From Chroococcidiopsis sp. TS-821 (lineage in GTDB: Bacteria; Cyanobacteriota; Cyanobacteriia; Cyanobacteriales; Chroococcidiopsidaceae): 64,000 bases of DNA. The translations under genes and the position numbers were made by a program. The stretch covers positions 124,001 to 188,000 of the forward strand of contig NZ_MVDI01000005.1 in the NCBI RefSeq assembly GCF_002939305.1. Reading direction: 5' to 3'. Positions 1-64,000 of this stretch are shown piece by piece (the stretch's first letter is position 1; every line of letters begins with the position of its first letter). The notes beneath the pieces are model-generated. The model was not told where the DNA came from. It searched no databases and saw nothing but the letters and a program-made list of their open reading frames with translations.

Positions 1-2729
1 GCGGTGGGAATCATGGGTAAACCAACGAGCAGACAAATGAGCCATTGATTCCAGTTAAGGGGTGCTGTAGCAAATAAGGTATTCATTATGCCCCACTGAC
101 TGAAAATGATTTGTAAAAGCACAGCAGCTACAATTCCGAGAACGATTGCACGAGCATCGCTAAAAGATTCTCTTCTTCTCCCACGCAATCGACTGGCGAT
201 CGCAATACCAAGTTGACTTAAACTGATGAGATAAAAGATTCTTCCCGAGACAAGCGCTTGAATTGCCATTGTCCGAGCTAAATCAACGTTTCCTGTATCG
301 CGGAGTACCCATTCAAACATTCCAAAAATTAGAATCCAGTTAAACACAGAAATAAGGACAATTCGCTGCACTAGCTTACGCGATAATAGTGGCTCATTAG
401 GGTTACGCGGTGGCTGCTGCATGACAATTTCCGACTTGGGTTCAAACGCAAGTGGTACTGTCATCGTAATTGAATTCACCATGTTCAACCACAGAACTTG
501 TAACGAGAGAATAGGTAAAACTCGCGCCAGTAGCACGCTAATCAAAATCGTCATTGATTCACCGCCATTCACAGGGAGAATAAACGCGATCGCTTTCAAT
601 AGATTGCGATACACCGTGCGTCCTTCTTCAACTGCGGCTTCAATCGACGCGAAGTTATCATCGGTGAGAATCATGTCAGCGGCTTCTTTAGCAACTTCGG
701 TTCCTGTACCGCCCATCGCGATTCCAATATCTGCTTGTCGCAGCGCAGGAGCGTCATTGACGCCATCGCCGGTCATTGCGACAATTTCACCTTTAGATTG
801 CAAAGCTTCTACTAAGCGTAGTTTTTGCTCGGGCGCAACCCGCGCGAACACCGCACCCTCTTCTACCGCGTTAGCTAGTTCGCGATCGTCCATCTGCGCA
901 AGTTGTTGTCCGGTAAACGCAATGACTTCTTCATGATGATTAAAGCCCATGCGTTGTGCGATCGCCTGCGCTGTCACCGCATGATCGCCCGTAATCATTT
1001 TGACTTGAATTCCTGCTTCTTGACATGTTTGTACTGCTCTAATTGCCTCTTGACGCGGCGGATCGATCATCCCTTGCAATCCGATAAAGATTAACCCTGC
1101 AGCAATATCATCGTGATCGAGCGACTTTTGCTGTGCTGGCACAATTTTTTTAGCGAAGGCTAGTACTCGTAAGCCCTGATGCGCCATAGCATCAACTTTT
1201 TCTTGAATTGTCGCTGTATCGAGCGGCTGAAGTTCTCCTTGTGCATCCAACATTTGCTCGCAACGCTGTAGCAGTGCTTCCACCGAACCTTTTACATAAA
1301 TTATCCTTTGGGAATTGCTTCCTACTTTTTGCCTTTGTTCGTGCAACGTTGCCATGTACTGAAACTCAGATTCAAAGGGAATCGCATCGACTCGCGGCAT
1401 CGTTTCTTCATGGCGATCGCTTAGTCCTGCTTTGTTTGCGGCAATAATCAAAGCTCCTTCGGTTGGATCGCCGACAACTGTGTTTTGTCCATCTTTGACT
1501 TCAATTTGCGAGTCATTACACAGCAAACCTGCAATTAAACATTCGCGCAGTGCAACATTGGCGTCAAAATCTGCTGGCTTTTGGGCAGATGCGCCGTCAT
1601 TTACATCTGTATCTACAACAATTTCCCCTTCTGGATTATACCCGCTACCCGTAACTTTATATTGCTGTTCTCCTGCATAAATTGCTTGCACCGTCATTTG
1701 GTTTTCGGTCAGCGTTCCGGTTTTATCTGAACAAATCACCGTTGCACCACCAAGGGTTTCCACCGCCGGTAGCTTGCGGATAATCGCATTGCGTCGTGCC
1801 ATTCGGGAAACACCAATTGCCAATGTAACTGTGACAACAGCAGGTAATCCTTCTGGAATCGCACTAACGGCTAAAGCAACCGCCGCTTCGAACATCTCGA
1901 CTATCGAGTTACCGTAGCCAATACCAACCGCAAAGGTTAAAGCAGCAACACCCAAAATAATGTACAACAACGTACGGCTGAAGCGGTCGAATTTGCGGGT
2001 GAGTGGAGTGACTAAGTTAGTTCCGCGATCGATTAACTGCGAGATACGTCCAGTTTCAGTGTCTTGGGCGATCGCAACGACAATACCTTTTGCTGTACCA
2101 AATGTGACAAAGCTACCCGCATACGCCATGTTGGTACGTTCGGCTAAAGGTGCATCAACTTCTACTTGTCGTGTCGTTTTTTCTACAGCAACCGATTCGC
2201 CCGTTAGCGCTGACTCGTTGACTTGTAAGTTGCGTACATCGATTAACCGTAAATCTGCGGGAACTTTATCGCCAGAGGCAAGTAACACAATATCGCCAGG
2301 AACAATCTCTGTCGAGGACACGCGCACTTTCTCGCCGTCACGGATAACAGTTGCTTCGGTTTTCACCGCTGAGGCGAGTGCAGAAATTGCGCTTTCAGCT
2401 TTCGCTTCTTGAACGTAACCAATAATGGCGTTAATGAGAGTAACGCCCCAAATCACTCCAGCATTGACCCAAGAACCGAGTAATGCTTTAATCGCACCTG
2501 CAATTAATAAGATATAAAGCAGTGGTTGATTAAATTGCAATAAAAATCGAACGATTGGGCTTTTCCCCGGTTTTGCTTTTAACTCGTTGGGACCGTATTT
2601 CTGCTGTCGTTGCGATACTTCAGCAGAGGATAGACCAGTTTTAGGGTTACTGTCTAAGCTTTGAGCAACTTCCTGTAGAGGTAGATTATGCCAATGATTT
2701 TCCAGCAATTTTTCTTCTGTTGCTGTCAT
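1..2729 (-). CDS. Cation-transporting P-type ATPase (type II, PacL-like), C-terminus outside window
   Basis: ATP-driven cation pump of the inner membrane. About 909 codons are visible from the ATG at 2729 and the frame is still open at base 1, so only a short C-terminal piece is missing. In order: an N-terminal cation-ATPase domain, the M4 motif PEGLP (292-296), the phosphorylation motif DKTGT with Asp335, and the hinge motif GDGVNDA from residue 654. Helix M5 carries NGGES. Helix M6 reads NMVNS (749-753), where SERCA-type calcium pumps have N-x-x-T-D, so the aspartate that ligates calcium is absent. The class is secure, but the ion (Ca2+, Mg2+, Na+ or another) is not. The gene is divergent from the antiporter at 3014, with a 284-base AT-rich spacer between them. 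Confidence 0.93.
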   Translation of the reverse strand, partial: MTATEEKLLENHWHNLPLQEVAQSLDSNPKTGLSSAEVSQRQQKYGPNELKAKPGKSPIVRFLLQFNQPLLYILLIAGAIKALLGSWVNAGVIWGVTLINAIIGYVQEAKAESAISALASAVKTEATVIRDGEKVRVSSTEIVPGDIVLLASGDKVPADLRLIDVRNLQVNESALTGESVAVEKTTRQVEVDAPLAERTNMAYAGSFVTFGTAKGIVVAIAQDTETGRISQLIDRGTNLVTPLTRKFDRFSRTLLYIILGVAALTFAVGIGYGNSIVEMFEAAVALAVSAIPEGLPAVVTVTLAIGVSRMARRNAIIRKLPAVETLGGATVICSDKTGTLTENQMTVQAIYAGEQQYKVTGSGYNPEGEIVVDTDVNDGASAQKPADFDANVALRECLIAGLLCNDSQIEVKDGQNTVVGDPTEGALIIAANKAGLSDRHEETMPRVDAIPFESEFQYMATLHEQRQKVGSNSQRIIYVKGSVEALLQRCEQMLDAQGELQPLDTATIQEKVDAMAHQGLRVLAFAKKIVPAQQKSLDHDDIAAGLIFIGLQGMIDPPRQEAIRAVQTCQEAGIQVKMITGDHAVTAQAIAQRMGFNHHEEVIAFTGQQLAQMDDRELANAVEEGAVFARVAPEQKLRLVEALQSKGEIVAMTGDGVNDAPALRQADIGIAMGGTGTEVAKEAADMILTDDNFASIEAAVEEGRTVYRNLLKAIAFILPVNGGESMTILISVLLARVLPILSLQVLWLNMVNSITMTVPLAFEPKSEIVMQQPPRNPNEPLLSRKLVQRIVLISVFNWILIFGMFEWVLRDTGNVDLARTMAIQALVSGRIFYLISLSQLGIAIASRLRGRRRESFSDARAIVLGIVAAVLLQIIFSQWGIMNTLFATAPLNWNQWLICLLVGLPMIPT

Positions 2730-3013
2730 GTGATTTGCCCCCCGACACTGTTACTGGCAGTTGAGTTATAGATTAAAGTTACACTGCAAGTCATTCTGTG
2801 TTTGTAAAAACCGTCATCTTTATTACTTTATTCAATATATATGATGGAAAAATGACAATTTTTAAAATATTAAACACTATGTCTTTGTACCTATAGCATA
2901 TAGCTTGTAGCTAACTTATACTTGACGCTCAGGCCATCTTCTATTCTGAAACTCAGGAATTATCTCATAAAAAAAGTAACTAAATACAGATATTTTTAGA
3001 CAGCAAAGTTGAT

Positions 3014-5152
3014 ATGTATAGCTCATTTGTTAGCAATCTTGACCTTCAAAGCCCAATGGAAGTTTCGTTTTTTTATCAAGTAACATTTAGCACATTTGTG
3101 CAAGCGAGTTGGTTGTGTACGCAAAATACAGGGCGATCGCTCGTTGAGTTTTTTCGTCCCTCAATTTTAAGAGGACCAATTACCGATCCTGTTCCCGTCT
3201 TCCTAATTATCATGGCGATTATGCTCGTTGCGCCGTTGTTATTCGAGCGAATCAAGCTACCAGGGATTGTCGGGTTAATTTTAGCAGGATTAGTCGTAGG
3301 TCCTTATGGTCTTGGACTTTTAGAACGCGATAGTACAATCGTTTTACTTGGTACGGTAGGGTTGCTATTCTTGATGTTCATGGCTGGTTTAGAAACAAGC
3401 CTTGACGATTTAAAGTACAACGCTAATAAAGCCGTCATATTTGGCATAGCAACTTTTGCGGTTCCCATGATACTTGGAACTGCGAGTATGTCGCTTCTTG
3501 GTTATGGGTTACTCGCCTCAATTCTAGTTGCTTCTTGTTTTGCGTCACATACTCTTGTGGCGCTACCAATTGCGATGCGGCTAGGCGTGATGCGTACGCA
3601 AGCTGTCACAACAGTGCTGGGAGGAACCTTAATTACAAATGTTCTAGCTCTCCTAGTTTTAGCTGTTGTTGTTCGCGCCTATCAAGGAAGTCTGACGCTA
3701 GGCTTTTGGTTATTTCTAATTCCCGCTTTAACGATTTATACTTTTGCTACTTTATGGGGAGTTCCTAAAGTTGGTCGCTGGTTTTTTCGGCGGTTCGGAC
3801 ACGACGAAAGTGCCGAATTTACATTTGTTGTTGCAACATTATTTATCGTATCTTACGTAGCCGATTTAATTGAAATTGAACCAATTATTGGCGCCTTTTT
3901 AGCAGGAATTGCGATCTCACAGTTGATTCCCCAGTTGAGTCCGTTGATGAACCGCATTCAGTTTATTGGTAATACGTTATTTATTCCATTTTTTCTGATT
4001 TCTGTGGGAATGCTCATTAATCCTGCAATTTTGTTGAGCGAACCGCGCTCTATGTTAGTAGCAGGAGTGATGACTTTTGTTGCGATTGTTGCCAAATTTT
4101 TACCCGCATGGGGAACAGGAAAAATCATTGGCTTGCCATTTCCTAGTGTCATGTTAATGTTTGGGCTTTCGGTAGCGCAAGCAGCGTCCACTTTAGCAGC
4201 AATTACAGTTGCATTTGAAATTAATTTAGTCGATCAGCTGACGGTGAATGGCACGATCGCTATGATCTTGGTAACGTGTATCGCGTCTCCTTGGGTCACA
4301 ACGCGTTGGGGGCGCGAAATCAAACCAGCTGCTTTCACTCCTACAATCGAAACAACGCAGATTGGCGATCGCATTTTAGTTCCTGTTGCTAACCCTAATA
4401 CTGAGGATCATCTCCTAAAACTCGCCCTGATCTTAGCAAAAAAAAGTAACGGGACGTTGCTCCCATTACACATTCTTACAGATAACGGTGGACCAATTAC
4501 TGCCGAGAAAAGAATTCAGCAACAACAACTCTTAGCAACAGCAGAAACCATTGCCCATGCGGCTGTAACATCGGTTGAAACCATCGGACGAGTTGATGAT
4601 TCGATTGAAAAAGGAATTCTTCGAGCAGCACAAGAACGCGATGCTAATTTAATTGTTTGTGGCTGGAAAGGTTACTCTAGCTATCGCGATAACTTTTTTG
4701 GCAGTGTCATTGACAATATTATCCGGCAAGCAAGTGTACCTGTGTTAGTCGCGCGGTTTACGCAACCAATTAGAAATACAGATCGGGTCATCCTCGCATT
4801 AACTGATCTAGATTTTGCTTCATCTCAATTGCAAAAAACAATCGCTTTAGCCGAAACCTTAGCTGAGGAACTCAAAGCAACGTTAAAAGTGTTACACGTT
4901 ACGAGAAATCCTCGCCGCAAAGCATATAAAGTGTCACCTCCTCTGCAAACAAAAGCTACAATTGAGCACGTACGGGGCAATTTTGTTACCCGCGTTGCCA
5001 GAATGTTACAACCTGACGATTTACTCATTCTCACATCCGGAAATCATCCTGATATTTTAAGTATGCGGATGCTAGGAACTGAACCTGAAGTGATTGCCCG
5101 TACTCACCAAGAAACTTCGATTGTTGTGCTGCATTTCCCACAAAAAGTATAA
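3014..5152 (+). CDS. Cation:proton antiporter (CPA2) with two C-terminal universal stress protein domains
   Basis: Predicted Na+ or K+/H+ exchanger of the inner membrane, 712 residues. Roughly residues 55-430 form a Na/H-exchanger domain of many hydrophobic helices. Two UspA-like cytoplasmic domains follow: one from about residue 450 (GDRILVPV) and one from about 590 (DRVILALTD). The fusion suggests nucleotide- or stress-dependent gating, which is inference. The first 50 residues are not typical of the family. An alternative ATG at 3056 would remove 14 residues, and neither start has a clear Shine-Dalgarno. The YihY gene begins 37 bases downstream on the same strand, so the two are probably co-transcribed. 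Confidence 0.9.
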   Translation: MYSSFVSNLDLQSPMEVSFFYQVTFSTFVQASWLCTQNTGRSLVEFFRPSILRGPITDPVPVFLIIMAIMLVAPLLFERIKLPGIVGLILAGLVVGPYGLGLLERDSTIVLLGTVGLLFLMFMAGLETSLDDLKYNANKAVIFGIATFAVPMILGTASMSLLGYGLLASILVASCFASHTLVALPIAMRLGVMRTQAVTTVLGGTLITNVLALLVLAVVVRAYQGSLTLGFWLFLIPALTIYTFATLWGVPKVGRWFFRRFGHDESAEFTFVVATLFIVSYVADLIEIEPIIGAFLAGIAISQLIPQLSPLMNRIQFIGNTLFIPFFLISVGMLINPAILLSEPRSMLVAGVMTFVAIVAKFLPAWGTGKIIGLPFPSVMLMFGLSVAQAASTLAAITVAFEINLVDQLTVNGTIAMILVTCIASPWVTTRWGREIKPAAFTPTIETTQIGDRILVPVANPNTEDHLLKLALILAKKSNGTLLPLHILTDNGGPITAEKRIQQQQLLATAETIAHAAVTSVETIGRVDDSIEKGILRAAQERDANLIVCGWKGYSSYRDNFFGSVIDNIIRQASVPVLVARFTQPIRNTDRVILALTDLDFASSQLQKTIALAETLAEELKATLKVLHVTRNPRRKAYKVSPPLQTKATIEHVRGNFVTRVARMLQPDDLLILTSGNHPDILSMRMLGTEPEVIARTHQETSIVVLHFPQKV

Positions 5153-5189
5153 ATTTAAACTCAGTAGCGACGCAATTAAGGCAGTAGCG

Positions 5190-6176
5190 ATGAAACTTTT
5201 ACGTAATCTATGGCAGCTACTCAAGGAGACAATTTCAGAGTGGCAGTTTAATCAAGTATCACTCCTTGCTGCATCTTTGGCATACTATACAGTTTTCTCG
5301 ATCGTACCGTTAATGATTCTAGTCATTATGATGGTGGGAGCAATTTATGGCGAAGCAGCTGCAAAACAGCAACTTGTCGAGCAAATTCAAGGTGTTGTTG
5401 GACCAGAAAGTGCTGAGGTGATTGCTACAGCGATCGCTAATATGCGACAAGATGCTGCTGGTGGACCATTTCAGCTAATTTTTAATTTGGCTTTTTTTGC
5501 ATTTGGCGCTTCTGGAGTTTTTGCCCAGATTCAAAACGCACTCGACAAAATTTGGGAAGTTAAACCAGTACCAGGAAAGCATATTACGCACTTTCTGCGT
5601 AAGCGATTAGTATCGTTTGCGATGGTGTTGGTGATTGCCTTTTTGCTACTTGTTTCTTTTGTTGCGAATACAGTACTAGCATCAGTCGTTCATGTTTTAA
5701 ACGAGTTAACGCCAGGACGTGGCTACTGGTGGCAAATTCTCAGCTTTGTATTCTCTTTTTGTATGATTACATTCTTGTTTGCTGCCATGTATACTGTACT
5801 ACCTGATGCCAAAGTTCGCTGGCGAGATGCTTTGGTAGGCTCGATATTCACTACTGTATTATTTATGTTAGGTCAATACTTTTTTGGTTTGTTTCTCAGT
5901 CAAACAAATTTCGCTTCAGCTTATGGTGTAGCTGGTTCGTTTTTAATTATTATTACTTGGATTTATTACGCTGCTCATATTTTATTTTTGGGTGCAGAAT
6001 TTACTAAAGTTTATGCAAAAGAGCACGGCGCTCCTATCGTACCAGAAGAATATGCAATTCCCATTTCTGAAGATTTTCCCCAAGAAACCCAAAAGCGCAA
6101 ATCATCACCAGGTTTATTAACGAATTTCCGTCGTAAGTGTATGCGTGCGTGGCATAGTTTAATTGGTAGAAGATAG
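5190..6176 (+). CDS. YihY/UPF0761 family (BrkB-type) membrane protein
   Basis: Integral membrane protein of the YihY/BrkB family, whose biochemical role is not firmly known; it was once mis-annotated as ribonuclease BN. The product is 328 residues. The N-terminal family pattern of LAASLAYYTVFSIVPLM is present, followed by about six hydrophobic segments and a short basic tail. The frame is open further upstream to 5094, but that stretch overlaps the antiporter and encodes polar, non-family sequence. The ATG at 5190 gives the usual family N-terminus. It lies 37 bases after the antiporter stop. Confidence 0.88.
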   Translation: MKLLRNLWQLLKETISEWQFNQVSLLAASLAYYTVFSIVPLMILVIMMVGAIYGEAAAKQQLVEQIQGVVGPESAEVIATAIANMRQDAAGGPFQLIFNLAFFAFGASGVFAQIQNALDKIWEVKPVPGKHITHFLRKRLVSFAMVLVIAFLLLVSFVANTVLASVVHVLNELTPGRGYWWQILSFVFSFCMITFLFAAMYTVLPDAKVRWRDALVGSIFTTVLFMLGQYFFGLFLSQTNFASAYGVAGSFLIIITWIYYAAHILFLGAEFTKVYAKEHGAPIVPEEYAIPISEDFPQETQKRKSSPGLLTNFRRKCMRAWHSLIGRR

Positions 6177-6349
6177 TAAAAGAAGGGGTTAGGGATTGAA
6201 GTTCAGAGGTCAGAATTTATACATTTGAAAAGATAACTAAGAGAAAAACGCAAATTAGCAAGATGTCAGCATTCCTTCCATTGCGGCACAATTCGAACAG
6301 AGCTAACAAGCAGCATTTTATTCAAAATTGTTAATTCCTAGTCTGATTT

Positions 6350-7399
6350 ATGAGCGAATCACCGATTAAACCTATATGGAATCGACTAAATAATTCAGCG
6401 TTAGTTCGAGTTCTGCTACTGATTGCACTAGGCTGGGCGATCGCTCAAATACTAGCTTATTTTGAACACGTCATTGTCACTTTTATTTTTGCAGCAGTTT
6501 TTGCGTTTCTTCTTAGTTATCCTGTGCGCTGGGTAGAACGTTTTTTACCTCACGCTGTAGCAGTTATTATTGTCTTTCTTTTAAGTATTTTTCTTTTACT
6601 GGCAATAGTTTTCACAATTGGTTTAGCAATTTTATCGCAAGGCGAACAACTCCTCAATCAAGCTCCAGAATTATTAAACAGTTTTTTACCAATAGTAGAA
6701 CGAATCGAACAACTACTTCAGCGATTGAACTTTCAAGTAGATTTTAATGCAATTGAAGAACAACTTCGCAATCAAGCTTTAGCAGGGCTAGGATTTGGCT
6801 TTGCTACTTTGCAAGCAATCGTGACGAATATCGTTGATTTGATTATTATTGCAGTCATAGCACTATTTATGTTGCTCGATGGTAAAAGACTTTGGGATTT
6901 TCTTTTACAAGTCTTTCCACCGCAATTTCGTGAAAAGTTGACTCGTGCGGTTCAACATAATTTTCTTGGCTTCTTTTGGGGACGGTTTTTGCTGTCGCTG
7001 TTTTTTGGCGTATCAGTTTATCTTGTCTTGCTACTACTGCAAGCACCTTTTGCTTTACTGCTAGCAGCGATCGCTGGTGTCTTCGATCTCATTCCAGGGA
7101 TTGGCGCCACCATCGGAGTCACTTTAGTATCAATAATCTTGTTACCTCAAGGAGTGTGGCTCAGTTTGCAAGTTTTAATCGGTTGCGTTCTTTTGCAACA
7201 AGTTGAAGAAAATGTACTGATGCCAAAAATTATGCAAGGTTCGCTGAATGTCAATCCAGTCGTGATGTTTTTTGCCTTGCTAGTAGGCGCAAGAATTGCA
7301 GGTTTAGTTGGAGTTTTTCTCTCGGTTCCAATCGCTGGCGTATTAATCAGTTTATTTGAATTAAACCAACTCAAAGCTGAACGCAAAGAGGACAAGTAA
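6350..7399 (+). CDS. AI-2E family transporter (PerM/TqsA-like permease)
   Basis: A 349-residue polytopic membrane protein of the AI-2E transporter family (UPF0118). Members include TqsA (autoinducer-2 export) and Na+/H+ antiporters, so the substrate cannot be read from sequence. Visible signs are two N-terminal helices (about 18-65), an amphipathic central segment rich in Leu and Gln (about 100-140), and the C-terminal family motif around GVFDLIPGIGATIG, then DLIPxIG-type helices and PVVMFFALLVG. It converges with another member of the same family that ends at 7424, leaving only 24 bases between the stops. Confidence 0.9.
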   Translation: MSESPIKPIWNRLNNSALVRVLLLIALGWAIAQILAYFEHVIVTFIFAAVFAFLLSYPVRWVERFLPHAVAVIIVFLLSIFLLLAIVFTIGLAILSQGEQLLNQAPELLNSFLPIVERIEQLLQRLNFQVDFNAIEEQLRNQALAGLGFGFATLQAIVTNIVDLIIIAVIALFMLLDGKRLWDFLLQVFPPQFREKLTRAVQHNFLGFFWGRFLLSLFFGVSVYLVLLLLQAPFALLLAAIAGVFDLIPGIGATIGVTLVSIILLPQGVWLSLQVLIGCVLLQQVEENVLMPKIMQGSLNVNPVVMFFALLVGARIAGLVGVFLSVPIAGVLISLFELNQLKAERKEDK

Positions 7400-7423
7400 T
7401 CATTCTTATTTAAACAACTCGAC

Positions 7424-8542
7424 TTAAACTTCTTTCCATTCTTCACTAATTTCTGGACTATAATCGGTATTTGGATCGTAAATGACTTCCTCGCGAACAA
7501 CTTTTTGATGGGGATGCTGCCACTTATCTAAAATATCAATAAATAGAACTTCTTCTAACCAGGTTTTGGCAATTACAGTTAAAGGTAATGCCATGACTAA
7601 GCCTAATGCACCGAAAAAACCTGCAAATAACAGTTGTGCTGTTAGTGTAATCGCTGGCAGTAAAGCTACTTGGTGCGCCATAACTAATGGAGTTAGCCAG
7701 TAACTTTCAATATTTTGAATAACAACGTATAAAATTAAAACAGCAATTGATTTCCACGGAGTATCGAGTAAAGCGATCGCCATCGGAAAAATGGCGCTTA
7801 ATGTTGGTCCAATATTTGGAATAAAGTTAAGTAAACCGGCAAGAATGGCGTGTGCTAAAGCAAGTGGTACGCCAATAATCCACAAACCCACACCGCTTAA
7901 GACTGCAATAAATATTCCTTCAATGACAGCACCAACTGCCCAACTTCCTAAAGCTACATCGCACCTCGTCAAAATCTCATCAACTCGACGGCGATAAAAT
8001 GAAGGAAACAAGCGAATTAATGATTGACGATACGGCTGCGGCTGTGCTAAGAGCATCAGCGTCAATACAAGTACTAAAAGGAATTGTAAAAATGCTGTAA
8101 TCGAAGTTGAAAAAAAGTTAACTGACTGACCGAGTAACTGAGTTGCGATCGGCTGAATTTGTTGAATTAGGCTAGTAAAATCAGGTAAATTAGCCGGTAA
8201 ATTCGGAAACCAACCTAAAATTTGCTGCTCTAACCAACTTAGCCATGTCTGTATTCTCGCAAATCCTGTTGGTAATAAAGCGATGAGTTGTTGAAACTGC
8301 TCGATAAATGGAGGTACGATGAGCACGAAAAAGCCAACAAGCAGCGCCAGCAAACTCGTTAAAGTAATTAAAACTGCCCAGCCGCGTTTGACGTTCAATC
8401 TTTGCAGTTGTAATACTAACCGATTCAAAGCTGTCGCTATGACAACTGCCGTAAGTAAGAGTAAAAGCAACTGCCGAATCTGCCAAAGGATGTATAACGA
8501 AATTAGCAGAACAATTAAGCCAATCCATCGACCAAAATTCAC
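7424..8542 (-). CDS. AI-2E family transporter
   Basis: Second AI-2E family protein, 372 residues, on the opposite strand to its paralogue at 6350. It has the same architecture: paired N-terminal helices, a Gln/Leu-rich periplasmic-type loop (about 75-150), then FIPNIGPTLSAIFPMAIALL in the C-terminal core and a charged tail ending in EEWKEV. The paralogues are clearly diverged, so this is not a recent tandem copy. Substrate unknown. The gene reads away from a 414-base spacer that could hold its promoter. Confidence 0.9.
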   Translation of the reverse strand: MNFGRWIGLIVLLISLYILWQIRQLLLLLLTAVVIATALNRLVLQLQRLNVKRGWAVLITLTSLLALLVGFFVLIVPPFIEQFQQLIALLPTGFARIQTWLSWLEQQILGWFPNLPANLPDFTSLIQQIQPIATQLLGQSVNFFSTSITAFLQFLLVLVLTLMLLAQPQPYRQSLIRLFPSFYRRRVDEILTRCDVALGSWAVGAVIEGIFIAVLSGVGLWIIGVPLALAHAILAGLLNFIPNIGPTLSAIFPMAIALLDTPWKSIAVLILYVVIQNIESYWLTPLVMAHQVALLPAITLTAQLLFAGFFGALGLVMALPLTVIAKTWLEEVLFIDILDKWQHPHQKVVREEVIYDPNTDYSPEISEEWKEV

Positions 8543-8956
8543 AGTAAACTTTACTCCTCTGACTCAAAGATTTTTGTGGCAATTTCTGAACTCAGCGATT
8601 TCCATTTCAACCATAACACTATGACTAAATCTCAGTGCCTATCCTAAGCATTAACAGTAAATACTTAAGTTCAATCAACTAAGCATAAAAATTATACTAC
8701 GTAACTTCACTGTTTTTGGAGGCTAATTTGCTCGCATATTCGACTTTTTCTGCTTTTCTGTCACTTTCTCGTCACAATTGTTTCAAATACTGATCGTCAG
8801 AAGTAACTAGCTTAATAACTTGATTTGATAGTGTTAATTTTTATAGCAACTCTTTAACTGGGTTTTGCTGAATTATAAATCTTACAAAATGGTCTAACTT
8901 TTAGTTCCGATGCAATCCAAATCCTAACAAGTAACTGTAGTCTTGAGGTAATTAGT
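8543..8956. other. Intergenic region between divergent genes (414 bases)
   Basis: AT-rich spacer between the AI-2E gene (reading left) and the Cys-rich small protein (reading right). It presumably holds both promoters, but no confident -35/-10 pair, operator or RNA gene was recognised. A GAGG Shine-Dalgarno lies just before the ATG at 8957. Confidence 0.5.
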
Positions 8957-9334
8957 ATGCAGGGGCAACAATCTCATCGAAATTCTTTCATCGCTGAGAG
9001 AAACTTTAGTAATTCAACTTATGTAGAAGTAGCGCAGAATACACCATCCTCTAATCAAGTTAATGTACCGAACAATGCTGTTAGCTTCTGGGGACCCCTC
9101 AGCTTATTGACTGGTGGTGCGATTTTTCTGACAATGTTAGTTAAGTTGCGTAAAAATAAGCAGAGCAATATTGTGGTCAATTTAAAACAACTCAATAAGA
9201 TTCCTTGCAGCAACTGTCGATATTTTTCTAGCAATCCTTATCTCAAGTGTGCCGTAAATCCTAAAATTGCTTTAACGGAAGAGGCAATAGACTGTACAGA
9301 ATACTGTCCTCAAGCTAACAAAATGTTTCGTTAA
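8957..9334 (+). CDS. Small membrane-anchored protein with a five-cysteine C-terminal domain
   Basis: Not recognised as a named family; 125 residues. It has a polar N-terminus, one hydrophobic segment (about 44-63), a basic stop-transfer stretch (RKNK), and a C-terminal domain with Cys84, Cys87, Cys98, Cys113 and Cys117. The CxxC plus spaced cysteines look like a metal or Fe-S site, or a redox-active knuckle; which one is undetermined. The charge pattern after the helix places the Cys domain in the cytoplasm by the positive-inside rule. A GAGG Shine-Dalgarno precedes the ATG. The amidase gene follows after 21 bases, so co-transcription is likely. Confidence 0.75.
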   Translation: MQGQQSHRNSFIAERNFSNSTYVEVAQNTPSSNQVNVPNNAVSFWGPLSLLTGGAIFLTMLVKLRKNKQSNIVVNLKQLNKIPCSNCRYFSSNPYLKCAVNPKIALTEEAIDCTEYCPQANKMFR

Positions 9335-9355
9335 ATTATACAGGCAATTTAAGAA

Positions 9356-10141
9356 ATGCGGCGTTTTGTGTGGATTCAAGTTATTATCAGTGTTATACTC
9401 ATTGGCTTTTTTACGATAAGTTTAAATGTGAAAAATACAGAATCGCATGAAGAAGTCAAATTGACACAAAGTGTAACCATCAAAGATAATCAACCCACTT
9501 ATTCACAAGCGATCGCCACTCCCCAAGAAACAGTAAACCTTGCGCAAATCAAATATCAGCCTAATTATGAAGCGATCCCAGTACATCCCACAAATTACGG
9601 TCTAAGGCTAACAACTGATATTAACGGCGTTCCTGTTTATAATCAACCAATCATTGTTTTACACGAAACTGTAAGTTCAGCGGCGAGTACAATTAATTTT
9701 TTTCAAACACCACATTATGAAGAAAGTAAGCAAGCAAGTTACCATGCGTTAATTAAATTAGATGGAACAGTCGTTTATCTTGTCCCACCTGAATTTCGAG
9801 CTTTTGGCGCAGGAAATTCCGTTTTTGATGGTGCGTCAGGTCCAGAAGCAGTAAAAACCCATCCAAATTTTCCTCCTTCTGTGAATAACTTTGCGTATCA
9901 TGCCGCACTAGAAACACCACCAAGTGGTAGAAATAATGCGCGAAGACATAGTGGTTATACAGAAGAACAATATCGATCGCTAGCCTGGTTAATTGCCCAA
10001 AGCAGCGTTCCAGAAGACCGAATCACAACGCATCGCGCCGTAGATCGTTCGGGAACGAGAATCGACCCGCGTAGTTTTAATATGAATAAATTTTTGCAAA
10101 TCCTACGGGATTACAGACAGCAAAGTTTCAGGAAGACGTAG
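9356..10141 (+). CDS. N-acetylmuramoyl-L-alanine amidase (amidase_2 type), membrane-anchored
   Basis: Predicted zinc peptidoglycan amidase that cuts the bond between N-acetylmuramic acid and the stem peptide; 261 residues. An N-terminal hydrophobic segment (about 5-23) serves as signal or anchor. The catalytic domain runs from about residue 90. Zinc ligands are likely His103 (VLHETV), His226 (THRAVD) and Asp237 (RIDPRSFN), matching the His-His-Asp set of AmpD-type enzymes. It acts outside the inner membrane. It follows the Cys-rich protein closely; the rhodopsin starts 208 bases downstream. Confidence 0.88.
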   Translation: MRRFVWIQVIISVILIGFFTISLNVKNTESHEEVKLTQSVTIKDNQPTYSQAIATPQETVNLAQIKYQPNYEAIPVHPTNYGLRLTTDINGVPVYNQPIIVLHETVSSAASTINFFQTPHYEESKQASYHALIKLDGTVVYLVPPEFRAFGAGNSVFDGASGPEAVKTHPNFPPSVNNFAYHAALETPPSGRNNARRHSGYTEEQYRSLAWLIAQSSVPEDRITTHRAVDRSGTRIDPRSFNMNKFLQILRDYRQQSFRKT

Positions 10142-10340
10142 AAACAAAACTTTTAAATTTTTTGCAACCTTTGAACCTTATGCAGCTACAAAAGTACACA
10201 TTTTTTTCGAAAACCTCGATCTTTAGGTAGAAGATGAAACAAGTGAAAAACTGATCTATTTATATAGGAAGTATTGCTTATTGACAAATCGCCTAAAACA
10301 TTTTGTTGATTTGAATACACTTTTTTCCCATTCATTGGCT

Positions 10341-10347
10341 GGAGGAG
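10341..10347 (+). promoter_or_regulatory. Shine-Dalgarno that fixes the rhodopsin start
   Basis: GGAGGAG lies just upstream of the ATG at 10350. The open frame extends back to a TTG at 10281, but those extra 23 codons lack a ribosome site and do not match the N-terminus of related rhodopsins. The ATG at 10350 is therefore the start. Confidence 0.85.
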
Positions 10348-10349
10348 TA

Positions 10350-11153
10350 ATGGATCTACAAGATATATTTCATTGGCTCTACATTTTGGGAATGGCGGTT
10401 GGTGCGATCTACTTTATTTGGCTCAGTAAGAACCCACGTGGTGTACCCAAATATGAGTATTTGGTTGCGACGTTTATTCCCATTTGGTCAGGACTAGCTT
10501 ATCTTTCAATGGTTTTACCACATGAAGAATTAGAGCAAGGAAAAATCGCTGTTGCAGGTCAAATTACTCACTTTGCACGTTATATAGATTGGGTTGTCAC
10601 TACACCACTACTGTTACTAGCCCTAGCGTGGACAGGAATGCATCGTCTCCCAAAAAAAGATTGGACGCTACCTGCTGCACTAATGATGACGCAAGTAATA
10701 GTTATTGTCTGCGGTTTAGTAGCTGACTTATCTGTTATTCCTTGGGTGCGATATCTCTGGTACATTAACGGCGTTGTTGCATTTTTAGTCGTCATGTGGG
10801 GAATTTGGGGACCTTTACGTGCCAAAACCCGCAGTCAAGGGAGCGAACTATCCAATTTTTACGATCGCCTAACAACCTATTTCACCGTGTTGTGGATTTG
10901 CTATCCTGTCGTGTGGATTCTTGGACCTTCAGGATTTCGAGTTTTTGACCAAACAATTGATACTTTCTTGTTTTGTTTGATTCCCTTCTTCTCCAAAGTT
11001 GGATTCAGCTTTTTAGATTTGCACGGACTGCGCAATATTAGTAGCGGCGTGACCGCAACTGGTACAGACAGTGCCGTCGGAAACGTCATGCAGTTTTTCT
11101 TAGGAACACCCAAGCGTCGCCGATTGTCAATGCAAAGAAGAAGCTTCTACTGA
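10350..11153 (+). CDS. Anabaena sensory rhodopsin-like (xenorhodopsin clade) microbial rhodopsin
   Basis: Seven-helix retinal protein of 267 residues. Lys216 in KVGFSFLD is the Schiff-base lysine. Helix C reads RYIDWVVTTPLLLLA: Arg77, counterion Asp80 (bacteriorhodopsin Asp85) and Thr84, but Ala91 where bacteriorhodopsin has donor Asp96 and ASR has Ser86. Pro212 replaces bacteriorhodopsin Asp212, the hallmark of ASR and xenorhodopsins. Glu36, Asp223 and His225 match ASR Glu36, Asp217 and His219. From memory, much of the sequence is close to ASR, apart from a five-residue longer B-C loop. The C-terminus is basic (KRRRLSMQRR), as in ASR. No gene for the soluble transducer ASRT adjoins it; the next gene encodes a CAP-domain lipoprotein. 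A photosensor or weak inward proton mover are both possible. Confidence 0.95.
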   Translation: MDLQDIFHWLYILGMAVGAIYFIWLSKNPRGVPKYEYLVATFIPIWSGLAYLSMVLPHEELEQGKIAVAGQITHFARYIDWVVTTPLLLLALAWTGMHRLPKKDWTLPAALMMTQVIVIVCGLVADLSVIPWVRYLWYINGVVAFLVVMWGIWGPLRAKTRSQGSELSNFYDRLTTYFTVLWICYPVVWILGPSGFRVFDQTIDTFLFCLIPFFSKVGFSFLDLHGLRNISSGVTATGTDSAVGNVMQFFLGTPKRRRLSMQRRSFY

Positions 11154-11200
11154 CGCTCTTTGTCGTTTTCTAATTAAATGAGGAAACTCTGAGCGGGGCT

Positions 11201-11260
11201 GTCAATGGTTAATAGTTAAGGGCTACTAACAATTAACTATTAACTATTAACCGCCTTGAC
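11201..11260. repeat. Large inverted repeat after the rhodopsin gene
   Basis: Perfect 13-bp arms at 11207-11219 and 11240-11252 (GGTTAATAGTTAA and its complement). They are extended by a 5-bp outer pair, GTCAA at 11201 and TTGAC at 11256. The arms are made of the heptad-type repeat seen elsewhere in the window. The RNA would fold into a long hairpin just after the rhodopsin stop. It may act as a transcription end or mRNA-stabilising element, but lacks a T-run. Confidence 0.75.
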
Positions 11261-11383
11261 AAGATGTTCGGAACTTCAATACAAGTGCTCTAGTGTAGGA
11301 ATTGCGAGTCACTAAACTTTCTGCATACATTAGAAGATAAGTGAATTTACGCATGCCAGAGCTTTAGCTAGTACAGCCTACGA

Positions 11384-11944
11384 ATGAACAAAAGTCGACT
11401 TTCATGGAAGTTATTTATCTTAAGTACGCCGATTGCACTGCTTTTAGGAGGATGTGAGCCTGCAAGAGAACTTATCTCATCGATCCCTGGCGCGGATCGA
11501 CTTCTGAATCAACCGCTACCTTCGGTTCCTGCACAAGCCCCAAACATTGCCGAAATGGAAGCGGCAATTCTTGAACAAATTAACGAAATTCGCGTGGAGA
11601 ACAATTTACAACCGCTAGAAAATAACGAACGCTTAGCCCAAGTTGCGCGCCAATACAGTCAAAGAATGGCACAAGAAAACTTTTTTAGTCATACAGGACC
11701 CGATGGCGATACTCCAGCGCAACGCGTGCGTGACGGCGGAATTGTATTTTTGATAGTCGGCGAAAATCTGTTTCGGAGTACCAATATTTCCGATCCTGTA
11801 CCCGCCGCAATCCAAGGATGGATGGAAAGTCCTGGACACCGCGAAAATATCTTACGTTCTGTCTTTGCAGAAACAGGTGTGGGCGTTTGGCGCGAGGGAA
11901 ATCGGTACTACATCACCCAAATGTTTTTGCGATCGCTTCTTTAA
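11384..11944 (+). CDS. CAP (SCP/PR1) domain lipoprotein
   Basis: Secreted lipoprotein of 186 residues with one CAP domain. The N-terminus is a lipoprotein signal with lipobox LLGGC (lipidated Cys24). The CAP domain covers about residues 52-186: ILEQINEIR opening, FFSHTGPDG with a conserved His, VGENLF, GWMESPGHRENIL and a terminal aromatic/hydrophobic strand. This is the usual bacterial YkwD-type CAP pattern. Its function in bacteria is unclear; extracytoplasmic binding roles are proposed. No operon partner is evident. Confidence 0.88.
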   Translation: MNKSRLSWKLFILSTPIALLLGGCEPARELISSIPGADRLLNQPLPSVPAQAPNIAEMEAAILEQINEIRVENNLQPLENNERLAQVARQYSQRMAQENFFSHTGPDGDTPAQRVRDGGIVFLIVGENLFRSTNISDPVPAAIQGWMESPGHRENILRSVFAETGVGVWREGNRYYITQMFLRSLL

Positions 11945-12037
11945 TCGTATTGTGCTTTAAAGTGGCTGCGTGTGGGTGAGCAGAGGAGGCAGAGGGGAAA
12001 ATGACGATTGTTTTTTAAAGGTATTAAAAAAATTGTT

Positions 12038-12997
12038 ATGGTTAAATTTGGCTACCATTGCTCGCACGAACAATTTAAACCGAGTACGCTGCTGCAATAC
12101 GCGCAAGCAGCTTACAAAGCAGGATTTCAACGAATATCATGTTCGGATCATTTTCATCCTTGGAGCGATCGCCAGGGGGAAAGTGGTTACGCCTGGTCTT
12201 GGTTAGGCGCAGCAATGCACGCCGTCCCCTTGACTTTTGGCGTTGTTTGTGCTCCGGGACAGCGCTATCATCCAGCAATTATCGCCCAAGCCGCAGCCAC
12301 CTTAGCCGAAATGTTTCCCGAACGCTTTTGGGTAGCTTTGGGTAGCGGTCAAGCTTTAAACGAGAAAATTACAGGCGATCGCTGGTTAGCAAAAGACGAA
12401 CGCAATGCCCGTTTGCAAGAGTGCGCTGAGATTATGCGGGCGTTGTGGCAAGGTAAAACCGTCACGCATTACGGTTTAGTCCGCGTAGAAGAAGCCAAAC
12501 TTTATACTCGCCCTCAAGTTCCGCCCAAAATCATCGGTGCCGCAATTACACCACAAACCGCTGAGTGGTTAGCCAAATGGGCAGACGGGATGATTACAAT
12601 ATCGCACCCCCACGAAAAGTTAAAAGAAGTCGTCGAAGCATTTCGGCGTGGAGGCGGGGAAGGTAAGCCGATGTATCTTAAAGTACAGCTTTCTTATGCA
12701 GCAGACGAAGCAACAGCACTTGACGGCGCTTACGATCAGTGGCGAACCAATATTTTTACAAGTCCAGTGTTAGCCGATTTACGCAGTCCGCAGCAATTCG
12801 ATGCGATCGCCGATTTTGTCAAACCAGAAGATATGTATCAATACGTCCGCATTTCCCCCGATCCGCAACAACACATCAAATGGTTACAAAAAGATATTGA
12901 ACTTGGCTTTGAAGTCATCACACTCCACAACGTCAACCGCGAACAAGAAGCGTTTATTGAAGTCTTTGGCGAAAAAGTTTTACCCGCACTTCAGTAG
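12038..12997 (+). CDS. LLM-class flavin-dependent oxidoreductase, TIGR03885-like
   Basis: Luciferase-like (beta/alpha)8 barrel oxidoreductase of 319 residues. It resembles the TIGR03885 lineage, described as flavin enzymes found in species that lack coenzyme F420, so FMN rather than F420 is expected. Visible family pieces are FGYHCSHEQF at the start, SCSDHFHPW, PGQRYHPAIIAQAAATLAEMFP, WVALGSGQALNE and ERNARLQECAEIMRALWQG. The ATG at 12038 gives the canonical N-terminus; the frame opens 10 codons earlier without family similarity. Substrate unknown. It precedes a glycogen-debranching-type gene in the same direction, separated by a heptad repeat. Confidence 0.85.
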   Translation: MVKFGYHCSHEQFKPSTLLQYAQAAYKAGFQRISCSDHFHPWSDRQGESGYAWSWLGAAMHAVPLTFGVVCAPGQRYHPAIIAQAAATLAEMFPERFWVALGSGQALNEKITGDRWLAKDERNARLQECAEIMRALWQGKTVTHYGLVRVEEAKLYTRPQVPPKIIGAAITPQTAEWLAKWADGMITISHPHEKLKEVVEAFRRGGGEGKPMYLKVQLSYAADEATALDGAYDQWRTNIFTSPVLADLRSPQQFDAIADFVKPEDMYQYVRISPDPQQHIKWLQKDIELGFEVITLHNVNREQEAFIEVFGEKVLPALQ

Positions 12998-13012
12998 GTA
13001 ATAGATCTTTTT

Positions 13013-13053
13013 TCAATCACCAATGACCAGCTACCAATTACCAATTACCAACC
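13013..13053. repeat. Heptad repeat array, TTACCAA family
   Basis: Degenerate head-to-tail 7-mers (CACCAAT, GACCAGC, TACCAAT, TACCAAT, TACCAAC) between the LLM oxidoreductase and the debranching-type gene. The same family occurs near 28971, 32893 and 39181. Confidence 0.7.
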
Positions 13054-13089
13054 TTCACGTTTATTTATTATCTAATTATCAGGAGTTAT

Positions 13090-15258
13090 ATGCGTATCAC
13101 CGTTGGTCCACCAATTTTAACCATCAATCATGGTGGAACATTCATGGTCACCGATCTAGATGGTCAAATTCAACAAGATGGTTTTTTGGGGATTTTCGCC
13201 GAAGACACGCGTTTTTTGAGTTACTATGCTTGCTACGCTAATAGTAGTTCGTGGGTGCGTTTGCGCTCAACAACAACGACTTACTACGCATCGCGAGTTT
13301 ATTTAGTAAATCCAGAAATTATTACCGAAGAAGGAGCAATTCAACAAAACTCGCTGTCGCTAATCATTAGCCGTACCGTTGAACACGGAATTCATGAAGA
13401 CCTAGACTTGACCAACTACGGACTTAAACCAGCAAAATTCACGCTAGAAATTGCGCTACGCTCCGACTTTGCGGATATTTTTGAAGTCGAATCAGGACAA
13501 CTTGTGCGACGGGGATGCTTAGAAACAAATTGGGATATTGAAAAAAAAGAACTGCACACAAGCTATAGGAATAAAGATTTTCTCCGCGGTTTGATTTACC
13601 AACCGCGCAACTATGACTCGCAACCCCACTATGCAAATGGTCGGATTAATTATGAAATTGCGCTCCAACCTGGTGAAAGCTGGCACGCTTGTGGAAACTA
13701 CATTTTAGTTGAAAATGACCGCAAACGCGAACCGATTCATATTTGTTACTACAAAGCCGTTGATGAGGAAGTTAACACCGAGTTAGAACATTTATATCGC
13801 CGTTGGTTAGATACAGTTACTGAAATTAAAGTTGCCAACGAAGAAGTGTATCGAGCGTATCAGCAGTCAGTCAGCGATACAGGAGCCTTGCGGTTGTATG
13901 ATTATGACTTTGGTCCTGATGAGTGGCTACCAGCGGCGGGTGTACCAAAGTTTGTGACGCTGTTTGGACGCGATAGTTTAATTGCAACGCTGCAAAATAT
14001 GATTACGCATCCTGCTTTTGCACGCGGGACGTTAAAGAAACTCGCGCAGTTACAAGCTACCGAAAAAGATGATTGGCGCGATGCGCAACCAGGCAAAATT
14101 CTACATGAAATCCGTCAAGGCGAACTTGCACATTTTCAGAAGATTCCGCATACGCCGTATTACGGAGCCGCTGATACAACAGCGTTATATCTCATTGTGC
14201 TACACGAAGCTTGGAAATGGACTGGCGATGATGCGTTGTTGCACGACTACCGCAATGTGATATTGGGATGCTTAGAGTGGATTGACCGCTATGGCGATCT
14301 TGACGGTGACGGTTTTCAAGAATATGAAACGCGATCGCCCAGTGGTATCGAAAACCAAGGTTGGAAAGATTCAGGAGATGCGATTGTTTACCCTGATGGT
14401 AGCCAAGTAAAAGCGCCAAAAGCTTTGTGTGAATTGCAAGGTTACGTCTTTGATGCGTGGATGCGCGTAGCAGAAATTTTTGAGTATCTAGAAGAAGGCG
14501 ATCGCGCGCGCCATTTCCGCGCTAAAGCCGCAAAGCTGCAAGCACAGTTTGAAGCAACCTTTTGGTGCGATGACATTAGTTTTTATGCATTTACACTCGA
14601 TCCTGATAAAAAACCCGTGCGGACGATTGCGTCAAATCCAGGACATTGTTTGTGGAGTGGAATTGTTTCTCGCGATCGCGCGGCGCAAGTTGTGCAAAAA
14701 TTACTTGCACCAGATATGTACAGCGGTTGGGGTATTCGGACTTTATCGGCGAATAATCCGGCATTTAATCCTTTTTCTTACCATCGGGGGAGTATCTGGC
14801 CGCATGACAATGGCATTATTGCCTTAGGGTTCAAGCGCTATGGCTTTAAAGAAGAAACCGCGCGACTAGCACGCGACCTTTTCGAAGCAACAAGCTATTT
14901 TGCTAGCTACCGCTTACCAGAACTTTATTCTGGAGTTGAGCGATCGCCTGGTGCTTTTCCGGTGCCTTATATTGAAGCAAATGTCCCGCAAGCATGGGCA
15001 GCTGGCTCAGTATTTCACCTGTTGCAAGCAATTTTAGGTTTGCAAGCGGATGCTCCGCACAAGTGTCTTTATGTCGATCCTTGTTTACCGCATTGGATAC
15101 CAGAGATTACCCTCAGCCGTTTAGAAGTTGGCGACGCTTGTGTTCAGTTACGCTTCTGGTTGGAAGACGGAGTAACGCGCTGGGATGCAACTCCGCAAAA
15201 GGGCGAGATTGAGGTTAAGGAAAAATCTTGGCAGCCTTGGGATGTTGAGGTCGATTAA
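13090..15258 (+). CDS. Amylo-alpha-1,6-glucosidase / glycogen debranching-type glycoside hydrolase
   Basis: A 722-residue enzyme with an N-terminal GDE_N-type beta-sandwich (about 1-250, including GFLGIFAEDTRFLSYY) and a C-terminal (alpha/alpha)6 barrel of the amylo-1,6-glucosidase/GH63-GH133 group. Barrel motifs include FVTLFGRDSLIATLQ, a KIPHTPYYGAADTTALYL stretch, GWKDSGDAI and HRGSIWPHDNGIIALG, with acidic residues suited to inverting glycosidase catalysis. Expected role: glycogen or related alpha-glucan trimming in the cytoplasm, where some relatives act on other alpha-glucosides. AGGAG precedes the ATG at 13090. Confidence 0.88.
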   Translation: MRITVGPPILTINHGGTFMVTDLDGQIQQDGFLGIFAEDTRFLSYYACYANSSSWVRLRSTTTTYYASRVYLVNPEIITEEGAIQQNSLSLIISRTVEHGIHEDLDLTNYGLKPAKFTLEIALRSDFADIFEVESGQLVRRGCLETNWDIEKKELHTSYRNKDFLRGLIYQPRNYDSQPHYANGRINYEIALQPGESWHACGNYILVENDRKREPIHICYYKAVDEEVNTELEHLYRRWLDTVTEIKVANEEVYRAYQQSVSDTGALRLYDYDFGPDEWLPAAGVPKFVTLFGRDSLIATLQNMITHPAFARGTLKKLAQLQATEKDDWRDAQPGKILHEIRQGELAHFQKIPHTPYYGAADTTALYLIVLHEAWKWTGDDALLHDYRNVILGCLEWIDRYGDLDGDGFQEYETRSPSGIENQGWKDSGDAIVYPDGSQVKAPKALCELQGYVFDAWMRVAEIFEYLEEGDRARHFRAKAAKLQAQFEATFWCDDISFYAFTLDPDKKPVRTIASNPGHCLWSGIVSRDRAAQVVQKLLAPDMYSGWGIRTLSANNPAFNPFSYHRGSIWPHDNGIIALGFKRYGFKEETARLARDLFEATSYFASYRLPELYSGVERSPGAFPVPYIEANVPQAWAAGSVFHLLQAILGLQADAPHKCLYVDPCLPHWIPEITLSRLEVGDACVQLRFWLEDGVTRWDATPQKGEIEVKEKSWQPWDVEVD

Positions 15259-15362
15259 CGAACCACTAAGGCACAAAGCGCGCAAAGTTTGATGGAAGTT
15301 TAGCGGTTGAAACCGATAAAAGCGATTAGCTAAAAGCTAACAGCTAGTCGCTCATAGCTCTA
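15259..15362. repeat. Two intergenic repeat pieces
   Basis: After the debranching gene stands ACGAACCACTAAGGCACAAAG, a motif that recurs in degenerate form near 46626. From about 15325 there is a run of AGCTAAN-type heptads (AGCTAAA, AGCTAAC, AGCTAGT). Neither piece codes for protein. Confidence 0.55.
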
Positions 15363-15376
15363 ATAATGAGGTACGT

Positions 15377-17377
15377 ATGCGATTACGTCCAATCATCATT
15401 TTGATTTCTTTGGTTGTTCTTGTCGGGTTTATTGCGTTTCGCATCGAACTCGCGCTTCCTGGAACACCACCGAGTCTTTACAACACCTATACACCATTGA
15501 CAAAGCCGACATCGCAAGAAATTGGTTCGTATGACGTGTTGGGTCATACGATCGGCAAAGCAGAAGCTGACCAACTTTTGCAAACAGAGACAGGAAGACA
15601 AGAACTTTCACCGGAAAATGGTGCGGTGGAAGTCACAGAAGAACTTATCAATCTCGGTCGCAAAGCGTTTTATTTAGAAACGTTTGGCAACGAGTATTTG
15701 TTTACCGATGTCATTGGCATTCTTGATGGACCTTTGAATCTTGCTAGTTTGAGTAAGGCAATTTTGGCACTAGGAGGAAAACCAACAACAAATTTACAAA
15801 TTACACTGGACAAAGATATTACAGTAGGCGATCGCACCTTTAGTGCAGGGACAGTATTGAATACTGGTCTTGATGTCCCCAAAGGTTCGCTGTTTCCTTT
15901 AGGAATTCGTTCGTTTGTCGATCGGGGTAAAGTTCGCGTTGGTGTAACTTGTGCGCTATGTCATGCGACGGTAAGTTCCGAAACAGGACGTGTTTTAGAA
16001 GGTGCGCCGAATAATGATGTTGACACAGGTTTAATCATTGCATTTGCAAGTAACTCTGCTGCATTATTTCGCCAAGCGAGTGCCAATCCCACAGAAATGC
16101 CGCCAGGCGATCGCATCTACATCAACAAAGACGGACAAGAAGCCCGCTTACCCGATATCCAAGCGATGGAAGATGCGGTTGATACCGACTTACTATCATG
16201 GCCTCCTGGTAACTTTACCTCGAATGGAGACTTAAAAAATAATCCTTCGCAAATTCCTTCATCCTACACCCAAGGTTCTTGGCCTTATAGCTGGAGTGGC
16301 GTTGCTTCTGTAGGTTGGTTTCACGGATTAACGACACTCAATAACGCTGTATTTGGTGTCAATGCCGATCCCGCAACAACGGCTGATGTCGGAGGCGAAC
16401 TTTTGGGAGTGGATAAAGAAATTTATCTGGGTACGATGCTGCAAAATGCTTCAAATCCTAAATTCCGCTTGCCCAACAAAGTCAAACCATCAGAATTTTT
16501 TGAGAAAATCGATCCGACACCAGGAGAACCAGGCTTCAACGAAGTAATCAAAATGCCAGAATACCCAAAAGGTAGCGTATTCATGCAAAATGGCTTAATG
16601 GCTGCTTCTCCAGGATATAAAGTCGCCGAACAAATTAACGCCATGTCGGCGTATCAAAACACGCTAGCACCACCTCCATATCAACCAACAAACGATATCG
16701 AAGTCTTAAAACACGGTGCTGCGGTATTCAACAAAGCAGGTTGCGTTGATTGTCATAGCGGACGCTACTTTACAAACCACGATGTGATTGCCCAACGCGA
16801 ACTTGGTACGCAACCATCCCGCGCCCAAGCATCAAAAGGTTTTGCCAAGCTATTTGTTCCACCCCAAACTTATCCACCTAACGTATCTGTACCCTTACCG
16901 CCCGATCCTCCGGTTATTCCAGTTCCCACGGATATCATGCCTCAAGAGGATCTCGACTTAGCCTACGCGCAAAGCGATCCTTTAGGAGGATTCAAAGTTC
17001 CCAACTTGATTGGACTTTACCTCAGCGCCCCCTACTTACACGACGGAGGTGTTGCTGCGAGTTCAGAAGCCCTCAAACCTGATAAAAAAGGCTTTAAAGT
17101 TGCAAACCCCGACCAGTTAGGAATGGCAGGTACGTTGCTACAAGGAATTCAACCCGATCCTAGTGCCAGTCTACGAGTCTTGGTAGACCGCAATTTGCGT
17201 AAACCTGTCGTTGCTGCTAATCGTGCAAATCCTGACTTGCAACGAGTAAATGTCGATGGTAGCGGTCACAACTACTGGGTAGATAGACAAGCTGGTTTTT
17301 CTGTAAAAGACCAAACTGACTTGATTCAATTTCTACTTTCAATCGATGACGACCCAGAAGTGCTACTTGATAACTAA
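15377..17377 (+). CDS. Large di-haem c-type cytochrome, MauG/cytochrome c peroxidase-like
   Basis: Secreted or membrane-anchored cytochrome of 666 residues. The N-terminal hydrophobic segment (about 5-22) is a signal anchor. Two CXXCH sites are visible: CALCH at 192-196 and CVDCH at 456-460. The segment FKVPNLIGLYLSAPYLHDGG near residue 540 is typical of the second domain of MauG/CcpA-type proteins. The protein is much longer than classic bacterial cytochrome c peroxidase (about 330 residues), mainly because of a long insert between the haem sites. Predicted periplasmic electron transfer or peroxidase activity; partner unknown. GAGG precedes the ATG. Confidence 0.85.
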   Translation: MRLRPIIILISLVVLVGFIAFRIELALPGTPPSLYNTYTPLTKPTSQEIGSYDVLGHTIGKAEADQLLQTETGRQELSPENGAVEVTEELINLGRKAFYLETFGNEYLFTDVIGILDGPLNLASLSKAILALGGKPTTNLQITLDKDITVGDRTFSAGTVLNTGLDVPKGSLFPLGIRSFVDRGKVRVGVTCALCHATVSSETGRVLEGAPNNDVDTGLIIAFASNSAALFRQASANPTEMPPGDRIYINKDGQEARLPDIQAMEDAVDTDLLSWPPGNFTSNGDLKNNPSQIPSSYTQGSWPYSWSGVASVGWFHGLTTLNNAVFGVNADPATTADVGGELLGVDKEIYLGTMLQNASNPKFRLPNKVKPSEFFEKIDPTPGEPGFNEVIKMPEYPKGSVFMQNGLMAASPGYKVAEQINAMSAYQNTLAPPPYQPTNDIEVLKHGAAVFNKAGCVDCHSGRYFTNHDVIAQRELGTQPSRAQASKGFAKLFVPPQTYPPNVSVPLPPDPPVIPVPTDIMPQEDLDLAYAQSDPLGGFKVPNLIGLYLSAPYLHDGGVAASSEALKPDKKGFKVANPDQLGMAGTLLQGIQPDPSASLRVLVDRNLRKPVVAANRANPDLQRVNVDGSGHNYWVDRQAGFSVKDQTDLIQFLLSIDDDPEVLLDN

Positions 17378-17445
17378 CTCTAGTCATTAAACTTACAGCA
17401 GTGGGAGTAAGGGTTCTGGATAGCACCAACTCGGTATATTCGTAG

Positions 17446-18498
17446 CTATCGATTCTCCCCTGCTTTTCGAGGAGAACCAAGGATATCCTGCACGTAAAGC
17501 ATTTTGATTAAAACCATAATTACCGCAGCAAGCGGGGTAGCAACTAATGCACCCAGTACGCCAAACAAACCTCCCATAGCTAACACTGCAACTAGCGTGA
17601 CCGCTGGTGGTAAAGAAACAGTTTTTTCCTGTACAACTGGTGTGAGAACGTTACCTTCGAGTTGTTGCACGACAAGATAAAAGATGGCAACATAAACAGC
17701 CTGCATGAAGCCTTGGCTGATAGCAATAATTATTGCTGGAAATGCAGAAAGAATTGGTCCAACAACCGGAATGAACTCAAGTAATCCAGTAATAATACCC
17801 AAAATAAGTGCAAGTGGAACACCAAGTATTGTTAATCCAACACCAACAACAATACCAATCGCAATCATAGAAATCACTCGTCCTAAAAGCCAACCACGCA
17901 ATATTTGGATGACACCAGCAATGACTTCTTGCGCGCGATCGCGTCCTCTTGGCGGTACTAAATTTATTAATCCGTTACGATAGAGATTGGGTTCAACTGC
18001 AAGAAATATGCCAATAAAAATAACAAACAGTGTATTTGCTAATCCTTCTAAAGTGAGAGCAAACGCATCAACAAATTGATTAAATAAGTTAGATATTGGC
18101 AAGCCGCCATCACCACCAGGGACTTGCTCAAGTAATTGTTGACCCCAATTATATTGAGCTAAAAAAGTTTGTAATTGATTGATTCCTAGCTGAATTTGTT
18201 GGACAAACAATTCAATCTGACTCAATACTTCGGGAATAAAAAACCACCCACTAACGCCAATGACAGCAACAATAAGCAATACAACTACAACTAATGACCA
18301 TTGCGCGCTTAAAGGCGTGTAACGAGCTATTGGTTTTGCTAGAGTCCGCAGAGCTACAGCAAGCAGCAATCCGAGAAAAATTAATAATAAAACATTGATA
18401 ATTGCCCAAGCAAAGAGCAGCAAGACAACAAACAGCCCAATAATTCCGACTGCGATGAGCAAGCGTTTTAGATATTCCCAAATATTCTGCTGAGACAC
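17446..18498 (-). CDS. AI-2E family transporter (third copy in window)
   Basis: 350-residue AI-2E/UPF0118 membrane protein with two N-terminal helices, a Gln-rich loop (about 85-120), and the C-terminal core with FIPVVGPILSAFPAIIIAIS and a Leu/Val-rich terminal helix. It is divergent from the copies at 6350 and 7424. Convergent with the cytochrome gene; the two stops are 68 bases apart. Confidence 0.9.
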   Translation of the reverse strand: MSQQNIWEYLKRLLIAVGIIGLFVVLLLFAWAIINVLLLIFLGLLLAVALRTLAKPIARYTPLSAQWSLVVVVLLIVAVIGVSGWFFIPEVLSQIELFVQQIQLGINQLQTFLAQYNWGQQLLEQVPGGDGGLPISNLFNQFVDAFALTLEGLANTLFVIFIGIFLAVEPNLYRNGLINLVPPRGRDRAQEVIAGVIQILRGWLLGRVISMIAIGIVVGVGLTILGVPLALILGIITGLLEFIPVVGPILSAFPAIIIAISQGFMQAVYVAIFYLVVQQLEGNVLTPVVQEKTVSLPPAVTLVAVLAMGGLFGVLGALVATPLAAVIMVLIKMLYVQDILGSPRKAGENR

Positions 18499-18930
18499 GC
18501 GCCCGACTTCCTTGCAGTTAAGATGCTTTGCAGCATATCAAATATCACGCTCTAATTAAATATTTTTGAAGAATTGAGTCATTAAAATGCTTGCGTGACG
18601 CAATATTTTTGTCGTCTTCTATCTATAGGAGGAATTTTGTACAAAACAGGCACATTACCACACTGTTGGAATTCTAATGTTACAATGTCATAGTTAAATA
18701 TATGTTTTGATTAAATTAGTTAGATTTACCCGTCGAACGAACGAGCAATTTCATGACCTAATAATTGAAGTCTTTAAAAACACTTGGTTGAATCAAAATT
18801 GCTACTTAAAAATTATAAATCTTGTCTAAAATCTACCAAATCAAACCCGCGCAGGCGAGTTTTGTCTGTGTAGGCGCGATTTCTAATCGCCCACTTCAAC
18901 TGAACGAATGAACATAATTGGAGATTACAA
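18499..18930. other. Intergenic region (432 bases) between divergent genes
   Basis: AT-rich spacer between an AI-2E gene and the sugar dehydrogenase. Around 18870-18895 there is a small palindromic stretch, GGCGCGATTTCTAATCGCC. It looks like part of a dispersed cyanobacterial repeat. No RNA gene or clear promoter was seen. Confidence 0.45.
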
Positions 18931-20145
18931 ATGCAGCTGACAAGAATCATTGCCAGCGTTGTAGCAGGTATTAGTACATTAGGAGTTGCTGCGTGTGGGG
19001 TACAATCCACAGAACAAGTTTCTAGTAGTGAAAACGTTACTCAATCACCGCGATCGCAACTAGCAACTGCGAATCAACAAGCTTGCACTTTAGTACCACA
19101 AGGCGCAGGACCGCAAGGACAAGTAGATGTCCGCGTCGAGGAAGTCGCTACAGGCTTAGAAGTTCCCTGGGGAATCGCATTTTTACCCAACAATGATATG
19201 TTGGTGACCGAAAGACCAGGACGAGTGCGGTTAGTCCGTAATGGTCAACTACAACCTGCACCTGTCGCCACAATCAACGTAACTGATAGCGGCGAAGGTG
19301 GGCTACTGGGCATTGCAGCCCATCCTGACTTTGCACAAAACCGACTCTTTTACGTATACTACACCGCCGATCGCAACGGAACGCCAATCAATCGAGTCGA
19401 ACGCTGGCAATTATCGCAAGATGGTACCAGCGCCACCGCCGATCGCGTCATTATTGATGATATTCCGGTTGCACTATATCACAATGGCGGACGCATCCGT
19501 TTTGGTCCAGATGGAATGCTGTACATCGGTACTGGCGATGCGCGTAAGCCGGATATTTCTCAAGATGTTGATAGCTTAGCAGGTAAAATCTTGCGAGTGA
19601 CACCCGACGGCGAAGTGCCACAAGATAACCCATTTCCAGGTAATCCTGTATACATCAGCGGAATTCGCAATACCCAAGGCTTTGACTGGGCAAATGATTC
19701 CACGCTGTGGGTAACAGATCACGGTCCGAGTGGCGAACTTGGTAGAAGCGGTCACGATAAAGTTAGCGTTGCTAGCGCAGGTGATAATTTAGGCTGGCCT
19801 ATCATTTATCGCTGTGAGTCTCAAGAAGGATTGGTAACTCCATCATTAGTTTGGCGCGAAGCTGTACCTCCAGGAGGTGCAGCAATCTACACCGGAAATG
19901 CAATTCCTGAATGGCAAGGTAGTTTAATGATTGCGACACTGCGATCGGAACATCTACATCGCGTCGTCTTCGACCCTAATTCTCAACAAGTTCAACAACA
20001 TGAAGTCTACCTACAAGGCGAACACGGTAGGCTACGCGAAGCGATCATGAGTCCTGATGGCGAACTTTATATTACAACGAGTAACTGTGATGGTAGAGGT
20101 AGCTGCCCTGCCAGTCAGGATAAAATCTTACGCGTGACTCGGTAA
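18931..20145 (+). CDS. PQQ-dependent sugar dehydrogenase (soluble GDH/YliI family) lipoprotein
   Basis: 404-residue beta-propeller oxidoreductase of the glucose/sorbosone dehydrogenase family. A lipoprotein signal ends in LGVAAC (Cys22), so it is tethered outside the inner membrane. Family blocks: EVPWGIAFLPNNDMLVTERPGR, GLLGIAAHPDF, YHNGGRIRFGPDGMLYIGTGD, ITDHGP-like VTDHGPSGELG, and a C-terminal REAIMSPDGELYITTSN. It is expected to oxidise aldoses with PQQ as cofactor. No PQQ biosynthesis genes lie in the window, so it may rely on scavenged cofactor. GGAG Shine-Dalgarno before the ATG. Confidence 0.9.
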   Translation: MQLTRIIASVVAGISTLGVAACGVQSTEQVSSSENVTQSPRSQLATANQQACTLVPQGAGPQGQVDVRVEEVATGLEVPWGIAFLPNNDMLVTERPGRVRLVRNGQLQPAPVATINVTDSGEGGLLGIAAHPDFAQNRLFYVYYTADRNGTPINRVERWQLSQDGTSATADRVIIDDIPVALYHNGGRIRFGPDGMLYIGTGDARKPDISQDVDSLAGKILRVTPDGEVPQDNPFPGNPVYISGIRNTQGFDWANDSTLWVTDHGPSGELGRSGHDKVSVASAGDNLGWPIIYRCESQEGLVTPSLVWREAVPPGGAAIYTGNAIPEWQGSLMIATLRSEHLHRVVFDPNSQQVQQHEVYLQGEHGRLREAIMSPDGELYITTSNCDGRGSCPASQDKILRVTR

Positions 20146-20280
20146 GTCAGAAAAACAAACTTCTTTCAAAGGCTGGGAATTAACAACTGATAATAAATTA
20201 TCGGTAAAAAGATTTACCAGCCACTACATATTATGCCAATAGTCTGCGTCCTATTCCTCATAAGTTTCTTACAAACAAAA

Positions 20281-20308
20281 CTCGTCCCCAAATATGTTTA
20301 AGGACGAG
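20281..20308 (-). terminator. Intrinsic terminator candidate for the 70-residue protein gene
   Basis: Seven-bp perfect stem CTCGTCC / GGACGAG (20281-20287 and 20302-20308) with a 14-base loop. Read on the minus strand, the second arm is followed by TTTTGTTTG. It lies downstream of the minus-strand gene ending at 20356 and also faces the end of the sugar dehydrogenase. Confidence 0.6.
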
Positions 20309-20355
20309 AATTTAAAGTATTTGTATTGAGCTTATTACCGACACAAAAGTACTGC

Positions 20356-20568
20356 TTACATTCGAGCGATGATATCTATTTGACGGTCAACGACGTTTTC
20401 TCCAGGAGCAGGCGGAGTACCTTCAGGTGTTGATTCAGTATCTTGTGGCTTTTCATCTATCTTGTTTTTGTCTAATTCATCAGTAGCGAGATCAGGAGTG
20501 AGTGCACCAGTTGTATCTTTTGAGTTGTAACCTGCTGGAATGTCGCGCTTATTTTGTTCTGAAGTCAT
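20356..20568 (-). CDS. Small hydrophilic, probably disordered protein
   Basis: 70 residues, rich in Asp, Glu, Lys, Pro and Thr and with no hydrophobic segment, so probably intrinsically disordered. Not recognised. It is supported as a gene by its isolated position, low-hydrophobicity composition and a well-placed terminator hairpin downstream. Only a weak purine stretch precedes the ATG. Confidence 0.55.
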   Translation of the reverse strand: MTSEQNKRDIPAGYNSKDTTGALTPDLATDELDKNKIDEKPQDTESTPEGTPPAPGENVVDRQIDIIARM

Positions 20569-20843
20569 AATTTCTTTACTTAATGCTTCGATATTAAGTT
20601 TTCAATTGGCTGCCCCTCAAAAGCATCAGTCTAAAAGTAGAGATAAGTGTATACAGCAATTGCTAATAGCCCATTTCAGTTTTTCAATGAGCTACTTTTT
20701 TAGAGCAAATACAATAACTAAGGACGCGAGCAAAAGCAAATATATCGAACAACGTATCACTAAAGATAGACGATGATATAACAACTATTTCCTAGAGTGA
20801 ACGGCATGGAGCGATAGTTAAAGAAAGAACGGGGAAACTAGCA

Positions 20844-21740
20844 ATGTCTATCGATATAGCTGCTAAACCTGTAGATCCGCGCCAACAACACGATCGCCCT
20901 CCTTATCCCGCACAGACTCAACCCACTCCAGGATTAGAGTCTAAGATGAAACCCAAACCTGATTATGGGCAGAGTTCCTATCAAGGAAGTGGAAAGTTAC
21001 GAAATCGGATTGCATTAATTACAGGAGGAGACAGCGGAATTGGTCGTGCTGTTGCAGTTGCGTTTGCTAGAGAAGGGGCAGATATTGCGATCGCCTATCT
21101 CAACGAACATGAAGATGCTGAAGAAACAAAAACCGTCGTTGAAGATTCTGGGCGATCGTTTTTAGCAATAGCAGGCGATCTTGGCGATGACCAACATTGT
21201 CAACGCGTTATACAGGAAACCGTAAACCGCTTTGGGCGCATTGATATCTTAGTCAACAATGCGGCATTTATGGGAAAAACCGTCGAAACAATGGATGAAT
21301 TCACTCCAGAAAGAGTAGAAAAAACCTTTCGGACGAATATTGTTTCCATGTTTCATATGGTTAGACACGCTTTGCCACACATGCAACCAGGTAGTGTCAT
21401 CATCAATACAACTTCTATTCAGGCTTATCAACCAGAGTTTATGATTCTGGATTATGCCGCAACCAAGGGTGCAATTGTCACATTTACAAAAGGATTAGCT
21501 CAGAAACTCATTCACCAAGGCATCCGCGTCAATGCAGTTGCTCCAGGTCCAGTATGGACACCGTTTATTCCGCAATCATTTAGTGCTGAAGCAACCGCTA
21601 AGTTTGGTCAAGACTTTCCTATGAACCGACCGGCTCAACCAGTCGAATTATCTCCTGCATTCGTTTTTCTGGCTTCAGAAGATGGACGCTATGTCTTGGG
21701 AGAAACATTGGGCGTTACAGGTGCTGGCGGTATTCCCTAA
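20844..21740 (+). CDS. SDR family oxidoreductase (GSP39/YhdF-like)
   Basis: Classical short-chain dehydrogenase with a 45-residue proline-rich N-terminal extension, 298 residues in all. Cofactor motif TGGDSGIGR near residue 60, structural motif NNAA near 137, catalytic Ser191, Tyr204 and Lys208 (YAATK). The extended N-terminus with PPYPAQTQ and the closing GETLGVTGAGGIP are typical of the general-stress-protein-39-like subgroup. Substrate unknown; a stress-related role is inferred from relatives only. A 9-bp hairpin downstream probably ends the transcript. Confidence 0.88.
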   Translation: MSIDIAAKPVDPRQQHDRPPYPAQTQPTPGLESKMKPKPDYGQSSYQGSGKLRNRIALITGGDSGIGRAVAVAFAREGADIAIAYLNEHEDAEETKTVVEDSGRSFLAIAGDLGDDQHCQRVIQETVNRFGRIDILVNNAAFMGKTVETMDEFTPERVEKTFRTNIVSMFHMVRHALPHMQPGSVIINTTSIQAYQPEFMILDYAATKGAIVTFTKGLAQKLIHQGIRVNAVAPGPVWTPFIPQSFSAEATAKFGQDFPMNRPAQPVELSPAFVFLASEDGRYVLGETLGVTGAGGIP

Positions 21741-21781
21741 ATAGCTGTTTTGTCATGTACAACTGAGTGCAAAACAAATAG

Positions 21782-21809
21782 TCCTGTCCTGCTTAAATTG
21801 AGGACAGGA
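21782..21809 (+). terminator. Hairpin downstream of the SDR gene
   Basis: Perfect 9-bp stem TCCTGTCCT / AGGACAGGA (21782-21790 and 21801-21809) with a 10-base loop, 41 bases after the stop. No strong T-run follows, so termination is likely rather than certain. Confidence 0.5.
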
Positions 21810-21940
21810 ATTCTTGCAAGTATCAGCCCTTGTTTCGTATTGAGGCATAATTCTTTTAGAGTTATTCTTTAATAGCTGTGCTTGACTTCATGATGAAGCT
21901 ATTCGGCATTGAGCGATAAATTGTCTGCTGAGCGATCTTT

Positions 21941-22809
21941 ATGCAAAATTCCGAGGAGCCTCAGAAACCTTATCGTCAGATTTTAGAGCAGGAGATTAAA
22001 CAAGCACTCGAAGAGTTAGCCCGTCCTGCAAAAGGTTTATTTACATCAGGTCTCCTTGCTGGCATTGGAATTGGTATAAGTCCCTTGCTCGTAGCTGTGT
22101 TACTCACTCATGTAGATGGTACGCGCTCTGAGCTAGTCATTGAAATCTTAGTTGCTAATTTTTATACAATTGGCTTTATTTTTGTGGCTTTATTTTTGTC
22201 ATTTTAGGTCATACCGATCTCTTTACCGAGTACACAACGATCGCCATTTTGCCTGTCCTTGATGGTCGCGCTTCGATCAAGTCATTAAGTCGGCTTTGGG
22301 GGCTGATTTACATTGGTAATTTAGTTGGGGTAGCACTATTTGCTGGGTTTGCTACCGTTATTGGTCCCGCGCTGGGAATTGTGGAACCTCAAATTTTTGG
22401 AGAAATTGCCCGCGATCGTGTCACTCACTCCTGGTGGGTAATTCTTTTTAGTGGTGTACTAGCAGGTTGGCTAATGGGGCTACTCTCGTGGCTGATTGCG
22501 GCTGGACGTGACACGATTAGCCAGATTTTTTTTGTCTGGCTCATTGTCTTAGCGATCAAGTTTTGCCATTTCCACCACTCAATTTCAGGATCTGTTGAAG
22601 TTTTGGCAGGCATTTTGACGAGTACCCTTGGAATTACAAGCCTCTTCTATTTTTTACTGTGGAGTACCATTGGAAATGCCATTGGCGGAATATTTTTTGC
22701 TATGTTGGTGAGAAACAGTTTAGTTATGTCTAGCACTAAACGCAGTTCTAATCGGCGCTACGACCAACACCAGCAGGATTCTTACAAGCAACGTCATCGG
22801 CGGCGATAA
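21941..22809 (+). pseudogene. Formate/nitrite transporter family gene (YfdC-like), frameshifted by a 14-bp duplication
   Basis: Two adjacent frames together spell one FNT-family membrane protein. The first 88 codons (21941-22207) cover the cytoplasmic N-terminus and two helices, ending in the out-of-frame tail ALFLSF. The continuation, in another frame, runs from GHTDLFTEYT through to 22809 with the remaining helices and a basic tail. The break is an exact tandem copy of GGCTTTATTTTTGT at 22172-22185 and 22186-22199. Deleting one copy restores IGFIFVILGHTDLFTEY with no other change. The rest of the gene shows no further stops, so the lesion looks recent or reversible. Function when intact: anion or small-solute channel of uncertain substrate. 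A sequencing or assembly error is possible. Confidence 0.85.
22172..22199 (+). repeat. 14-bp perfect tandem duplication disrupting the FNT gene
   Basis: GGCTTTATTTTTGT occurs twice with no spacer. Fourteen bases is not a multiple of three, so the duplication shifts the reading frame. It is the kind of product expected from replication slippage. Confidence 0.95.
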
Positions 22810-23310
22810 ATAGACTTTCTCTTTCCCAACGCAGATAACCCACAGTTGGTAAAACTATGAAATTAAGCCTTGAAGGGACTAGATTTTTTACTTTTTACAG
22901 CGATCGCTTCTATTGAAATCAACGTAACGATAAAAAACTTTCTTATCGGCATTCTGAATCGATGGCAGCTTCTGTATTTAACAGCTACGCCTGAAATGTA
23001 ACTCATATTTAGATTTAGAGATTTAAAAACATCAACCAAAAAGCAGAAATCATCTTCAAAAGATTAAATTTTGATGAAATTGGGCTAAGTAATATAGTTG
23101 CAGGAGTAAATTTATATATTTAGTATGAAGTACACCACATCAGCAAAGTAGTGCTTGAAATCTGAAAATTACCAGAGTATAATTTATGCCTCTAGGTATA
23201 AATGTTAATCACTCTTATTTTATTTAACCTCTGATTAACTGGATTTTAACGACTCGACGGGAGACACTGTGTACTTTTGAGGTGATACTATCAACAGTCG
23301 CCTTAAGATC
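22810..23310. other. Intergenic region (501 bases)
   Basis: AT-rich, with many stops in all frames. A small stem CGATAA/TTATCG sits at about 22928-22948. No gene, RNA or repeat family member was recognised. Confidence 0.45.
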
Positions 23311-23406
23311 ATGGAACGTCTTACGCGAGCTTTACCATCAGGTGGCATCTGAAACTTTGTTGGTTTAATACTGGCATTAATACTATTTTTTACGAGCCTT
23401 GACCTT
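23311..23406 (+). other. 5' part of the Na/Pi cotransporter gene, cut by an in-frame TGA
   Basis: From the ATG at 23311, 13 codons (MERLTRALPSGGI) run in the same frame as the downstream gene and stop at TGA 23350-23352. The frame then continues directly into NFVGLILALILFF, a clear first membrane helix that leads without a gap into the main ORF. No ATG, GTG or TTG lies between the TGA and the TTG at 23407. A single change from a sense codon such as TGG would explain it. Confidence 0.65.
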
Positions 23407-24570
23407 TTGGGTGAAGGTTTTGATTTATTGGGTGACGATGCAGCAGAAGCACTGCTAGCAAGTACTGCTAACCCAATTACAGGCTTCTTTACTGGGATTT
23501 TAGCTACCACACTGGTGCAAAGTTCCTCAACGACAACTTCTTTGACAGTTGCGCTTGTCGCCGCAGGAACAATTACTCCTCAAGCAGCAATCCCTGTGAT
23601 GTTGGGGGCAAATATTGGGACGAATGTAACCAATACGATCGTAGCGTTAGGTCACTTTCACAATAAAGAGGAGTTCAAGCGGGCATTCACTGGCTCAATG
23701 GTGTTAGATTTTTTCAACATCATTGCTGCTATCCTTTTTTTAGTCATCGAAATATTCACGCGGTTTTTATCTTGGTCAGCGACAGGGTTGACAAATGTCC
23801 TCGTTGGTGTTGGTGCGATCGATCTTTTCAGCCCACTGGATTATATAGTTGATCCAATCGCTGGCTTTATTGTTGGTTTAACTCAAGAGACAGGTTGGAT
23901 TGTTTTAATTATTGCTTTTGCTTTGCTGTACTTTTCCTTAAGAGGACTTGTTAAAGCCTTAAAAGCAATCCTTAACGAAGACTTACAAGAAAAAGTCAAG
24001 AAGTATCTGTTTGGTTCTTGGTGGCAAGCAATGCTTTTTGGACTTGTCATTACAGTAGCTGTCCAAAGTTCAAGCATTACAACTTCCGTAATTGTACCAA
24101 TTATTGCACTAGGCGTTGTGCTGGCAATGCAAGCCTTGCCGTACTTTTTGGGTACAAATATCGGTACTTCCACAACAGCTTTGATCGCAGCAATGTCATT
24201 AGCAACAGATGGAAGTCCTGAAGGGGTAGCATCACTAACAGTGGCGTGGGTGCATATGGTATTTGATATCTACTCAATTATCTTGTTATACCCGATTAAG
24301 TACACGCGGAAACTACCTGTATGGCTTGCCGAAAAATCCGCAGATTTTGTGACAGCAGGACGAGTTGCAGCAATTGGTTACATTGCTTTAATATTTTATG
24401 CTTTGCCTTTTGGGGCAATTTGGTTAACGCAAGATTGGGAAGTTGCTACATTTTATGAACCTGTCGTTCCGCAAGAAGTAGAACAGCTAGAACAAGAAAC
24501 ACAAGCAAGTGATGGCGCACAAGCGCAAGACGCAGCAAGTGAAAACGAAAACAGTTCTGATACAGAATAA
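23407..24570 (+). CDS. Na/Pi cotransporter family protein, 5' end interrupted
   Basis: Main intact frame of a sodium:phosphate cotransporter-type membrane protein, 387 residues from the TTG at 23407. It carries the duplicated Na_Pi repeat with QSSSTTTS in the first half and QSSSITTS in the second, each followed by a GANIGTN or GTNIGTS motif. The acidic tail is rich in Gln, Glu and Ser. The C-terminal PhoU-like domain of some relatives is absent. If translation starts at 23407 the first helix is lost, so the product may be non-functional or the start may be unorthodox. The amino-acid permease follows after 27 bases and could depend on this transcript. Confidence 0.8.
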   Translation: MGEGFDLLGDDAAEALLASTANPITGFFTGILATTLVQSSSTTTSLTVALVAAGTITPQAAIPVMLGANIGTNVTNTIVALGHFHNKEEFKRAFTGSMVLDFFNIIAAILFLVIEIFTRFLSWSATGLTNVLVGVGAIDLFSPLDYIVDPIAGFIVGLTQETGWIVLIIAFALLYFSLRGLVKALKAILNEDLQEKVKKYLFGSWWQAMLFGLVITVAVQSSSITTSVIVPIIALGVVLAMQALPYFLGTNIGTSTTALIAAMSLATDGSPEGVASLTVAWVHMVFDIYSIILLYPIKYTRKLPVWLAEKSADFVTAGRVAAIGYIALIFYALPFGAIWLTQDWEVATFYEPVVPQEVEQLEQETQASDGAQAQDAASENENSSDTE

Positions 24571-24597
24571 TTCTGTTAGCGATCGCTTACCAAAATC

Positions 24598-25908
24598 ATG
24601 CCGCAAGATTCATCAAAATCACTTAAAAGAGAATTGGGTGTAGTAGGCGCAGTTGCTCTCGGTTTAGGCTCAATTGTGGGCACTGGCGTGTTCGTCAGCA
24701 CAGGAATTGCTGCGGGTATAGCAGGACCTAGTGCGATCATTTCGGTGGCGATCGCGGCGTGTGTAGCAGTGTGTAATGGCTTAAATAGCGCCCAATTAGC
24801 TGCGAGTCATCCTGTCAGTGGTGGTGCTTATGAGTATGGTTATAAATACCTTACCCCGTGGCTAGGATTTACAGCAGGGTGGATGTTTTTGGTGGCGAAA
24901 TCAGCTTCAGCAGCGACTGCGGCTTTAGGTTTTGCCGGTTACTTATTGAACGTTTTGGGAATAAGCGATCGCACTTACTTAGTACCTACAGCTTTAGCCG
25001 CAGTAGTCGCGTTGACGTTAATTGTTTTGAATGGAGTAAAGCGCTCCAACGATGTCAATATCACTATTGTGTCAATCACGCTGCTATCGCTGATTTTCTT
25101 TATTGTGGCAGGTTTACCAACAGTTTTTGCAACTAATGCCAATTTCACGCCTTGTGTCGCCGATGCAGATAATCCAATTGGTTCAGTTTTGCAAGCTACT
25201 GCATTAATGTTTGTCGCTTATACAGGATACGGACGAATTGCCACTCTTGGCGAAGAAGTCCAAGAACCACGAAAAACGATTCCCAGAGCAATCATCATTA
25301 CTCTTGCCACAACAATGTTACTTTATATCGGCGTTGTTGTTGTCGGTATTGGTTCGGTAGGTGCGCAGACCTTGGGAGAAGTCACCAGCGAACAAGTTGC
25401 ACCTTTAGAAATTGCTGCACGTAGTTTTAATATTCCTGGAAGTGGTTTCATTTTAGCTGTTGGTGCTGTTACCGCAACATTAGGTGTCTTACTCAATTTA
25501 ATTTTAGGTTTATCGCGCGTGTTATTAGCTATGGGGCGGCGTCAAGATATGCCTAAATTTGTCGCTAAAATGAATTCTTCACGCACAAACCCTTACATTG
25601 CAGTACTGATTATGGGCACTGCGATCGCCTGTTTAGTTTTGATTGGTGATGTCAGAACAACTTGGTCGTTTAGTGCGTTTTCTGTCTTAATTTACTATGC
25701 AATTACTGATTTATCAGCATTACAAATTTCCGATGAAGATCGACTTTATCCGAAGTGGATTGCGTGGGTCGGTTTATCCGCTTGTCTTTTTTTAGCTTTT
25801 TGGGTAGAACAACGAATTTGGCTAGTAGGTGTTGGCTTAATTATTGCTGGATTAATCTGGAATGCGGTCAGAAAACTAATATTAAGCTACACCGATAATG
25901 AGGGTTGA
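24598..25908 (+). CDS. APC family amino acid permease
   Basis: Twelve-helix-type secondary transporter of the amino acid-polyamine-organocation superfamily, 436 residues. The N-terminal signature LGLGSIVGTGVFVSTGIAAG is the conserved helix-1 unwound region that binds the substrate backbone. SGGAYEYGYKYLTPWLGF and the acidic loop EEVQEPRKTIPRAI after helix 6 are also family hallmarks. Substrate not deducible. The gene starts 27 bases after the Na/Pi gene and lacks its own obvious promoter. Confidence 0.9.
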   Translation: MPQDSSKSLKRELGVVGAVALGLGSIVGTGVFVSTGIAAGIAGPSAIISVAIAACVAVCNGLNSAQLAASHPVSGGAYEYGYKYLTPWLGFTAGWMFLVAKSASAATAALGFAGYLLNVLGISDRTYLVPTALAAVVALTLIVLNGVKRSNDVNITIVSITLLSLIFFIVAGLPTVFATNANFTPCVADADNPIGSVLQATALMFVAYTGYGRIATLGEEVQEPRKTIPRAIIITLATTMLLYIGVVVVGIGSVGAQTLGEVTSEQVAPLEIAARSFNIPGSGFILAVGAVTATLGVLLNLILGLSRVLLAMGRRQDMPKFVAKMNSSRTNPYIAVLIMGTAIACLVLIGDVRTTWSFSAFSVLIYYAITDLSALQISDEDRLYPKWIAWVGLSACLFLAFWVEQRIWLVGVGLIIAGLIWNAVRKLILSYTDNEG

Positions 25909-25941
25909 GTCATTAAGATTATTGTAACTTAAAACTAGTTA

Positions 25942-27420
25942 CTAAGCACTAGCAACGACAAAGTTAGCGTTAATAGCTGTGGTTCCTTGGTTAAAAATTG
26001 TTTGCGCGTAATCTGTCCAAACGCCTTGTCCCCAATAACGAAAACAGCTTGTTTGTAGTAGTAAGTTATATAACAAAGCTTGCCGATATTGAGGTTGTTT
26101 TGTATCTACATTGGGACGTTCAACTTTTTCATGAAATAAAGCACTCAGTTGATTCATGGGGCTTAAAACATTTTCATATCCTTCTACCCAACTGATATGA
26201 TTTGTCCAAGAAGCTCCATCAATATGAAAGTTTGGATTAGCTTGTTTAACTTTTGCGATCGCATCGGCTACAGCGTCAGGAGTACATTCATCTTGCACTC
26301 TTTGCCAAATTTGATATTGCCCTGCGGCTTGACACGTTGGATAATCTTCAAATCGGCACCCAGCAGCTTCAATCAATTCTAAATATTCTGTGCCTGTTAA
26401 TCCCACAACACGACGATCTTGCTCGTACCATACTTTCTTAAATGCTGGGGGAAATTCATTCATCATCACGCCGCCATTTTCACCATCTGCGATTTGCGTC
26501 ACTAAAGGTGGTATAGAAACAGCACCAAGATTTTGTCGAGATAGTGTTTTTGCTTCGTAGTACGGTTGCATTTGCCCGACAAGTTTTGTATCAGAACCCT
26601 GAGTTTTAATTAATGCTGTTATACTCAAAGTTTCTCCCGTAGAATTACGGGCAATTAAACGATGCGGAAGATGTTTAAATTGCAGTGGTGCTCCTGTTAA
26701 TGTTTCTACGGTATGCTCTTGAACGATGAGCCATCGATAGCCACACTCAAGTAAGGCTTTAATGAATTGATACAGCGTATCAGGGTGGTTTGGCAAGTGC
26801 ATTTCAGGAGGCGAAAAACCTTTCACCCGCGCTAAAGCTTCCCAACCAAAAATTGCCGCGAAATGATGTTGCCATGCTTGAATGTGTAATTTAATATCTG
26901 GAATTGGAGTTGAAGGCACAACCGCGTGACTCCACATTGTTCCCAGCCATTCGACATACGGTTGGTAAGTGCGATCGCACGTAATGCGTTTGAGATTTTC
27001 CAAAATATCGCCGCGCCCCATTTGTTGCAAGCCCCACAACAAATTGCCAGAGTAGTCTAACATCACGCGCGGATTATACCCTTGACTCACTAACTCAGGG
27101 ATAAAATCAGCCATCCGGCTATAGCAATAGCTAAAAGGACCTGCATTATGATTATCGCCTTCGTGCGGATGTTCAAACATATATTGCAGATTGCTGATTA
27201 AAGCACCATTAACACCCGCAGGAATTGTCGGCTGATGCATGTGAAGCGCGATCGCAAAACCAGCGGTGATGTCTTCTAGCCGAATGTTCGTTGTTGGTAG
27301 AAAGATCGGTTCTTGGTGCTGTACTACCGATGCAACTTCAGTTTCCCAACCCGAAATATTTGGCAATCCATCAATAATTTCTGGGAGTTGTGGTAAGTTA
27401 ATCAATTGAGTGCTAGTCAT
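25942..27420 (-). CDS. Glycoside hydrolase family 57-related protein
   Basis: 492-residue protein of the GH57-like (beta/alpha)7 barrel group. It shows the GH57 opening motif as ALHMHQPTIP and the PPEMHLPNH segment (about residue 205) that normally holds the nucleophile glutamate, followed by an IADGENGG segment near the acid-aspartate position. GH57 enzymes act on alpha-glucans (amylase, branching or transglycosylase activity); the exact activity here is not assigned. The start is ATG at 27420; the frame opens three codons earlier at a TTG. It sits divergent from the nitroreductase. Confidence 0.85.
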   Translation of the reverse strand: MTSTQLINLPQLPEIIDGLPNISGWETEVASVVQHQEPIFLPTTNIRLEDITAGFAIALHMHQPTIPAGVNGALISNLQYMFEHPHEGDNHNAGPFSYCYSRMADFIPELVSQGYNPRVMLDYSGNLLWGLQQMGRGDILENLKRITCDRTYQPYVEWLGTMWSHAVVPSTPIPDIKLHIQAWQHHFAAIFGWEALARVKGFSPPEMHLPNHPDTLYQFIKALLECGYRWLIVQEHTVETLTGAPLQFKHLPHRLIARNSTGETLSITALIKTQGSDTKLVGQMQPYYEAKTLSRQNLGAVSIPPLVTQIADGENGGVMMNEFPPAFKKVWYEQDRRVVGLTGTEYLELIEAAGCRFEDYPTCQAAGQYQIWQRVQDECTPDAVADAIAKVKQANPNFHIDGASWTNHISWVEGYENVLSPMNQLSALFHEKVERPNVDTKQPQYRQALLYNLLLQTSCFRYWGQGVWTDYAQTIFNQGTTAINANFVVASA

Positions 27421-27548
27421 AATGACCAAAAAGCTAAGTTCAACTAAACTACTAACTTTTCTTTGTCAATGCAAGTTTTAAATTCTCAGCAATAGCGATT
27501 CTAAAAGCCATTTGCTTTCGTTAACTCTATACAGCTAACAACGCTTTG

Positions 27549-28160
27549 ATGATCGACAAAACAGCTAAGACTCAATACCCAATTGACGACCTGCTGCGAC
27601 GGCGTTGGAGTCCGTTAGCATTTTCCGCGCGGATGGTTGAACCTGACAAGCTGCGCACTGTTCTAGAAGCCGCAAGCTGGGCAGCATCTTCTTTTAACGA
27701 GCAACCGTGGAGTTTTATCGTTGCAACTTCAGATAACAAGGTTGAATTTGAACGCTTGCTGAGTATTCTCGCCCAAGGAAACCAAGAGTGGGCACAGTAT
27801 GTCCCAGTATTAATGCTGAGTGTAGCAAAATTGCATTTCGAGCGCAATGGCAACGAGAATCGCCATGCTTTTCACGATGTTGGTGCAGCGGCTGCAACCT
27901 TAGCTATCCAAGCGACTGCACTAGGATTATTTATTCACCAAATGGCAGGATTTGACGTTGCTAAAGCAAAGGAGATTTACGGTATTCCTGAAGGGTACGA
28001 ACCAGTAGCCGCGATCGCATTAGGTTATCTCGGAGATCCACAAACTTTGTCAGATAAATTGCAGCAACGAGAAATGTCACCGCGCACTCGTAAGCCGCTA
28101 GAAACTTTTGTTTTCTCTGGTGGCTGGAACCAGCCTTCACCCCTAGTTAACCGTTCGTAA
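27549..28160 (+). CDS. Nitroreductase family protein
   Basis: FMN-dependent NAD(P)H oxidoreductase fold, 203 residues. The N-terminus RRRWSPLAFS carries the arginines that bind FMN phosphate. The block AASWAASSFNEQPWSFIV and the later PEGYEPVAAIALGYLGDP are typical of the family. It probably works as a cytoplasmic dimer; substrate unknown. The last 14 bases overlap the 3' end of the convergent GT2 gene, so the two transcripts share their ends. Confidence 0.9.
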   Translation: MIDKTAKTQYPIDDLLRRRWSPLAFSARMVEPDKLRTVLEAASWAASSFNEQPWSFIVATSDNKVEFERLLSILAQGNQEWAQYVPVLMLSVAKLHFERNGNENRHAFHDVGAAAATLAIQATALGLFIHQMAGFDVAKAKEIYGIPEGYEPVAAIALGYLGDPQTLSDKLQQREMSPRTRKPLETFVFSGGWNQPSPLVNRS

Positions 28161-28953
28161 TCGGTAAAATCTGCGGTGCATCGACACTGCGATCGCGCAT
28201 CGTCGTCGGTAATTCTTGATGATAAACGCCTGAAGGCAATACCCCACAGCCACCATAACGTGCCATGACTCGTAGTTGTGCGAGTACATCTTCGCCACAA
28301 GCTTGTGTTGGTAATTCTTGCCAAAAACGAAAACCGCCGACATCAAGTAGTTTTAATCTGTCATACAAAACGCACCCTGCAATCCAAGCAACGCGATATT
28401 TGCGCGGGCGATCGCACGTAATATGCAAGCGTTGTTGAATGTGATATAAATTAGCAGCATTATGCAGTTTCCAGCGTTCCCAAGCAGGAGTATTTGGTTT
28501 TACTAATTCTGGTGTTACAGGAGTATCCCAAAATTCAATTTGCTGTTCGTGCAAGCGAATATCGTGAAGAAAGCTAAGCCCGATAAATGCATTACCAACA
28601 AAGCCGCATTTTTCTGCGGCGATCGCTACTAATAAATTATGGACAACGTAAGACTCGCAAATAACATCATCATCTAAATAAAGAACATAGGGAGAAGTTG
28701 CTTTCTCTAAAAGAAATTGACGTTGTTGCGCGATACCACGTCGTGGTAAATTTTTGTAGACAATGATTTGATGACCGTGACTTTCAAGCACTCGAACTAC
28801 AGCTTGAACTTCTTTAGTTTGAATTGCATCTCGATCTTCAGTTTGATCGGAAATAATTATGCGAAAATCGCGGTAAGTTTGCGCGCAAAGACTTGTCAGC
28901 GTTACGGCTAAAGCAGCTGGACGGTTATAAGTAGGAATTAAAATATCAATCAT
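28147..28953 (-). CDS. Glycosyltransferase family 2
   Basis: GT-A fold inverting glycosyltransferase of 268 residues. IDILIPTYNRPAALAVTLTSL is the nucleotide-binding start, and VLYLDDDVI gives the DxD metal motif near residue 95. Last gene of the minus-strand glycan island, 12 bases after the GT9 gene; its end overlaps the nitroreductase gene. Donor and acceptor are unknown. No membrane helix, so it acts on the cytoplasmic side. Confidence 0.88.
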   Translation of the reverse strand: MIDILIPTYNRPAALAVTLTSLCAQTYRDFRIIISDQTEDRDAIQTKEVQAVVRVLESHGHQIIVYKNLPRRGIAQQRQFLLEKATSPYVLYLDDDVICESYVVHNLLVAIAAEKCGFVGNAFIGLSFLHDIRLHEQQIEFWDTPVTPELVKPNTPAWERWKLHNAANLYHIQQRLHITCDRPRKYRVAWIAGCVLYDRLKLLDVGGFRFWQELPTQACGEDVLAQLRVMARYGGCGVLPSGVYHQELPTTMRDRSVDAPQILPITNG

Positions 28954-28965
28954 CAGTTAGTTAGC

Positions 28966-30078
28966 CTAACGGCTGGTAATAGGTAACTGGTAATTGGATA
29001 CAGATGTTGAGGTGTTTGGAGATAGTAGTTCTAAGGTTGCATTGATGACAGTTTCGGGTTCTACTAAGCGCAAACAGTGATGATGTCCTTCGGGGCAAAT
29101 ACTTTTATAACAAATGCGACAAGGAACGTCGTGAAAGATAACGCGATTAGGAACTTGCCAAGGAGTATGTTGTGGATTAGTTAAAGCGTATAAATCAACA
29201 ACAGGCGTACCAACTGCGGCGGCGATGTGAACAGGCGCAGTATTGTTGGAAATTAATAAAGGGGCTGCGTCGATTAAAGCACTAAGTTCGCCTAAGTTAA
29301 GACGGTTAACGAAAGAATGCGATTGCGATCGCATCTTACCGCGAATGAATTCAACAAGTTCGATTTCAGATTCGGTTCCCGTGAAAACCACTTGAATGTC
29401 GTAATCGCGAACTAATTTTTCGGCGACAATTGCAAAACTTTCAGGAGGATAGCGGCGCGAAACCGCAGATGCGCCTGGGTGAATGACAACCCAAGGCTGT
29501 TGATGAATTTCTATTTCTCGCAATAACGATTGAATTGTGACTTTAGCGGCGTCTGGTATGCGTAGCTTTAAGCGTCGATCGGCAATGGTACTACCAACGC
29601 TAGCAACTAGATCGAGTTGGCGTTGCACTTCGTGACGGATAAATTGTTCCGGTTCGGGATCTTTAATCCAATGCGTGAGAAGTTGATAAGGATTTTCATG
29701 GCAATGCGCTAACGTCAATGGAATACCCGCCATATAGCATAAAAAAGCCGTTGGTAAAGGATTTTGACTGTAAACGGTGAAGATTACTGCTGCATCAAAA
29801 TCGCGTTCTCGCAATAAATTAATAATTGCATATTCTGGCTCGCTATTTTTCCGAGGTGCAGTTGCTTTTAACCAAGGAGAATCATAAACGATGACATCAT
29901 CAATATCAATTAATAAAGGCGCGATCGCACTTCCTGCACTTGAAGTCATTAAAGTAATATGGCGATCGCATTGCGAGTTTTTCAAGGCACTAATCGCAGG
30001 CGTTGTCATGAGTACGTCGCCAATTGTATCTAATCTCACGCACAAGATTTTTTTAGCGTCATTCCAAGTAGAATACAT
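28966..30078 (-). CDS. Glycosyltransferase family 9 (heptosyltransferase-like)
   Basis: 370-residue GT-B enzyme related to ADP-heptose:LPS heptosyltransferases. N-terminal motif VRLDTIGDVLMTTPAI carries the Asp expected to act as base. The C-terminal half has the donor-binding region SNNTAPVHIAAAVGTP and a Cys-rich stretch CRICYKSICP. It sits directly before hldE on the same transcript, which supports ADP-heptose as donor (inference). The last dozen codons (VSNYQLPITSR) are written by a GGTAATT-family repeat at 28971-29000, so the native C-terminus has been replaced or extended by repeat DNA. Confidence 0.9.
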   Translation of the reverse strand: MYSTWNDAKKILCVRLDTIGDVLMTTPAISALKNSQCDRHITLMTSSAGSAIAPLLIDIDDVIVYDSPWLKATAPRKNSEPEYAIINLLRERDFDAAVIFTVYSQNPLPTAFLCYMAGIPLTLAHCHENPYQLLTHWIKDPEPEQFIRHEVQRQLDLVASVGSTIADRRLKLRIPDAAKVTIQSLLREIEIHQQPWVVIHPGASAVSRRYPPESFAIVAEKLVRDYDIQVVFTGTESEIELVEFIRGKMRSQSHSFVNRLNLGELSALIDAAPLLISNNTAPVHIAAAVGTPVVDLYALTNPQHTPWQVPNRVIFHDVPCRICYKSICPEGHHHCLRLVEPETVINATLELLSPNTSTSVSNYQLPITSR

Positions 30079-30084
30079 GGCAAT

Positions 30085-31551
30085 TTAATGTGATGGTTGT
30101 TTCGTGAAAGTTTGATAAATCCGATTTACAATCGCCGTTGTCGAAATATTACTAACATAAGGAAGGATTTCTACTTTGCCACCTAATGATTCCACTAAAG
30201 GAACTTCCGGTAACATTTCTGGCGTATAATCTCCACCTTTAACGTAAATATCAGGACGTACAATTTCAATAAGTTCGCGCGGTGTTGATTCGGAAAAAGG
30301 AATGACATAATCGACACTTTCTAAAGCAGAGAGAATTGCCAAGCGATCGCTTAAACAATTCACCGGACGATTTTCACCTTTGAGTTGACGAATACTTTCA
30401 TCACTATTGACGCCAATAAGCAAAATATCGCCTAAGTTTTTTGCTTCACTCAAATAAGTTACGTGACCGCGATGTAATATATCAAAACAGCCATTCGTGA
30501 ATACAATTTTTTTGTGTTGTAGTTCTTGGATTAAACTTGCTAAGATTTTGCGACTATAAACTATTTTTTTATTACCAGAAAGTGACTGATGTAAAGCGGC
30601 TAAACTACAAGTTGTCGTTCCTGGTTGAGTGACAACAATCGCCGCCGCCGCAGCAGCAATCGACGTAGCAATTTCAACTTCTGTACCGCTTGCTAAAGCT
30701 AAGGTTAAACCAGCAACAAATGTATCTCCTGCGCCCGTTGTTTGACTGTTCCGCGCTGGTTGAGAAGGAATGAGGTAGGGGGACTTATTGCGCTCAAAAA
30801 CAACCGTTCCTTCGGCGTCTAGAGTGACAGCAGCAATTCGAGTATTAACTAATTTTAGTAAGCTTGCTCCATTATCTACAATTTGTTGAATTCGTACTTC
30901 GCCTTGTAAAGCTGGTAGCGCAAGAAGTTGAATTGCTTGTTGATAGTTTGGTTTAATTGCTGTTATATTAATCGCGCTAAATTGATTTAATTGCTTAGAA
31001 TCAACCGTAAAAATACGCGGATAAGTTTTCTGAAGTTGAGCTAAAGTTTGAACGATTCGCGGTGTAACAATTCCTCCGCCATAATCTGAAATAACGATAG
31101 CATCACAGCTAGGAAAAAGATGATGCAAATTATCAATTAATTTTTGTTCTATATCAAAATCAATACTTTCTGTACTACCGCGATCGCATCTTAAAAGTAA
31201 CTGCGAATCTGAAGTAATGCGCTGTTTGAGTAAAGTCTTTCTATGTGGCGATGTCACCAAATATTGCGTTGAAATGCCTTGATGCTGTAGTGTTGCTTTG
31301 AGGCGATTTCCTTCGTCATCATCACCGACAACCGAAAGCAAGATCGTATTTGCGCCTAAACGATTCAAATTAGCTGCGGTATTTGCCGCACCTCCAGGGA
31401 CATCCAAGCGATCGCCCATATCCACAATGGGAACAGGCGCTTCGCGACAAAGACGATGCGTTGTACCTTCTACGTAACAATCCAACATCGCTTCACCCAA
31501 CACCAAAACTCGCAAGTTCGCCCAGCGATCGAGATAATTTTCAGCAATCAT
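30085..31551 (-). CDS. hldE: Bifunctional heptose-7-phosphate kinase / heptose-1-phosphate adenylyltransferase
   Basis: 488-residue two-domain enzyme of ADP-heptose synthesis. The N-terminal ribokinase-type domain (about 1-325) has GGAANTAANLNRLGA and the catalytic TTGAGDTFVAG. It phosphorylates D-glycero-D-manno-heptose-7-phosphate at C1. The C-terminal nucleotidyltransferase domain (about 345-488) has NGCFDILHRGH with the HxGH motif and transfers AMP from ATP. Length and domain order match E. coli HldE. It lies six bases upstream of the GT9 gene and 18 bases after gmhB, so the three are probably one operon. Confidence 0.95.
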   Translation of the reverse strand: MIAENYLDRWANLRVLVLGEAMLDCYVEGTTHRLCREAPVPIVDMGDRLDVPGGAANTAANLNRLGANTILLSVVGDDDEGNRLKATLQHQGISTQYLVTSPHRKTLLKQRITSDSQLLLRCDRGSTESIDFDIEQKLIDNLHHLFPSCDAIVISDYGGGIVTPRIVQTLAQLQKTYPRIFTVDSKQLNQFSAINITAIKPNYQQAIQLLALPALQGEVRIQQIVDNGASLLKLVNTRIAAVTLDAEGTVVFERNKSPYLIPSQPARNSQTTGAGDTFVAGLTLALASGTEVEIATSIAAAAAAIVVTQPGTTTCSLAALHQSLSGNKKIVYSRKILASLIQELQHKKIVFTNGCFDILHRGHVTYLSEAKNLGDILLIGVNSDESIRQLKGENRPVNCLSDRLAILSALESVDYVIPFSESTPRELIEIVRPDIYVKGGDYTPEMLPEVPLVESLGGKVEILPYVSNISTTAIVNRIYQTFTKQPSH

Positions 31552-31569
31552 ATTTTTAACTTTATAAAT

Positions 31570-32148
31570 TTAATCAAGTGCTGTAATCACCTTGGCAGCG
31601 GCAGTTAAATCTTTCACAATATGATGCGGTAATCTTTGCCGAGATAATTGCCATTCGGTTTCATTACCGTTATCAATCAAGATAGTGCGACACCCCGCAA
31701 TATTACCTGCTTCCACATCATTGAGAATGTCTCCCACAAACCAAGATTGCAATAAATCAATGTGGTTTTCCTGCGCGGCTTTTTTGAGTAACCCAGGACG
31801 CGGTTTGCGACAATCGCAATCAATCGCAAATTCTTCAACAATTCCCTGCGGATGATGCGGACAGTAATAAAATCCCGAAATCGCCACGCCAAAATCACCC
31901 AACACCCGCCGTAAATGTTTTTCCACTGCTACCAAAGCACTTTCAGAAAAATACCCCCGCGCCACACCCGACTGATTCGTCACAATAAAAAGTTCATAAC
32001 CAGCCGCCGCCAACCTTTGCACCCCCTCCACTGCACCCGCACACAGCCGAATCTTCAGCGGATCGACATTGTAAGGAACATCCTCAATCAAAGTCCCATC
32101 CTTATCCAAAAAAACCGCCTTCACACTCCTCCTTCCTTTGTGCTTCAC
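31570..32148 (-). CDS. gmhB: D-glycero-D-manno-heptose-1,7-bisphosphate 7-phosphatase (GmhB-type HAD phosphatase)
   Basis: HAD-superfamily phosphatase of about 192 residues that removes the 7-phosphate between the two HldE steps. Motif I is FLDKDGT (Asp15, Asp17), then TNQSGVARG, and the zinc loop CPHH...CDC, which marks GmhB and histidinol-phosphatase relatives; the neighbours decide for GmhB. Motif IV is VGDILNDVEAG. Start: GTG at 32148 overlaps the upstream SDR stop as TAGTG, suggesting translational coupling. A TTG at 32157 is an alternative. Confidence 0.92.
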   Translation of the reverse strand: MKHKGRRSVKAVFLDKDGTLIEDVPYNVDPLKIRLCAGAVEGVQRLAAAGYELFIVTNQSGVARGYFSESALVAVEKHLRRVLGDFGVAISGFYYCPHHPQGIVEEFAIDCDCRKPRPGLLKKAAQENHIDLLQSWFVGDILNDVEAGNIAGCRTILIDNGNETEWQLSRQRLPHHIVKDLTAAAKVITALD

Positions 32149-32861
32149 TAAGGCCAAGAACTCTCCTTCATCGGTAAAACCATAATCTCAGCAATCACCG
32201 TCTCAGCCGGTTGCATCAGCAAATACAAAACAGTCTGAGCCACATTCTTGGGATCTTGCAAAGTCGTCATATCAATATCTGGAAAACGTTCCGTCAAAAA
32301 CGGAGTCTGCATTCCCCCCGCAACCACCGCCGTCACTTTGATATTGTGCGGTCTTCCCTCAACGTGCAACGCGTGCGAAAACCCCAACAAACCCCACTTA
32401 CTCGCATGATACGCCGAAGCATTTGCCCACGCTCGCTTAGCCGCAGTCGAAGTAATGTTAACAATATAACCACCTCCCTGCGATTTCATCGTGGGAAACA
32501 CAGCCTGCGACATCAAAAACGGTCCAGTGAGATTAACACCAAGAATGCGATTCCATTCTTGTACAGGCATTTCCTCAAGTGGAACCGTTAAATCGATCCC
32601 TGCATTGTTCACCAAAACATCAACTTTGCCATACTGCGAAATTACTTTATCCGTCACCGTTGCGACTTGTTCGCTATCAGCAACATCCAACGATACAGCG
32701 ATCGCATCCTTACCGTTTTGCCGCAAATCTTGCGCTACTTTTTCAGCTAATTCCACGCGAATATCAGCAACAACTGTAGTTATTCCCGCATCAGCCAAAG
32801 CATGACAAATCGCTTCGCCTAAACCCCGTCCGCCACCTGTAACAATCGCCACTTTTTGCAT
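32148..32861 (-). CDS. Short-chain dehydrogenase/reductase in the glycan island
   Basis: Classical SDR of 237 residues with GGGRGLGEA (about 8-16), NNAG, Ser in NITSTAAKR and the YHASK catalytic motif. It is not an extended SDR and lacks the features of the ADP-heptose epimerase HldD, so it should not be called that. It may reduce or oxidise a sugar or lipid intermediate of the pathway (inference). Its stop overlaps the gmhB start by one base. Confidence 0.85.
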   Translation of the reverse strand: MQKVAIVTGGGRGLGEAICHALADAGITTVVADIRVELAEKVAQDLRQNGKDAIAVSLDVADSEQVATVTDKVISQYGKVDVLVNNAGIDLTVPLEEMPVQEWNRILGVNLTGPFLMSQAVFPTMKSQGGGYIVNITSTAAKRAWANASAYHASKWGLLGFSHALHVEGRPHNIKVTAVVAGGMQTPFLTERFPDIDMTTLQDPKNVAQTVLYLLMQPAETVIAEIMVLPMKESSWP

Positions 32862-32892
32862 AATTCATCTCCTGTTAGTCGTTTGTAAGTAC

Positions 32893-32940
32893 TCTGGTAA
32901 TTGGTAATTGGTCATTGTCGAAAATACCTATTACCCCTTA
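32893..32940. repeat. Heptad repeat array, GGTAATT family
   Basis: CTGGTAATTGGTAATTGGTC is followed by the partly complementary CCTATTACCCC, giving an imperfect hairpin between the GT4-SIS fusion gene and the SDR gene. Confidence 0.7.
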
Positions 32941-34818
32941 CCCCACCAACTCCCTTTCCTGTTCTTGAATTTCGCTTACTGACAGCGGTACAGCTAATAA
33001 CTGCCCTTCGACCAATTCGCACAGCAAATGCAAAACCATTAATTGCACTTCTTGAATGCGTTGCGGATCGCTTGCGGGAACTAGAATTGCCGTATTCGCC
33101 AGGTCTAAAAGTTCGCCACCACTACCACCAATCAGCGCAATACAGTGAATATTCTGCTGACGTGCGGCGTGAAACGCCTGAACAAGATTGCGCGATCGCC
33201 CGCTGGTACTAATACCAATCAAAACATCGCCAGGTTGCGCAAAAGTTTTCACCTGTCGCGCAAACACATCTTCATACCCGACATCATTCGACCACGCTGT
33301 GACTAATGCTGTATCAGCCGTCAAGGCGATCGCAGGTAATCCAGCGCGATACGCACACCGAAACCGCCCGACAAATTCTGCCGCAAGGTGTTGTGCTTCT
33401 GCTGCACTCCCGCCGTTACCGCAAATCAAAACTTTGTTGCCTTGCGCGAAGCAATGACTTAACTGTTTTGCTGCTAAAATAATCGCGGGACTTAATGCCG
33501 TTTTTGCCGCTTGGAAAGCTTGAATTGCTTCATTAAAACTGCTTTCCACGATCGCCAACTCATTAAAACTACTCTCGCATTGCCGACTACCTGCCAAGAC
33601 CGATTCGTATAACGCCGCGATTTCACTCGTGACTTTTTCCCAAGTAAAACGCCCTTCGACGTGACGAATTGCTTGTCTACCGAGTAGTTGTAACAACGCT
33701 GGATTTTGAAACAAAAACGCCAAGCGATCGCCCAACATTTCCGGTTGATTCGGTGCTACTAAATACCCCGTTTCGCCATCTTTAACCGTAAACTTAATTC
33801 CACCAACGTTTGACCCAATTGCTGGAGTCCCGCACGCCATCGCCTCTAGGGGAGTAATACCAAACGGTTCGTACCAAGGAGTTGTGACAAAGACATCCGC
33901 TGCGCTGTAGAAATATTTGAGAATCTCGCGCCCCCGATTGCCAAAAAAGGTAACGCGATCGCCGATCCCCAACGAAGACGCGATCGCACTCAAGCGGGCA
34001 ATTTCTGGCGTTATTTGTGGGTTAGGAGTCTGCGACTCGCCGCCGACAATCAATAACCGTGCTGCGATTCCATGCTGTTTCACTAAATGAGCAAAGCCGC
34101 AAATTGCATTATCAACGCCTTTACGCGGTACTAAACGACCGAGTTGCAAGACAATCCGTTCATTAACAGGTAAACCCAAAACCAACCGCGCTTGCGATCG
34201 CTCGATTTGCCAAAATTCTCCACGATCGACTCCACAAGGAATTACCTCAATCTTGTTCGGATCGGCGTGATAGAGAGTCAGTAAATCTTCGCGGTCTTGG
34301 GGACACTCGGCAATAATCTTGTCAGCTTCGCGCACGATGCGGTCTTCAATTGCAAAGCGATCGTCAGGAAACTTATCCGCATCGCCTTGATAAAAACGAC
34401 GGACGCGCCCTAATGCATGAAACGTCACGACAAACGGAATACCTTTTTGTCGCTTAATTTCCGCCGCGACTAGCGCTGACATCCAGAAATTGGCATGAAT
34501 CAAGTCATAATTCCAGTGGCGATCCATAAACGCGATCGCCGCCATGGTAAATTCTCCCATGTACGGTAGCAACGCCTCTTTCGGCATCACCTGAGTAGCA
34601 CCGGCGGTAATGTGGACGATTCTCACGCCGTTATGCCACTCGACGATTTCCGGTAACTGGGGGCGATCGCGTCGTGTCAACACATCAACGCTGTAGCCAA
34701 GTGCAGCTAAGTGTTTTGCCACCTGACCGACGTAAACATTTTGACCGCCACTATCGGCTCCGCCAAAGATACCTAAAGGAGTGGCGTGTTCGCTAATTAG
34801 GGCAATGCGTTTCGTCAT
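32938..34818 (-). CDS. Fusion: GT4 glycosyltransferase + GmhA-type phosphoheptose isomerase (SIS) domain
   Basis: 626 residues. Residues 1 to about 415 form a GT4 enzyme: GGADSGGQNVYV near the start, then EPFGITPLEAMACGTP near 323. From about 425 to the end is a SIS domain of the GmhA type, which converts sedoheptulose-7-phosphate to D-glycero-D-manno-heptose-7-phosphate. It keeps GNGGSAAEAQHLAAEFVGRF and the four zinc/catalytic residues of E. coli GmhA as His477, Glu481, Gln589 and His597. Normally these are separate proteins. The fusion supplies the first step for HldE and GmhB encoded next door and ties heptose synthesis to one glycosyltransferase. Ten bases separate it from the next upstream gene. 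Confidence 0.93.
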   Translation of the reverse strand: MTKRIALISEHATPLGIFGGADSGGQNVYVGQVAKHLAALGYSVDVLTRRDRPQLPEIVEWHNGVRIVHITAGATQVMPKEALLPYMGEFTMAAIAFMDRHWNYDLIHANFWMSALVAAEIKRQKGIPFVVTFHALGRVRRFYQGDADKFPDDRFAIEDRIVREADKIIAECPQDREDLLTLYHADPNKIEVIPCGVDRGEFWQIERSQARLVLGLPVNERIVLQLGRLVPRKGVDNAICGFAHLVKQHGIAARLLIVGGESQTPNPQITPEIARLSAIASSLGIGDRVTFFGNRGREILKYFYSAADVFVTTPWYEPFGITPLEAMACGTPAIGSNVGGIKFTVKDGETGYLVAPNQPEMLGDRLAFLFQNPALLQLLGRQAIRHVEGRFTWEKVTSEIAALYESVLAGSRQCESSFNELAIVESSFNEAIQAFQAAKTALSPAIILAAKQLSHCFAQGNKVLICGNGGSAAEAQHLAAEFVGRFRCAYRAGLPAIALTADTALVTAWSNDVGYEDVFARQVKTFAQPGDVLIGISTSGRSRNLVQAFHAARQQNIHCIALIGGSGGELLDLANTAILVPASDPQRIQEVQLMVLHLLCELVEGQLLAVPLSVSEIQEQERELVG

Positions 34819-34827
34819 TGAATCAAC

Positions 34828-35778
34828 TTAAGCGATTGATAAACGTTCCACAACCGATAAAAATGCTGCATCCCAATCACGGATAAACCGTTGGATATTA
34901 AAGCGTTGTTGCGCTTGTTTTTTTGCACCCGCACTTAGGCGATGTGCTAAATCTGGATTGGCAATCAGTTCTTGCATCCGTGCCATCAAGCGATCGATAT
35001 TCGTATCGACATAACCTGAAACTCCGTTTTCGACAACTGTGACTAATTCCGTCGTTGCTAGACCAACGATAGGTAAACCCAGCATCATCGCTTCGCAGAC
35101 GGCTAAGCCTAAACTTGTATAGCGTACAGGGTGAAAGAAAAAGCGATATTGAGAAGCAAAAGCTGGTAACTGTGCGTGCGGAACTTCGCCTAATCCACCT
35201 AAAGATTCAGCATCCATCCCGACTAAATCTAAAGGTATCGAGTCGCGGACTTGCGTAAAAATATCAACTCCCAATCGGCGTCCGCGCCTGCGCAAATCGT
35301 TGGTGACAACCAAACCTTTCGCGAGTTCTCCGCTGTAACTAATATTTTCAGGTACAACCACACCATGCTCGATAGTGCGACTTGGCGATCGCCCGTTATC
35401 CCACATTAAGCGATTAAAATCGGTAACGTGAATTAACAACGCATTTGGATCGTCAACGATATGTTTGGTATTCGTTGGGTGTTCCTGCGGCGGATCGTGT
35501 TCTAAATAAAGGCAAGGTAACTGTTGCTGTGACTGCGACAAAATTTCGTATTGATCGTGCAAGTAATTTTTGCGCGACTGAAACAAGATACAGTCAAAAT
35601 CTAAATGACGCACTTCCTGCGCCGGAACGTCATGTACGTTATCTCCCCACGCAAAGCCAGGTAAACGTCCGCCATAGCCTTCAGGTTTGCCAGGTAATAC
35701 TGGTAAATAAAATTCATGGTTTGCCTGCGTGAGATAGTAAAGATAGCTGCCATGAATATGCCAAGTGAAGATTCGCAT
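34828..35778 (-). CDS. GT4-like glycosyltransferase
   Basis: 316-residue GT-B type transferase. The N-terminal half begins MRIFTWHIHGSYLYYL and has a YLEHDPP segment. The C-terminal half carries FFHPVRYTSLGLAVCEAMMLGLPIVG, the E-x7-E-like donor-binding region of GT4. Slightly shorter than most GT4 enzymes. It sits between a truncated GT9 gene (4 bases after that gene's end) and the GT4-SIS fusion. Acceptor unknown. Confidence 0.85.
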   Translation of the reverse strand: MRIFTWHIHGSYLYYLTQANHEFYLPVLPGKPEGYGGRLPGFAWGDNVHDVPAQEVRHLDFDCILFQSRKNYLHDQYEILSQSQQQLPCLYLEHDPPQEHPTNTKHIVDDPNALLIHVTDFNRLMWDNGRSPSRTIEHGVVVPENISYSGELAKGLVVTNDLRRRGRRLGVDIFTQVRDSIPLDLVGMDAESLGGLGEVPHAQLPAFASQYRFFFHPVRYTSLGLAVCEAMMLGLPIVGLATTELVTVVENGVSGYVDTNIDRLMARMQELIANPDLAHRLSAGAKKQAQQRFNIQRFIRDWDAAFLSVVERLSIA

Positions 35779-35781
35779 TGC

Positions 35782-36258
35782 TTAGAGGTTAGGGGTCAGG
35801 GATCGGAGGTCAGGGGCTACTGTAGATGGAAAGCCAACAGCATCTAATAAATAAAGATGAGGGTCGATTTTTGGTAAATCTTCTAAAGGTGGTTTGACCC
35901 AATGCGACAAAACGCTACCGCCAAATTCTTTTGATTGCCCTACACGGATTGGAATTCCGGCTAAATAACACAGATAGGCTAATAGATAAGGAGACTCAAA
36001 GCGATCGGTAAAAATAATTGCGGCATCAAATTGAAGAGTGTATATTTTTTTGATTAATTCTGTTTCTTTGGTTACATTTTGCCAATTTGTTGTATAGAAA
36101 ATAGTGCGTAACCCAATCGTGTCAGCTAAGTCTTTGTTTGTTATCAGTAAAGTCATCGCAGGGTAAGCTATCCTTAACTTATGCAATGCAGGCATCACCG
36201 CCAGATCGCCAACAACGACAACGAGTAAACGCTTGACCTTTTGCCAATCAATTTGCAT
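35782..36258 (-). CDS. Truncated GT9 glycosyltransferase (N-terminal half only)
   Basis: 158 residues against 330-370 for the family. The opening KRLLVVVVGDLAVMPALHKL aligns with the GT9 start but has lost the R-x-D-x-I-G-D base motif. FDAAIIFTDRFESPYLLAYLCYLAGIP and HWVKPP match the family. The whole donor-binding half is missing. The last 13 residues (TVAPDLRSLTPNL) are encoded by a GGGTCAG-family repeat at 35784-35820, so the gene ends inside repeat DNA. Probably a decayed paralogue still in the operon: its ATG overlaps the preceding GT9 by 11 bases. An accessory role is possible but unsupported. Confidence 0.75.
   Translation of the reverse strand: MQIDWQKVKRLLVVVVGDLAVMPALHKLRIAYPAMTLLITNKDLADTIGLRTIFYTTNWQNVTKETELIKKIYTLQFDAAIIFTDRFESPYLLAYLCYLAGIPIRVGQSKEFGGSVLSHWVKPPLEDLPKIDPHLYLLDAVGFPSTVAPDLRSLTPNL
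35784..35820. repeat. Heptad repeat array, GGGTCAG family
   Basis: Degenerate units GAGGTTA, GGGGTCA, GGGATCG, GAGGTCA, GGGGCTA in tandem. They encode the C-terminus of the truncated GT9. The same family is found at about 6183-6216, 54205-54236 and 62744-62770. Confidence 0.75.
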
Positions 36259-37267
36259 AGGCGACCTCGCGGTGCAAAAGGTCTTGTACTTCAGCTATGA
36301 CAGCCGCTACAGTATCAGCCGTAGAAGGCACGATAACTCGGTGGCGATCGCGATTTAACGGCGACCAGCGTTTGGGGTCAGAATTTGTGAAAATCACAAC
36401 ACTGTTGACTTCTAAAGCAGCGGCTAAATGCGAAACTCCCGTATCGTTGCACGCCAACAAAGCCGCATTTTTGAGTAATGCGGCTAACGCGCCTAAACTT
36501 GTTTGTCCTGCTAAGTTAATTGCAGACTTCTGCATCAACCCAGCAACCGTTTGAGTCAAATCTGCTTCTGCGGCGGTTCCAGTTAGAACAACTTCAAACC
36601 CCATTTCGCTTATGGCGTCAGCAACACGCGCAAAAGCCACAGGCGACCAACGGCGATCGCTGACACTCGCGCCAGGATGAACGCAGACATATTTCCCTGG
36701 TAACAAAAAACGAGTTTCAGGAATTTGCTGTAATTCCCACCAGTCTGACTTTAACAGTGGAAATTCTAAGTGTTCGCCTTGTAACGGTACACCTAAAAAT
36801 TCCATCAATTGCAGATGTCGTCTAACTTCTGGCGCGGATTCTGGATAAGCTAAAAATCGTTGAGGATCGGGGCAATAATGTTCTGGCAAGAAAAATCCAG
36901 CGTTGACTTTTGCACCTAATAGCACAGTAAATGAATTAATGACAATTCCACTACCATGCATCTGAAGTGCCAAATCAAATGCTTGCGCTTGCAGTTGTGC
37001 TAAACCATCATGAGTGCGTTGCGGCGAATGCCATCCTTCGGGAATTCCTGGATAGCCAGGAAACGCTAACCATGCATCTAAGTAGCAATCGAAGCGGCGC
37101 ACAAAGCTTTGCGCCCAAGGTAAGCCAATCAGAGTAATTTCCGCTTCTGGTAACGCAGTTCGCAACGCTCTAAAAGCTGGTACAGCGCAAAGGAGATCGC
37201 CCAGTCCTGGTAAACTACGTACTATTGCTACTCGCGATGGATTGCCAATGCGATCGCTCACACTCAT
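36248..37267 (-). CDS. Glycosyltransferase family 9
   Basis: 339-residue GT9 enzyme, full length. N-terminal motif VRSLPGLGDLLCAVPAFRALR; the catalytic-base Asp lies in GLGDLL. The C-terminal half has HPGASVSDRRWSP and LACNDTGVSHLAAALEV, the D-T-G-x-x-H donor site. First gene of the main glycan-island run; the 288-base spacer before it, shared with the DUF29 gene on the other strand, should hold the promoter. Confidence 0.9.
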   Translation of the reverse strand: MSVSDRIGNPSRVAIVRSLPGLGDLLCAVPAFRALRTALPEAEITLIGLPWAQSFVRRFDCYLDAWLAFPGYPGIPEGWHSPQRTHDGLAQLQAQAFDLALQMHGSGIVINSFTVLLGAKVNAGFFLPEHYCPDPQRFLAYPESAPEVRRHLQLMEFLGVPLQGEHLEFPLLKSDWWELQQIPETRFLLPGKYVCVHPGASVSDRRWSPVAFARVADAISEMGFEVVLTGTAAEADLTQTVAGLMQKSAINLAGQTSLGALAALLKNAALLACNDTGVSHLAAALEVNSVVIFTNSDPKRWSPLNRDRHRVIVPSTADTVAAVIAEVQDLLHREVAYAN

Positions 37268-37555
37268 AAGCTTTCTTGCCTCTGTATGTCAAACCATCTT
37301 AGAGAACTCAACCAGGTTATACATTGTGCAAATGCACAATTATTAAGTTCTTAAAGCAGCAATTATTTAGACAAATGCCCAATCAAAGTTGTGAGTTAAA
37401 AAAATGTTCTGAAATACTTCCTTGTCTTACTCGTTATTGATGGATAAAATGTATGTTGGTTTTGACGAGCAACCTTCCACGCCACTTTCTTCAAGATCTG
37501 TCTAATATTAGTAGTAAGTTAGTATCCTTTCGCGGATTTCTACTAGGGCTAAATT

Positions 37556-38017
37556 ATGCAATCGATTCAGTTTGGTGAAGCAAATCATAGGCCAGATTAC
37601 GATACTGACTACGATGCGTGGTTGGCTCGTCAAATACATAGTTTACAGCATGCTCGCTGGCATGAAATTGATGTTCCTCATCTGGTTGAGGAGTTAGAAG
37701 GATTGAACAAAAGCAATGAGCGAGAGTTAGAAAGCTATTTAATAGTACTACTCGCGCACCTTCTTAAGTGGGAATATCAACCAGATAAACGTAATGGTAG
37801 CTGGGAGGCATCAATCAACAATAGCCGCAATCGAATTGCCAAGTTGTTTAAGCAGCAAAAATCGTTAGAAAAACGAGTGGCTGAATTTATTCCTGAAGCT
37901 TATCAAGAGGCTAAAGAATGGGCAAGCAAAGAAACAAAATTAAGAATAGATTTATTTGCCGAACCTTGTCCTTACTCAGTAGAACAGTTACAGGATAAGA
38001 ATTGGCTACCAGAATAA
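37556..38017 (+). CDS. DUF29 family protein
   Basis: 153-residue DUF29 protein, a family of unknown function abundant in cyanobacteria. Diagnostic blocks are YDAWLARQIHSL, DVPHLVEELEGLNKSNERELESYL and LLKWEYQPDKRNGSWEASI, ending with PYSVEQLQDKNWLPE. The protein is all-helical and soluble. It interrupts the minus-strand glycosyltransferase series on the opposite strand and is probably an independent insertion. Confidence 0.9.
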   Translation: MQSIQFGEANHRPDYDTDYDAWLARQIHSLQHARWHEIDVPHLVEELEGLNKSNERELESYLIVLLAHLLKWEYQPDKRNGSWEASINNSRNRIAKLFKQQKSLEKRVAEFIPEAYQEAKEWASKETKLRIDLFAEPCPYSVEQLQDKNWLPE

Positions 38018-38041
38018 AACTCGTGCTTTAGATAGTACCAA

Positions 38042-39160
38042 CTAATCTTTAGGACGCGGAACAAATAGCCGAGAAGCCTGTGGTTGACTGACTAGCTTGT
38101 GCCAGAGATGTTCGTAGCTACGTGTCATATGTTCTACAGTAAAAGAAGCTTGCGCGATCGCTCTACCTTTTTGCCCAAAATCCAAGCGTAATTCGCTATT
38201 ATCTCGCAGACGACACAGCGCCGCCGCCAAGCCAGCAACATCATTTTTATTCACTAAAAATCCAGTTTCACCATCCCTTACAGCTTCTGCAACGCTACCA
38301 ACACGAGTTGCGACTACAGGAAGCATCGCTAGCATCGCTTCTACAATCGCTAGGGGGAAGCCTTCCGATCGTGATGGTTGGACATAAATATCAAATTGTG
38401 ATAAATAGGGACGGGGGTTATCTAACCAACCGACGAACTCGACGCGATCGCCGATTTGTAAATCAATCGCCAATTTTTCTAATGCTGTTCGTTCGCCACC
38501 TTCACCGATAATGACTAATTTCACGCCATCCACCAACGCGATCGCGCGTAGCAGTACATCGTAACCCTTCATTGCATCCAACCGCCCCACGCTACCAATT
38601 GTTATCTCTTCAGTCTTGGTGGGAATATGTATAGTATCAGGAACGCCATTCGGAATCGAAAGCACACTATGACGACCGAGGGCGTAGAAATCTTCAAGTA
38701 ATCTTGCACTTGCTTCACCAACAGCAACGCTAGCATCCACTCGCAAACAAAGTACCCGCGTTCGCCACCACGTCAGCAAATCTGTAGTTCGCAACGGTAG
38801 TTGATCGACTCTCACTACTCGTGTATGAGGTAGCATGAGTGCAGCAAATTGTGCGATCGCACCTGCCCAAGGCGTACAAAGATTAATATGCACCACATCA
38901 GGATGGATAGCTAAAAATGCCGCTAAATGTGCAGGTAGTGCATATCTTGTACCAGGGATAACATATTTTTCGGCTTGAGGGCGTTTTTGGGCGATCGCGT
39001 CAACGACAACTTGAGATGTCCCTAGAATAACGATGTCAATATTATCTGCTACCGTCGCCACTAAGTGACTCAAGCTGATTTCTGCGCCACCAATTCCTGC
39101 TGAATCTGTGTAAACAACGACTCGAAGTGGGCGATCGCCATTAAATGTAGCTGATTTCAT
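38042..39160 (-). CDS. GT4 glycosyltransferase
   Basis: 372-residue GT-B retaining glycosyltransferase. The N-terminal half starts VVVYTDSAGIGGAEISLSHL. The C-terminal half has GSVGRLDAMKGYDVLLRAI, VQPSRSEGFPLAIVEAMLAMLPVVATRVG (E-x7-E) and VRDGETGFLV. It belongs to the glycan island but is separated from the GT9 genes by the plus-strand DUF29 gene. Substrate unknown. The GT4 gene and the regulator upstream are separated by a heptad-repeat hairpin. Confidence 0.9.
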   Translation of the reverse strand: MKSATFNGDRPLRVVVYTDSAGIGGAEISLSHLVATVADNIDIVILGTSQVVVDAIAQKRPQAEKYVIPGTRYALPAHLAAFLAIHPDVVHINLCTPWAGAIAQFAALMLPHTRVVRVDQLPLRTTDLLTWWRTRVLCLRVDASVAVGEASARLLEDFYALGRHSVLSIPNGVPDTIHIPTKTEEITIGSVGRLDAMKGYDVLLRAIALVDGVKLVIIGEGGERTALEKLAIDLQIGDRVEFVGWLDNPRPYLSQFDIYVQPSRSEGFPLAIVEAMLAMLPVVATRVGSVAEAVRDGETGFLVNKNDVAGLAAALCRLRDNSELRLDFGQKGRAIAQASFTVEHMTRSYEHLWHKLVSQPQASRLFVPRPKD

Positions 39161-39180
39161 AATGATACTTATTCATCTAT

Positions 39181-39248
39181 GCTGGTAACTGGTCATTGGT
39201 CATTGTCAAAAAACATCTATTACCTATTACCCATTACCCATTACCAAA
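39181..39248. repeat. Heptad repeat hairpin, GGTAATT/TTACCCA family
   Basis: CTGGTAACTGGTCATTGGTC on one arm and TTACCTATTACCCATTACCC on the other can pair into a long imperfect hairpin. It fills the space between the CdaR-type regulator and the GT4 gene. Confidence 0.75.
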
Positions 39249-39254
39249 TTATTT

Positions 39255-40436
39255 CTATTTATCCATAGTGTTATACCCTTGAAGTTTCCTTAGTAGCAGT
39301 GCCAACCGAATTTGTACAGCATGATCGAAACAGCGGGGATCTAAGCCTGTTAGCGAAGTTAATTTATCGAGGCGGTAATTCAACGTGTTGCGATGAATCG
39401 AAAGTTGTTTTGCGGTTGCAGAGAAACTACAGTTTTTCTCGAAAAATGTTTCGATCGTCATCAGTAATTCTGGTTCAGAGTCTAGCGGTGTGAGTAAATG
39501 CTTGGCGAGTTCTACTTTTGTTTGTTCGTCAGCTATACCAATAAATGCCGCAATTCCTAAACGATCCAAGCAATAAACTTGATTATTACCGTTAAAATGA
39601 TGACCTAGTGAAAGCGCCATTCGCGCGTCTTGGTAAGACCGCGCTAAACCCAGAATACCAGGATGATAGCGACCAATCCCAATACTGACAGCTGCGCCTG
39701 TATCATTACGCAAACGCAATAACAGCGAGTCACCTGCACGTTTAAGCGCGGTTAAGTTTGCCCATACAGCGTTGATCGATTCGGTATTTTTGCCATTTTC
39801 TGCCCAACTACCTAAATTCTTTGTGTCGCTGGCTTTTAAAACTGCGACTTCGCCATCACCTAAATGGGCACAAATTGTATCGTCGGGCAAATGAAAAAAG
39901 CTGACAACACTACTAATTACTAGTTGCGCGAGTCGGTGTTGATGCAATTCAGTTTCTGTGCGATCGCCAACATTGATTAAAATGACCGCGCGCGGAGGTA
40001 TTAAATTAAGTCCTAACAGTTTTGCCTGACGCAGAATTTCTGTTTCATCGACAATTTGACCGTGAAGTAAGTCATAAATAAACTGATTCTTTAGTACTTG
40101 CTTATTTGATTGATGATTCAGGACTGTTGCCTGATTAATGACTAATTCTATTAAGGCTTTTGCTAGACGTGGCGATACAGTTTCTCCGCTAAATGATTGT
40201 CCAACAATGACTTCACCTACCTCAGTTTTGCAGTATAAAGGAACGCTTATATAATCATTTGGTTGAGCGGTGCGGTCGAGAATCTTACCTACTCGCTCTA
40301 ATTCATTGCTAGCGATGATAATATTATTTTGATTGATAACGATCGCCTGCGCATTTAAAAGTTCAGTTACCGTATTAGCAACGTTACGCGCAACTTGAAT
40401 AAACTGTGTTGTATTAACAGAAAATTTAGTATTCAC
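39255..40436 (-). CDS. CdaR/PucR-type transcriptional regulator
   Basis: 393 residues in the order: N-terminal sugar-diacid-recognition-like domain (about 5-130), central GGDEF-like PucR region (about 140-310, with AAVSIGIGRYHPGILGLARSYQDAR), and C-terminal PucR-type helix-turn-helix (about 335-390, FSATAKQLSIHRNTLNYRLDKL). CdaR regulators sense glycerate or related diacids and activate their catabolic genes. No such catabolic genes are in the window, so its target is unknown; control of the neighbouring glycosyltransferases is possible. The 576-base spacer upstream is its likely promoter region. Confidence 0.9.
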   Translation of the reverse strand: MNTKFSVNTTQFIQVARNVANTVTELLNAQAIVINQNNIIIASNELERVGKILDRTAQPNDYISVPLYCKTEVGEVIVGQSFSGETVSPRLAKALIELVINQATVLNHQSNKQVLKNQFIYDLLHGQIVDETEILRQAKLLGLNLIPPRAVILINVGDRTETELHQHRLAQLVISSVVSFFHLPDDTICAHLGDGEVAVLKASDTKNLGSWAENGKNTESINAVWANLTALKRAGDSLLLRLRNDTGAAVSIGIGRYHPGILGLARSYQDARMALSLGHHFNGNNQVYCLDRLGIAAFIGIADEQTKVELAKHLLTPLDSEPELLMTIETFFEKNCSFSATAKQLSIHRNTLNYRLDKLTSLTGLDPRCFDHAVQIRLALLLRKLQGYNTMDK

Positions 40437-41012
40437 TGCACGTCTATTAATTAAAAGATTCGAATTTTCTTCGTATTTTCTTACACTAAATATTTGTGGG
40501 AGTGGCGCGTTTAATTTTCTTTTTTATTATTCAATATCTACTATAGGTATATCTGCGTCATATTTATGAATCAATTAATACTTTTGTTTGTATAAAACAG
40601 CCTTTTACCTATTCTAATAACAATTTTATTTATGTGTAGTGTTATTACGTAGAGGATTGCAAAAAAATATAAAGAAATCCCTAAATAATAAGCCTTTTAA
40701 AAAGCTAATTTTAATTGCAACTATCCAAAGGTTTATAAATTACTTTTACCTGCTTTGATATATTACGTATATATAGACTTTTCTGATGTATAAAATACTA
40801 TAATCATCATTTGATACCATTCTACTAAATGAGAACTATAATTATCTCCTCTGCTCCTAAAGCCCTTCTGCTGCTGAAGCTGCCTCTTTTTAGCCACTTC
40901 AAAGTAAAACGGTATGAGTTGTAAGAGTGTTTTACATTAAACTTTACTCAAACACCCGCAAAAGTCCTAGCAAAGGGCTTACAATGTTAGCCGATTAAGA
41001 ACAAACTTATTT
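40437..41012. other. Intergenic region (576 bases)
   Basis: Very AT-rich, no coding frame. It contains the MITE-like element at 40814-40915. Further right, AAGTCC (40962-40967) and GGGCTT (40975-40980) form a weak stem that, read on the minus strand, is followed by TTTTGC. It may end the transcript of the GT4 gene at 41013. Confidence 0.5.
40814..40915. repeat. MITE-like element with imperfect terminal inverted repeats
   Basis: ATACCATTCTACT at 40814-40826 and AGTAAAACGGTAT at 40903-40915 are inverted repeats matching at 11 of 13 positions. They enclose about 76 bases with a CTCCTCTGCTCC-type pyrimidine run and no coding capacity. No target-site duplication is obvious. Confidence 0.45.
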
Positions 41013-42239
41013 TCAGTTTGCAAAACTAGCTTGTAGCATTTGATAAATATCGAGATGTTGTTTGACAATAAAAGACCAACTAAAGCGATGGGCAAAAAGG
41101 CGACCTGTCGTACTGAGGCGATCGCGCAATTGCGGATTGCAAACGAGTTTAAGTAAAGCTTCTGTCAATGCTTCCACATCGCGCGTGGGTATAAATTCTA
41201 GTATCTCATCCGACAAATCAGGATCGGGAGGAGTCGCGCGAGTCGCGATCGTGGGTAAACCATGCGCCAGCATTGCGAGTAACGAGCCGCTTTTGAGCGT
41301 TACACCATGATTAAACGGTAAAACTCCTATATCAGCACCTGATAGGGAATAAGACGCTGATTTCGTCTCAACGTATCCTGTCATCGCTACTTGGCGAACA
41401 AGGTTCAGTTGAGTTATGAGTCCTTGTAACTTATTCCAATACTGCTTTGCTTGTGCTTCCGGTAACGCGAGACTTTCCACACCGCCGATTAAGATCAGCC
41501 TAACGTGCGGATTTTGCACGACAACTTTTGCGAAGGCTGATAAGAGATACTCAATGCCTTTGACAGGATGCAGAAAACCGAAAAAGGCAATAACTAAAGC
41601 ATCTGACGACCAATTATAATGTTGCCGTAGTTGCTGCTTTGCTTGTTGGCGGTCAATCGGCGCGACTTCAATATTTGCCGCGATCGCGATTCGATGTAAA
41701 CGGTTTGCATAGTGCGGTAAGCGTTGGAGAATCACCTTTTCTGCTGCGGCGTTGGTAGTAATAATTGCATCGCTACCAGTTAATAAAAAACCATCTTCGC
41801 GATCCCACCATCGCTGCTTTTGTCCCCATACTTTCAGCCATTCCATCATTTGAGGAGGAATAATCGGGGGTTGCCATTCCCACCAGCCATACTCGTGTAC
41901 TGTCGTCACAATCGGTTTTCGGTAGCCGCAAATTCGCAACAGAAGAGGTAATAGGAAAATCGCCCGTTCAAAGCTGTATGTTCCGGCGGCGTGTTGAATG
42001 TGCAACAGGTCTGTTGGTGTTGCGATGATAGCCTGTACTAGCGGCAATAATTGCGTTAATCCCCAGTCTTTGACAACTCCCCTGACATCAGTTTCATCCG
42101 CAGGTGCTGCAACTTTGGTAGTAAGAACAATCGACTCAACGCCGTATTGAGCGAGTTCGCGGCGCAAACACATACTGTAATGAGCAATACCACAGCGATC
42201 GCTTTGATAAGCACCAGTAATCAGCGTAATTTTAGTCAT
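41013..42239 (-). CDS. GT4 glycosyltransferase
   Basis: 408-residue GT-B enzyme. The start at 42239 gives MTKITLITGAYQSDRCGIAHY and overlaps the stop of the double-GT9 gene as ATGA, so translation is coupled. The frame opens 19 codons earlier inside that gene, without family character. Core motifs: AFFGFLHPVKGIEYLLSAF, ADIGVLPFNHGVTLKSGSLLAMLAHGLP and the C-terminal FSWSFIVKQHLDIY. Sugar and acceptor unknown. Confidence 0.9.
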   Translation of the reverse strand: MTKITLITGAYQSDRCGIAHYSMCLRRELAQYGVESIVLTTKVAAPADETDVRGVVKDWGLTQLLPLVQAIIATPTDLLHIQHAAGTYSFERAIFLLPLLLRICGYRKPIVTTVHEYGWWEWQPPIIPPQMMEWLKVWGQKQRWWDREDGFLLTGSDAIITTNAAAEKVILQRLPHYANRLHRIAIAANIEVAPIDRQQAKQQLRQHYNWSSDALVIAFFGFLHPVKGIEYLLSAFAKVVVQNPHVRLILIGGVESLALPEAQAKQYWNKLQGLITQLNLVRQVAMTGYVETKSASYSLSGADIGVLPFNHGVTLKSGSLLAMLAHGLPTIATRATPPDPDLSDEILEFIPTRDVEALTEALLKLVCNPQLRDRLSTTGRLFAHRFSWSFIVKQHLDIYQMLQASFAN

Positions 42240-44269
42240 CGACTCAGCAGTTCTAATCCCGCAGCCACAATTTGGGTGGGTGAAATATCCAAACACTCTA
42301 ATTCATACGGGCAACTAAAGGTATAACAAGGATTACAGACTGTTGGACGACGCAAAATTTTTACTGCTGCATAACGAGGTTGCCATTGACATTCGAGTTC
42401 GGTTCCCGCAAAGAGAACCACGCTAGGAGTATTCGTAGCATCAGCGATGTGCATAGCTGAAGTATTATTCGTTAAAACGAGTCGAGCATGAGCGATCGCC
42501 GCAGCAAATTCTGATAAACTTGTTGCACCAATTCTATTAATCGCCCAATCGCCTAAAATGTCGAGTAGCGGATGAGCGCGATCGCTATCTTTAGATGTTC
42601 CTGTCACAACGATTGGTAATTTTGTGATTTCAGCAAGTTGACGCGCGGCGATCGCAAAGCGTTGTGTATCGTAGTTACGCGACTCACAACTTGTCCAAGG
42701 GTTCAGCAGAATGTAAGGATAAGGAAACGGTGCAGGATCGCAAATGTGTAAGCTTAAACGGCGATCGCTGACTTGAAACCCTACCGATTCAATCAAACGT
42801 AAATTGCGCTCGACTTGGTGAATTTCATCCGGTGCAGGAGTGATAGAATTAGTTAAAATCCCCAACCCTGACTCTTTCGATTCGCCCAAGCGTAAGGGGA
42901 TACCTGCTAGATAACACGCTAAAGCCGCTGGATAAGGACTTTGGCTAAAACTTGTTAAGATAATTGCCGCATCAAACTGCCTTTGACGCAACATCTCAAT
43001 CATTTCCCACTCTCTAGCCGGATCGAAATCCAAGCGTCCCAAATCTTGCCAAACGACGCGCCAAGGTATGACTTCATCTACCCAAGGTAAAAGCGGTGCA
43101 GTTGACGCCCCAGCAGGACTTACCATCAAAGTCAACTTTGCTTGCGGGAGGTTTTCTTTGATACTGCGAAGGACAGGGCTAGTCATAATCACATCGCCAA
43201 TATTATCGAGTCGCATTACCAAAATGTTGCGAAGATTTTGCCATTGGTTGGTAATTTCTCGATTTACTGGTAGTGTCAGCGGCGATCGCTGTTTTTGTAA
43301 TAACACTGCGGCTGCACTCAAGACTTGTTGCGGCGTAATTTCTTGCGTACAGCTATCCCACTCAAACGGACAAATCCCACTATACCAGCAACTTTGTTCG
43401 GTGAAATTAGCAATATTTCGCTCGCTGCAATCAAGATAACCTTGTAGATTGACATGAGGTGTCGGTTGACCGTAGCGCCCGTGCCAAGATGGACCAAATA
43501 ACGTAATTGTAGGCACATCCAGCGCTGCTGCAATTCTTGCAGGTCCTGTATCAACAGCAATTGCCAAATCGGCTTGGGCTAAACCTGCTGCCAATTCGCG
43601 CAAAGTTCCCCGCTGCCAAACGCGGGTGCTTTCACCGATTTCTTGAGCAATTTCACAGGCAAATTCATCTCCTCCTGCAACAACAATTGTCGCGTTATAC
43701 TGCTGCTGTAAGGCTTGGGCGACTGTCACAAAATTGACTTTCGACCAGCGCTTAATTTGCATTCCCGCATCAGGAATCAAAAAAACAATCGGGCGGTATG
43801 CCGCACCAAACGTTCGTTTAGCTTGCGCTATTTCAGCTTCTAGCAAGTAAATCAATGGCTTGACTTCAGAAATCACCTCCGGTGCAATTAAGCCCTCTTG
43901 TTGCAGAATTTGCAAAAAGCGATCGCCCACCAACTGATCGTCAGGAGGGTTGCGCCATAGATTTGTCACAGTACGTTGCGCGCCACTCTCACGAATGATA
44001 TCTGCAATTCCACCGTAGTTAGTATCAGAAACAACAATATCAAAATGCTGTTGCGCTAGCATTTGGGCGATCGCTTGACGCACTTCACCCTTTTGAGCAT
44101 AAACAACCTCATAAATCAGAGGGTCTGCTTTGAGTAGTTCGCCATAAGGAGGAAAAGTTAGAACTGTAACCTGAGATTGAGGATAAGTCAGAGCCAGCGC
44201 TTTAATAGCAGGTAGCGCAATAATCAGATCCCCAATTCCCCCTAACAACTCCACAAATAAAATTTTCAC
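42236..44269 (-). CDS. Double GT9 glycosyltransferase (two heptosyltransferase-like domains fused)
   Basis: 677 residues made of two complete GT9 modules. Module 1 (about 1-335) starts LFVELLGGIGDLIIALPAI and has IAVDTGPARIAAALDVP, where the usual donor-site His is replaced by Arg. Module 2 (from about 351) starts VMRLDNIGDVIMTSPVL and has TNNTSAMHIADATNTP, keeping the His. Both modules end with Cys-rich C-terminal strands (CWYSGICPF; CNPCYTFSCPYELEC). The protein could add two sugars in succession, or module 1 may have lost donor binding. It is translationally coupled to the GT4 gene that follows. Confidence 0.9.
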   Translation of the reverse strand: MKILFVELLGGIGDLIIALPAIKALALTYPQSQVTVLTFPPYGELLKADPLIYEVVYAQKGEVRQAIAQMLAQQHFDIVVSDTNYGGIADIIRESGAQRTVTNLWRNPPDDQLVGDRFLQILQQEGLIAPEVISEVKPLIYLLEAEIAQAKRTFGAAYRPIVFLIPDAGMQIKRWSKVNFVTVAQALQQQYNATIVVAGGDEFACEIAQEIGESTRVWQRGTLRELAAGLAQADLAIAVDTGPARIAAALDVPTITLFGPSWHGRYGQPTPHVNLQGYLDCSERNIANFTEQSCWYSGICPFEWDSCTQEITPQQVLSAAAVLLQKQRSPLTLPVNREITNQWQNLRNILVMRLDNIGDVIMTSPVLRSIKENLPQAKLTLMVSPAGASTAPLLPWVDEVIPWRVVWQDLGRLDFDPAREWEMIEMLRQRQFDAAIILTSFSQSPYPAALACYLAGIPLRLGESKESGLGILTNSITPAPDEIHQVERNLRLIESVGFQVSDRRLSLHICDPAPFPYPYILLNPWTSCESRNYDTQRFAIAARQLAEITKLPIVVTGTSKDSDRAHPLLDILGDWAINRIGATSLSEFAAAIAHARLVLTNNTSAMHIADATNTPSVVLFAGTELECQWQPRYAAVKILRRPTVCNPCYTFSCPYELECLDISPTQIVAAGLELLSR

Positions 44270-44447
44270 AGCTTACTACCACTTCAAGCTTGCAGAACTT
44301 TATATCCAAACGCAGCAAAACCTCACCTCTATCTTCAGAGCGATCGCATTCAAAGTTACGATCCTTCTTAACTCATACCTCCGACTCCAAATAGCAGGGG
44401 GTCAGGCTAAAAGCTAATTATGGAACAAACTTTTACTTTCATTGCTA

Positions 44448-46884
<2,437 letters not shown>

Positions 46885-47181
46885 ATGAAGGTTTGGCTAG
46901 CTTGCTTTGTACTTTTATTTGCTCTCGCTGAGCTTTTTCAATGGATGAAGCAGTTTTCGCTACCATTGCCGATTTATATTTTGGGTGGTGCGTTTTTAGC
47001 GATCGCATCTAACTACGATAAGCTTGGCGGTTTGCGTTTGCTATTACACGATCGCGCATTAATTAATTCTGCAAGTCAACCCTCGATCGCTCAATCAACT
47101 GCACAGTCATTACAATCAGTATCAATGACTACCGCGTCAGCTTCTCAACAAATGCAACCACGCGCAAAAGAGCCTAGATAG
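46885..47181 (+). CDS. Small membrane protein of cyanobacterial type
   Basis: 98 residues, not matched to a named family. Two hydrophobic segments lie at about 3-20 and 28-43, followed by a conserved-looking SNYDKLGG stretch and a low-complexity Ser/Gln-rich tail. It is the only gene on the plus strand between ligA and the iron permeases, and its stop lies 5 bases from the end of the convergent FecCD gene. Confidence 0.65.
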   Translation: MKVWLACFVLLFALAELFQWMKQFSLPLPIYILGGAFLAIASNYDKLGGLRLLLHDRALINSASQPSIAQSTAQSLQSVSMTTASASQQMQPRAKEPR

Positions 47182-47186
47182 TATAA

Positions 47187-48230
47187 TTACTTACCACGCT
47201 GCTGCACCAACAAATAAATAAAATAAGGCGCGCCAATAACTGCAGTGACGATTCCACAAGGAATTTCAATCGGCGCAAAGAGCGTACGTCCGATGAGATC
47301 TGCGACAACCACCAGCATCGCTCCCATCACTCCAGCAACGGGAAGTAGCCCGCCGTGACTCCCACCGACTAACTGACGCGCCATATGCGGAGCCATCAAA
47401 CCCACAAAACCAATCGCGCCTGCTGTTGCTACCGCAGCCCCAGCCAGTGCAGTACTAATCAGCAATAACCAACCGCGTTGCCATTCAACATGACAGCCTA
47501 ATCCTGTCGCCAGCTCATCACCTAAAGCTAAAGCGTTGAGTTGTCGAGTTTTAACCAAAGCTAGCGGTGCAAATACTGATAGCCAAGGTAAAAAGGCAAA
47601 AACCTGCTCCCAACTACGTCCGTAAACACTTCCTGCTAACCACACTAACGCTTGACTGACGCTGTTGATCTCGCCAAATGTAATCAGCACGCTTGTGCAA
47701 GCCCCAATGACCGTTGCCATCCCGACACCAATTAAAATTAACCGTAATGGCGAACTACCTCCTTCCCATGCCAAAAAGTAAATGAGCAACGCAACTGCCA
47801 AAGCACCGCCAAAAGCAGAGATTGGCAAGAATCCGACAGGAACGCCAGGAAATAAGACAATTAAACTTACCGCCGCTAAACTCGCACCAGCATTAACGCC
47901 AATGATTCCAGGATCGGCGAGGGGGTTACGCGTAATTCCCTGCATAATTGCACCAGAGATTGCTAAAGCAAGTCCCACTAAACTCGCAACTAACGTCCTC
48001 GGTAATCGCAGCGTATTAATAACAAATGCATAGTCAGAGTTGTCTCCTAGCCCTAACACAGTTTGAACAACTGCAAGGGGTGGAATCGGATATTCCCCGT
48101 GCGCAACGCTAGCAACCATTGCGATCAGCGTTACAAGTAACAACAGTAGCAACACAGTCAAAACGCGCTGCTTAATGCGAAATGATAGCGGTAGCGATCG
48201 CGAACGAAATTGTAATGTATTTTGCTTCAT
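47187..48230 (-). CDS. FecCD-family iron-siderophore ABC transporter permease
   Basis: 347-residue inner-membrane permease of the BtuC/FecCD family. Diagnostic blocks: LRLPRTLVASLVGLALAISGAIMQGITRNPLADPGIIGVNAGA and the C-terminal GLMAPHMARQLVG. It pairs with the permease gene just upstream, whose stop overlaps this ATG as ATGA, so the two proteins should form a heterodimeric channel. No ATPase or binding-protein gene is adjacent in the window. Confidence 0.93.
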   Translation of the reverse strand: MKQNTLQFRSRSLPLSFRIKQRVLTVLLLLLLVTLIAMVASVAHGEYPIPPLAVVQTVLGLGDNSDYAFVINTLRLPRTLVASLVGLALAISGAIMQGITRNPLADPGIIGVNAGASLAAVSLIVLFPGVPVGFLPISAFGGALAVALLIYFLAWEGGSSPLRLILIGVGMATVIGACTSVLITFGEINSVSQALVWLAGSVYGRSWEQVFAFLPWLSVFAPLALVKTRQLNALALGDELATGLGCHVEWQRGWLLLISTALAGAAVATAGAIGFVGLMAPHMARQLVGGSHGGLLPVAGVMGAMLVVVADLIGRTLFAPIEIPCGIVTAVIGAPYFIYLLVQQRGK

Positions 48231-49237
48231 TTACTAACTTTCTTCCGAGCAAGATAAACAAAGAAGGGCGCGCCTACTAATGCTGTTACAATTCCTACGG
48301 GCAATTCTTGCGGTCGAATAATCAGTCGCGCAATGACATCCGAAGCAAGCAGGAGAATGGCACCAAACACCGCACTATAAGGCAAAATCCAACGATAATC
48401 TACCCCAATCAGCAAGCGGACAATATGAGGAACAACTAAGCCAACGAATCCAATTGGTCCTGCGGCGGCGACTGCACTACCTGCTAACAACAATACCGCT
48501 ACTGCTGCCGTAATTTTGACCCAAGCTGTCTTTTGTCCCAAACCTTTTGCTACATCTTCACCTAAGTTGAGAATATTGATTTGTTGTGCTAAAGCAAGCG
48601 CGAGCACTAAACCAATGACGATATAAGGCAACACTTGCGCAATAATTGTATAATCGCGACCGGCAACTGAACCTGCTAACCAAAAGCGAATTTCATCGAG
48701 CGTGCGTTGGCTAATAATTAAGATGCCCGTTGTCAGTGCGGAAAGTAAAGCTGCAATTGCTGCACCTGCGATTGTGAGATTGAGTGGTGTAATTCCTCCA
48801 CGCCCCAGCGAACCAAGGAGGTAAACGCTCACCGCACTTGCGCCCGCGCCGAGAAACGCACACCATACGTAAAAACTCGGTTCGGAAGTTCCAAAAATAA
48901 AAATTGCCACAACAACAGCGATCGCCGCACCCGCGTTGATTCCTAAAATTTCCGGATCGGCTAAAGGATTACGGCTAATCCCTTGCATGATTGCACCCGC
49001 GATTGCTGTCGCCGCACCCACAAGAATTGCGAGTAGCGATCGCGGTATGCGCACTGTGCGAATAATCAGATGTTCGGTTGAACCATCAAAAACAGCGATC
49101 GCCTCATAAATTGTTCTGAGTGAAATGTCGGCTGCACCCAAAGCAATACTGACAAACAGACAAATCATTAATACTCCGATGCTGGCAATTAAGCCGAACA
49201 GCGGCGATCTGCTTTTCCAGTTTGATACTTCTGTCAT
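48227..49237 (-). CDS. FecCD-family iron-siderophore ABC transporter permease
   Basis: 336 residues, the first gene of the permease pair. It contains VRIPRSLLAILVGAATAIAGAIMQGISRNPLADPEILGINAGA and GLVVPHIVRLLIG. Same fold as the next gene, consistent with a FecC/FecD heterodimer for ferric-siderophore uptake. Iron or haem regulation (Fur) is expected, but no clear Fur box was recognised in the 306-base spacer upstream. Confidence 0.93.
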   Translation of the reverse strand: MTEVSNWKSRSPLFGLIASIGVLMICLFVSIALGAADISLRTIYEAIAVFDGSTEHLIIRTVRIPRSLLAILVGAATAIAGAIMQGISRNPLADPEILGINAGAAIAVVVAIFIFGTSEPSFYVWCAFLGAGASAVSVYLLGSLGRGGITPLNLTIAGAAIAALLSALTTGILIISQRTLDEIRFWLAGSVAGRDYTIIAQVLPYIVIGLVLALALAQQINILNLGEDVAKGLGQKTAWVKITAAVAVLLLAGSAVAAAGPIGFVGLVVPHIVRLLIGVDYRWILPYSAVFGAILLLASDVIARLIIRPQELPVGIVTALVGAPFFVYLARKKVSK

Positions 49238-49543
49238 ACCTTAGTTTTGCTGCAATATTGCTGCTGAGTCACTGCGATCGCGCCTTAGCTGTGAGTTCCT
49301 ATTGGCAAGCATCATCGAAACTTGCAACTTATTGGTAAATTCTATCAAGAATCTGATTAAGTTTATTCCTTTTGTCGCACAAATCCTTAACATGCTTAGC
49401 AAAAAGGCTCTCCCCAACATCATAAATTAGCAGTTAAGGAGAACTTGAATATGATAGTTTGTTCAAATAGCTGTAGCAATTAAGTGAAATTTAGAACAGA
49501 ACAAAAACCCAGAGACATTACCTTATGTAGCTTCCATTGAGTA
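49238..49543. other. Intergenic region (306 bases)
   Basis: Spacer upstream of the permease pair. A 60-codon minus-strand frame in it has no recognisable family features. No riboswitch, Fur box or terminator could be supported. Confidence 0.4.
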
Positions 49544-49939
49544 CTAAATCAACCAAAAACCTTTTTTTTGCCAGTATTGTTTTTCTAAAATCCGATCTAA
49601 GCATTGCTGCGAGATCGCGCATTTCTCAACCAATAATTTGCCCAAAGGTTTCTTGTTGTACTGCTGCTCCTGCAAAAATCGCTCTAGGTCATTGAGAGAA
49701 ATCAATTTTTCTTGAATGAGTAATTGACCAAGCTTAATCTGTTGCTCTGCTAAAACTCGCTCAAGCGTTTCTTGCGACACTAATTTTTTTTCTAATAATA
49801 TTTGTCCAAGTTGTTTTTGGCTACGCTGTTGTTCAACTAAGAGAGATTTTAGTTTCTCTTGAGAAATTAAGCCTTTACGGACTAGCATCTCGCCGAGAGC
49901 AGCTTTTTCTACTTTTCGCTCAAAAGTTTTAGTAAACAT
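49544..49939 (-). CDS. Small protein of four MshEN/GspE-N-like repeats
   Basis: 131 residues composed of four consecutive units on the pattern LGxxLLxxxLISxxxLExxLxEQ, starting at about residues 16, 40, 63 and 87. This is the repeated motif of the type II/IV secretion ATPase N-domain (MshEN, GspE/PilB N-terminus), which in some proteins binds cyclic di-GMP. Here the ATPase part is absent. The Arg that opens the canonical RLG motif is replaced (ALG, QLG, KLG, PLG), so nucleotide binding is uncertain. No membrane segment. It is a single-gene unit between permease and sugar genes. Confidence 0.75.
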   Translation of the reverse strand: MFTKTFERKVEKAALGEMLVRKGLISQEKLKSLLVEQQRSQKQLGQILLEKKLVSQETLERVLAEQQIKLGQLLIQEKLISLNDLERFLQEQQYNKKPLGKLLVEKCAISQQCLDRILEKQYWQKKGFWLI

Positions 49940-50211
49940 TACTAATTCCCAAACTAACTATGCTAATTAAGCTTCTTAAATAGTTGCGGTTCAGTAGTTA
50001 ATATAAATACGCTCAATAAGCCAAGCTAGCCTTAAGTTTATCCTTGCTAATCAGTGAAAAACTGACATCAAGATACTTACATTTTTATGATTCCCTTTTT
50101 TGAGTAGTTCGTGGTATAGAAATTGTAAATTAAAAATTAAGACTTTGTAAGAAAAGTCTTACTAATAGAAACTAAGAATTTTTTATAAAATGCTACTGTC
50201 TAGCTCTAATA

Positions 50212-51312
50212 CTAAGAAAGATAAACTTTATGGTAGTATTCTTGATACTGGTCAGACAGTAAAGGTTTCCACCAATCGCGGTGGGTAAGATACCATTCGA
50301 CTGTAAGACGCAATCCTTCAACAACAGTTACTGCAGGTGTCCAACCAAGTTGAGTTTTAATTTTAGTTGCATCAATTGCATAACGGCGATCGTGTCCTGG
50401 TCGATCTTTGACAAAAGTGATGAGTTCGCGCGCCGGACGGACTGGCAAATCAACGGCTAGTTCATCCATAAGGTCGCATAACATTTGCACTAAGTCAATA
50501 TTTTTAACTTCATTATTGCCACCAATGTTATAAGTTTCTCCTGGTAAACCTTGATGAATAACAATGCTTAAAGCCGTACAGTGATCGCCTACATACAGCC
50601 AATCACGGATATTTTGCCCATCGCCATAGACAGGTAGTTGTTTACCAAGCAAACAATTGATGCACATTAAAGGAATAAGCTTCTCAGGAAACTGATAGGG
50701 ACCGTAGTTATTCGAGCAATTAGTGATGATTGTTGGTAGCTGATAAGTATGATAGTAGGCACGTACTAAGTGATCGCTACCAGCTTTAGAAGCCGAATAA
50801 GGGCTATTAGGTGCATAAGGAGTTTTTTCGGTAAATGCAGGATCGTTAGGATGCAAACTCCCATAAACCTCATCAGTAGAAACGTGAAGAAAGCGGTAAT
50901 GATCTGGTTGTTTCTGAGTTCGCCAGTGTTGTAAAAATGCTTCGAGCAGCGTGAAAGTCCCAACGACGTTAGTTTGGACAAACGCAGCAGGTCCTAAAAT
51001 AGAACGGTCTACATGCGATTCAGCAGCAAAATGTGCAATGGTATCAATCGCTTCAGTTTGTAAAAGTTGGTCTACAAGCGCGCGATCGCAAATATCTCCT
51101 CGGACAAAGCGAAAATTTTCATTTCCCTCCCAACTTGCTAAATTACTGCGATTGCCTGCATAAGTTAAGGCATCTAGAACAACTACGCGATCGCGAGGAT
51201 AAGTATGACACCAGTGATGCACAAAATTGGCGCCAATAAAGCCTGCACCCCCAGTCACCAATAACCGCCTTGGTTGGGGAGAGTTTAATTGCTGATTCGC
51301 CGCCCTACTCAC
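50212..51312 (-). CDS. rfbB: dTDP-glucose 4,6-dehydratase
   Basis: Extended SDR of about 366 residues: LLVTGGAGFIGANFVHHW (NAD site), DALTYAGN, HFAAESHVDRSI, STDEVYGS and the catalytic YSASKAGSDH (near residue 173). It makes dTDP-4-keto-6-deoxyglucose, the precursor of rhamnose and other deoxysugars. Start: GTG at 51312, preceded by AAGGGAAG; an alternative GTG at 51354 adds 14 residues. RfbA, RfbC and RfbD are not in the window. Confidence 0.92.
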   Translation of the reverse strand: MSRAANQQLNSPQPRRLLVTGGAGFIGANFVHHWCHTYPRDRVVVLDALTYAGNRSNLASWEGNENFRFVRGDICDRALVDQLLQTEAIDTIAHFAAESHVDRSILGPAAFVQTNVVGTFTLLEAFLQHWRTQKQPDHYRFLHVSTDEVYGSLHPNDPAFTEKTPYAPNSPYSASKAGSDHLVRAYYHTYQLPTIITNCSNNYGPYQFPEKLIPLMCINCLLGKQLPVYGDGQNIRDWLYVGDHCTALSIVIHQGLPGETYNIGGNNEVKNIDLVQMLCDLMDELAVDLPVRPARELITFVKDRPGHDRRYAIDATKIKTQLGWTPAVTVVEGLRLTVEWYLTHRDWWKPLLSDQYQEYYHKVYLS

Positions 51313-51525
51313 AAAATCTTCCCTTACTCGATCGAAGATCCCAAATAGTATCACTCCTTGTGCAACACTTGTAAAGCAGATTCGCTTCGATTGCCGTCGA
51401 GGCTACCGAACAAATTTGACTGTTCGCAGCGAACAAGATTTATTTCGCCAACTGTCTTTTGCGTCTCGTAGAAATGAGCCAACGTCGATCCCGATCTACT
51501 CTAGCCAGGATCGAGTCAGCAACGA

Positions 51526-53115
51526 TTACGCGTCGGACTGTTGTGGTGGTTCTGGCGTGTTTGGTGCTTCTGAAGGTTGAGCGCAGTTAGCTGTGTCGTA
51601 CTGATATTGCAGATGAAACTGTTGATTCACCGCACTTTCACTTTTAGGAAACTCGTATGCTTGAACATATTCTTTTGCAGCTTGCTCGACACCCGCAGCC
51701 CCTTGGCGCGAGAGAAAATCAGGTCCAGAAACGATTCTCCCTTCGGGATTAACCACGACTCCCAAAACGGCGACGCCTTCTAGTCTGCGATCGCAAGACT
51801 TAATCGTTTTGTAAATAGGTGCTTTTGTCACTACATTCGAGTAGTTTTGCTGAATAGTATTTTGACGGTTTTCCCATGCTTGTAATTGTGCATCTCGATC
51901 GCTCGTGGCAGATGAGTTAGAACTCGAACCACTAGCCGTAGTTTGCTGGCTGCGTAGTGCGGCAACAAGTTGTTGTCGTCGTGTTTGTTCTTGCTCTGCC
52001 GTAGTGTCTGGTTGAGCAGGAGTGCTTGAATCACTAGCCGTAGTTTGCTGGCTGCGCAGTGCGGCAACAAGTTGTTGTCGTGTTGGTTCTGCTGTGTGTG
52101 GCTCTACAGGTTGTGGGTTAACCGCCGTTTGAGGTGCAACATTCACCGCAGGATTGGTAGCAGCAGCGCGTTCCTCGCGAATTTTTTGCTGTAGTGCTAA
52201 TAGCTCTTGCTTACCGCGTTCTGGTAGTTGTTGAGGTCGAGGACCTGACTCTACAGGTTGCGTCGGGTTAGCTGCGGCAACTTGTTGTTGAGGTTGACTT
52301 TGCGGTTGTGGTTGTTGTGGTTCATTCTGGGGCTGTTGCGGTTGAACCAAATTGGGAGATGTTGGCAGCGTTTGTGCTACTTGAGGTGTTGGAACTTCGT
52401 TAGGTGAAAATGGCTCGGCTGGATTCAAGCGCATTTCTGGTAACCCTGTATTCCTTGGCTGTTGCCATTGCGGTACAGGCGGTAATAATTCGCTTGAATT
52501 GAATGTTCGATTTTGACTTTGATTCGGTGCTGCCGCTACGGGGGGTTGGAGATTACCGAGTGGTGGTGGCGGTGGCAGCGTATTGAGAACCGGTGGTGGT
52601 GGTGGGGTATTGGTTGTAGAACCTGTAGCAAACGCCTGCTGAGTGCTTTGACTGGGATTGACTTTTGGTACGCCGCTGGTGGTTCGGTTACTGCGTTCTG
52701 GCGATACAGGCAGAATAAACGTTTGATTGGGTTGTAGTGCTTGTAAAGAGTTATTACCTGCTGGCGGTAGACCAATTGACGGTGGCAGCGTAATTGGGTC
52801 GGGTAATGGTGGCAGCGCCCCTACAGGAAATGATGGTGGTGGGGGTAACGGCGGTAAGGGGCTTGGTTGTGTGGCAAACGATGGTAATGCCGCAGGTACT
52901 GAGGATGCTCCTGGCAGGCGGCTTTGTTCTTCAGGAGTTAGCTCCACGATGCCTACGGTTCGCTGCTGAACATTTGCTGCTAATTGCGAATCGTAGGGCA
53001 AAAATGGCAAAACGATCAACAGCAATCCGTGAATGCCTAAGGATGCTACGGCAGCCATGCCATTGGTAGAGCGAAAGCTTTCTGGTAGAGTTCTCATTAG
53101 GGAGGCGTAGGACAT
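51526..53115 (-). CDS. TonB-like energy-transducer protein
   Basis: 529 residues. A single N-terminal hydrophobic segment (about 21-40) is followed by a 330-residue Pro/Gln/Asn-rich linker and a C-terminal TonB-type domain (about 430-510: GVAVLGVVVNPEGRIVSGPDFLSRQGAAGVEQAAKEYV). It would link the inner membrane to TonB-dependent outer-membrane receptors. The linker includes a 34-residue tandem repeat around RRQQLVAALRSQQTTAS, encoded by a 102-bp DNA repeat. ExbB/ExbD genes are not adjacent. Closeness to the FecCD pair suggests iron uptake. Confidence 0.85.
   Translation of the reverse strand: MSYASLMRTLPESFRSTNGMAAVASLGIHGLLLIVLPFLPYDSQLAANVQQRTVGIVELTPEEQSRLPGASSVPAALPSFATQPSPLPPLPPPPSFPVGALPPLPDPITLPPSIGLPPAGNNSLQALQPNQTFILPVSPERSNRTTSGVPKVNPSQSTQQAFATGSTTNTPPPPPVLNTLPPPPPLGNLQPPVAAAPNQSQNRTFNSSELLPPVPQWQQPRNTGLPEMRLNPAEPFSPNEVPTPQVAQTLPTSPNLVQPQQPQNEPQQPQPQSQPQQQVAAANPTQPVESGPRPQQLPERGKQELLALQQKIREERAAATNPAVNVAPQTAVNPQPVEPHTAEPTRQQLVAALRSQQTTASDSSTPAQPDTTAEQEQTRRQQLVAALRSQQTTASGSSSNSSATSDRDAQLQAWENRQNTIQQNYSNVVTKAPIYKTIKSCDRRLEGVAVLGVVVNPEGRIVSGPDFLSRQGAAGVEQAAKEYVQAYEFPKSESAVNQQFHLQYQYDTANCAQPSEAPNTPEPPQQSDA
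51930..52080. repeat. 102-bp-period tandem repeat inside the TonB-like gene
   Basis: A 49-bp segment at 51930-51978 is repeated at 52032-52080 with one change (TGCGTAGTG versus TGCGCAGTG). The period is 102 bp, so the frame is kept and 34 residues are duplicated. Confidence 0.9.
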
Positions 53116-53463
53116 GATAGCTAAAGGTACACTCGTCTCCGTATTACAAGCTAAGGACTGCGAGTAACGCGATACTCATTGGGGGTGTAACATACGGCTT
53201 CTATCGAAAGAAGTATGTCTATGGATCTTGATATTAACCTTTCTACTCTTAACACTAGAACAGCAAAGTTACCAGTTTTTGATTGCAGAGGTAAGTATTC
53301 ATTGTTAATTTACGTACTAAAAAACAGCGAAAGTGCTTGTAAAACAAAAGTCTAATACATCTAAACACGGTGTATCTTTCTACATAAATCTTAATATGTT
53401 ATATGTTAGTGTGCTTGCAACCCCTCTCTCAATAATTAATTGTTCTCTGATTGCTCCCCGACT
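53116..53463. other. Intergenic region (348 bases)
   Basis: Between the TonB-like gene start and the end of cobI. AT-rich, likely containing the tonB promoter. No operator, riboswitch or RNA was recognised. Confidence 0.4.
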
Positions 53464-54204
53464 TTAGATTGACTCTTGGTTTACGACGTTGCGCGATCGC
53501 CAAAGTTGCACGATGAGCAGTGAAAAATACGCTAACTGCAATGTCGGATGCGATCGCAAGTCGGTATAAATTTTTTGCTGTGGTAGTGTTGCGTATTCAA
53601 CGATCCAGCTATTTTCTAAGAGATGGCGCTGCTGCAATACCGCCCACACTTGCTCGTAGACAGAACTGACTTTCATCAAGACAACAACATCTGCCCAATC
53701 CAATACTGTTTCCAATTCTTCCACTGTATAAAGTGCTGGTAACACAGCTAGTCGCTCTTGTCGCAAAGTCAATGGCAATCCCAACGCTGCGGTAGCCGCC
53801 ATCGGCGAACAGACTCCTGGAATAACTTTAATAATTGCTGTCGGTTGGAGTGTTTGTAGCGTTTGTGATAAGTATGTAAATGTGCTGTAAAAACTAACAT
53901 CCCCTTCACACGCAAAAGCCACGTCATCGCCCTGACTAAGATATTGCCAAACTTGTTCTGCTGCGGTTTTCCATGCAGCAGTTAGTACCGTCATGTCTTG
54001 TACGTACGGAAAAGTAAGTGCTAATTGCACTTGTTGCGGACTCAACCACTGTGAAATAATTTGCTGCGCTAGCCCTTGTTTACCCTGAACTCCAGCGGGA
54101 AATGCCACAACTGGGGCTTGTTGCAAACAACGCCAACCCTTTATGGTAATTAATTCAGGATCGCCTGGACCTACACTAATGCCGTAAAGAGTACCGATTG
54201 TCAT
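53464..54204 (-). CDS. cobI: Precorrin-2 C20-methyltransferase
   Basis: 246-residue SAM-dependent tetrapyrrole methylase of cobalamin synthesis. N-terminal GTLYGISVGPGDPELITIKG is the P-loop-like SAM site. GDVSFYSTFTYL and the VIPGVCSPMAATAALGLPL block match CobI/CbiL. It methylates C20 of precorrin-2 (or the cobalt form). It stands alone, with no other cob genes in the window and no B12 riboswitch visible in the short spacer upstream. Confidence 0.92.
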   Translation of the reverse strand: MTIGTLYGISVGPGDPELITIKGWRCLQQAPVVAFPAGVQGKQGLAQQIISQWLSPQQVQLALTFPYVQDMTVLTAAWKTAAEQVWQYLSQGDDVAFACEGDVSFYSTFTYLSQTLQTLQPTAIIKVIPGVCSPMAATAALGLPLTLRQERLAVLPALYTVEELETVLDWADVVVLMKVSSVYEQVWAVLQQRHLLENSWIVEYATLPQQKIYTDLRSHPTLQLAYFSLLIVQLWRSRNVVNQESI

Positions 54205-54236
54205 TGAGAGTTCGGGGATCAGGGTTCAGGGAGATG
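54205..54236. repeat. Heptad repeat fragment, GGGTCAG family
   Basis: GAGAGTTCGGGGATCAGGGT followed by TCAGGGA lies directly between the divergent cobI and lipase-like genes. Confidence 0.5.
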
Positions 54237-54278
54237 GATATGAGTATACTGAAATTTGTGTGCTAGTCCCTAATCTTG

Positions 54279-54974
54279 ATGCTGCCGATTGTCATTTTGC
54301 CTGGATATCTGGAAGGTGCGATCGCTTATCGCGAACTCGAACAATCTTTGCAGCAACAGGGATTTCCTACTGTGACTGTACCGCTGCGGCGTCGCGATTG
54401 GTTAGTAACTTTGGGCGGTAGACCAGTAACACCAATCTTGCAGCAACTCGATTGCACTGTGAAACAAGTCTTACAGCAATATAATGTTTCCCGCATCAAT
54501 TTGATCGGACACTCGGCTGGCGGATGGATTTCGCGCATCTACTTGGGAGATAAGCCTTATATTAGTCGCGGTCAAGTTGAATTAACAACGCCTTGGCAAG
54601 CGCATCAATACGTTGCGACATTAATAACTTTAGGCACGCCGCATACAAGTTTAGAACGCTGGACGCGCTGGAGTCTCGATTTTGTAAATCATAACTATCC
54701 TGGTGCTTTTTACCCGCACGTTCGTTATGTGTGTGTTGCTGGAAAAACCATCTTTGGGCAAAGACGTCACGGTAGTTGGTTAGCTTACAGTAGTTATCAA
54801 TTAACTTGCGGTCAAGGCAATTGTTGGGGTGATGGAATTACGCCAATTGTAGCTGCACATCTTGATGGTGCAGAAAACCTAATCATTGAAGGCGTCAATC
54901 ACTCGCCGCGATCGCCTGGTTTGTGGTACGGGTCGCCCTCGATTTTGCCTTTTTGGAGCCCGTACTTAGCATAA
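54279..54974 (+). CDS. Alpha/beta-hydrolase, lipase-like
   Basis: 231 residues with PIVILPGYLEGAIAYREL at the start (oxyanion region) and the nucleophile elbow GHSAGGW. A late His in EGVNHSPRSPG completes a likely triad. The fold resembles triacylglycerol lipases and PGAP1-like esterases. No signal peptide, so probably cytoplasmic or membrane-associated. Start ATG at 54279; a TTG three bases earlier is less likely. Divergent from cobI, 74 bases apart. Confidence 0.82.
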   Translation: MLPIVILPGYLEGAIAYRELEQSLQQQGFPTVTVPLRRRDWLVTLGGRPVTPILQQLDCTVKQVLQQYNVSRINLIGHSAGGWISRIYLGDKPYISRGQVELTTPWQAHQYVATLITLGTPHTSLERWTRWSLDFVNHNYPGAFYPHVRYVCVAGKTIFGQRRHGSWLAYSSYQLTCGQGNCWGDGITPIVAAHLDGAENLIIEGVNHSPRSPGLWYGSPSILPFWSPYLA

Positions 54975-55078
54975 GTGCGATTAATCAAAATCTCCTTTAC
55001 AAAAGAACATCTTTAATAAAAGTCGCGTTAAGATCTTAATAAAAGTATACATTTTGTAAATACAAAGAAATATTAGTT

Positions 55079-55729
55079 ATGAAATCGTATGAATTCATCC
55101 TGCGGCGACTCGCGACAATTTTATCGATAGCAATTATTACATTAAGCGTCATGGCCGCAGTGACAGGAATTTTGCTGTCTTTTTACTACGAACCGGTTGC
55201 AGGGCAAGCTTATCAATCCTTAGAGTGGATTAACACTGAAATTCCAAATGGCTTGTTAATTCACAGTATTCACAACATCGCAGGTCATGCTTTAATCGTC
55301 ACCGCACTTGTTCAAATTGTTGTCATGTTCTTAGGGAGACAGTTTCGTTCGAGTTGGCTGACGGCTTGGATTAGTGGTATTTTACTAACTTTAACTGCCA
55401 TTGGCTTAAGTTGGACAGCAATCATTCTCGACTGGAGTCAAGTTGGTTACTGGCGTTTTCGCATCGAGTTAAGCACGATTGAAGCCATTCCTTTAATTGG
55501 CGGAACGTTACGTAATATTCTGACAGGTGGCGGAGCCGTTAACACAACAACAGTTGCGCACCTTTACACCATACATAGCTATCTTCTCTCTGTAGGTGCG
55601 ATCGCGCTTGCTATTGTTCACTTAGGAGGTTTACTACAGCAAGAAAAAGAAATGAAAGGTAATGCTATTGAAGGCGCAACAAAAGCTGAGCAATTACAAC
55701 AAAGGAACTTCTCGCAAACACTTTCATAA
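55079..55729 (+). CDS. Cytochrome b6-like (cytochrome b N-terminal domain) membrane protein
   Basis: 216 residues with four membrane helices aligning with cytochrome b6 of the b6f complex: TGILLSFYYEP, LIHSIHNIAGHALIV, LDWSQVGYW, EAIPLIGGTLRNILTGG and TIHSYLLSVGAIALAIVHL. The bp-haem ligands are kept (His65 and His166, b6 His86 and His187). For the bn haem, His181 is kept but b6 His100 is replaced by Gln79. There is no cysteine in the protein, so the covalent cn haem of b6 cannot form. It is therefore not PetB, but a paralogue of unknown role. Not linked to petA, petC or petD here. Confidence 0.85.
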   Translation: MKSYEFILRRLATILSIAIITLSVMAAVTGILLSFYYEPVAGQAYQSLEWINTEIPNGLLIHSIHNIAGHALIVTALVQIVVMFLGRQFRSSWLTAWISGILLTLTAIGLSWTAIILDWSQVGYWRFRIELSTIEAIPLIGGTLRNILTGGGAVNTTTVAHLYTIHSYLLSVGAIALAIVHLGGLLQQEKEMKGNAIEGATKAEQLQQRNFSQTLS

Positions 55730-55742
55730 GCCTGCCAAAAGT

Positions 55743-55766
55743 AGATCGGAGGATAACCTCTGATCT
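55743..55766 (+). terminator. Hairpin after the b6-like gene
   Basis: Ten-bp stem AGATCGGAGG / CCTCTGATCT with one G-U pair and an ATAA loop, 14 bases after the stop. No T-run follows. Confidence 0.5.
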
Positions 55767-56133
55767 ATCAAACTCTTCTGAATTGAGACATTGTGTAAAA
55801 ATAATTGGTATAGCTATTAGTAAGTCGCTCAATCACGCTTCAATGTTGCGACAATCTGCTTGATGCTGCGTCAGCTCACCCACCATCGACGCACCCGATA
55901 GCTGTTACAGTTCTTTAGAAACTGCTTCTTAGTAGTGTAGTATTTGCGAACGCTAAAGGAAACGCTGGTAATATATTGGATTAATACTACTGAACATTTT
56001 TTTATAAAGCAAAGTTTTATCAGTAGTGTAACTAGAGGTAATCTTCCTCTCATCGAACCGCAAGCGATATATCGTCTAGTGAATGGGCAAATCGTCCTGA
56101 ATCGGGAATGTGAAAGGTAGTTTTTCTTAACTT
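55767..56133. other. Intergenic region with a possible coding remnant
   Basis: No intact gene. On the plus strand, about 56018-56119 reads as a continuous, plausible peptide ending GQIVLNRECER before TAG, with no start codon. It may be the tail of a degraded gene. The minus-strand 60-codon frame here has no family features. Confidence 0.35.
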
Positions 56134-58023
56134 TTAAAGTGGTGGAATTGGGACTTCTTCAACTTTAGAAAGCTTTTCCACGTTCAAACGCGTTGCATTG
56201 CGATCGCCCGACAAACGTTTTAAGAGATTTGGTCTGGGATCGTGCAAGATGTAGATGATGCGATCGCCTGGTTGCCACTCTTCTGTTGCTGATGCAATCG
56301 TAAAACGATCTTCGCGTTCGAGAAACAGTGGAACAATCTCTTTTGTGCGCATCAAAGCTTGTAAATGAGCTTGTTGAAAAGAAAACTCGCGATCGCTTAA
56401 AGTTGTTGTTCCTAACTTAACTCTGCCATCTTTGAGGTATTCATTCCAAGTTTTTAGCGGCAAGTCCGCAATAAAAGCTTGCTGTACCTTTGCTTTACCC
56501 GTAGTATTATTTGCTTCAGGATTGCGAGGAAAAACTGCCAAAACTCGCGGAGGGTTAAACTCTTCCGCAGCCCGCTGTGCTAAAACAAAGTTAACCTCAC
56601 CATTATTCGTCATTGCCAAAAAAGTTCCCACTGAGGTAAGTTCGGCTTCTTCTAACACGCCTTTATCTAAAGCACTACGCACTATCACGCGAATATTTTC
56701 CGTTTCGGCTTGTTGCGCTGCCACAGGGTCGGTATCAATCATTACTACAGGTTCGCCACGTTCTTGAAGCAAACGAGCAATGAGGACACTCAAAGGATTA
56801 CAACCGACAATCACTGCTCCTGTTGCCTCTTTAGAAGTAATTTGTAGCCAACTCGCAATCCAACCTGCAGTTAGTCCTTGACAAACGACAGTCAAGATAA
56901 TTGTTAAGAAAACGAGTGCTTTAATCGAATCTCCACCATTGATGCCGCGTTCCGTTAAGAATATAGAAAATAAAGAAGCAACCGACGCAGAAACGATACC
57001 CCGCGGTGCGATCCAGCATAAAAACAGTTTTTGTCGCCAATTTAGGTCACTATTCCACGTACATACACCCACATTCAGTGGACGAATGACAAACATTAAT
57101 ACTAGAACTGTGAATAAGCTGCCCCACCCTAAAGCTAAAATACTCGCTAATGATAAATCTGCTGAGAGTAAGATAAATAGCACTGACACGCCTAGAATCG
57201 TCAGTTGTCCTTTAAATCGTCGTAATAATCTTTCTTCTGGTACAGATGAAGCCCGTAGGACAATACCTGCAACAACAGTTGCCATTAATCCTGATTCACT
57301 GCGAACGAGTTGGGCTAAAGTAAATAACCCCCACACTCCTGCTAAAACAACTAGATTTTTCAGTTCGTCGGATAAAAAATTGGCACGTTTGAACATTAAG
57401 CCGAATAACAAGCCACCGATCGCCCCAATTCCACCACCAATACCTAGACGTAAGATCAAGCCACTGATCGCGCGAATGGGGTCGGTTTCGCCATTGAGAA
57501 TCGTGTCCAGAATTACAACCGCAAGAATTGCTCCGACAGGATCGATTAAAACCCCCTCTCCTTCTAACAGCGTAGCGACTTGACGTTCAACTTTGACAAG
57601 CTTAAGTAATGGACTAATAACAGTAGGTCCAGTAACAACAACTAAGGAAGCATAAAGAAAAGCTATTGTCCAGGGAAATTCACTCAACCAATGCGCCGCC
57701 ATTCCCGCACCGATCAGCGTAATCGCGGTACCAATTGTCACTAAATTCCGCAAACTGCCAGAAACTTTGCCTAATTCGCGCAGTTCTAGGTTAAACCCAC
57801 CCTCAAACAAAATAACTGCGGTTGAAAGCGCGACAATGACTTCTAATCCAGGACCGAGGGAGTGGGGATGAAGCAGCCCAATGCCATCAGCACCCAACAA
57901 AATACCAAATAGCAGTAAAAACACGATACTTGGTACTTTGAGGTATTCTGCCACTACTTGAGCGCCGATGCCTGCAGCGACAGCAATAACCATTTGCAAG
58001 GTAAGTTCAAACGATGCTTCCAT
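56134..58023 (-). CDS. CPA1-type sodium:proton antiporter with TrkA-N domain
   Basis: 629 residues. Residues 1-395 are a Na/H exchanger with FEGGFNLELREL, VTGPTVISPLLKL and LIDPVGAILAV (the ion-binding Asp helix). From about 400 to 520 is a Rossmann TrkA-N/RCK domain, and from about 530 a TrkA-C-like region. It exchanges Na+ or K+ for H+ under nucleotide control. It is independent of the CPA2 antiporter at 3014. The gene is followed, on the minus strand, by the spacer described for 55767-56133. Confidence 0.92.
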   Translation of the reverse strand: MEASFELTLQMVIAVAAGIGAQVVAEYLKVPSIVFLLLFGILLGADGIGLLHPHSLGPGLEVIVALSTAVILFEGGFNLELRELGKVSGSLRNLVTIGTAITLIGAGMAAHWLSEFPWTIAFLYASLVVVTGPTVISPLLKLVKVERQVATLLEGEGVLIDPVGAILAVVILDTILNGETDPIRAISGLILRLGIGGGIGAIGGLLFGLMFKRANFLSDELKNLVVLAGVWGLFTLAQLVRSESGLMATVVAGIVLRASSVPEERLLRRFKGQLTILGVSVLFILLSADLSLASILALGWGSLFTVLVLMFVIRPLNVGVCTWNSDLNWRQKLFLCWIAPRGIVSASVASLFSIFLTERGINGGDSIKALVFLTIILTVVCQGLTAGWIASWLQITSKEATGAVIVGCNPLSVLIARLLQERGEPVVMIDTDPVAAQQAETENIRVIVRSALDKGVLEEAELTSVGTFLAMTNNGEVNFVLAQRAAEEFNPPRVLAVFPRNPEANNTTGKAKVQQAFIADLPLKTWNEYLKDGRVKLGTTTLSDREFSFQQAHLQALMRTKEIVPLFLEREDRFTIASATEEWQPGDRIIYILHDPRPNLLKRLSGDRNATRLNVEKLSKVEEVPIPPL

Positions 58024-58906
58024 AGGGGACTTGCAAAGTCTCTGTCATAACCTTTCGTTAAGGATAGTCGATATTCTTGCTACTCGGTGTAACACTACAC
58101 GATCCCTCTGTTGTGAAACCTTGATTTATGGCAGTTAATTGTATTTTAGAATACACATTTTCTCATACTGTTCAGCGAAATAACTTTTTTAGTTATTAAT
58201 TTAACTGGATGAATTGCTATTGAAAGCGATTGTTGTACGCATTAAAAGAGCGATCGCTGACTTCAGTATGCTAGTAATATCACTTAAATTTTGCCTAAAA
58301 ATGAGTATTTTATTTTACTTATAAGTATTTGTAAATTTAATCGCAATTATCAAATAAAGCTTAATTTCAGAGAAAGCTTACGCTGTAGTCATATTGACAG
58401 GAAACGGTTCTTCTAGATGAATGCTGCATTTACCTCCTAAATCCCCAACGAGTGGGGAACTTCAAGTTTAGTTTTCTCATTTAGAGGCGAATATTCACAC
58501 AGGAAATCTTATGACGACAGTGACACAACTAAAGATGAACGCGATAGAATAGCTGGTTCTCGTTATACTTTCTGTTTTGTGGGGTAATTCCTTCTTTTCA
58601 TTAAAATTATTCTTCAGGAGTTGTAGTTTAGCAGCGATCGCATCCCCGCACTGACAAAAGCGGGTACTCAAATAAATTCAAGCTTCAATAGACTATTTCA
58701 GAAGTTGCTTGCGCAATTAATTAGACATCCTACCTGATCGTGCTGTAGCGCGTGCTTTGCCAACCCTGTTACTCTCATTACCGAAGGAGCATGTCTCGTA
58801 AATAAGCGTTATCGGAAATGGAAAAACAGCTTTGAACAATGACATTGCTGAATTGAACGTAGCTCAAGCAACTAAACAAATGCGATCGCGTGCTGACAAC
58901 AAAATA
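58024..58906. other. Long intergenic region (883 bases) with gene debris
   Basis: Upstream of the antiporter gene. It contains a candidate remnant of an EamA/DMT transporter at 58511-58654 and a short TAAATCCCCAACGAGTGGGG stem at 58438-58457. A similar motif occurs at 62330. About 58740-58800 reads ALPTLLLSLPKEHVS before a stop and may be further debris. No intact gene or RNA. Confidence 0.5.
58511..58654 (+). pseudogene. Degraded N-terminus of an EamA/DMT-type transporter
   Basis: From ATG 58511 the frame reads MTTVTQLKMNAIE, TAG at 58550, then LVLVILSVLWGNSFFSLKLFF, which resembles the first helix of EamA (drug/metabolite) transporters, and ends at TGA 58652. No downstream continuation could be followed. 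The similarity is short, so this is tentative. Confidence 0.35.
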
Positions 58907-59902
58907 TTAAATATCCAACCGCTCAATAGTCTGGCGAAGAACTTTAGCCGAATGCTGTAACTGATCTAATTCAGTTGGATTTAACGCTAGATTCACAACC
59001 CGCGTTACACCCTGGCGATTGACTACCGCAGGTAAACTTAAACACACATCGTTAATGCCATGAATACCGTTAATCAAACTGCTGACAGTTAAAACTCGGT
59101 TTTGATTGCGTAAGATTGACTGGACAATTTGGGCGACTGCTAAACCGATCGCGTAAGAAGTTGCGCCTTTACGCTGGATAATTTCGTAGGCAGCATTTTT
59201 GACTTTTGTAAAAATTTCTTGTAACTGCGGCTCGATGGGTTTACCTGGTTCGCACTTTTCATCGAGAAGATGCATTCCAGATATATTCACCTTGCTCCAA
59301 ACCGGAACTTCACTATCACCATGTTCGCCAATGATATAAGCGTGTAAACTACGCGGGTCGAGTTGCAACTTTTCTGCTAGCAGATAGCGAAAACGTGCGG
59401 TATCCAAAACTGTTCCTGACCCAATCACGCTAGAACTAGGTAGCCCAGAAATTTTGAGACAGACATAAGTCATAATGTCTACTGGATTGGTAACAATCAG
59501 CAAAATTGCTGTGGAACAGAATTTAACAACTTCTGGAATTAAGCTTTGAAAAATTTCTACATTTCTATTAACTAAATCTAAACGCGTTTCTCCTGGTTTT
59601 TGCTTAGCTCCTGCGGTGATAATTACAATATCTGCATTCTCACCATCAGCTAAGGTTCCTGCTCTAATGAGTGTTGGTTCAACAAAGGGTAGTCCGTGAT
59701 TTAAATCCATGACTTCCCCTTCTAGCTTGTGCTGATTGATATCAACAATTACCATTTCATCGAGAAGATTCTGGATAATTAGGGAATAAGCACAAGCCAT
59801 CCCTACTTGACCTGCACCAATAATAACTCCTTTACGAGGTCGGCGAATAATTAGCGAATGATTTTCTGGTGATGTAGATGTAAATAAGTTGTCAAAAAAC
59901 AT
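58907..59902 (-). CDS. ldh: L-lactate dehydrogenase
   Basis: 331 residues. NAD site [13 protein letters not shown], substrate loop [14 protein letters not shown] with the Gln that selects lactate over malate, [11 protein letters not shown], and the catalytic His in [13 protein letters not shown]. It interconverts pyruvate and L-lactate in the cytoplasm, a fermentative or redox-balance enzyme. A 15-residue N-terminal extension is slightly unusual. No neighbours of the pathway are present. Confidence 0.94.
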
Positions 59903-60083
59903 ACAATTAACCGCTGCATCAACTACATCTCTTTGCTCTATATGAGGGCAAATATAAGTTCTTATAATAACGTTACTCTAGCTTTCATACTTCCTCTTTC
60001 TCAGGGTACAGGATTTTAATCAAACTGTAGTGTAAACATCATAAATTATGGGTGTAAGTATATCGCTATGGAGCAGGAAAATA

Positions 60084-60272
60084 ATGAACAATACAAAGAA
60101 CAACACAAAAGCAACGTACGAAGATTGGTTTAATGTAGGAAAATCTGATGCTTACGCGGGAAAACCTAAAACGCCACCAGAGGATGCTGAATCTGCAAGT
60201 ATGTATGACCTAGGTTATAGCGAGGGCGAAATTACTTGTCCGCCAACTGAAACTCCAGAAAATGAAGAGTAG
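60084..60272 (+). CDS. Small acidic protein with paired G-x-x-A/G motifs
   Basis: 62 residues from ATG 60084, which has AGGA upstream; the frame opens 12 codons earlier at 60048. It contains WFNVGKSDAYAGKPK and YDLGYSEGE, spaced by about 17 residues. This faintly recalls the two halves of ribosome modulation factor, but the similarity is too weak to name. Acidic tail. Not recognised otherwise. Confidence 0.6.
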   Translation: MNNTKNNTKATYEDWFNVGKSDAYAGKPKTPPEDAESASMYDLGYSEGEITCPPTETPENEE

Positions 60273-60713
60273 TTAAGCGCTAAACGCCAAAGTTGTGTAT
60301 CAAAACCGCATAGCATCAGTCCGCATGGTATCAAATCAGTCATAGACATTCAGCACGCAATAAAACTCACCAGTAATCGAGTTGACATAACTTATAACTC
60401 TCGTAACTAGACTTGAGTGCAGCAATTGCAGTAGACTTAAATTTAGTTTATAGCTTGAAGTGGCGCGAACCTAAATAACCTCAGCCAGAAGCAAGTCAAG
60501 TTAAGAGCAACCTTGTTGAGCGTGACATTCTCGTCAATACTAAGAATTTGGTTGCATCAATAAGTCAAGTAAACTCAGTAAAATAGAATACTTTAATCTA
60601 CTGAAATAAATAGGGCAAACACTGGTTGAAAACTTAATTCGAGCCATACTGCACGCTATCGATCTACGACTAGCAGTATCATTCAATACTATTGCCAGAG
60701 ACAGGAGGCTTAA
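60273..60713. other. Intergenic region (441 bases)
   Basis: No coding frame, repeat-family member or RNA gene recognised. It should carry the promoter of the oxidoreductase at 60714, which has a good AGGAGG ribosome site. Confidence 0.4.
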
Positions 60714-62276
60714 ATGGAAAGCTTCGATTTTGTGATTCTGGGAGCAGGATTAGGTGGACTTTCAGCAGCAGCGTGTTTGACTCGGCAAGGACATCGAGTA
60801 GCAGTACTAGAAAAACACTACTTACCAGGTGGATGCTGCCATACCTTTGATTATGGTGAATATAGCTTTTGTGCTGACGTGCACTATATTTCACAATGCG
60901 GTTCGGGACAAGCGATCGCACAGTTTCTCAATTACATTGAACGCGATATCGAATTTAACTCGCTCGACCCTGACTGTATTGACCGAGTAATTACACCCGA
61001 AGTTGATTTTAAAATTCCTTTAGGCTGGGAAAACTTGCGATCGCGCCTTGTGGCGACTTTTCCTGAAGAAGCGGATGCGATCGACCGTTATTGCGATGCC
61101 ATTAAACAATTACATCAAGAAATGCACAGTTTAGTGCGCGAGGTTAGTTGGTTCGACCAAAAATGGTCTGATTGGTTAAAACTACCCAAATACTGGAACT
61201 TATTTACAAAGCGTAATTGGACGCTGCAAGACCTTTACAATCGCGTCGGGCTATCGCCAAAGCTGCAAGCTATCTTAGCAGGTCAAAGTGGCGATTATGC
61301 GCTGCCACCAAATGAAATTGCCTTGCTAACGCATACTGCACTTGTTTGGGATTATTCCGAAGGTGCTTATTATCCGAAGCATCACTTTAAGCATTTTGTA
61401 GAAACGATTGTCGAAGCTATCAAAGCAGGCGGCGGTGTTGTGCAATTATCTACCCCAGTCGAACACATCGAAGTTAAACAGCGTCAAGTACAAAGCGTTA
61501 CTGCTGGAGGAAAAACGTATCAAGCCGTTGCTTACATCAGTGACCTCGATCCAAAATTAACAGTACAGTTGATGCATAACGCTCATGCGTTAAGTCAGCG
61601 CGAATTACAGCGGCTTACAGGTTACGAATATTCAGCTAGTGCCTTCAACGTTTACTTAGGGTTAGATTCCAGGTTTGATCCGCAAAGATATGGCATTGGT
61701 AACTGGAATATTTGGTATTACCCCAACAGCAACCTTAATCAAGCTTATCAACAACAACTTTTAGGCAACTTGCATCATCCTTGGATTTTCCTCTCTTGCC
61801 CTACAATGAAATCGCACGAACCAGGAATGGCTCCTCACGGTCATCATGTTTTAGAAATTGCGACTGTTTGTCCTTATGAGCCATTTAAGCAATTGCATGA
61901 CACTGATCCAAAAGCTTACAAAGCTAAAAAGCGCGAAGTTTATCAAGAGATTATGGCAAGTGTGCGCGATTTGATTCCGGATGTTGATGCTTACGCTCGG
62001 ATGAAGGTTCCTGGTACTCCGACAACGAGTGAATATTACTTGGGACAACCGCAAGGGAATATCTACGGTGCAAAGCTTACACCAAGGCAGGTAGGCTTAA
62101 ATCGTCTGGGATATCACACTGAATTGCCAAATCTTTTCTTAGTGGGAGCTAGCGCAGGGTATCCCAGTGTACCTGGTGTCATTGGCAATGGCATGGATGT
62201 GGTTGAACTGCTGACAGGGCAATCTATTTGGGATCGTCAAAATGCGATCGCATCTGAGGAGTTAGTACACCACTAA
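60714..62276 (+). CDS. FAD-dependent oxidoreductase of the carotenoid isomerase/retinol saturase type
   Basis: 520 residues with the dinucleotide motif VILGAGLGGLSAAACL (about 7-22), the second strand VLEKHYLPGGCCHTF, and a C-terminal FAD region NLFLVGASAGYPSVPGVIGNGMDVVELLTG. This arrangement is typical of the CrtI/CrtISO/retinol-saturase superfamily. The substrate could be a carotenoid or another polyene or lipid. It is probably a paralogue of CrtISO rather than CrtISO itself, which cannot be decided here. AGGAGG precedes the ATG. Confidence 0.87.
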   Translation: MESFDFVILGAGLGGLSAAACLTRQGHRVAVLEKHYLPGGCCHTFDYGEYSFCADVHYISQCGSGQAIAQFLNYIERDIEFNSLDPDCIDRVITPEVDFKIPLGWENLRSRLVATFPEEADAIDRYCDAIKQLHQEMHSLVREVSWFDQKWSDWLKLPKYWNLFTKRNWTLQDLYNRVGLSPKLQAILAGQSGDYALPPNEIALLTHTALVWDYSEGAYYPKHHFKHFVETIVEAIKAGGGVVQLSTPVEHIEVKQRQVQSVTAGGKTYQAVAYISDLDPKLTVQLMHNAHALSQRELQRLTGYEYSASAFNVYLGLDSRFDPQRYGIGNWNIWYYPNSNLNQAYQQQLLGNLHHPWIFLSCPTMKSHEPGMAPHGHHVLEIATVCPYEPFKQLHDTDPKAYKAKKREVYQEIMASVRDLIPDVDAYARMKVPGTPTTSEYYLGQPQGNIYGAKLTPRQVGLNRLGYHTELPNLFLVGASAGYPSVPGVIGNGMDVVELLTGQSIWDRQNAIASEELVHH

Positions 62277-62369
62277 TTTTAAGTGCCATAGGTAGCTGAA
62301 ACTCTTTATCTATAAACTTTTTTTAATCGTAAATCCCCAAGTGGATGGGGTTAATTTCCCCTACGATTC

Positions 62370-62388
62370 AGTACATATGTACTATAAT
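62370..62388 (+). promoter_or_regulatory. LexA (SOS) box overlapping a -10 element
   Basis: AGTACATATGTACT at 62370-62383 is a perfect palindrome and fits the cyanobacterial LexA consensus RGTACNNNDGTWCB. It shares its last base with TATAAT at 62383-62388, so a bound repressor would cover the -10 element. It lies 66 bases before the ATG of the 94-residue protein. Confidence 0.65.
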
Positions 62389-62454
62389 AGATAAAGTAGA
62401 TTCATCGAGCCTCCGCATCAGCAATCAATGGCTCTACGGCGATACTAACCAAAG

Positions 62455-62739
62455 ATGGACTCAAGCCCTATGACGAAACACTATCTTCTTAGCCTTAATC
62501 CAACAGCCAAGCATGACTGGGATCGTTGCGCTTTACGCGATCCGATTACCGCTAAGCGCCCAGAGCTAGCAAAATTGATTGCCGAAGCTATTGGCGCAGA
62601 ACCAGGCACTTATCTCGTATCTGTCAATATCGAAGTGAAAGTTTTGGAGCAGGCTCCTATGTATCAAACCGAGCAGCTACCAATTAACCCAACAGAGCGT
62701 TCGTCCACCCACGCTCAATTGCAGGAAATAGCCGCATAA
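62455..62739 (+). CDS. Small protein behind a LexA-type operator
   Basis: 94 residues (89 if ATG 62470 is used), not recognised. It begins HYLLSLNPTAKHDWDRCALRDP and is soluble with a mixed composition; one Cys. The next small gene starts 34 bases after it, so the two may be co-transcribed, with the operator at 62370 controlling both. A DNA-damage role is only suggested by that site. Confidence 0.6.
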   Translation: MDSSPMTKHYLLSLNPTAKHDWDRCALRDPITAKRPELAKLIAEAIGAEPGTYLVSVNIEVKVLEQAPMYQTEQLPINPTERSSTHAQLQEIAA

Positions 62740-62743
62740 ACGT

Positions 62744-62770
62744 ACCCCTAACCCCTGACCTCTGATCCCT
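62744..62770. repeat. Heptad repeat fragment, GGGTCAG family (reverse orientation)
   Basis: Units ACCCCTA, ACCCCTG, ACCTCTG, ATCCCTT fill the gap between the two small genes. Confidence 0.65.
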
Positions 62771-62773
62771 TGT

Positions 62774-63151
62774 ATGATGACAATGCAACTGAGTCATTAC
62801 CCTGCGGCGATCGCCCAAGCTGCACAACGGGTAAACGAAATTGACTCGCAAATTATGGCGGTGCAACAACTGATTAACCGCGAAGAAGGCAATGCTGACA
62901 CGCGTTCAGCTTTCGATCCAGAATTGAAAAATGACACGCAACGGCGATCGCGTCGCTTTGAGTTACTACTCGTCAATCAGGAATACCAAACCGCACTGAA
63001 TACATTAATTCAATTAAATGCAGAAAAAGCCAACGCGCTGGCGCACTTAGAATACCTCCGCAACCAGTTTAGCGTTGCCAAACTAGAATGTCGGCGAGCG
63101 ATCGCGCAACAACTCACCGATTTTGAATCGAGAGAATTAGTTGGTTTGTAA
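62774..63151 (+). CDS. Small helical, probably coiled-coil protein
   Basis: 125 residues, almost entirely helix-forming, with heptad-like spacing of hydrophobics over about 10-35 and 60-110. No membrane segment. Three possible ATGs lie at 62774, 62777 and 62783; the first is used. Not assigned to a family. A strong intrinsic terminator follows at 63207. Confidence 0.65.
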   Translation: MMTMQLSHYPAAIAQAAQRVNEIDSQIMAVQQLINREEGNADTRSAFDPELKNDTQRRSRRFELLLVNQEYQTALNTLIQLNAEKANALAHLEYLRNQFSVAKLECRRAIAQQLTDFESRELVGL

Positions 63152-63206
63152 CTTTAAGTACAATCTGCTTGTAAGATCGCTAACAGCCTAGTCATAATAA
63201 TTCGTC

Positions 63207-63236
63207 AAGCAGTGAAGTAATCTTCGCTGCTTTTTT
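63207..63236 (+). terminator. Intrinsic terminator
   Basis: Eleven-bp stem AAGCAGTGAAG / CTTCGCTGCTT (one G-U pair) with a TAAT loop, followed by six T. It ends the transcript of the coiled-coil gene, 55 bases after its stop. Confidence 0.9.
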
Positions 63237-63313
63237 GGCAGTTCCTGAAAATGAGGAATTGTCGAGCGCGCTTTCCTTCAATCACAATAAAGTAAGTTAA
63301 TTGCAATTGTTTC

Positions 63314-63688
63314 ATGACTCAAGTTACATCAGAAGACATTGCTAAATTTCGGGAGAAACTCCAAAATCCCGACGCCTCAGCTGCACTAGCAGAAATTGAA
63401 GATTGCGAGGGTAATCTCGAAGATGCCGCAATGGTACTAGCAATTCGAGTTGGGCAACAACCAGATATCGCCAACGCAGAGTGGTTAGATAGCTTAGCGA
63501 AGAAATGTCGAGCGATTATTTGTCGCGAAGAAAATAGAAATGCCTTACTTACCGAAGACTATGCTGCTGTAATGAGAGCCTTAGCTACAACAAGAATTTG
63601 CCCGCCACTTTTAGTTACTCCGGTATTGATGTACGTACTACAACAGGGTGTAGACAACTTTTGCGAACCACTCGACACCGTCTCATAG
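63314..63688 (+). CDS. Small helical protein of cyanobacterial type
   Basis: 124 residues, not recognised by name. Soluble, mostly helical, with ALAEIEDCEGNLEDAAMVLA early on and a conserved-looking LLVTPVLMYVLQQGVDNFCEP near the end; three Cys. It is bounded by terminators on both sides (63207 and 63737), so it is a single-gene unit. Confidence 0.65.
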   Translation: MTQVTSEDIAKFREKLQNPDASAALAEIEDCEGNLEDAAMVLAIRVGQQPDIANAEWLDSLAKKCRAIICREENRNALLTEDYAAVMRALATTRICPPLLVTPVLMYVLQQGVDNFCEPLDTVS

Positions 63689-63736
63689 AAGCTAATAAAA
63701 GTTAATACTGCGAATACTATCTGCACTGAAACTACT

Positions 63737-63775
63737 GAACACCTTAATTTTTATGTATCGACAGGTGTTCTTTTT
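63737..63775 (+). terminator. Intrinsic terminator
   Basis: Eight-bp stem GAACACCT / AGGTGTTC (63737-63744 and 63763-63770) with an 18-base loop and a run of T after the second arm, 48 bases after the stop of the 124-residue gene. Confidence 0.75.
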
Positions 63776-63952
63776 GTGATGAATATGGTATGGATAGTTG
63801 TTTCCTAAAGTATTATCAAACTCTTGAGCACTCGAGAATTGCAAATATTGCTATGCTTAAAAGTGCTCAATTTGAATTACATAGATAAAAATAAAAATCT
63901 CGCTTACATAATGAATTTTGTATTCAGCTGATTATATTTGGAGAAACATCCC

Positions 63953-64000
63953 ATGCCTTATATCGCTTTTATAAAAAAAATGGTTTTTGATAGTACGCAT
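63953..64000 (+). CDS. Start of a gene cut by the window edge
   Basis: ATG at 63953 with GGAG nine bases upstream opens a frame of 16 codons (MPYIAFIKKMVFDSTH) that is still open at the last base. Too short to identify. Confidence 0.4.
   Translation, partial: MPYIAFIKKMVFDSTH

Follow-up and report, generated by a model that had tools for sequence, protein, structure and literature searches.

A conserved gene island with a predicted ADP-D,D-heptose supply and a GT4-GmhA fusion in Chroococcidiopsis sp. TS-821 and bacteria of at least nine phyla

The genome of Chroococcidiopsis sp. TS-821 (5.23 Mb) carries on its minus strand an island in which predicted enzymes of ADP-heptose synthesis stand among glycosyltransferase genes, and in which a GmhA domain is fused to a GT4 glycosyltransferase. 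Heptose is usually treated as a sugar of the LPS inner core, and the ADP-heptose of Gram-negative bacteria as a signal to innate immunity. The explanation that we favour, and consider fairly probable, is that ADP-D,D-heptose is built here into a heptose oligosaccharide other than the LPS core. The island is apparently an undescribed, conserved heptose glycan locus; our search, which covered open-licence literature, returned nothing specific on the locus or on a role of ADP-heptose in cyanobacteria. Although every part belongs to a known family, four features are new: how the genes are arranged, the fusion of GT4 with GmhA, the separate clade of the HAD phosphatase and the spread beyond LPS-bearing bacteria. 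If this explanation is true, at least nine phyla, among them Chloroflexota that lack LpxC, share a widespread heptose glycan that has so far escaped notice.

Layout of the island

The window, a stretch of 64,000 nucleotides, contains nine minus-strand genes between positions 28147 and 37267 that are separated by intergenic gaps of only -11 to 76 bp, and we therefore read this region as one operon. In coding direction it begins with GT9b, which is heptosyltransferase-like (36248–37267; PF01075, 108 bits; in 65/81 of the islands described below), followed by a half GT9 (35782–36258) and by GTx, a short GT4-like glycosyltransferase (34828–35778; PF00534, 45 bits; 72/81 islands). The fourth gene encodes the GT4-GmhA fusion (32938–34818), in which domain search, structural model and residues point to a GT4 like sucrose-phosphate synthase (SPS) and MshA (residues 1–411) joined to a predicted sedoheptulose-7-phosphate isomerase of the GmhA type (residues about 421–610). 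Then come a classical SDR oxidoreductase (32148–32861; PF00106, 204.5 bits), present in 48/81 islands and almost none of those in Bacteroidota, a GmhB-like HAD phosphatase (31570–32157) and HldE (30085–31551), a predicted heptose-7-phosphate kinase and heptose-1-phosphate adenylyltransferase with PfkB and CTP_transf_like domains. The operon is completed by GT9a, likewise heptosyltransferase-like (28966–30078; PF01075, 96.9 bits; 66/81 islands), and a GT2 glycosyltransferase (28147–28953; PF00535, 66.5 bits), which is close to the GT4 gene in 23/81 islands. A sequence-only reading of this DNA had placed a GmhA domain, HldE and a GmhB-type gene among GT9, GT4 and GT2 genes, and these genes and their coordinates were confirmed.

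Beyond the operon, the island extends on the same strand up to position 44269. This part comprises the GT4 genes GT4c (38042–39160; PF00534, 135 bits), relatives of which adjoin several cyanobacterial islands, and GT4d (41013–42296; PF13692, 56.6 bits), whose position is kept in several of them, both regarded as cyanobacterial extensions, as well as a PucR/CdaR-like protein (39255–40436; PF13556, 73 bits) and a double GT9 with two tandem domains (42236–44269; PF01075, 147 bits over two stretches). The PucR/CdaR-like protein is the probable island regulator and adjoins 13/81 islands, mostly of Cyanobacteriota and Chloroflexota. Outside the island lie ligA, a gene for a nitroreductase and ordinary metabolic genes. 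Among the ORFs scanned in the window, none was identified as a flippase, polymerase or polysaccharide exporter, and across the islands the only candidate for an island-specific exporter was an ABC exporter adjoining some Oxalobacteraceae versions. PADLOC gave no match to defence genes for four island and flanking proteins. The GC content of the island (44–45%, compared to 43% elsewhere) gives no signal of a recent foreign acquisition.

Distribution and synteny

Searching one genome per species with the fusion as query yielded 80 loci, and a further locus from a family relative brought the analysed set to 81. The order of the core genes is conserved across this set, at protein identities of roughly 33–75%. 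In 72/81 loci the HAD gene comes after the GT4 gene in the same orientation, in 66/81 GT9a comes after the HAD gene in this way, and in 63/81 the short GT4 gene lies upstream of GT4; statements on the absence of genes across these loci are limited by contig ends and masked stretches. Gene order and content of the island are conserved beyond chance. The description as a cyanobacterial island in the sequence-only reading was too narrow, because the carriers belong to at least nine phyla, namely Bacteroidota, Cyanobacteriota, Pseudomonadota, Chloroflexota, Planctomycetota, Myxococcota, Acidobacteriota, Actinomycetota and one candidate phylum. The versions in Bacteroidota, Chloroflexota and Betaproteobacteria often include a NodU-type carbamoyltransferase, named from its sequence and not by family search, and a GT2-like gene. 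Cyanobacterial islands are without this carbamoyltransferase and have the PucR-like regulator and extra GT9 and GT4 genes instead.

Among 390 sampled Cyanophyceae genomes, 50 encode the fusion (25/160 genera) and 138 (35%) a heptose nucleotidyltransferase. The latter was found in 45/50 fusion-positive and 93/340 fusion-negative genomes (Fisher p 9.6e-18, uncorrected for kinship), and bifunctional HldE frames were found in 27/27 cases in fusion-positive Cyanophyceae. Stand-alone genes of the HldC type occur in many island-free cyanobacteria, including S. elongatus, and the capacity for ADP-heptose is therefore not new in itself for this phylum.

The predicted ADP-heptose supply

The catalytic residues for all four ADP-heptose steps are intact in the window and conserved across relatives, with complete active sites in 47–50 fusions, 48 HldE proteins and 74 HADs, in agreement with the sequence-only reading, which had assigned every one of these steps to the island. 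In the GmhA half, the ligands H477, E481, Q589 and H597, kept in 47–48/50 fusions, correspond to E. coli H61, E65, Q172 and H180, which we take to be the zinc and catalytic residues. The GAGD and HxGH motifs of HldE are conserved in 48/48 island proteins, and the STT motif is also intact in the window; the window HldE as a whole scores 380 bits against the NCBIfam equivalog NF008454, under its cut-off of 521. The HAD retains the catalytic D18 and D20 and the Zn ligands C99, H101, C114 and C116, which match canonical GmhB and are conserved across 74 HADs.

The nucleotide and the stereochemistry of the heptose can be predicted in part. In other nucleotidyltransferases, the arginine of the STTR5 motif permits the use of CTP or UTP (PMC11461863). 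The window HldE reads YVSNISTT at the position of (F/L)xxGxSTT and lacks this arginine, which makes ADP the likely nucleotide of its product; the arginine is present in 27/48 island HldEs. A GDP-heptose pathway was rejected, since the nucleotidyltransferase is of the HldE C-terminal type. The absence of HldD from the window had been noted before, together with the suggestion that the D,D form may be used, and it extends to the whole genome, where the best match reached 117.5 bits against a cut-off of 274.6; in 31/33 island genomes, likewise, no HldD exceeded the cut-off. The SDR encoded within the operon was considered as a substitute and rejected, as it is a classical SDR by family search. 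With no HldD above the cut-off and no WaaA in the genome, we predict that the donor made by the island is ADP-D,D-heptose and that it does not serve a standard inner core.

We further searched 24 genomes, most of whose islands have no GmhA or no HldE, for an hldE-type kinase and found one above 240 bits in 23/24, inside or outside the island; the remaining one, an island-bearing MAG, gave no convincing HldE kinase. The heptose supply accompanies the island even in trans.

The GT4 half and the HAD phosphatase

In the pathway that we favour, the GmhA half would isomerise sedoheptulose 7-phosphate (S7P), HldE would phosphorylate and then adenylylate the heptose phosphate, and the HAD would remove the 7-phosphate. 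Assembly may begin with the SPS/MshA-like GT4 acting on a sugar phosphate; chain extension would then fall to the short GT4, to GT9a and GT9b, to the double GT9 and to the GT2, with ADP-D,D-heptose as donor of the GT9s.

Tree, residues and structural model all place the GT4 half as sister to SPS and MshA. By sequence it is closest to SPS (6kih) and MshA (3c48), and 6kih was also the best Foldseek match of its predicted structure (TM 0.90 by target length; pLDDT of the fusion model 87.5, with a disordered linker at residues 412–420). In a tree, the 79 island GT4s without exception fall into a single clade (support 99) beside SPS and MshA. The GT4 half is not the SPS of the organism, since the genome encodes a separate SPS and the clade lies outside SPS. 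Within the tree, the GT4s of cyanobacterial islands cluster, apart from one MAG contig, and the tree implies about 11 switches between fused and unfused forms.

These relationships allow a sharper form of our favoured explanation, and not its opposite, in which the GT4 is the heptose counterpart of SPS and glycosylates heptose 7-phosphate, or S7P, supplied by the fused GmhA. The HAD would then strip the 7-phosphate, leaving a glycosyl-heptose core in the style of sucrose or trehalose, to which the GT9s would add heptose from ADP-heptose. The acceptors of SPS and MshA are sugar phosphates, and in SPS the acceptor phosphate is held by R105 and R178 (PMC7264703). Their counterparts in the island GT4s are K80 (79/79) and R154 (74/79), and among the other GT4s of the own genome the triad K80/H134/R154 occurs only in its SPS. 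However, F111 and A135 are found in all island GT4s where MshA has Y110 and T134, residues that presumably lie in the neighbourhood of the acceptor phosphate, so acceptor binding differs, and the GmhA fusion is missing from about a third of the islands.

The phosphatase bears on the same question. The sequence-only reading had called it GmhB, which holds for its active-site residues, but it scores 160 bits against NF006506, below the cut-off of 178, and a short tree search placed the island HADs in a clade (SH-aLRT 94) to which neither E. coli GmhB nor the canonical GmhB copies of island genomes belong. The HAD, which follows the GT4 gene in most loci as described above, is kept in 19/22 islands that do not encode GmhA and HldE in cis, and five Proteobacteria retain it although a canonical GmhB is encoded elsewhere, suggesting that its tie to the GT4 is as strong as that to HldE. 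Together with the SPS-like phosphate residues, this tie led us to the reading of a GT4 acting on heptose phosphate. In Chroococcidiopsis sp. TS-821, however, we found no second GmhB besides the island HAD, which must therefore also serve the nucleotide pathway there. On this evidence, we regard an SPS counterpart acting on heptose 7-phosphate as possible but doubtful. The broader proposal that follows its logic, a phylum-crossing class of non-LPS heptose glycosides made by such a GT4, the HAD and the GT9s in LPS-bearing and LPS-free bacteria alike, is equally tentative.

Relationship to LPS

The explanation that we favour, a heptose oligosaccharide other than the LPS core, has to be weighed against a decoration of cyanobacterial LPS, in its core or O-chain, with heptose. 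LpxC is present in the own genome and in the cyanobacterial carriers examined, and both D,D- and L-glycero heptose were reported from the LPS of Spirulina platensis, whereas heptose is absent from most analysed cyanobacterial LPS (PMC4515613). The sequence-only reading had taken the LPS of model unicellular cyanobacteria to be poor in or lacking heptose and Kdo; an absence of heptose from cyanobacteria in general would be too strong a statement, given the Spirulina LPS and the share of Cyanophyceae with nucleotidyltransferase genes (35%). That reading had also proposed to look for waaA, and the full genome gave no match to PF04413 (WaaA). Homologous islands moreover occur in genomes without LpxC: no LpxC was found in the island genomes of five Chloroflexota, one Thermoleophilia and one Nannocystis, negatives that may in part reflect missing or masked sequence, as Nitrosospira Nsp2 was also without an LpxC match. 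The island is not confined to makers of lipid A, its product in the Chloroflexota and Thermoleophilia carriers is, judging from their gene content, evidently not LPS, and in general it is probably not LPS. We therefore consider LPS decoration unlikely.

GT9 domains and their donor

Five GT9 domains had been claimed for the island. Pfam sees four of them in the window, out of five GT9 matches in the genome, and these stand; the fifth, the half GT9 of 158 aa, comprises an N-terminal half without donor domain, shares 33% identity with the second domain of the double GT9 (residues 342–498), and was rejected as a full transferase. This half GT9 recurs across cyanobacterial islands, and the double GT9 is split into two genes in Nostocales relatives. 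Throughout the island set, the catalytic Asp (GD motif) is present in all GT9a, GT9b and double-GT9 domains. The conserved His is kept in 67/67 GT9a and 65/66 GT9b proteins and replaced by Arg in 6/10 first domains of double GT9s, including the one in the window.

We infer that the island GT9s use ADP-D,D-heptose as donor. The alternative is an ordinary exopolysaccharide cluster, in which the GT9s use other donors and the ADP-heptose of HldE serves another purpose. The GT9 proteins score under the heptosyltransferase equivalog cut-offs, with the exception of the double GT9 against TIGR02195 (GT9a reached 128.5 bits, cut-off 134.6), the donor motif of 67/67 GT9a proteins has N where D is usual, and S. 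elongatus also has GT9 genes, all of which would suit this alternative. It is nevertheless improbable, given that the operon itself contains HldE and GmhA, which are also linked to the island genome-wide, and that the own genome has just one further GT9 copy. Protein heptosylation of the Aah/TibC type was dismissed, with GT9b at 22.7 bits against the TIGR04414 cut-off of 200.

The earlier suggestion that a dedicated gene set points to an undescribed heptose glycan is partly supported: the supply has intact active sites, but ADP-heptose capacity as such is not unusual in cyanobacteria. The product may be a polysaccharide, a glycolipid or a soluble glycoside. The use of ADP-heptose in cyanobacteria and other environmental bacteria becomes a testable question, for which the GT4-GmhA fusion offers a single protein as a starting point.

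Comparison with known systems

The island resembles the ADP-heptose pathway of Gram-negative LPS (GmhA, HldE, GmhB, HldD) in its first enzymes, their active sites and the predicted sugar nucleotide. It differs from it by the lack of HldD, by the fusion of GmhA to a GT4, by a HAD of a separate clade, and by its presence in a genome without WaaA and in others without LpxC. The GT4 shares with SPS (TeSPS, 6kih) and MshA, its sister clade, the fold, the catalytic H and E and the basic pair at the acceptor phosphate, whereas it is only about a third identical to them, has F and A for Y and T/S near that phosphate, is fused to an isomerase and coexists with a separate SPS. The psc1 capsule locus of Rubrivivax (gmhA, gmhB, wcbL, wcbM) likewise places a heptose supply beside glycosyltransferases, but it encodes GDP-heptose enzymes and not HldE, has the export genes Wza/Wzx/Wzy and a separate gmhA (PMC3684757). 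Septacidin synthesis, which we liken by description, and Aah/TibC heptosylation resemble the island in that a transferase uses heptose outside LPS (PMC11461863); in contrast to Aah/TibC, GT9b remains far below the family cut-off and no autotransporter target was seen.

Variation in island architecture and gene content

The half GT9 of the island (window positions 35782-36258), a 158 aa member of the heptosyltransferase-like family without the donor domain, occupies a position that is conserved across many cyanobacterial islands; it may be a remnant that has been retained, or it may serve as an accessory subunit. At the same position, the islands from Chloroflexota and Acidobacteriota (loci L068 and L086) carry a longer GT9. 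The usual D of the GT9 donor motif is replaced by N in GT9a (28966-30078) and its relatives (67 of 67), and the double GT9 (42236-44269) has the same change in its second domain in 20 of 26 cases.

Two anammox Planctomycetota (L105 and L107) possess a reduced island consisting of GT9b and GT4, with HAD, GmhA and HldE missing in cis; the short GT4 is also present in that of L105. A split island was found in the cyanobacterium G185 (L046), with the GT4-GmhA fusion on one contig and GT9a, the HldE kinase and HAD on another. The islands on two MAG contigs labeled Chloroflexaceae and Proteobacteria (L058 and L064) cluster with or near those from cyanobacteria and Chloroflexota, and these contigs are possibly misbinned.

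Elsewhere in the window, we noticed a cyanobacterial bacteriorhodopsin-like gene (10281-11153, PF01036) with a luciferase-like monooxygenase gene nearby. Three ORFs of 495-666 aa (15377-17377, 25942-27429 and 51526-53115) had no match in Pfam.

In an Oxalobacteraceae locus (L116, positions 6500-12800), the canonical gmhA-hldE-gmhB set is located on one strand and the island genes GT4-SDR-HAD-GT9a on the opposite strand, resulting in two GmhB-like genes ~5.5 kb apart.
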